12,480 nt of DNA, from assembly GCA_029259935.1 (NCBI GenBank), contig JAJDEH010000144.1:1-12480 (forward strand), read 5' to 3'. Shown here in pieces: positions 1-12,480 of the stretch. Numbering within the stretch: the first letter of the stretch is position 1; each line of letters begins with the position of its first letter. A program made the position numbers and the translations under genes. Below the pieces are notes generated by a model. It was not told the DNA's origin. It ran no database searches and saw only the letters and a list, made by a program, of their open reading frames with translations. Source of the DNA: Planctomycetota bacterium. Lineage in GTDB: Bacteria > Planctomycetota > Planctomycetia > Pirellulales > Pirellulaceae.

Positions 1-76
1 TTTCATTCTTATCACGTGTTTTTGTGGGCTGATGGCGTATGGTGGAACCTACTACCACCTTTCGGGGCGCGGCATG
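1..76. repeat. Terminal direct repeat, left copy (identical to 12405-12480)
   Basis: The first 76 bases match the last 76 bases of the window without a difference. They lie inside a coding sequence, not in an attC site. Joining the copies gives an uninterrupted reading frame, so the sequence most likely closes into a circle of 12,404 bp. A cassette duplication is the alternative. Confidence 0.97.
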
Positions 77-262
77 ACGGAGGCAGCGGAATGCCAGTTG
101 GCAGGCTTTCTGTACGTCCCAGCCGACGACGTGTTTGCATCTGAGGACCTTTCCGCGCACTATCGGCGTTGCGTCCTATTCGCTCCCGCAAATTGGGTCG
201 ATCGCAACATCTTCGGTAGTCCGCCGCCTATTCGCGGTACTGTGTTCCGGCTGGTCGGCTAA
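2..262 (+). CDS. Small single-helix membrane protein, 3' part (5' part at 12349-12480)
   Basis: This frame is open from base 2 and ends with TAA at 260-262, inside the R'' box of the following attC. Read through the identical ends it continues the gene starting at 12349, giving a 105-residue protein. The complete protein has a basic N-terminus (MKASGSILHRFRRFRLR), one hydrophobic helix (about residues 18-32) and an outward soluble part with GTYYHLSGRGM, FLYVPADDVF and APANWVDRNIFG. I know similar small proteins with a YY-L-S-G-M pattern and an APxNWxDR motif from planctomycetes, but no function. An ATG at 32 is an internal methionine and not the likely start, because the helix would be lost. 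The cassette runs from the R' box at 12330 to the R'' box at 257, and the two boxes are exact complements. Confidence 0.8.
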   Translation, partial: FILITCFCGLMAYGGTYYHLSGRGMTEAAECQLAGFLYVPADDVFASEDLSAHYRRCVLFAPANWVDRNIFGSPPPIRGTVFRLVG

Positions 263-396
263 CAAGCGATTGCTGCTGGGTCGCGGGCGCGAACGCCGTT
301 GCTTGTGCTTTGTCTTGGGAGATAATGATACTGCTACGCTGAGCGCAAAGACTTGACGCATAGAGAGTCGGCGTCAGCAATCCCAACCCGTTGGGC
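257..396 (+). other. attC site 1
   Basis: R'' is GGCTAAC (257-263) and R' is GTTGGGC (390-396), 140 bp in all. The inner arms GATTGCTG and CAGCAATC are complementary, as required for the folded single-strand substrate of an integron integrase. The stop codon of the upstream gene lies in R''. Confidence 0.85.
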
Positions 397-427
397 GAAC
401 TCAATTGAACTTAACGAGAGACGTTGA

Positions 428-631
428 ATGAACTCTGCTGACTTAATCAACGGCGGTATATCGTTGGCTATCGCTCTGTTTTGTGTCCTCTCGGCTTCAG
501 GAGTCGTTCCGATTGCCAAGACCAAGGAAGAGAATCGCGAGAAGTTAAACAAAATAGGGTGGTTGCTTTGGCTGGCCGCAATAGTCACGGGAATAATGGG
601 GGTCTTCAAACTCTTCGGAATTATGCGATAG
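428..631 (+). CDS. Small two-helix membrane protein (67 aa)
   Basis: The protein has two hydrophobic segments, about residues 8-30 and 44-64, joined by a short charged loop (KTKEENREKLNK). This makes a hairpin inner-membrane peptide likely, with no other domain visible. The ATG at 428 lies 32 bases after the R' box of attC 1, with a weak purine-rich stretch (GAGAG, 416-420) at a workable distance. It is the only gene in its cassette (391-781). Such short double-helix proteins are common in cassettes and can be toxin-like or stress-related, but nothing in this sequence decides that. Function unknown; I am fairly sure it is a gene because of the two well-formed helices and its position between two attC sites. 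Confidence 0.75.
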   Translation: MNSADLINGGISLAIALFCVLSASGVVPIAKTKEENREKLNKIGWLLWLAAIVTGIMGVFKLFGIMR

Positions 632-640
632 CTTCGGACC

Positions 641-787
641 GCACAACACCACACCTCCGCAGAGTTCGGCATCCATGCCGGATCGCCTTGAACTTGGGGC
701 AAAGCGCTATCATTTGTTAAGATGAAACTCATGCACGGCCTGTTTGGTGTCGCAAGTAGCGGCGACGGCTGTGCGAATCCGTTTGGC
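641..787 (+). other. attC site 2
   Basis: R'' is GCACAAC (641-647) and R' is GTTTGGC (781-787). The left arm shares its sequence (AGAGTTCGGCATCCATGCCG) with attC 3 and attC 17. R'' is imperfect relative to R', and arm pairing is poorer than in attC 3. Confidence 0.75.
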
Positions 788-806
788 GAACTCAAGGAGG
801 ATCGTG

Positions 807-1307
807 ATGCTCAACGTTATTCTGTTCGTTGTGACTGCTGTTCCCACTCTGGACGGCGCGAACGCTGCCCAACAGAAAGACCACGCAAACCCAATCGAGG
901 GCATCTGGATATTGGAATCCTATACGAACGAAGGAATCACAAAGTCAGGATCAGCCCCACGCACGACCTTTCAGTGGCAGCGAATTGAAATCGATGGCAA
1001 TTCATTGGTGGAATGGTACTTGCAATCAGCAAAGCCCGACGCGACGAAGATTGCAATGCGAATTAGGCTTCACCCAATGCATGATACCCAACAACTTGAG
1101 TTTGGTCGGGTACTTCCCAACGGTCGTCCAGATGCGTGGACGAAAAAAGGCATCTACAAGATTGAAGGCGACACATTGACCATTTGCTTTCGCGTCGAGC
1201 TGGCTGACGGACCGAAAGTTGAAGTCCCAAAAGAGTTTTCTGCCGCCGTTGGATCTCGAACTGGATTGGCCGTTTACAGGCGATTGAGATCGCTCAACAC
1301 AGAATAG
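807..1307 (+). CDS. Secreted TIGR03067-family protein (166 aa)
   Basis: The ATG at 807 follows a strong ribosome binding site (AAGGAGG, 794-800, spacing 6); the frame is open further upstream through the attC, but that part is not likely translated. The N-terminus (LNVILFVVTAVPTLDGANA) is a signal peptide with probable cleavage near residues 20-21. The mature part begins with EGIWILESY and ends with KKGIYKIEGDTLTICF, VPKEFSA and a GSRTGLAVYRRL strand. This is the pattern of the planctomycetal TIGR03067 domain, a small beta-rich fold of unknown function. The protein is probably exported to the periplasm or cell surface. Length is normal for a single-domain member. It is the only gene of its cassette (782-1451). 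Family assignment comes from pattern memory, not from a search. Confidence 0.85.
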   Translation: MLNVILFVVTAVPTLDGANAAQQKDHANPIEGIWILESYTNEGITKSGSAPRTTFQWQRIEIDGNSLVEWYLQSAKPDATKIAMRIRLHPMHDTQQLEFGRVLPNGRPDAWTKKGIYKIEGDTLTICFRVELADGPKVEVPKEFSAAVGSRTGLAVYRRLRSLNTE

Positions 1308-1310
1308 CCG

Positions 1311-1457
1311 GGCCAACACCGCACAAGCCGCAGAGTTCGGCATCCATGCCGAATCGCCTTGAACTTTGGGCGACGCTCCAACATTTGGTAAACTGAATTT
1401 CATGCATGGCTGTTTGATGTCGCAACCAGCGGCGACGGCTGTGCGGACCCGTTGGCG
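1311..1457 (+). other. attC site 3
   Basis: R'' is GGCCAAC (1311-1317) and R' is GTTGGCG (1451-1457). Arms CCGCACAAGCCG and CGGCTGTGCGG pair fully except for one unpaired A, the classic extrahelical base of attC hairpins. The core TAAACTGAA lies at 1389-1397. Confidence 0.92.
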
Positions 1458-1483
1458 CTCCAAACTCGCTGAAATTCCGCCAA

Positions 1484-1843
1484 ATGTCCGACCAATCGGA
1501 ATTCGACTTTGCTGCTGATATCTCAGCGTTGAGCAACGAGCGTCGGCTTCGCTTCTACGAGACTCTCGCACACAACCTGACAATCACCGTTCGCGTCGTT
1601 TGGGACGACAGCGACAGATCGGATGCGGAGAAGGTCAAGGCGATTCGCTGTATCAACGAGATACTTCATCGCGTTACGTCAAAGATCGCCGTAACTCGCA
1701 GAAGCCTTCACGAATGGACGGAATCTGACATGTGGTGCGAGATCAAACGGTGGGTCGCTGAGGACAAGTCGATTTCTGGTGATGTCGGTTGGGTGATCCG
1801 GCGTAGCTTCGAGATCGCGAACTCGAACGGGCGGACAACATAG
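1484..1843 (+). CDS. Conserved cassette protein of unknown function (119 aa)
   Basis: A soluble, charged, mostly helical protein with no signal peptide or membrane segment. Recognisable stretches are LSNERRLRFYETLAHNLTI, VRVVWDDS and INEILHRVTSKI, followed by HEWTESDMW and WVIRRSFEIA. I have a memory of this RFYExLAHNLTI...INEIxHRVT pattern in environmental and integron cassette proteins, without a function. The ATG at 1484 lies 27 bases after R' of attC 3, with no clear Shine-Dalgarno sequence. The C-terminus reads into the R'' box of the next attC and the TAG follows directly, so the end of the protein is encoded by the recombination site. It is alone in its cassette (1452-1962). Confidence 0.85.
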   Translation: MSDQSEFDFAADISALSNERRLRFYETLAHNLTITVRVVWDDSDRSDAEKVKAIRCINEILHRVTSKIAVTRRSLHEWTESDMWCEIKRWVAEDKSISGDVGWVIRRSFEIANSNGRTT

Positions 1844-1968
1844 ATTATTTACTAGTCGCTACGCGATCACCTTCGGCGTGATACGAACGGCGAACATTTG
1901 GTAGAATCAACACCTGATCAAAGTCGTCACTGTCGCGGGGACGGTGACAAATAATCTTTCCGTTGTGT
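1833..1968 (+). other. attC site 4
   Basis: R'' is GGACAAC (1833-1839) and R' is GTTGTGT (1962-1968). Arms AGATTATTT and AAATAATCT are perfectly complementary. The core TAGAATCAA is at 1902-1910. It belongs to the same sequence family as attC 9. Confidence 0.92.
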
Positions 1969-1980
1969 GCATGAAAACCG

Positions 1981-2250
1981 ATGAAAGCCGGAGACATTTG
2001 CGAAGGTGTTGTGACCCGGATCGAGCACTTTGGTCTTTTCGTCGAGGTTGATGGCGTCTCGGGACTAATTCGTGTTGTGGAATTGACTTGGGATTACATC
2101 CGACATCCATCTGACATTGCTTCCATTGGCGATCGTGTTCGATTCCAAGTCTTCAATCTGAACGATCCGATTAAGAGCCCACACGAACAGTTCAACGGAT
2201 CAATGAAAATCCTGATTCCAAGACCACCCAACGAATGTGGAATGTGGTAG
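1981..2250 (+). CDS. Single S1-domain RNA-binding protein (89 aa)
   Basis: Residues 3-60 form one S1 RNA-binding fold: GDICEGVVTRIEHFGLFVEV, then GVSGLIRVVELTW, then a stretch ending IGDRVRFQVFNLN. The aromatic positions on the binding face (HFGLF) are kept. S1 domains bind single-stranded RNA, usually on the ribosome or in RNA turnover; this stand-alone copy may act on mRNA or ribosomes, which is inference. The ATG at 1981 gives the S1 frame; an ATG at 1971 is in another frame. No clear ribosome binding site is present. Its cassette (1963-2407) is well marked because its opening box GTTGTGT and closing box ACACAAC are exact complements. After the S1 domain there is a short tail with no recognisable fold. 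Confidence 0.88.
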   Translation: MKAGDICEGVVTRIEHFGLFVEVDGVSGLIRVVELTWDYIRHPSDIASIGDRVRFQVFNLNDPIKSPHEQFNGSMKILIPRPPNECGMW

Positions 2251-2273
2251 TAGCGATTCGGGCAGCCCACGGC

Positions 2274-2413
2274 ACACAACACAGAATCATCCGCAAAGTC
2301 CCATCGGGATCGCCTTCCATCTTTCTCAACACGGGCTCACGTAATAGAATTACGTCGATAGTCAACGTCGCGCGATTCGTTCACTGCGGCGACGGATATT
2401 CTTCCCGTTGGGC
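2274..2413 (+). other. attC site 5
   Basis: R'' is ACACAAC (2274-2280) and R' is GTTGGGC (2407-2413). Arms AGAATCATCCG and CGGATATTCT pair with one extrahelical base. A TAGAAT core lies at 2345-2350. Confidence 0.9.
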
Positions 2414-2422
2414 GAACAGTTC

Positions 2423-2701
2423 GTGAATTCTCAATCGCTATACTCCCTCTGGTCAGAACTCGAGGATCGCTGGACAGATCACGTCCGGCACTGTTTCAAA
2501 TCTGGTAACGACATTCCCACGAATCCTTGGAGCGCAGACGATCTACAACTTGCGACCGCTTGGAATTCACTGACTCACCCAATGAATCTCGCGGCACTGC
2601 TTGAGTGGGGAAATACGCCAAATATGAATGACTTCGCTTGTGAGGCAACAGATGCAGCGATTCGGTTTTGTCGTGAACGTGCGCAACACAACGTCACTTG
2701 A
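2423..2701 (+). CDS. Small soluble protein of unknown function (92 aa)
   Basis: No family recognised. The protein is soluble and helical, rich in Trp, His and Asp/Glu, with the stretches SLYSLWSELEDRWTDHVRHC, PWSADDLQLATAWNS and AIRFCRERAQ. GTG at 2423 is chosen as start; an in-frame TTG at 2408 would add five residues but is part of the R' box itself. Neither has a clear ribosome binding site. The gene ends at 2701, four bases before the next R'' box. Its cassette is damaged at the 3' side: the following attC keeps only its left arm. Placement directly after an attC and a sensible amino-acid composition support it as a real gene. Confidence 0.7.
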   Translation: MNSQSLYSLWSELEDRWTDHVRHCFKSGNDIPTNPWSADDLQLATAWNSLTHPMNLAALLEWGNTPNMNDFACEATDAAIRFCRERAQHNVT

Positions 2702-2704
2702 GCC

Positions 2705-2740
2705 ACCCAACAGCGCACGAGCCACGGAGCTCGGCATCCA
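2705..2740 (+). other. Truncated attC (left arm only)
   Basis: R'' ACCCAAC (2705-2711) is followed by a left arm like that of attC 3, ending in TCGGCATCCA (2731-2740). After 2740 the similarity stops and a reverse-strand zinc-ribbon gene fragment begins. No core, right arm or R' box follows, so this site should not recombine. Confidence 0.75.
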
Positions 2741-2812
2741 GACGGAGCCGCAGTGCAAGCAATAGTTGCTTGACTCGGAATTCTCGGTGGCACATGCAGG
2801 GCAACTCAGCAT
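2741..2812 (-). pseudogene. N-terminal fragment of a zinc-ribbon protein gene
   Basis: On the minus strand an ATG at 2812 opens 24 codons reading MLSCPACATENSESSNYC then LHCGSV. This is a standard N-terminal zinc ribbon with two CxxC knuckles (residues 4-7 and 18-21), as found at the start of many zinc-ribbon membrane or kinase-associated proteins. At base 2741 the frame passes straight into attC sequence, so the rest of the gene is gone. It lies 108 bases downstream of the 530-codon gene on the same strand. Confidence 0.7.
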
Positions 2813-2920
2813 GTGGGCAATCTTACCGCGATATTCAAACCGTGTCTCTAAAGCATCGCATCGGACTTGCCCTGGGGCGAGCGGGTAGCCACGCGAGTCG
2901 CAGGAACCGCGGAAGAAGTT

Positions 2921-4513
2921 TCAGAACGGAAGATCGTCTTGTCGCCGCCGTTCGTCAAGCTGGCTCTGTAGATCGGCCGCCTTGACGGTCAGCACCGGGT
3001 GGGCGGCGGCGATTTGCTCCAGGACTTCGGCTAGTTGGGATGTCGCCGATGCCGTTAATGAGAAGTCACCGTTCGCGGCACGGAAAGCGTCAAAGGCGAC
3101 GTTGAGCGATTCGATCACGTCGTGGCTGGCACCCGCGTCTTGCAAATCGGATACGATCTCGGCGAGCCGCACCGCCAGGGCCATCATCGACAAGGGCGAC
3201 GACCCGCCGGCCCGGGACACCAAATCGTCATCGACATAGGATGTCGACCAGGCACTGGCAAACGGGTCTTCGCCCGCCGCCTCCTGTTGCAGTCGCTTTG
3301 CATCCATTTCTTCGCTGAACTTGCGGTACTCTTCCCGCTCCTGCTCCCATTCCTCCCGCGTTGCCCGCAGCGAGAATGCGAACTCATCGTCCAAATCCAG
3401 ATGGTGGCCATCGTAGCCGCGAAACATGGGGCCGAAACCGCCCTCGGCTTCCATCCGGCAAAGCGGGCAGTCGCAGTCGAGGTGGCTGCCATCGCCGACC
3501 AGCGGCATGCGTCGCCGTTCATTCTCAATGACTGCCGCCGGCGGGGTCGGGTCGCCATCCATCGAACCCTCCGCCAACCACCACTGAGCGTGATTGTGGA
3601 TTGCCTGCGTCAGCGCGGCGTGGCCTATCGCTGGCGTCTCGACAATCCGGTCCCGGGCGGTGTCGATCAACTCGCGGCAAAGGTTGAAATACATCACGAC
3701 TTCGTGACACCCTAGCGGACCATGGCGGTAGGCGAACGTATCGCGGTCGAGCGCGCGCGGCGCGCCGCCCTCGTTCGACCATTGCATCTGACGGTTGTGG
3801 AGTTCACGATCGACCCAATCACGTCCCTGGTGCAAAAAGGGACGAGGCGGTTTGCCTTCCAGATCCTCGCGCGGGGTCATCAGCCAGTCGGCGTGTACGG
3901 CAACGGTCAGCGCGTGCCATCGGGCCTCGATTTCGCGTTGCGATTCCGACGGCGACTCGTCCGGACCCGGATCGGACCACCCACGGCACCGCGCCGGCAG
4001 CGGCTCGCGACGGGCGGCCTCCAGCGTTCGCCGCGCTATCCCATCCGCGAGCGCTCGCCCGAACAGAACGCCACGAACGTCAAGCGGTTCGGCGGGGACG
4101 GGCAAGGGCGGCAGAGCTTCTTTCCAATCGGTGGCTTCGACGCACTGCCAATCGGGAGGCAAGTTGATCCACACGACGGGCATTTCACCATGCCAAGGCC
4201 CTTCATCACGTTGGAAAGCGGCCGGGTTTTCAGGCAACTCCGCGCCGCCGCCGGCCACGATGCGCAAACACGCCAAATCCAGCAGCAGCCACCGGCCCGT
4301 TGCCGGCGCGGCGGAACATTCTGTCCACGGCAATTCTTCGAGCGGGGCATTAGGTTGATATCGCAACCAAGCTCGGGCGAGTTCATCAAAGCAGCGTGGG
4401 TCGGCGGATAACGCCCCCACCAACGTCATCGTCGTCCAATCATCGGTTGGGCCAAGTTGCCGCAAACCATCCCGATCGCGGACGATCACGGTTTCTTCGT
4501 TCGTAGGGGCCAT
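2921..4513 (-). CDS. Large conserved hypothetical protein (530 aa), reverse strand
   Basis: This is the only long reverse-strand gene, and its G+C-rich third positions differ from the cassettes. No enzyme family recognised. There is no signal peptide or membrane helix. Visible parts are a Trp-rich N-terminal half, a segment HADWLMTPREDLEGKPPRPF (207-226) followed by HQGRDWVDRELHNRQMQW, a cysteine cluster DCDCPLC (C347, C349, C352) that could bind metal, an acidic stretch GHHLDLDDEF, a charged helical segment (384-415) and a helical C-terminal region (440-530) ending in basic RRR and DDLPF. The ATG at 4513 has no clear ribosome binding site; TAGAAT lies just upstream. The neighbours on both sides are cut fragments in the same orientation, so it looks like the intact middle gene of a chromosomal segment carried into the array. 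Confidence 0.85.
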   Translation of the reverse strand: MAPTNEETVIVRDRDGLRQLGPTDDWTTMTLVGALSADPRCFDELARAWLRYQPNAPLEELPWTECSAAPATGRWLLLDLACLRIVAGGGAELPENPAAFQRDEGPWHGEMPVVWINLPPDWQCVEATDWKEALPPLPVPAEPLDVRGVLFGRALADGIARRTLEAARREPLPARCRGWSDPGPDESPSESQREIEARWHALTVAVHADWLMTPREDLEGKPPRPFLHQGRDWVDRELHNRQMQWSNEGGAPRALDRDTFAYRHGPLGCHEVVMYFNLCRELIDTARDRIVETPAIGHAALTQAIHNHAQWWLAEGSMDGDPTPPAAVIENERRRMPLVGDGSHLDCDCPLCRMEAEGGFGPMFRGYDGHHLDLDDEFAFSLRATREEWEQEREEYRKFSEEMDAKRLQQEAAGEDPFASAWSTSYVDDDLVSRAGGSSPLSMMALAVRLAEIVSDLQDAGASHDVIESLNVAFDAFRAANGDFSLTASATSQLAEVLEQIAAAHPVLTVKAADLQSQLDERRRQDDLPF

Positions 4514-4530
4514 TTTCGATTCTATGAATT

Positions 4531-4662
4531 ACGAAAGAGCCGATGTGGATTGGACCCATCAGTAGACGGCATCCGCCGAAGAAGTCAACCGTCACGCGGT
4601 CAATGTACAGTAGGTCGAACTCCGTGGCCTCGCGGACCTGTCGCGCCTTGGCAAGGTTGAAT
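4531..4662 (-). pseudogene. Reverse-strand gene fragment upstream of the 530-aa gene
   Basis: In one minus-strand frame the third codon positions are strongly G or C, and the peptide reads like real protein: FNLAKARQVREATEFDLLYI followed by DRVTVDFFGGCRLLMGP. The other two frames have stops here. The coding character fades near 4531, and the frame runs on into the start of the next gene without a stop of its own. The upstream end is cut at 4662/4663, where attC-like sequence starts. I cannot name the family. It may be the tail of a gene with a shifted end, or a chance open frame. Confidence 0.35.
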
Positions 4663-4781
4663 GTGGTGCCCGCTTCGGCAGACGAGTTACGACCCGCATT
4701 TGCTATTCTGGCCATTCGCGCGTTAAATTGGCGGAGTTTCCCACACTTCCCGACAAGTTCTCGGCCAGCAACCCGTTGGCC
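4663..4781 (+). other. Partial attC (right part, R' intact)
   Basis: R' is GTTGGCC (4775-4781), opening the next cassette. The 119 bases are nearly the same as 10151-10269, and both copies start at the same base (GTGGTGCCCGCTTCGG). No R'' box with AAC is present on the left; instead a gene fragment abuts. It is the right border of the reverse-strand block. Confidence 0.7.
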
Positions 4782-4795
4782 GCACCTAAGTTGCC

Positions 4796-5119
4796 ATGAA
4801 CCGTCGCTGTGAAAAACGCCGCATCGCCCAAGGTGGACTGCCGCCTGATGCTGTTGCTGCTGACACATCACAACAGGTGCCGAACAACTCTTACGACTCG
4901 CCACCAACCTTCTACGTCGACATTCACTTCAAATGCTGTGATTGCAGTACCGAAGAAACTTGGACCGCAAAACAACAGAAATGGTACTACGAGGTTGCCA
5001 AGGGCACGCTTTACGCAACCGCTGTGCGATGCCGAGCGTGTCGTGACCGCATCAAAGCCGAAAAGGACATCCGGCGTGAGCAGATGCGTGCGTCTGAGAA
5101 CGCCAATAACGATGGATAA
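4796..5119 (+). CDS. Zinc-ribbon protein, zf-trcl-like (107 aa)
   Basis: Residues about 40-90 match the probable zinc-ribbon family zf-trcl: first knuckle FKCCDC (C47, C50), then ETWTAKQQKWYYEVAKG, then second knuckle RCRAC (C79, C82). The WTAKQQKWYYE stretch between the knuckles is the signature of that family. The N-terminal 35 residues are polar and probably disordered; the C-terminus is a charged helix. The domain likely holds one zinc ion and may bind nucleic acid or protein; no partner is known. The ATG at 4796 lies 14 bases after R' of the partial attC, without a clear ribosome binding site. An in-frame later start is possible, since the first 35 residues are not part of the domain. 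Confidence 0.85.
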   Translation: MNRRCEKRRIAQGGLPPDAVAADTSQQVPNNSYDSPPTFYVDIHFKCCDCSTEETWTAKQQKWYYEVAKGTLYATAVRCRACRDRIKAEKDIRREQMRASENANNDG

Positions 5120-5139
5120 TCTCTCAGCAATTCACGGGC

Positions 5140-5281
5140 GGACAACAAGGCATCTTCGGCAAAGTTGCTTCGCAATCGCCCTGATCTGCTTCATGCGTGC
5201 AAACATTTTGGTAGAATCAACAATTCTTCATAGCTTTTCCGTGTCGCTACATACGGCGACCGAAATGCCAACCCGTTAGCC
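5140..5281 (+). other. attC site 8
   Basis: R'' is GGACAAC (5140-5146) and R' is GTTAGCC (5275-5281). Arms GGCATCTTCGG and CCGAAATGCC pair with one extra base. The core TAGAATCAA is at 5212-5220. Confidence 0.9.
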
Positions 5282-5295
5282 GCACGAGGGAATCC

Positions 5296-5736
5296 GTGTA
5301 CCGACCGCTATGTGTCACGATTCTGAGCGCGGTGTTCGTCACAGGTTGTTCAGACCCAACTTACAAACACCGCGAAGCCCTCGCCATCGGTCTAACCAAG
5401 GCGATTGCGTGGCAGCATCCCGATTTGAATTCCGTCGCGACCGAACTGCAACGGATGCATTTGGGTGCAGGGCAAGCGGCTGCAACCGCCGAGGTACTCG
5501 AACAGTGCTTGGATTCGTCTCCACCATTTGACGATGAGTTGCTTTCACTTATTCGCACGTTCGCCGAGTCTTCTCGCAAACTTGAGGCTCAGTTTCGTCA
5601 GGCAATTTCCGATGGTCGCCCCGAACTGAGCCAGGAAGAACAAGAGATCGCCATCGCGTGTGGCAAAGCCAACTTCATCCTCTTCGGTGAGATTCTTGAG
5701 CGAATCAAATACAACGAATTGGTTGAATCGGAGTAG
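5296..5736 (+). CDS. Predicted lipoprotein of unknown function (146 aa)
   Basis: The N-terminus MYRPLCVTILSAVFVTGCSD is a lipoprotein signal peptide with lipobox VTGC and lipidated Cys18, so the protein should be anchored to a membrane, facing the periplasm. The mature part is helical and has no recognised domain; stretches include EALAIGLTKAIAWQHPDLN, GAGQAAATAEVLEQC, a long helix ESSRKLEAQFRQAI and EEQEIAIACGKANFILFGEI. The start is GTG at 5296, 15 bases after R' of attC 8, with GAGG at 5286-5289 as ribosome binding site. The lipoprotein signal begins directly at this codon, which supports the start. The 3' side of its cassette is damaged: the expected R'' appears only as GGCTAAA at 5745. 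Confidence 0.82.
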   Translation: MYRPLCVTILSAVFVTGCSDPTYKHREALAIGLTKAIAWQHPDLNSVATELQRMHLGAGQAAATAEVLEQCLDSSPPFDDELLSLIRTFAESSRKLEAQFRQAISDGRPELSQEEQEIAIACGKANFILFGEILERIKYNELVESE

Positions 5737-5744
5737 CACTCAGC

Positions 5745-5844
5745 GGCTAAATCGAGATAGGGGGTAGCCTTGGTGCAAACTCCAGTCGCCCAACAATGTT
5801 TCTGCTGTGGTGCGGATTGGCACTGAATGTTGGTGGCACCCGCC
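5745..5844 (+). other. Remnant of attC boxes between two cassettes
   Basis: GGCTAAA (5745-5751) is one base away from GGCTAAC, the exact partner of the R' box that opens the lipoprotein cassette (5275). A further R''-like GCCCAAC lies at 5788-5794. Neither has its own right arm or R' before attC 9 begins at 5845. A 19-codon frame (5796-5855) is present but is not a credible gene. Confidence 0.5.
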
Positions 5845-5980
5845 GCCCAACATAGATAATTTGCTAGTCGCTTCGCGATCACCTTCGGTGTGATGCAAGC
5901 CGCGAAAATTTGGTAGAATCAATCGTTGTTTTAACTCCTCGCCTTCACAAGGGCGGTGACAAATAATCTTCCCGTTGGTT
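5845..5980 (+). other. attC site 9
   Basis: R'' is GCCCAAC (5845-5851) and R' is GTTGGTT (5974-5980). Arms AGATAATTT and AAATAATCT pair with one mismatch. The core TAGAATCAA is at 5914-5922. It is of the same family as attC 4. Confidence 0.9.
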
Positions 5981-5993
5981 GCTCAGGAATAAT

Positions 5994-6911
5994 GTGACGA
6001 ACCATTACGCTAGCACCTCAGATGTTTCCAAGAGTTTCGTAGCCATATCTGTTTGCATGGCAATACTTTCATCATGTTTGCCGACCAGGGCACAGAACGA
6101 TAACCGGACAGCCAAGCAATCGCTTCATCCCATCCTGCGTCGCCTCAAGGACTTAGAAACTCAGAAAGAACTCGGTCTGACCCAGAAGCAAAAGGAATCG
6201 ATCGATCGACTTGCTGGCGAATGGCGCAGGGAGTTCCTTTTCACACCCAAACACGATGAGTTCACCGATCGTGCAGCCGAAATCCTCACGGAGCCGCAAC
6301 AAGAACGATTTCGGAACTTCCTCCTTCGCCAGGCCCTGAAAAGCTGGCGGGCTCCTCGCATTTTCGCCCGAATCGTCTCACTGCATCGGGAACACAAACT
6401 GTCAGAGTCGCAGCTCAAAGAAACGGAACGCCTGAAGGATGAGTGGGTCGAAGAGGCGTTCGTCCAGTTGCGGGGACTCGATAAAACGGCTCCCGAAGGG
6501 AAGACATGGATTGAAAGCGAATTCAGCAAGAAGTTCTTTGTGCTGAGTGAGCAGTGGGATTTGCGCCTCCGTGATAAAATCGCAAAAGTTCTCGATCCAC
6601 AACAATTGAAACGAATTCAACAACTGGAACTGCAAGAAGTACGTGAGAATCAAGGGGCTCGTGTTCTGCTAAACTACGCCGTCGTTAGGGAAACTCTTGG
6701 ACTCACGAATGAGCAGTTGCATACGATTCGCACTGCGATCCTGGATTCTGATGAGCAACTCAGCGTGCTGAGGCAGGCCAAGGCGCGAGGGTGGTTCAAA
6801 GCGGTACAACAACTCAGGCGCAAGACCTTGTCTGATCTGGAACAAACTGTCCTCACAAAAGACCAGCGAGAAAAATTAGAGGACTTACTCGGTCAACCCG
6901 CCGTCCGCTGA
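5994..6911 (+). CDS. Secreted helical protein with LTxxQ (Spy/CpxP-like) motifs (305 aa)
   Basis: GTG at 5994 is preceded by AGGAA (5985-5989); an in-frame TTG at 5979 lies in the R' box and an ATG at 6057 would cut the export signal. The N-terminus contains a hydrophobic stretch (FVAISVCMAILSSCLPTRA), so export to the periplasm is likely. The rest is almost wholly helical and charged, with five copies of an LT/LDxxQ motif: LGLTQKQKE, LTEPQQERF, LDPQQLKRI, LGLTNEQLHTI and LTKDQREKL. This motif marks the Spy/CpxP type of periplasmic chaperone and stress sensor, and planctomycetes have many longer proteins of this kind. It is longer than Spy (about 140 aa mature), so it may be two or three such units in a row. 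A chaperone role is inference. Confidence 0.85.
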   Translation: MTNHYASTSDVSKSFVAISVCMAILSSCLPTRAQNDNRTAKQSLHPILRRLKDLETQKELGLTQKQKESIDRLAGEWRREFLFTPKHDEFTDRAAEILTEPQQERFRNFLLRQALKSWRAPRIFARIVSLHREHKLSESQLKETERLKDEWVEEAFVQLRGLDKTAPEGKTWIESEFSKKFFVLSEQWDLRLRDKIAKVLDPQQLKRIQQLELQEVRENQGARVLLNYAVVRETLGLTNEQLHTIRTAILDSDEQLSVLRQAKARGWFKAVQQLRRKTLSDLEQTVLTKDQREKLEDLLGQPAVR

Positions 6912-6923
6912 GGTGCTCGATTC

Positions 6924-7065
6924 GGCCAACAAGGCATCCACGCTTCGCCGCTTCGCCTACACCGCCCGGTTTTGTTCAGAGCGCGGCTTTGAAATACAAT
7001 CAACTCAATTTCACGACATGGTTCGCTTCGTTCGAGGCGGTGTCGTGGATGCCAACCCGTTGGCA
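6924..7065 (+). other. attC site 10
   Basis: R'' is GGCCAAC (6924-6930) and R' is GTTGGCA (7059-7065). Arms GGCATCCACG and CGTGGATGCC are perfect complements. The core is TACAATCAA (6995-7003). It is of the same family as attC 16. Confidence 0.93.
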
Positions 7066-7136
7066 GAACATCGCATATCTATAAACCACGCCGACGATTC
7101 TCTCCATACGACTGAAGCCGATAGTCGGCGGTCGAG

Positions 7137-7162
7137 CAAATGACCAAGGACAAATGACCAAG
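7137..7162 (+). repeat. Short direct repeat, CAAATGACCAAG twice
   Basis: CAAATGACCAAG occurs at 7137-7148 and again at 7151-7162, two bases apart, in the leader between attC 10 and the next gene. It may be a small duplication or a piece of a dispersed genomic repeat. No role is evident. Confidence 0.8.
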
Positions 7163-7196
7163 TCCTAGTTGGCTCGAAGGTGCCGAACAGAATCTT

Positions 7197-7958
7197 ATGT
7201 CTAATGCCCCGCAAGATTTCATTAATTTGTGGCAATACGGCAAGTTGCTTGTTGTCCACCGATCCAAGAGTCGGTTTCCTAATCGCTGCCTGAAGACCAA
7301 CGACGAAATCTTCGGCCGGCACACCAAAGTCAAATTGACTCGCCCGCAACGTCCTGGCGAAGAACCGCTCTCGGTATCGCTTTACGTCCCGCTGAATGGC
7401 CGCTGGCGACGCCGCAGCAAAAGGCTCGTCGGGATGCTAGTGTTATGGATCGGATTGTGCTTGTTTTTCGGCGGAGGCATTTACGCTGTCGTCGACCTTG
7501 AAAGCAACGCTGGGGTGATCGCTTCGATGTCAGGGACAATGTTGATGATCCTCAGTCCGTTGGTCCTTGCCTTTGAGTCGATTGGCGGGTTGCGACTCAA
7601 GTCGATCGATGGTGAATTCTATCGGATCGAGAGGGTTAGTCCCCGGTTTCTTGAAGGGTTGCCCCAGTTCGATGGCGAATCTCAATCGACCGAAGAGTTT
7701 GACGCCGCACATGGTGGCTCAGCGCGCCGGACGCCCACAGGGGTAACGACGCGAGGATCCTGTCTCGTCGCGGGGTTGCCAGCGGTGGGAGGAGTCGGAA
7801 TGCTGGCTTTCTTCGTTTTCAAGGGCATGCGGGCTGGTGGTGGCGGGCGAGTGATGGAGGGCGGCGGGCTGATGATCCTCTTGTTCGGTGCGATTGCCTT
7901 AGCAATTGGATTTGTCTGCTATGTGACCTTTCGCGTGTTTAAAAACTTCTTTGAATAA
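7197..7958 (+). CDS. Four-helix membrane protein of unknown function (253 aa)
   Basis: The soluble N-terminal part (1-70) contains WQYGKLLVVHRSKSRFPNRC, like a cytoplasmic motif that in related bacterial membrane proteins reads W-GK-LVV-LPxRCxxCN; here the second cysteine is replaced (CLKTND), so a metal site is unlikely. Four hydrophobic segments follow: about 77-99, 107-127, 189-208 and 222-243. Between helices two and three lies a loop with RVSPRFLEGLPQF, a stretch that in such proteins marks the end of a two-helix unit, so the C-terminal helix pair looks like an added module. The start at 7197 lies 131 bases after R' of attC 10, a long leader for this array, with no clear ribosome binding site. 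Function unknown. Confidence 0.82.
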   Translation: MSNAPQDFINLWQYGKLLVVHRSKSRFPNRCLKTNDEIFGRHTKVKLTRPQRPGEEPLSVSLYVPLNGRWRRRSKRLVGMLVLWIGLCLFFGGGIYAVVDLESNAGVIASMSGTMLMILSPLVLAFESIGGLRLKSIDGEFYRIERVSPRFLEGLPQFDGESQSTEEFDAAHGGSARRTPTGVTTRGSCLVAGLPAVGGVGMLAFFVFKGMRAGGGGRVMEGGGLMILLFGAIALAIGFVCYVTFRVFKNFFE

Positions 7959-8088
7959 GAGAGGCCGCGCTGTGCGCGAGTCTCCTGACCCCGCACATTC
8001 GTCCGGTCTCTTTCCACTCATGGGTGGACTGCTGCTCTGGCTGGCATCTAGGTTGTTCTTGTGGATCACGAATTGAATGCTTGTCGCC

Positions 8089-8227
8089 GCCCAACAATGA
8101 ATGCCCGCTGAGGGCCGGCGGCCACACCTTCCCCCTTGTTTCCACGCTCGTCCCCGTGGAGAATCAACTCTCACTCGACATCGGTCGCCTTCGATGAGGA
8201 CGGTGTCGGGCATTCAACCCATTGGCA
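8089..8227 (+). other. attC site 11, R' box with ATT in place of GTT
   Basis: R'' is GCCCAAC (8089-8095). Arms GAATGCCCG and CGGGCATTC are perfect complements. The box in R' position reads ATTGGCA (8221-8227): the base at the crossover, normally an invariant G, is A. The core is GAGAATCAA (8159-8167). Same family as attC 12, which has a normal GTT. Confidence 0.88.
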
Positions 8228-8238
8228 GGTCGAATGTT

Positions 8239-8550
8239 ATGTCGCAGAAACCGTACGACTCACCAGATGCTGATTCTGTAGACTCTACATCGTCAGGCGA
8301 TGCCGCTGCGCCTAAGTCCTCGAAATTGCCCCTTGGTGCCCATGTACTTTGCGGATGGCCTCTGCTGCTGGCTGCCGTCGGTGGCGCACTTGGTGGGGGA
8401 CTTGGAGGAGCGGCATATGTGATCAATATTGCGATCTACAAATCGACCTTGCCCGTACCCGTGAAGGCCGTGCTCAATATCGTGACTGGTATTGCCGCTA
8501 TTGCGATTTGGTTTGCGATTGCACTAGCGATCCATTCGGCGCGAAGCTGA
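8239..8550 (+). CDS. Small membrane protein with KPYDSP N-terminus (103 aa)
   Basis: The N-terminal 35 residues are polar and likely disordered, starting SQKPYDSPDADS; an NPYxSP-like motif at the N-terminus is a feature I know from many small planctomycetal membrane proteins. Two hydrophobic segments follow, about residues 40-65 (glycine-rich, GGALGGGLGGAAYVINIAIY) and 74-100. The ATG at 8239 is chosen because it opens this motif; the frame is open back to 8101 through the whole attC, which would add a meaningless leader. The protein probably sits in the inner membrane with its N-terminus in the cytoplasm. Function unknown. It is alone in its cassette (8222-8688). Confidence 0.82.
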   Translation: MSQKPYDSPDADSVDSTSSGDAAAPKSSKLPLGAHVLCGWPLLLAAVGGALGGGLGGAAYVINIAIYKSTLPVPVKAVLNIVTGIAAIAIWFAIALAIHSARS

Positions 8551-8557
8551 TTCCGGC

Positions 8558-8694
8558 AGCCAACAGTGAATGCCCGCTGGGGGCCTTCGGCCACACCTTC
8601 GCTCTTAATTCAACGCCCGTCCGTTGGAGAATCAAGTCTGCTCGACACTGGATGCCTTCGTTGACGGCGGTGTCGGGCATTCAAACCGTTGTAC
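8558..8694 (+). other. attC site 12
   Basis: R'' is AGCCAAC (8558-8564) and R' is GTTGTAC (8688-8694). Arms GAATGCCCG and CGGGCATTC are perfect complements. The core is GAGAATCAA (8627-8635). Confidence 0.92.
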
Positions 8695-8710
8695 GACCTC
8701 AGTTTATCCG

Positions 8711-9040
8711 ATGCGCTCCAGTATCAAGCTCGAATCCGAGATTATTGGCGATGGTCGGGAGGCTACGCGAGGTGACACGGTGACGGTTTCGTATGACCTT
8801 TCGCTCAACCGTGGCGACGTGGTGCAATCGCTCGACTTGTTTTCCTTTACACTTGACAAACGTGACGTAATCGCGGCGCTCGAATATGGCGTCGAAGGCA
8901 TGTGTGTGGGCGGGCGGCGTTGCTTTCGTGCTGGCCCGCATCTTGGATACCGCGACAAAGGCGTCGATGACATTATCCCACCGAATGCTGTACTGATTTT
9001 CGATCTCAAACTGCTTTCTGTCGCGCGCGATCTAGACTGA
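8711..9040 (+). CDS. FKBP-type peptidyl-prolyl cis-trans isomerase (109 aa)
   Basis: The whole protein is one FKBP domain of minimal size. In order it shows IIGDGREATRGDTVTVSYDL (first strands, with the conserved Tyr28), FSFTL, VIAALEYGVEGMCVGGRR (the VI-x-G-x-E-x-GV-x-GM-x-GG-R helix and turn), LGYRDKG (Tyr80 of the active-site loop) and IPPNAVLIFDLKLL (the last strand). FKBPs catalyse cis-trans isomerisation of X-Pro bonds during folding. No signal peptide is seen, so it acts in the cytoplasm. The loop after the second strand is short and lacks the Phe-Asp pair that lines the pocket in FKBP12, so activity may be low. The ATG at 8711 lies 17 bases after R' of attC 12; the frame is open further back through the attC. 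Cassette boxes GTTGTAC and GTACAAC are exact complements. Confidence 0.92.
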   Translation: MRSSIKLESEIIGDGREATRGDTVTVSYDLSLNRGDVVQSLDLFSFTLDKRDVIAALEYGVEGMCVGGRRCFRAGPHLGYRDKGVDDIIPPNAVLIFDLKLLSVARDLD

Positions 9041-9088
9041 CAGCTTTCAAGTTAATCACCGTGGAGACTCGCTTCCGCTGCAACGGTC

Positions 9089-9229
9089 GTACAACAGAGC
9101 ATCTGCCGCAGAGGCCCTGCGGGCACGCCTTCGCCTTTCATTTCACGGGCGCTCGCGTAAAATAACATTTAGTTGTTCGACGTTTTTCGCTTCGGTCTGG
9201 GGCGGCGTCGGCAGTGCTTCCCGTTGGCG
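9089..9229 (+). other. attC site 13
   Basis: R'' is GTACAAC (9089-9095) and R' is GTTGGCG (9223-9229). The left arm GCATCTGCCGC pairs with GCGGCGTCGGCAGTGC, leaving extrahelical bases. The core position holds TAAAATAAC. Confidence 0.88.
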
Positions 9230-9251
9230 GATCAGACTATTCAGAGTGGCG

Positions 9252-9575
9252 ATGACTGAGGCACCTGAAAACGACAATGTCCCAGACAAGTGTCCACCCC
9301 CTGGGACGTCCGAATACGATTCCTACATTGAGAAGCAATCGCGAAAGGCACTTATTGATGCGATGAATGCTCATCCCATCTTGCGAGTGTGCTCTACATT
9401 CGTGATCGTGATTCTTGGCACCGGAATCCTTTTCAGCGCGTTGGATGGTTTTCGAAATCGGCCCATGTGGGCTGCTATTCTCTCGTGTGTCGTGTTCGGC
9501 GTTTACGGCCTTTCGGTCCTGTCGTATCTCCGATACTGCTGGGGTAAACGTCGCCTTGATTATCCCGATGACTGA
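9252..9575 (+). CDS. Small two-helix membrane protein (107 aa)
   Basis: A polar N-terminal region of about 40 residues (TEAPENDNVPDKCPPPGTSE, then a charged stretch YIEKQSRKALIDAMNAH) leads into two hydrophobic segments, about residues 46-63 and 73-93, and a short basic tail (CWGKRRLDYPDD). It is likely an inner-membrane hairpin protein. No family recognised. ATG at 9252 is chosen; GTG at 9246 in the same frame would add two residues. It is the first of two genes in one cassette, with only 48 bases and no attC before the next gene, so the two are probably expressed and moved together. Confidence 0.78.
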   Translation: MTEAPENDNVPDKCPPPGTSEYDSYIEKQSRKALIDAMNAHPILRVCSTFVIVILGTGILFSALDGFRNRPMWAAILSCVVFGVYGLSVLSYLRYCWGKRRLDYPDD

Positions 9576-9623
9576 AAAGACCGTTGCCTGCCAAACCCAC
9601 AACTCATCTTGGGAATCCGTGAA

Positions 9624-10019
9624 ATGAACCCCGCCGTTTCTTCACCTTGGCCAATCGTTCTGACAGTCCTCACAGCGTTTCTTTTAAGCCCTTTTCGCAC
9701 ACCGGCTACTGGAGCCGACCGTGGGGTGTCGCCGGAGGATGTCACATCGGACCATTGGATTGGCCGATGGGAGGACGGAACAGGATACTTCGTTGACATC
9801 TCGAAAACCGACAAAGGTTTCAAGTTATCCCGCTCTGGCGAATTACATTCCGAATTGCGGTTCGTCGGCGCAACGAAAAAAGAACTCATTTACAGAGAAA
9901 CTTGGCCAACCTACATCCACATCTTGAAATACAAGTCCGAAGGCAAGATCCAGGACGTGTGGGTAGACATAGCGAAAAACACCGTCTCGGATGTTGTAAT
10001 TCTGCGCAGGACAAAATAG
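9624..10019 (+). CDS. Small secreted protein of unknown function (131 aa)
   Basis: The N-terminus (PWPIVLTVLTAFLLSPFRTP then ATGA) is a signal peptide with likely cleavage after about residue 31. The mature part looks beta-rich: HWIGRWEDGTGYFVDISKTD, LRFVGATKKELIYRE, YIHILKYKSEGKIQDVWVDI and VSDVVILRR. The WIGRWEDGTGYF...ISKT beginning resembles small lipocalin-like or lysozyme-inhibitor-like periplasmic proteins, but no diagnostic motif is present. ATG at 9624 is chosen; TTG at 9609 in frame would add five residues. It is the second gene of a two-gene cassette. Pairing a membrane protein with an exported one may be functional or may result from loss of an attC between them. Confidence 0.78.
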   Translation: MNPAVSSPWPIVLTVLTAFLLSPFRTPATGADRGVSPEDVTSDHWIGRWEDGTGYFVDISKTDKGFKLSRSGELHSELRFVGATKKELIYRETWPTYIHILKYKSEGKIQDVWVDIAKNTVSDVVILRRTK

Positions 10020-10022
10020 GCA

Positions 10023-10150
10023 AGCCAACACAGCATGGTCGCAACGCCGCTGTGCGGTCGTCTTCCTTCTTTCGCAACGCGGACTCGCGTAATAGAATCA
10101 ATCGTTGATCTACGGCGGCTGGGGATATTTAATCATGCTGCCCCTACGCC
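10023..10150 (+). other. attC site 14, R' box degraded
   Basis: R'' is AGCCAAC (10023-10029). The inner pairs CAGCATG and CATGCTG are complementary, and the core TAGAATCAA (10093-10101) is at the usual distance. Where R' is expected the sequence reads CTACGCC (10144-10150), lacking GTT, so this end should be inactive. Confidence 0.6.
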
Positions 10151-10269
10151 GTGGTGCCCGCTTCGGCAGACGAGTTACGACCCGCATTTGCTATTCTGGC
10201 CATTCACGCGTTAAGTTGGGGGAGTTTCCGATACTTCCCGACACGTTGTCGGCCAGAAACCCGTTAGCC
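10151..10269 (+). other. Partial attC (right part, R' intact), second copy
   Basis: Nearly the same 119 bases as 4663-4781, beginning at the same base and ending in R' GTTAGCC (10263-10269). It follows directly on the degraded attC 14 and has no R'' box of its own. It supplies the opening box of the WD40 cassette. Confidence 0.65.
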
Positions 10270-10293
10270 GAACACAATCTCGATTGCGATAAC

Positions 10294-11214
10294 ATGACCG
10301 CATGTGTGCAACGATCGAAGTGGCATGTAGACGGCGCGTCCTGCTTCCTTTTCCTCGGGCAGAACAGGCAACTGCTTTCGATCCAGAAGAACGGCCGTAA
10401 AACACAAGTGTGGTCAGTTGCCGACCAGGTCCTCATTTGCGAGTCCAGTCGATTCCAGAGTGCCATCCACGCAGCAGACTGCGTCAGTAACGATGGATTA
10501 ATCGTGCTGGGCGGGGGTGATCCGATGGACCCTGGAAATCCAAGGCTCAGTGAACTAGCCGTTTGGGATATGGCCACTGACCGCCTGATGTGGTCTCGGC
10601 GTGACGACGATGCCAAAGTCCATGACGTTGCCCTCAGCACCGACCAGCAAATCGCAGCATCCGTGAGCGCGTCGTTTCTCGTCCGTCTGTGGTCTGCAGA
10701 ATCCGGCGAACTGGTTCAAGACTTTGCACCGAACAATCACCACCAGCCTTTCTCTAAGGTAGTGTTCTCTGCTGATGGAAACCTCATCGCCGCCGCGTCG
10801 ATCGAAAACGTCTACGTGTGGGATCGTCAAACAGGCGAACTCGTCCATAAATTCGCACATGATACTTCCGTGTCTGCGTTGGCGTTTTCACCAGCCCATC
10901 AGCACCTCGTTTCGTTCAGCATCGAAAGAGGAGTCGTTCTCCACGACGTTGTCGCAAACTCGGCGGCTGAAGGGTTACGGATTGGTGAAGGTCGTATTAA
11001 CTGCCTCGCCTTTTCACCCAATGGCCGCCTGCTTCTCGCTGGCGGAGGTCGCACGAATGGAAAACTTTGGTGTTGGCAGTTGTCGGATCTCACGCCTCAG
11101 TTTGCGACCGACCTTCATGACAGACCAATTACGTCCATTTCCATCGCGCCTGGCGGAGACCTTGTGTCCACCGCCGCAGATGATCAAATCATCGCAATTT
11201 GGGAGCTTGAATAA
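10294..11214 (+). CDS. WD40-repeat beta-propeller protein (306 aa)
   Basis: Blade-ending motifs recur about every 40 residues: QVW (38-40), VWD (90-92), RLW (131-133), VWD (175-177), LHD (216-218), LWCW (258-261) and IWE (302-304). Typical VxFSxDGNLIAAAS strands come before several of them (156-169, 196-208, 238-250, 281-295). Seven blades make one complete propeller, which normally serves as a platform for protein binding; no enzyme domain is attached. There is no signal peptide, so it is cytoplasmic. The ATG at 10294 lies 25 bases after R'; the frame is open back to 10105 through the partial attC, but the propeller begins only here. It is a long gene for a cassette. Partner and role are unknown. 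Confidence 0.9.
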   Translation: MTACVQRSKWHVDGASCFLFLGQNRQLLSIQKNGRKTQVWSVADQVLICESSRFQSAIHAADCVSNDGLIVLGGGDPMDPGNPRLSELAVWDMATDRLMWSRRDDDAKVHDVALSTDQQIAASVSASFLVRLWSAESGELVQDFAPNNHHQPFSKVVFSADGNLIAAASIENVYVWDRQTGELVHKFAHDTSVSALAFSPAHQHLVSFSIERGVVLHDVVANSAAEGLRIGEGRINCLAFSPNGRLLLAGGGRTNGKLWCWQLSDLTPQFATDLHDRPITSISIAPGGDLVSTAADDQIIAIWELE

Positions 11215-11224
11215 CGTCCGTGGC

Positions 11225-11366
11225 GGCCAACACCGTTTGTTTGCTGGGCCGCCGAAGACGGCGGACGCTTCGTTTTGGTGCATACCGCGTCCTGATGTAG
11301 AATCAACTTGTCGATCGACGTTTCAGGTGTCGCAGGCACCGCGTCGAACAGACGAATCCGTTGGTC
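11225..11366 (+). other. attC site 15
   Basis: R'' is GGCCAAC (11225-11231) and R' is GTTGGTC (11360-11366). Arms CGTTTGTTTG and CGAACAGACG pair in part. The core TAGAATCAA is at 11298-11306. Confidence 0.88.
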
Positions 11367-11388
11367 GAACGCAAGCCGTGTGACTGCT

Positions 11389-11853
11389 ATGGTGCGAATG
11401 AAGGGTGAGCCAGAGGCAAACGTCTTTTTCACGTCGGAACAGGATGCGGCTATTGGGGCATCATCCGCCGTTGCCGATGGGGTAACAGGTGCAGCCCTTT
11501 ACGGCGTTTGCGCCGAAGGAATTGCCGCCCTACAGTACGCGATCACTGGCCAGGACTACGGTGCAGACGGAGTAGATCTAGACGTGCTCGGATCACACAA
11601 AGAAGTGTACGTCTACACCGAGATGCATGGCGGCTGGCTCTTTCGATTCCCAGATGAACTAGTTGATGCATTGGCGCATTTGGGTACAGGCGACGCACAT
11701 CGAGTTGGGAAGGCTTGGTCCAAGGCATTTCAAGTTGACGGCTGCCGACCATCCCTTGCGGACGTTTGTCAAATGCTTGAGCACTTGGTTGCCCTCGCAA
11801 AAAGTGCCGTTCAGCAAAGCAAGCCATTGTTTTGGCGGCAGGAAAGCTGCTGA
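11389..11853 (+). CDS. Soluble protein of unknown function (154 aa)
   Basis: No family recognised with confidence. There is no signal peptide or membrane helix. Visible stretches are FTSEQDAAIGASSAVADGVT, a region with YGADGVDLDVLGSHKEVYVY that may be a beta hairpin, WLFRFPDELVDALAHLG, GKAWSKAF, and a C-terminal helix VCQMLEHLVALAKSA ending in QQSKPLFWRQ. A final helix followed by a Phe-Trp strand recalls small proteins of immunity or DUF1877-like kind, but key motifs are lacking, so this is only a hint. ATG at 11389 is chosen; ATG at 11398 is also in frame. No clear ribosome binding site. Its cassette (11361-12000) is firmly bounded, as the boxes GTTGGTC and GACCAAC are exact complements. 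Confidence 0.8.
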   Translation: MVRMKGEPEANVFFTSEQDAAIGASSAVADGVTGAALYGVCAEGIAALQYAITGQDYGADGVDLDVLGSHKEVYVYTEMHGGWLFRFPDELVDALAHLGTGDAHRVGKAWSKAFQVDGCRPSLADVCQMLEHLVALAKSAVQQSKPLFWRQESC

Positions 11854-11864
11854 CCATCCTAGAC

Positions 11865-12006
11865 GACCAACAAGGCATTCACGCTACGCCGCTTCGCGGA
11901 CACCGCCCGACTTTGTTCATAACGCGGCTTTGTAATACAATCAACTCAGATTCACGACGTGGTTCGCTTCGTCAGATGCGGTGTCGTGAATGCCAAACCG
12001 TTAGTC
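11865..12006 (+). other. attC site 16
   Basis: R'' is GACCAAC (11865-11871) and R' is GTTAGTC (12000-12006). Arms GGCATTCACG and CGTGAATGCC are perfect complements. The core TACAATCAA is at 11936-11944. Same family as attC 10. Confidence 0.94.
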
Positions 12007-12027
12007 GTCGTAGCTTCGCAACGAAAT

Positions 12028-12246
12028 ATGAAGTATTACTCGGTCAGCGAAGCCGCGCAGATTTGCGGTGTGACGCCAGGGACAATCCGACGCTGGGTTC
12101 AGACTGGGAAATTGGACGATTACCACGCCAGCTCCCAATCGGACATTATGTCTCAGTCACACACGATCCGTATTTCCAAAGATGCCCTAGAAGCATATTG
12201 CGACGAGAATGGAATCGTCATGAAGTCGGGCCGCGATCGCCGCTAA
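12028..12246 (+). CDS. Excisionase/MerR-type helix-turn-helix DNA-binding protein (72 aa)
   Basis: Residues 3-26 are a winged helix-turn-helix of the HTH_17/excisionase type: YYSVSEAAQICGVTPGTIRR followed by WVQTGKL, with the wing running through HTIRISKDALEAYCDENG. This family includes phage and plasmid excisionases and small transcription factors, and binds a short DNA site. There is no other domain, as is usual for excisionases. The ATG at 12028 lies 22 bases after R' of attC 16. The TAA stop (12244-12246) is formed by the R'' box of attC 17. In a cassette array such a protein could regulate transcription or affect recombination, but cassette recombination is not known to need an excisionase, so this is speculation. 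Confidence 0.88.
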   Translation: MKYYSVSEAAQICGVTPGTIRRWVQTGKLDDYHASSQSDIMSQSHTIRISKDALEAYCDENGIVMKSGRDRR

Positions 12247-12336
12247 CAGCGCGCGGCCGCAGAGTTCGGCATCCATGCCGAATCGCCTTGAACTTTAGGC
12301 GACGCTCCAAATTTTTGGTAAAATGAACCGTTAGCC
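12241..12336 (+). other. attC site 17, right arm deleted
   Basis: R'' is CGCTAAC (12241-12247) and R' is GTTAGCC (12330-12336), but the site is only 96 bp. It follows attC 3 through the left arm and the core (TAAAATGAA, 12319-12327), then passes straight to CCGTT. The roughly 50 bases of right arm present in attC 2 and 3 are missing, so the normal hairpin cannot form. Confidence 0.82.
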
Positions 12337-12348
12337 GCGCCAAGATCC

Positions 12349-12480
12349 ATGAAAGCTTCTGGCTCGATACTGCATCGATTTCGACGGTTTCGATTGCGCG
12401 CACTTTTCATTCTTATCACGTGTTTTTGTGGGCTGATGGCGTATGGTGGAACCTACTACCACCTTTCGGGGCGCGGCATG
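12349..12480 (+). CDS. Small single-helix membrane protein, 5' part (3' part at 1-262)
   Basis: ATG at 12349 opens a frame that runs off the window end after 44 codons. It encodes a basic N-terminus (MKASGSILHRFRRFRLR), a hydrophobic helix (ALFILITCFCGLMAY) and the start of the outer part (GGTYYHLSGRGM). Since 12405-12480 equals 1-76, the frame continues at base 77 and ends at 262, giving 105 residues. The start lies 13 bases after R' of attC 17; no strong ribosome binding site is seen. The positive-inside rule places the N-terminus in the cytoplasm. Function unknown; see the 3' part for motifs. Confidence 0.8.
   Translation, partial: MKASGSILHRFRRFRLRALFILITCFCGLMAYGGTYYHLSGRGM
12405..12480. 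repeat. Terminal direct repeat, right copy (identical to 1-76)
   Basis: These 76 bases equal bases 1-76 exactly. The repeat begins and ends inside a coding frame with no sign of a mobile-element edge, which fits the closing overlap of a circular sequence better than a natural short repeat. Confidence 0.97.

Follow-up and report, generated by a model that had tools for sequence, protein, structure and literature searches.

Clusters of attC sites lacking an integron-integrase (CALINs) are recognised by IntegronFinder from a threshold of two attC sites (PMC9024848). The window analysed here, the whole stretch of 12,480 nucleotides, resembled a CALIN in that it carried 15 attC sites and two half-sites, with cassette-sized genes, a single orientation and no integrase on the contig. 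It differed in that it was assembled closed, in that an inverted GC-rich gene interrupted the array and in its 15 sites, compared to a mean of almost 6 attC sites per CALIN in the survey reported in PMC9024848. A chromosomal array resembling a sedentary integron in genome G279 (contig C3, 663-682 kb) was matched by the same attC model (up to 88.9 bits) and had similar cassette spacing; unlike the window, it had an integrase-like gene 0.7 kb before its first site.

Two circular systems were also compared. An excised class 1 circle of several cassettes, such as the dfrA12-orfF-aadA2 circle described in PMC5039178, would resemble the contig of the window. That circle has 3 sites, and circles described so far are non-replicative and rare; the window has 17 sites or half-sites, and its closure is that of a contig. 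Small cryptic plasmids share its size and closed contig but differ from it, as no replication or mobilisation family was recognised in the window and no relative was found in 72,556 plasmid records. The window is probably a worn, integrase-less cassette segment of the CALIN type from the Planctomycetota, chromosomal in form, and its assembly forms a closed 12,404-bp cycle.

attC sites

A covariance model revealed 15 attC sites, all on the + strand, the weakest with an E-value of 7e-8. The model was built from 14 of these sites, and A14 is therefore its sole independent find. Compensatory changes were seen in 14 of 20 consensus pairs (14 sites), and the R''/R' and L''/L' arms paired. Two half-sites flanking the inverted gene brought the total to 17.

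256-396, +, attC A1, R'' GGCTAAC at 257, R' GTTGGGC at 390 (covariance model)
640-787, +, attC A2 (covariance model)
1310-1457, +, attC A3 (covariance model)
1832-1968, +, attC A4 (covariance model)
2273-2413, +, attC A5 (covariance model)
2704-2751, +, attC A6, left half only, R'' ACCCAAC at 2705 (missed as a whole site by the model)
4663-4785, +, attC A7, right part only, R' GTTGGCC at 4775 (missed as a whole site by the model)
5139-5281, +, attC A8 (covariance model)
5844-5980, +, attC A9 (covariance model)
6923-7065, +, attC A10 (covariance model)
8088-8227, +, attC A11 (covariance model)
8557-8694, +, attC A12 (covariance model)
9088-9229, +, attC A13 (covariance model)
10022-10273, +, attC A14 (covariance model, matching 10022-10180 only, 34.8 bits)
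11224-11366, +, attC A15 (covariance model)
11864-12006, +, attC A16 (covariance model)
12240-12336, +, attC A17, truncated to 96 nt, without the L' arm, R' GTTAGCC at 12330

The 15 clustered sites exceed the two that define a CALIN. A14 is apparently composite, with its left half at 10022 and a right part common to A7; A7 (4663-4785) and positions 10151-10273 showed 92% identity and contained the longest exact direct repeat outside the contig ends (55 nt, 4663/10151). As A17 is truncated and without its L' arm, the site directly upstream of the cassette at the contig join is damaged. An Rfam scan gave no match at E up to 1 and was uninformative on attC.

Cassette genes and the inverted gene

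428-631, +, cassette ORF, 67 aa
744-1307, +, cassette ORF, open from TTG 744 inside A2 (weak TIGR03067 match below cut-off)
1484-1843, +, cassette ORF, 119 aa
1981-2250, +, cassette ORF, 89 aa, S1 RNA-binding domain (Pfam)
2408-2701, +, cassette ORF, 97 aa
2921-4513, -, inverted gene, 530 aa, the largest of the contig, GC about 64%
4796-5119, +, cassette ORF, 107 aa, zf_Tbcl domain (Pfam)
5296-5736, +, cassette ORF, 146 aa
5979-6911, +, cassette ORF, 310 aa
7197-7958, +, cassette ORF, 253 aa
8239-8550, +, cassette ORF, 103 aa
8624-9040, +, cassette ORF, open from TTG 8624 inside A12, FKBP-type isomerase domain (Pfam)
9246-9575, +, cassette ORF, 109 aa
9609-10019, +, second ORF in the cassette of 9246-9575, 136 aa
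10294-11214, +, cassette ORF, WD40 repeats (Pfam, scanned as frame 10105-11214)
11389-11853, +, cassette ORF, 154 aa
12022-12246, +, cassette ORF, 74 aa, excisionase-type HTH (TIGR01764, 31.7 bits, cut-off 28.8)

A protein search with the 310-aa ORF matched nothing beyond the window's own copy. For the 74-aa HTH protein, the PHROGs and NCBIfam scans gave weak matches of a generic kind to excisionase, transposase and terminase-small-subunit families. The 530-aa protein belongs to a family of unknown function, some members of which are named Pirellulaceae. The longest contig encoding a member was 3.1 Mb (P0117, 36% identity); for full-length members it was 326 kb (P0027, 48%). Its predicted structure was a good model (mean pLDDT 85.5) with no match in the PDB at E up to 0.001. 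A replication role for the gene, which it may still have, found no support in this result or in its relatives on long contigs.

Contig ends and the join

The window is an entire contig, as its own proteins are listed on a 12,480-nt contig in the protein collection. Positions 1-76 and 12405-12480 were identical and no longer overlap was present, which implies a circle of 12,404 bp.

1-76, +, left copy of the exact 76-nt terminal overlap (sequence comparison)
12405-12480, +, right copy of the overlap (sequence comparison)
12349-12480, +, join gene, 5' part, continuing at 77-262 (ORF, relatives)
2-262, +, join gene, 3' part (ORF, relatives)

Both ends of the contig fall within an ORF, away from an attC boundary. 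This ORF runs from 12349 through the join to 262 with its frame kept and encodes 105 aa. Two of its three relatives from a protein search (P0001 and P0002) aligned on both sides of the overlap, as did three (G050, G224 and G031) of the six matches among 396 genomes. The boxes bounding the cassette pair exactly, R' GTTAGCC at 12330 being the reverse complement of R'' GGCTAAC at 257. The join falls within a real, intact cassette, and what an earlier note had stated of the identical ends, the reading frame through the join and the complementary boxes was borne out in full. By eye, the join protein has a hydrophobic stretch close to its N-terminus.

Assembly simulation

In simulated assembly at k=77, an isolated 12,404-bp cycle exactly reproduced the 12,480-nt contig and its 76-nt overlap. 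No closed contig was produced at this k from a loop with a duplicated cassette, from a tandem array with flanks or from an excised circle together with its parent array, and in the G279 region a closed unitig was absent at k 55, 77, 99 and 127. There is thus good support for a cycle in the assembly graph. The simulation also agreed with the earlier note that a plain long repeat would leave differing contig ends. As loops and tandem arrays with flanks fail to close, a chromosomal reading needs either lost flanks or an exact 76-nt repeat. In the former case the chromosome may carry the unit in tandem, or between copies of one cassette, and the flanking edges of the graph may have been pruned or spread over strains. 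That assembly is complicated by similar attC sites is noted in PMC9024848. Direct terminal repeats on contigs are described in PMC8116208 as often coming from circular genomes, which counts against a chromosomal reading.

The alternative to lost flanks is a linear contig in which two different cassettes have exactly 76 nt in common, a sub-case of the chromosomal explanation. A repeat of exactly 76 nt did give a closed 12,480-nt contig; however, repeats of 77, 78, 90 and 120 nt never closed, those of 60 and 75 nt left the contig unbroken, and the join boxes match exactly, as in just 9 of 240 non-own pairs. Such a coincidence is very improbable.

The simulation also bears on a multi-cassette circle excised from a longer array by an integron integrase (attC x attC). 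Free circles of at least one cassette are known products according to PMC3518468, and the 15 modelled sites share one orientation. These circles are described as non-replicative (PMC3518468) and of very low abundance (PMC3518468, PMC5039178), so that the parent array should dominate the reads, and a circle with its parent gave no closed contig; box erosion further suggests inactivity. We regard an excised circle as highly unlikely. The earlier note had put a physical circle first, a ranking that was not supported. It had also said that a circle of about 16 cassettes without integrase, replication or partition gene would be new; multi-cassette circles as such are known, a three-cassette circle in Aeromonas having been detected by PCR at very low abundance (PMC5039178).

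Searches for integrase, replicon and mobile-element features

Searches of Pfam (18 frames) and of PHROGs, PADLOC and NCBIfam (10 frames each) gave no integrase, replication or partition family. An intI beside the array, as in a complete integron, was lacking, with no recombinase among the 18 frames of the contig; likewise, no integrase lay near the attC cluster within the contig. The integrase-less array proposed in the earlier note thus stood, with 15 sites by the covariance model. Neither a replication initiation gene nor a known replicon, which would mark a plasmid, was found among families known to databases. The 72,556 plasmid records gave no match in a near search (whole window) or a distant one (1-8000 and 4481-12480), and phage records gave none in a distant search with 1-8000. 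Viral contigs returned nothing for two attC patterns, a 30-nt overlap pattern or the join protein, for which six stretches matched the pattern and none was confirmed. Tandem repeats numbered six, all weak and with about two copies each; an iteron-like array was absent, and a two-arm GC skew was not seen by eye.

These results weigh on a second circular explanation, a small replicon in which a persistent extrachromosomal circle of cassettes is kept by unrecognised or host functions. It would fit the isolated cycle that reproduced the contig and overlap at k=77, the contig ends within an ORF rather than at an attC boundary and the intact closing cassette. Against it are the absence of replication, partition and mobilisation families, of iteron-like repeats and of plasmid relatives, and the largest gene comes from a family on long contigs. 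Additionally, integrons on plasmid-sized replicons had at most 10 attC sites (on 46 kb) in the RefSeq survey of PMC9024848. A small replicon is possible but doubtful. Slightly less likely still is a self-maintained circle almost purely of cassettes (17 attC sites or half-sites, with neither an integrase nor a recognised replication gene) serving as an extrachromosomal cassette reservoir from which an integrase encoded elsewhere in the cell could be fed. A physical circle would allow arrays of cassettes to last outside chromosomes, and perhaps to move there, with no known replicon, which bears directly on cassette travel between cells.

Box matching and wear of the array

In integrons, the start box of a cassette is complementary to the R'' of the same cassette. 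The window followed this rule: its 16 tested cassettes gave 18 mismatches, compared to 30.1 by permutation (P about 1e-4), and P was 4e-4 when the 15 internal cassettes were taken by themselves. The one cassette of 17 outside this test was the inverted block from A6 to A7, in which box positions could not be assigned. Exact pairs were seen for 4 of 16 own and 9 of 240 non-own combinations. Matching of own R' and R'' is a cheap test of contig-end joins and of array wear.

Own boxes were exact in 21 of 23 G279 pairs (Fisher P 3e-5 against the window). Of 26 sites in this control locus (L049), 24 were used, those at 14623-14830 and 6119-6271 being dropped; both non-exact pairs jump a dropped site, so the G279 array may be exact throughout. 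Pooled smaller arrays from other genomes had 14 exact pairs among the 27 scored, a difference from the window with P 0.12. These came from 42 neighbouring pairs at 13 loci (L052 and some weak sites were left out), and the unscored pairs had no placed box or lay more than 1,700 nt apart. As these arrays are partly eroded too, erosion does not single out that of the window.

The eroded boxes, the truncated attC, the two half-sites and the inverted gene suggest decay, and box erosion suggests that the array is inactive. Judging from the attC sites, the cassettes were probably once gathered by an integrase encoded elsewhere, in an old, sedentary array that would since have decayed rather than exchanged cassettes. 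A chromosomal form is most likely and seems likelier than a free circle because of this erosion, the truncated A17, the half-sites A6 and A7 and the composite A14, and also because 530-aa family members sit on long contigs, replication and mobilisation families and plasmid matches are absent and free cassette circles are rare in print. If chromosomal, the window is an ordinary array imitating a circle in assembly, and surveys should be wary of treating terminal overlaps as proof that a contig is circular.

The attC family in other genomes

The attC family of the window was present on many contigs of three Planctomycetota metagenome-assembled genomes (G001-G003). Exact repeats of at least 76 nt were not found in their arrays, which is no evidence of absence because short-read contigs would break at such repeats. 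One attC relative in G002:C195 that looked truncated was rejected, as a run of Ns lies inside it. The genome searches gave 25 of 296 and 1 of 51, both lower bounds with few candidates scored per genome (2 and 5). G279 had 29 sites of this family on one 983-kb contig beside the integrase-like gene, and its C3 array contained exact duplications of 469 and 310 nt, spaced 6,290 and 7,734 nt, which further supports the chromosomal reading. The assembly loop that the earlier note had offered as its alternative is therefore realistic in this lineage; as a loop alone does not close, the flanks must also have been lost.

Cassette array and join

A consensus fold of 14 aligned attC sites paired R'' with R' and L'' with L', with a compensatory change in 14 of 20 pairs. 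An attC model trained on these 14 sites found 15 in the window, the 14 among them, all on the + strand. In integrons, the start box of a cassette is complementary to the cassette's own R''. This rule held in the window, with 18 mismatches over 16 cassettes compared to 30.1 by permutation (P about 1e-4), and the window was confirmed as a cassette array. Own boxes were exact in the join cassette, which contains the 12480/77 junction, and in 3 of the 15 internal cassettes; 9 of 240 non-own pairs were exact. The R'' at 257 fitted 3 of the 16 start boxes exactly, including that at 12330, and the start box at 12330 fitted only this R'' out of 16. This mutual fit, an exact complementarity already described in the earlier note, gives moderate support to a single cassette spanning the join.

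The window is the entire contig of 12,480 nt; the protein collection enters the window's proteins under a contig of the same length. As had been claimed, its ends were identical over 76 nt; end-to-end comparison extended the overlap no further, and the implied circle is 12,404 bp. The gene cut by the ends did read through in frame, being open for 105 codons from 12349 across the join to 262. Relatives aligned on both sides of the overlap in 2 of 3 cases in a protein search and, when 396 genomes were searched (order of G001, a Planctomycetota MAG), in 3 of the 6 with a match; the join gene is thus a natural one rather than a product of chance read-through. The gene was found across the overlap in 0 of the 3 Planctomycetota MAGs (G001–G003), and no relative was confirmed in viral contigs.

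Assembly graph simulations

In a compacted k=77 graph, an isolated circle yielded a single unitig that closed at 12,480 nt exactly. Unitigs stayed open in three other set-ups: an excised circle accompanied by the array it came from, two join-cassette copies forming a loop, and four tandem units with flanks. A 76-nt repeat, no longer and no shorter, also closed at 12,480 nt, staying open if a random flank lengthened it; repeats of 77, 78, 90 and 120 nt gave no closure, and 60 and 75 nt no break. At graph level the earlier note reasoned correctly, and the closed contig is an isolated cycle, or has lost its flanks, or reflects a coincidence of length. The 76-nt overlap would fit an assembler leaving k-1 at k=77. 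The CheckV paper (PMC8116208) reports peaks that coincide with k, at 55, 77 and 99, a signature which the overlap of 76 misses by one.

Lineage of the attC family

A 24-nt attC pattern was matched exactly on 4 contigs of the genome collection, all from 3 Planctomycetota MAGs, many contigs of which matched the window's attC sites (up to 89% identity over the whole site). In searches scoring few candidates per genome, some part of the window was matched in at least 25 of 296 genomes (order of G001) and in at least 1 of 51 genomes of the family of G002, G002 itself only. The attC model matched 6 of 8 chosen genomes, G132 and G294 being without a match. An integron integrase exceeded the family cut-off in 6 of the 8; G294 encoded one and lacked the window's attC type. 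G279 carried 29 attC sites on one 983-kb contig, the first lying 0.7 kb after a 502-aa recombinase (best NCBIfam matches NF040815 and TIGR02249, each under cut-off), and G002 had a similar gene ahead of an array:

L049:3348–4856 (G279:C3): integron-integrase-like recombinase, 502 aa, adjoining the attC array, below the TIGR02249 cut-off
L053:3259–4590 (G002:C142): integron-integrase-like recombinase, 443 aa, adjoining the attC array, below the TIGR02249 cut-off

The attC family is thus at home in arrays of Planctomycetota genomes. By eye, the recombinases shared a C-terminal extension in which a similar SPEFY-ILQR stretch occurs. They are possibly a planctomycete variant of the integron integrase.

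Circle or chromosomal array

A multi-cassette circle excised from a longer array could hardly have kept its parent array out of the graph: one paper characterises gene cassettes as non-replicative and their circular intermediates as very low in abundance (PMC3518468). In an Aeromonas study, a three-cassette circle was detected, its low abundance was stressed, and the authors knew of no other report of circles with more than one cassette (PMC5039178). A small replicon built of cassettes would depend on replication functions, and none was recognised in 18 frames of the window with Pfam or in 10 frames each with PHROGs, PADLOC and NCBIfam. Near and distant searches of 72,556 plasmid records returned no plasmid relative, and for plasmid-sized replicons one survey gives 10 attC for the largest integron (PMC9024848).

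Exact repeats, spaced 6,290 and 7,734 nt respectively, were present in the G279 array:

L049 6251/12541: exact duplication, 469 nt, inside one chromosomal cassette array
L049 11957/19691: exact duplication, 310 nt, inside the same array

Repeated cassettes are thus realistic in this lineage; closure by them additionally needs lost flanks. The assembly loop proposed in the earlier note gains from these repeats, but the simulated loop alone stayed open, and in the G279 region, which has such repeats in reality, no unitig closed at k 55, 77, 99 or 127. The array shows no integrase within the contig and the contig does close, as the circle reading held, but a physical circle is considered less probable than an array in the chromosome. 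The array would then lie in the chromosome, its flanks lost from the assembly and its integrase encoded elsewhere. Any physical form beyond these is improbable.

Wear of the array

Several sites of the array were incomplete or unusual:

2704: attC half-site A6, flanking a GC-rich block with an inverted 530-aa gene
2921–4513, - strand: the inverted 530-aa gene, in the GC-rich block inside the array, between A6 and A7
4663: attC half-site A7, flanking the same block
10022: attC A14, composite in appearance
12241: attC A17, shortened to 96 nt, without the L' arm in the alignment

Own boxes were nearly all exact in the G279 array (21 of 23 pairs, both exceptions jumping a site left out of scoring), whereas in the window most were not (4 of 16; Fisher P 3e-5). 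Smaller arrays from G001, G002, G003 and G207, pooled with the last part of the G279 array, had 14 of 27 scored pairs exact; their difference from the window was not significant (P 0.12). With its box wear, truncated and half sites and inverted gene, the window array looks like a decaying CALIN (a cluster of attC sites lacking an integron-integrase); other arrays of the group may likewise be decaying.

The right-hand attC parts at 4663–4785 and 10151–10273 were 92% identical across 123 nt, 55 nt of which form an exact core. They differ from the remaining sites and may reflect either recent copying or a second subfamily of attC.

Other genes of the window

The 530-aa protein had no match in Pfam, NCBIfam, PHROGs, PADLOC or, with E up to 0.001, the PDB; its AlphaFold model is a confident one (mean pLDDT 85.5). 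It had 233 relatives, a few of the 120 listed being named Pirellulaceae or Pirellula. After a 253-aa gene, a 30- to 34-nt stretch (7963–7997) was 97% identical in G003, G076 and G188 (twice); no match to its surroundings was reported in the same genome searches. One cassette had a weak, sub-cut-off match to TIGR03067, a domain whose name refers to planctomycetes. The cassette gene at 12022–12246, directly upstream of the truncated A17, encodes a putative excisionase-type HTH protein.
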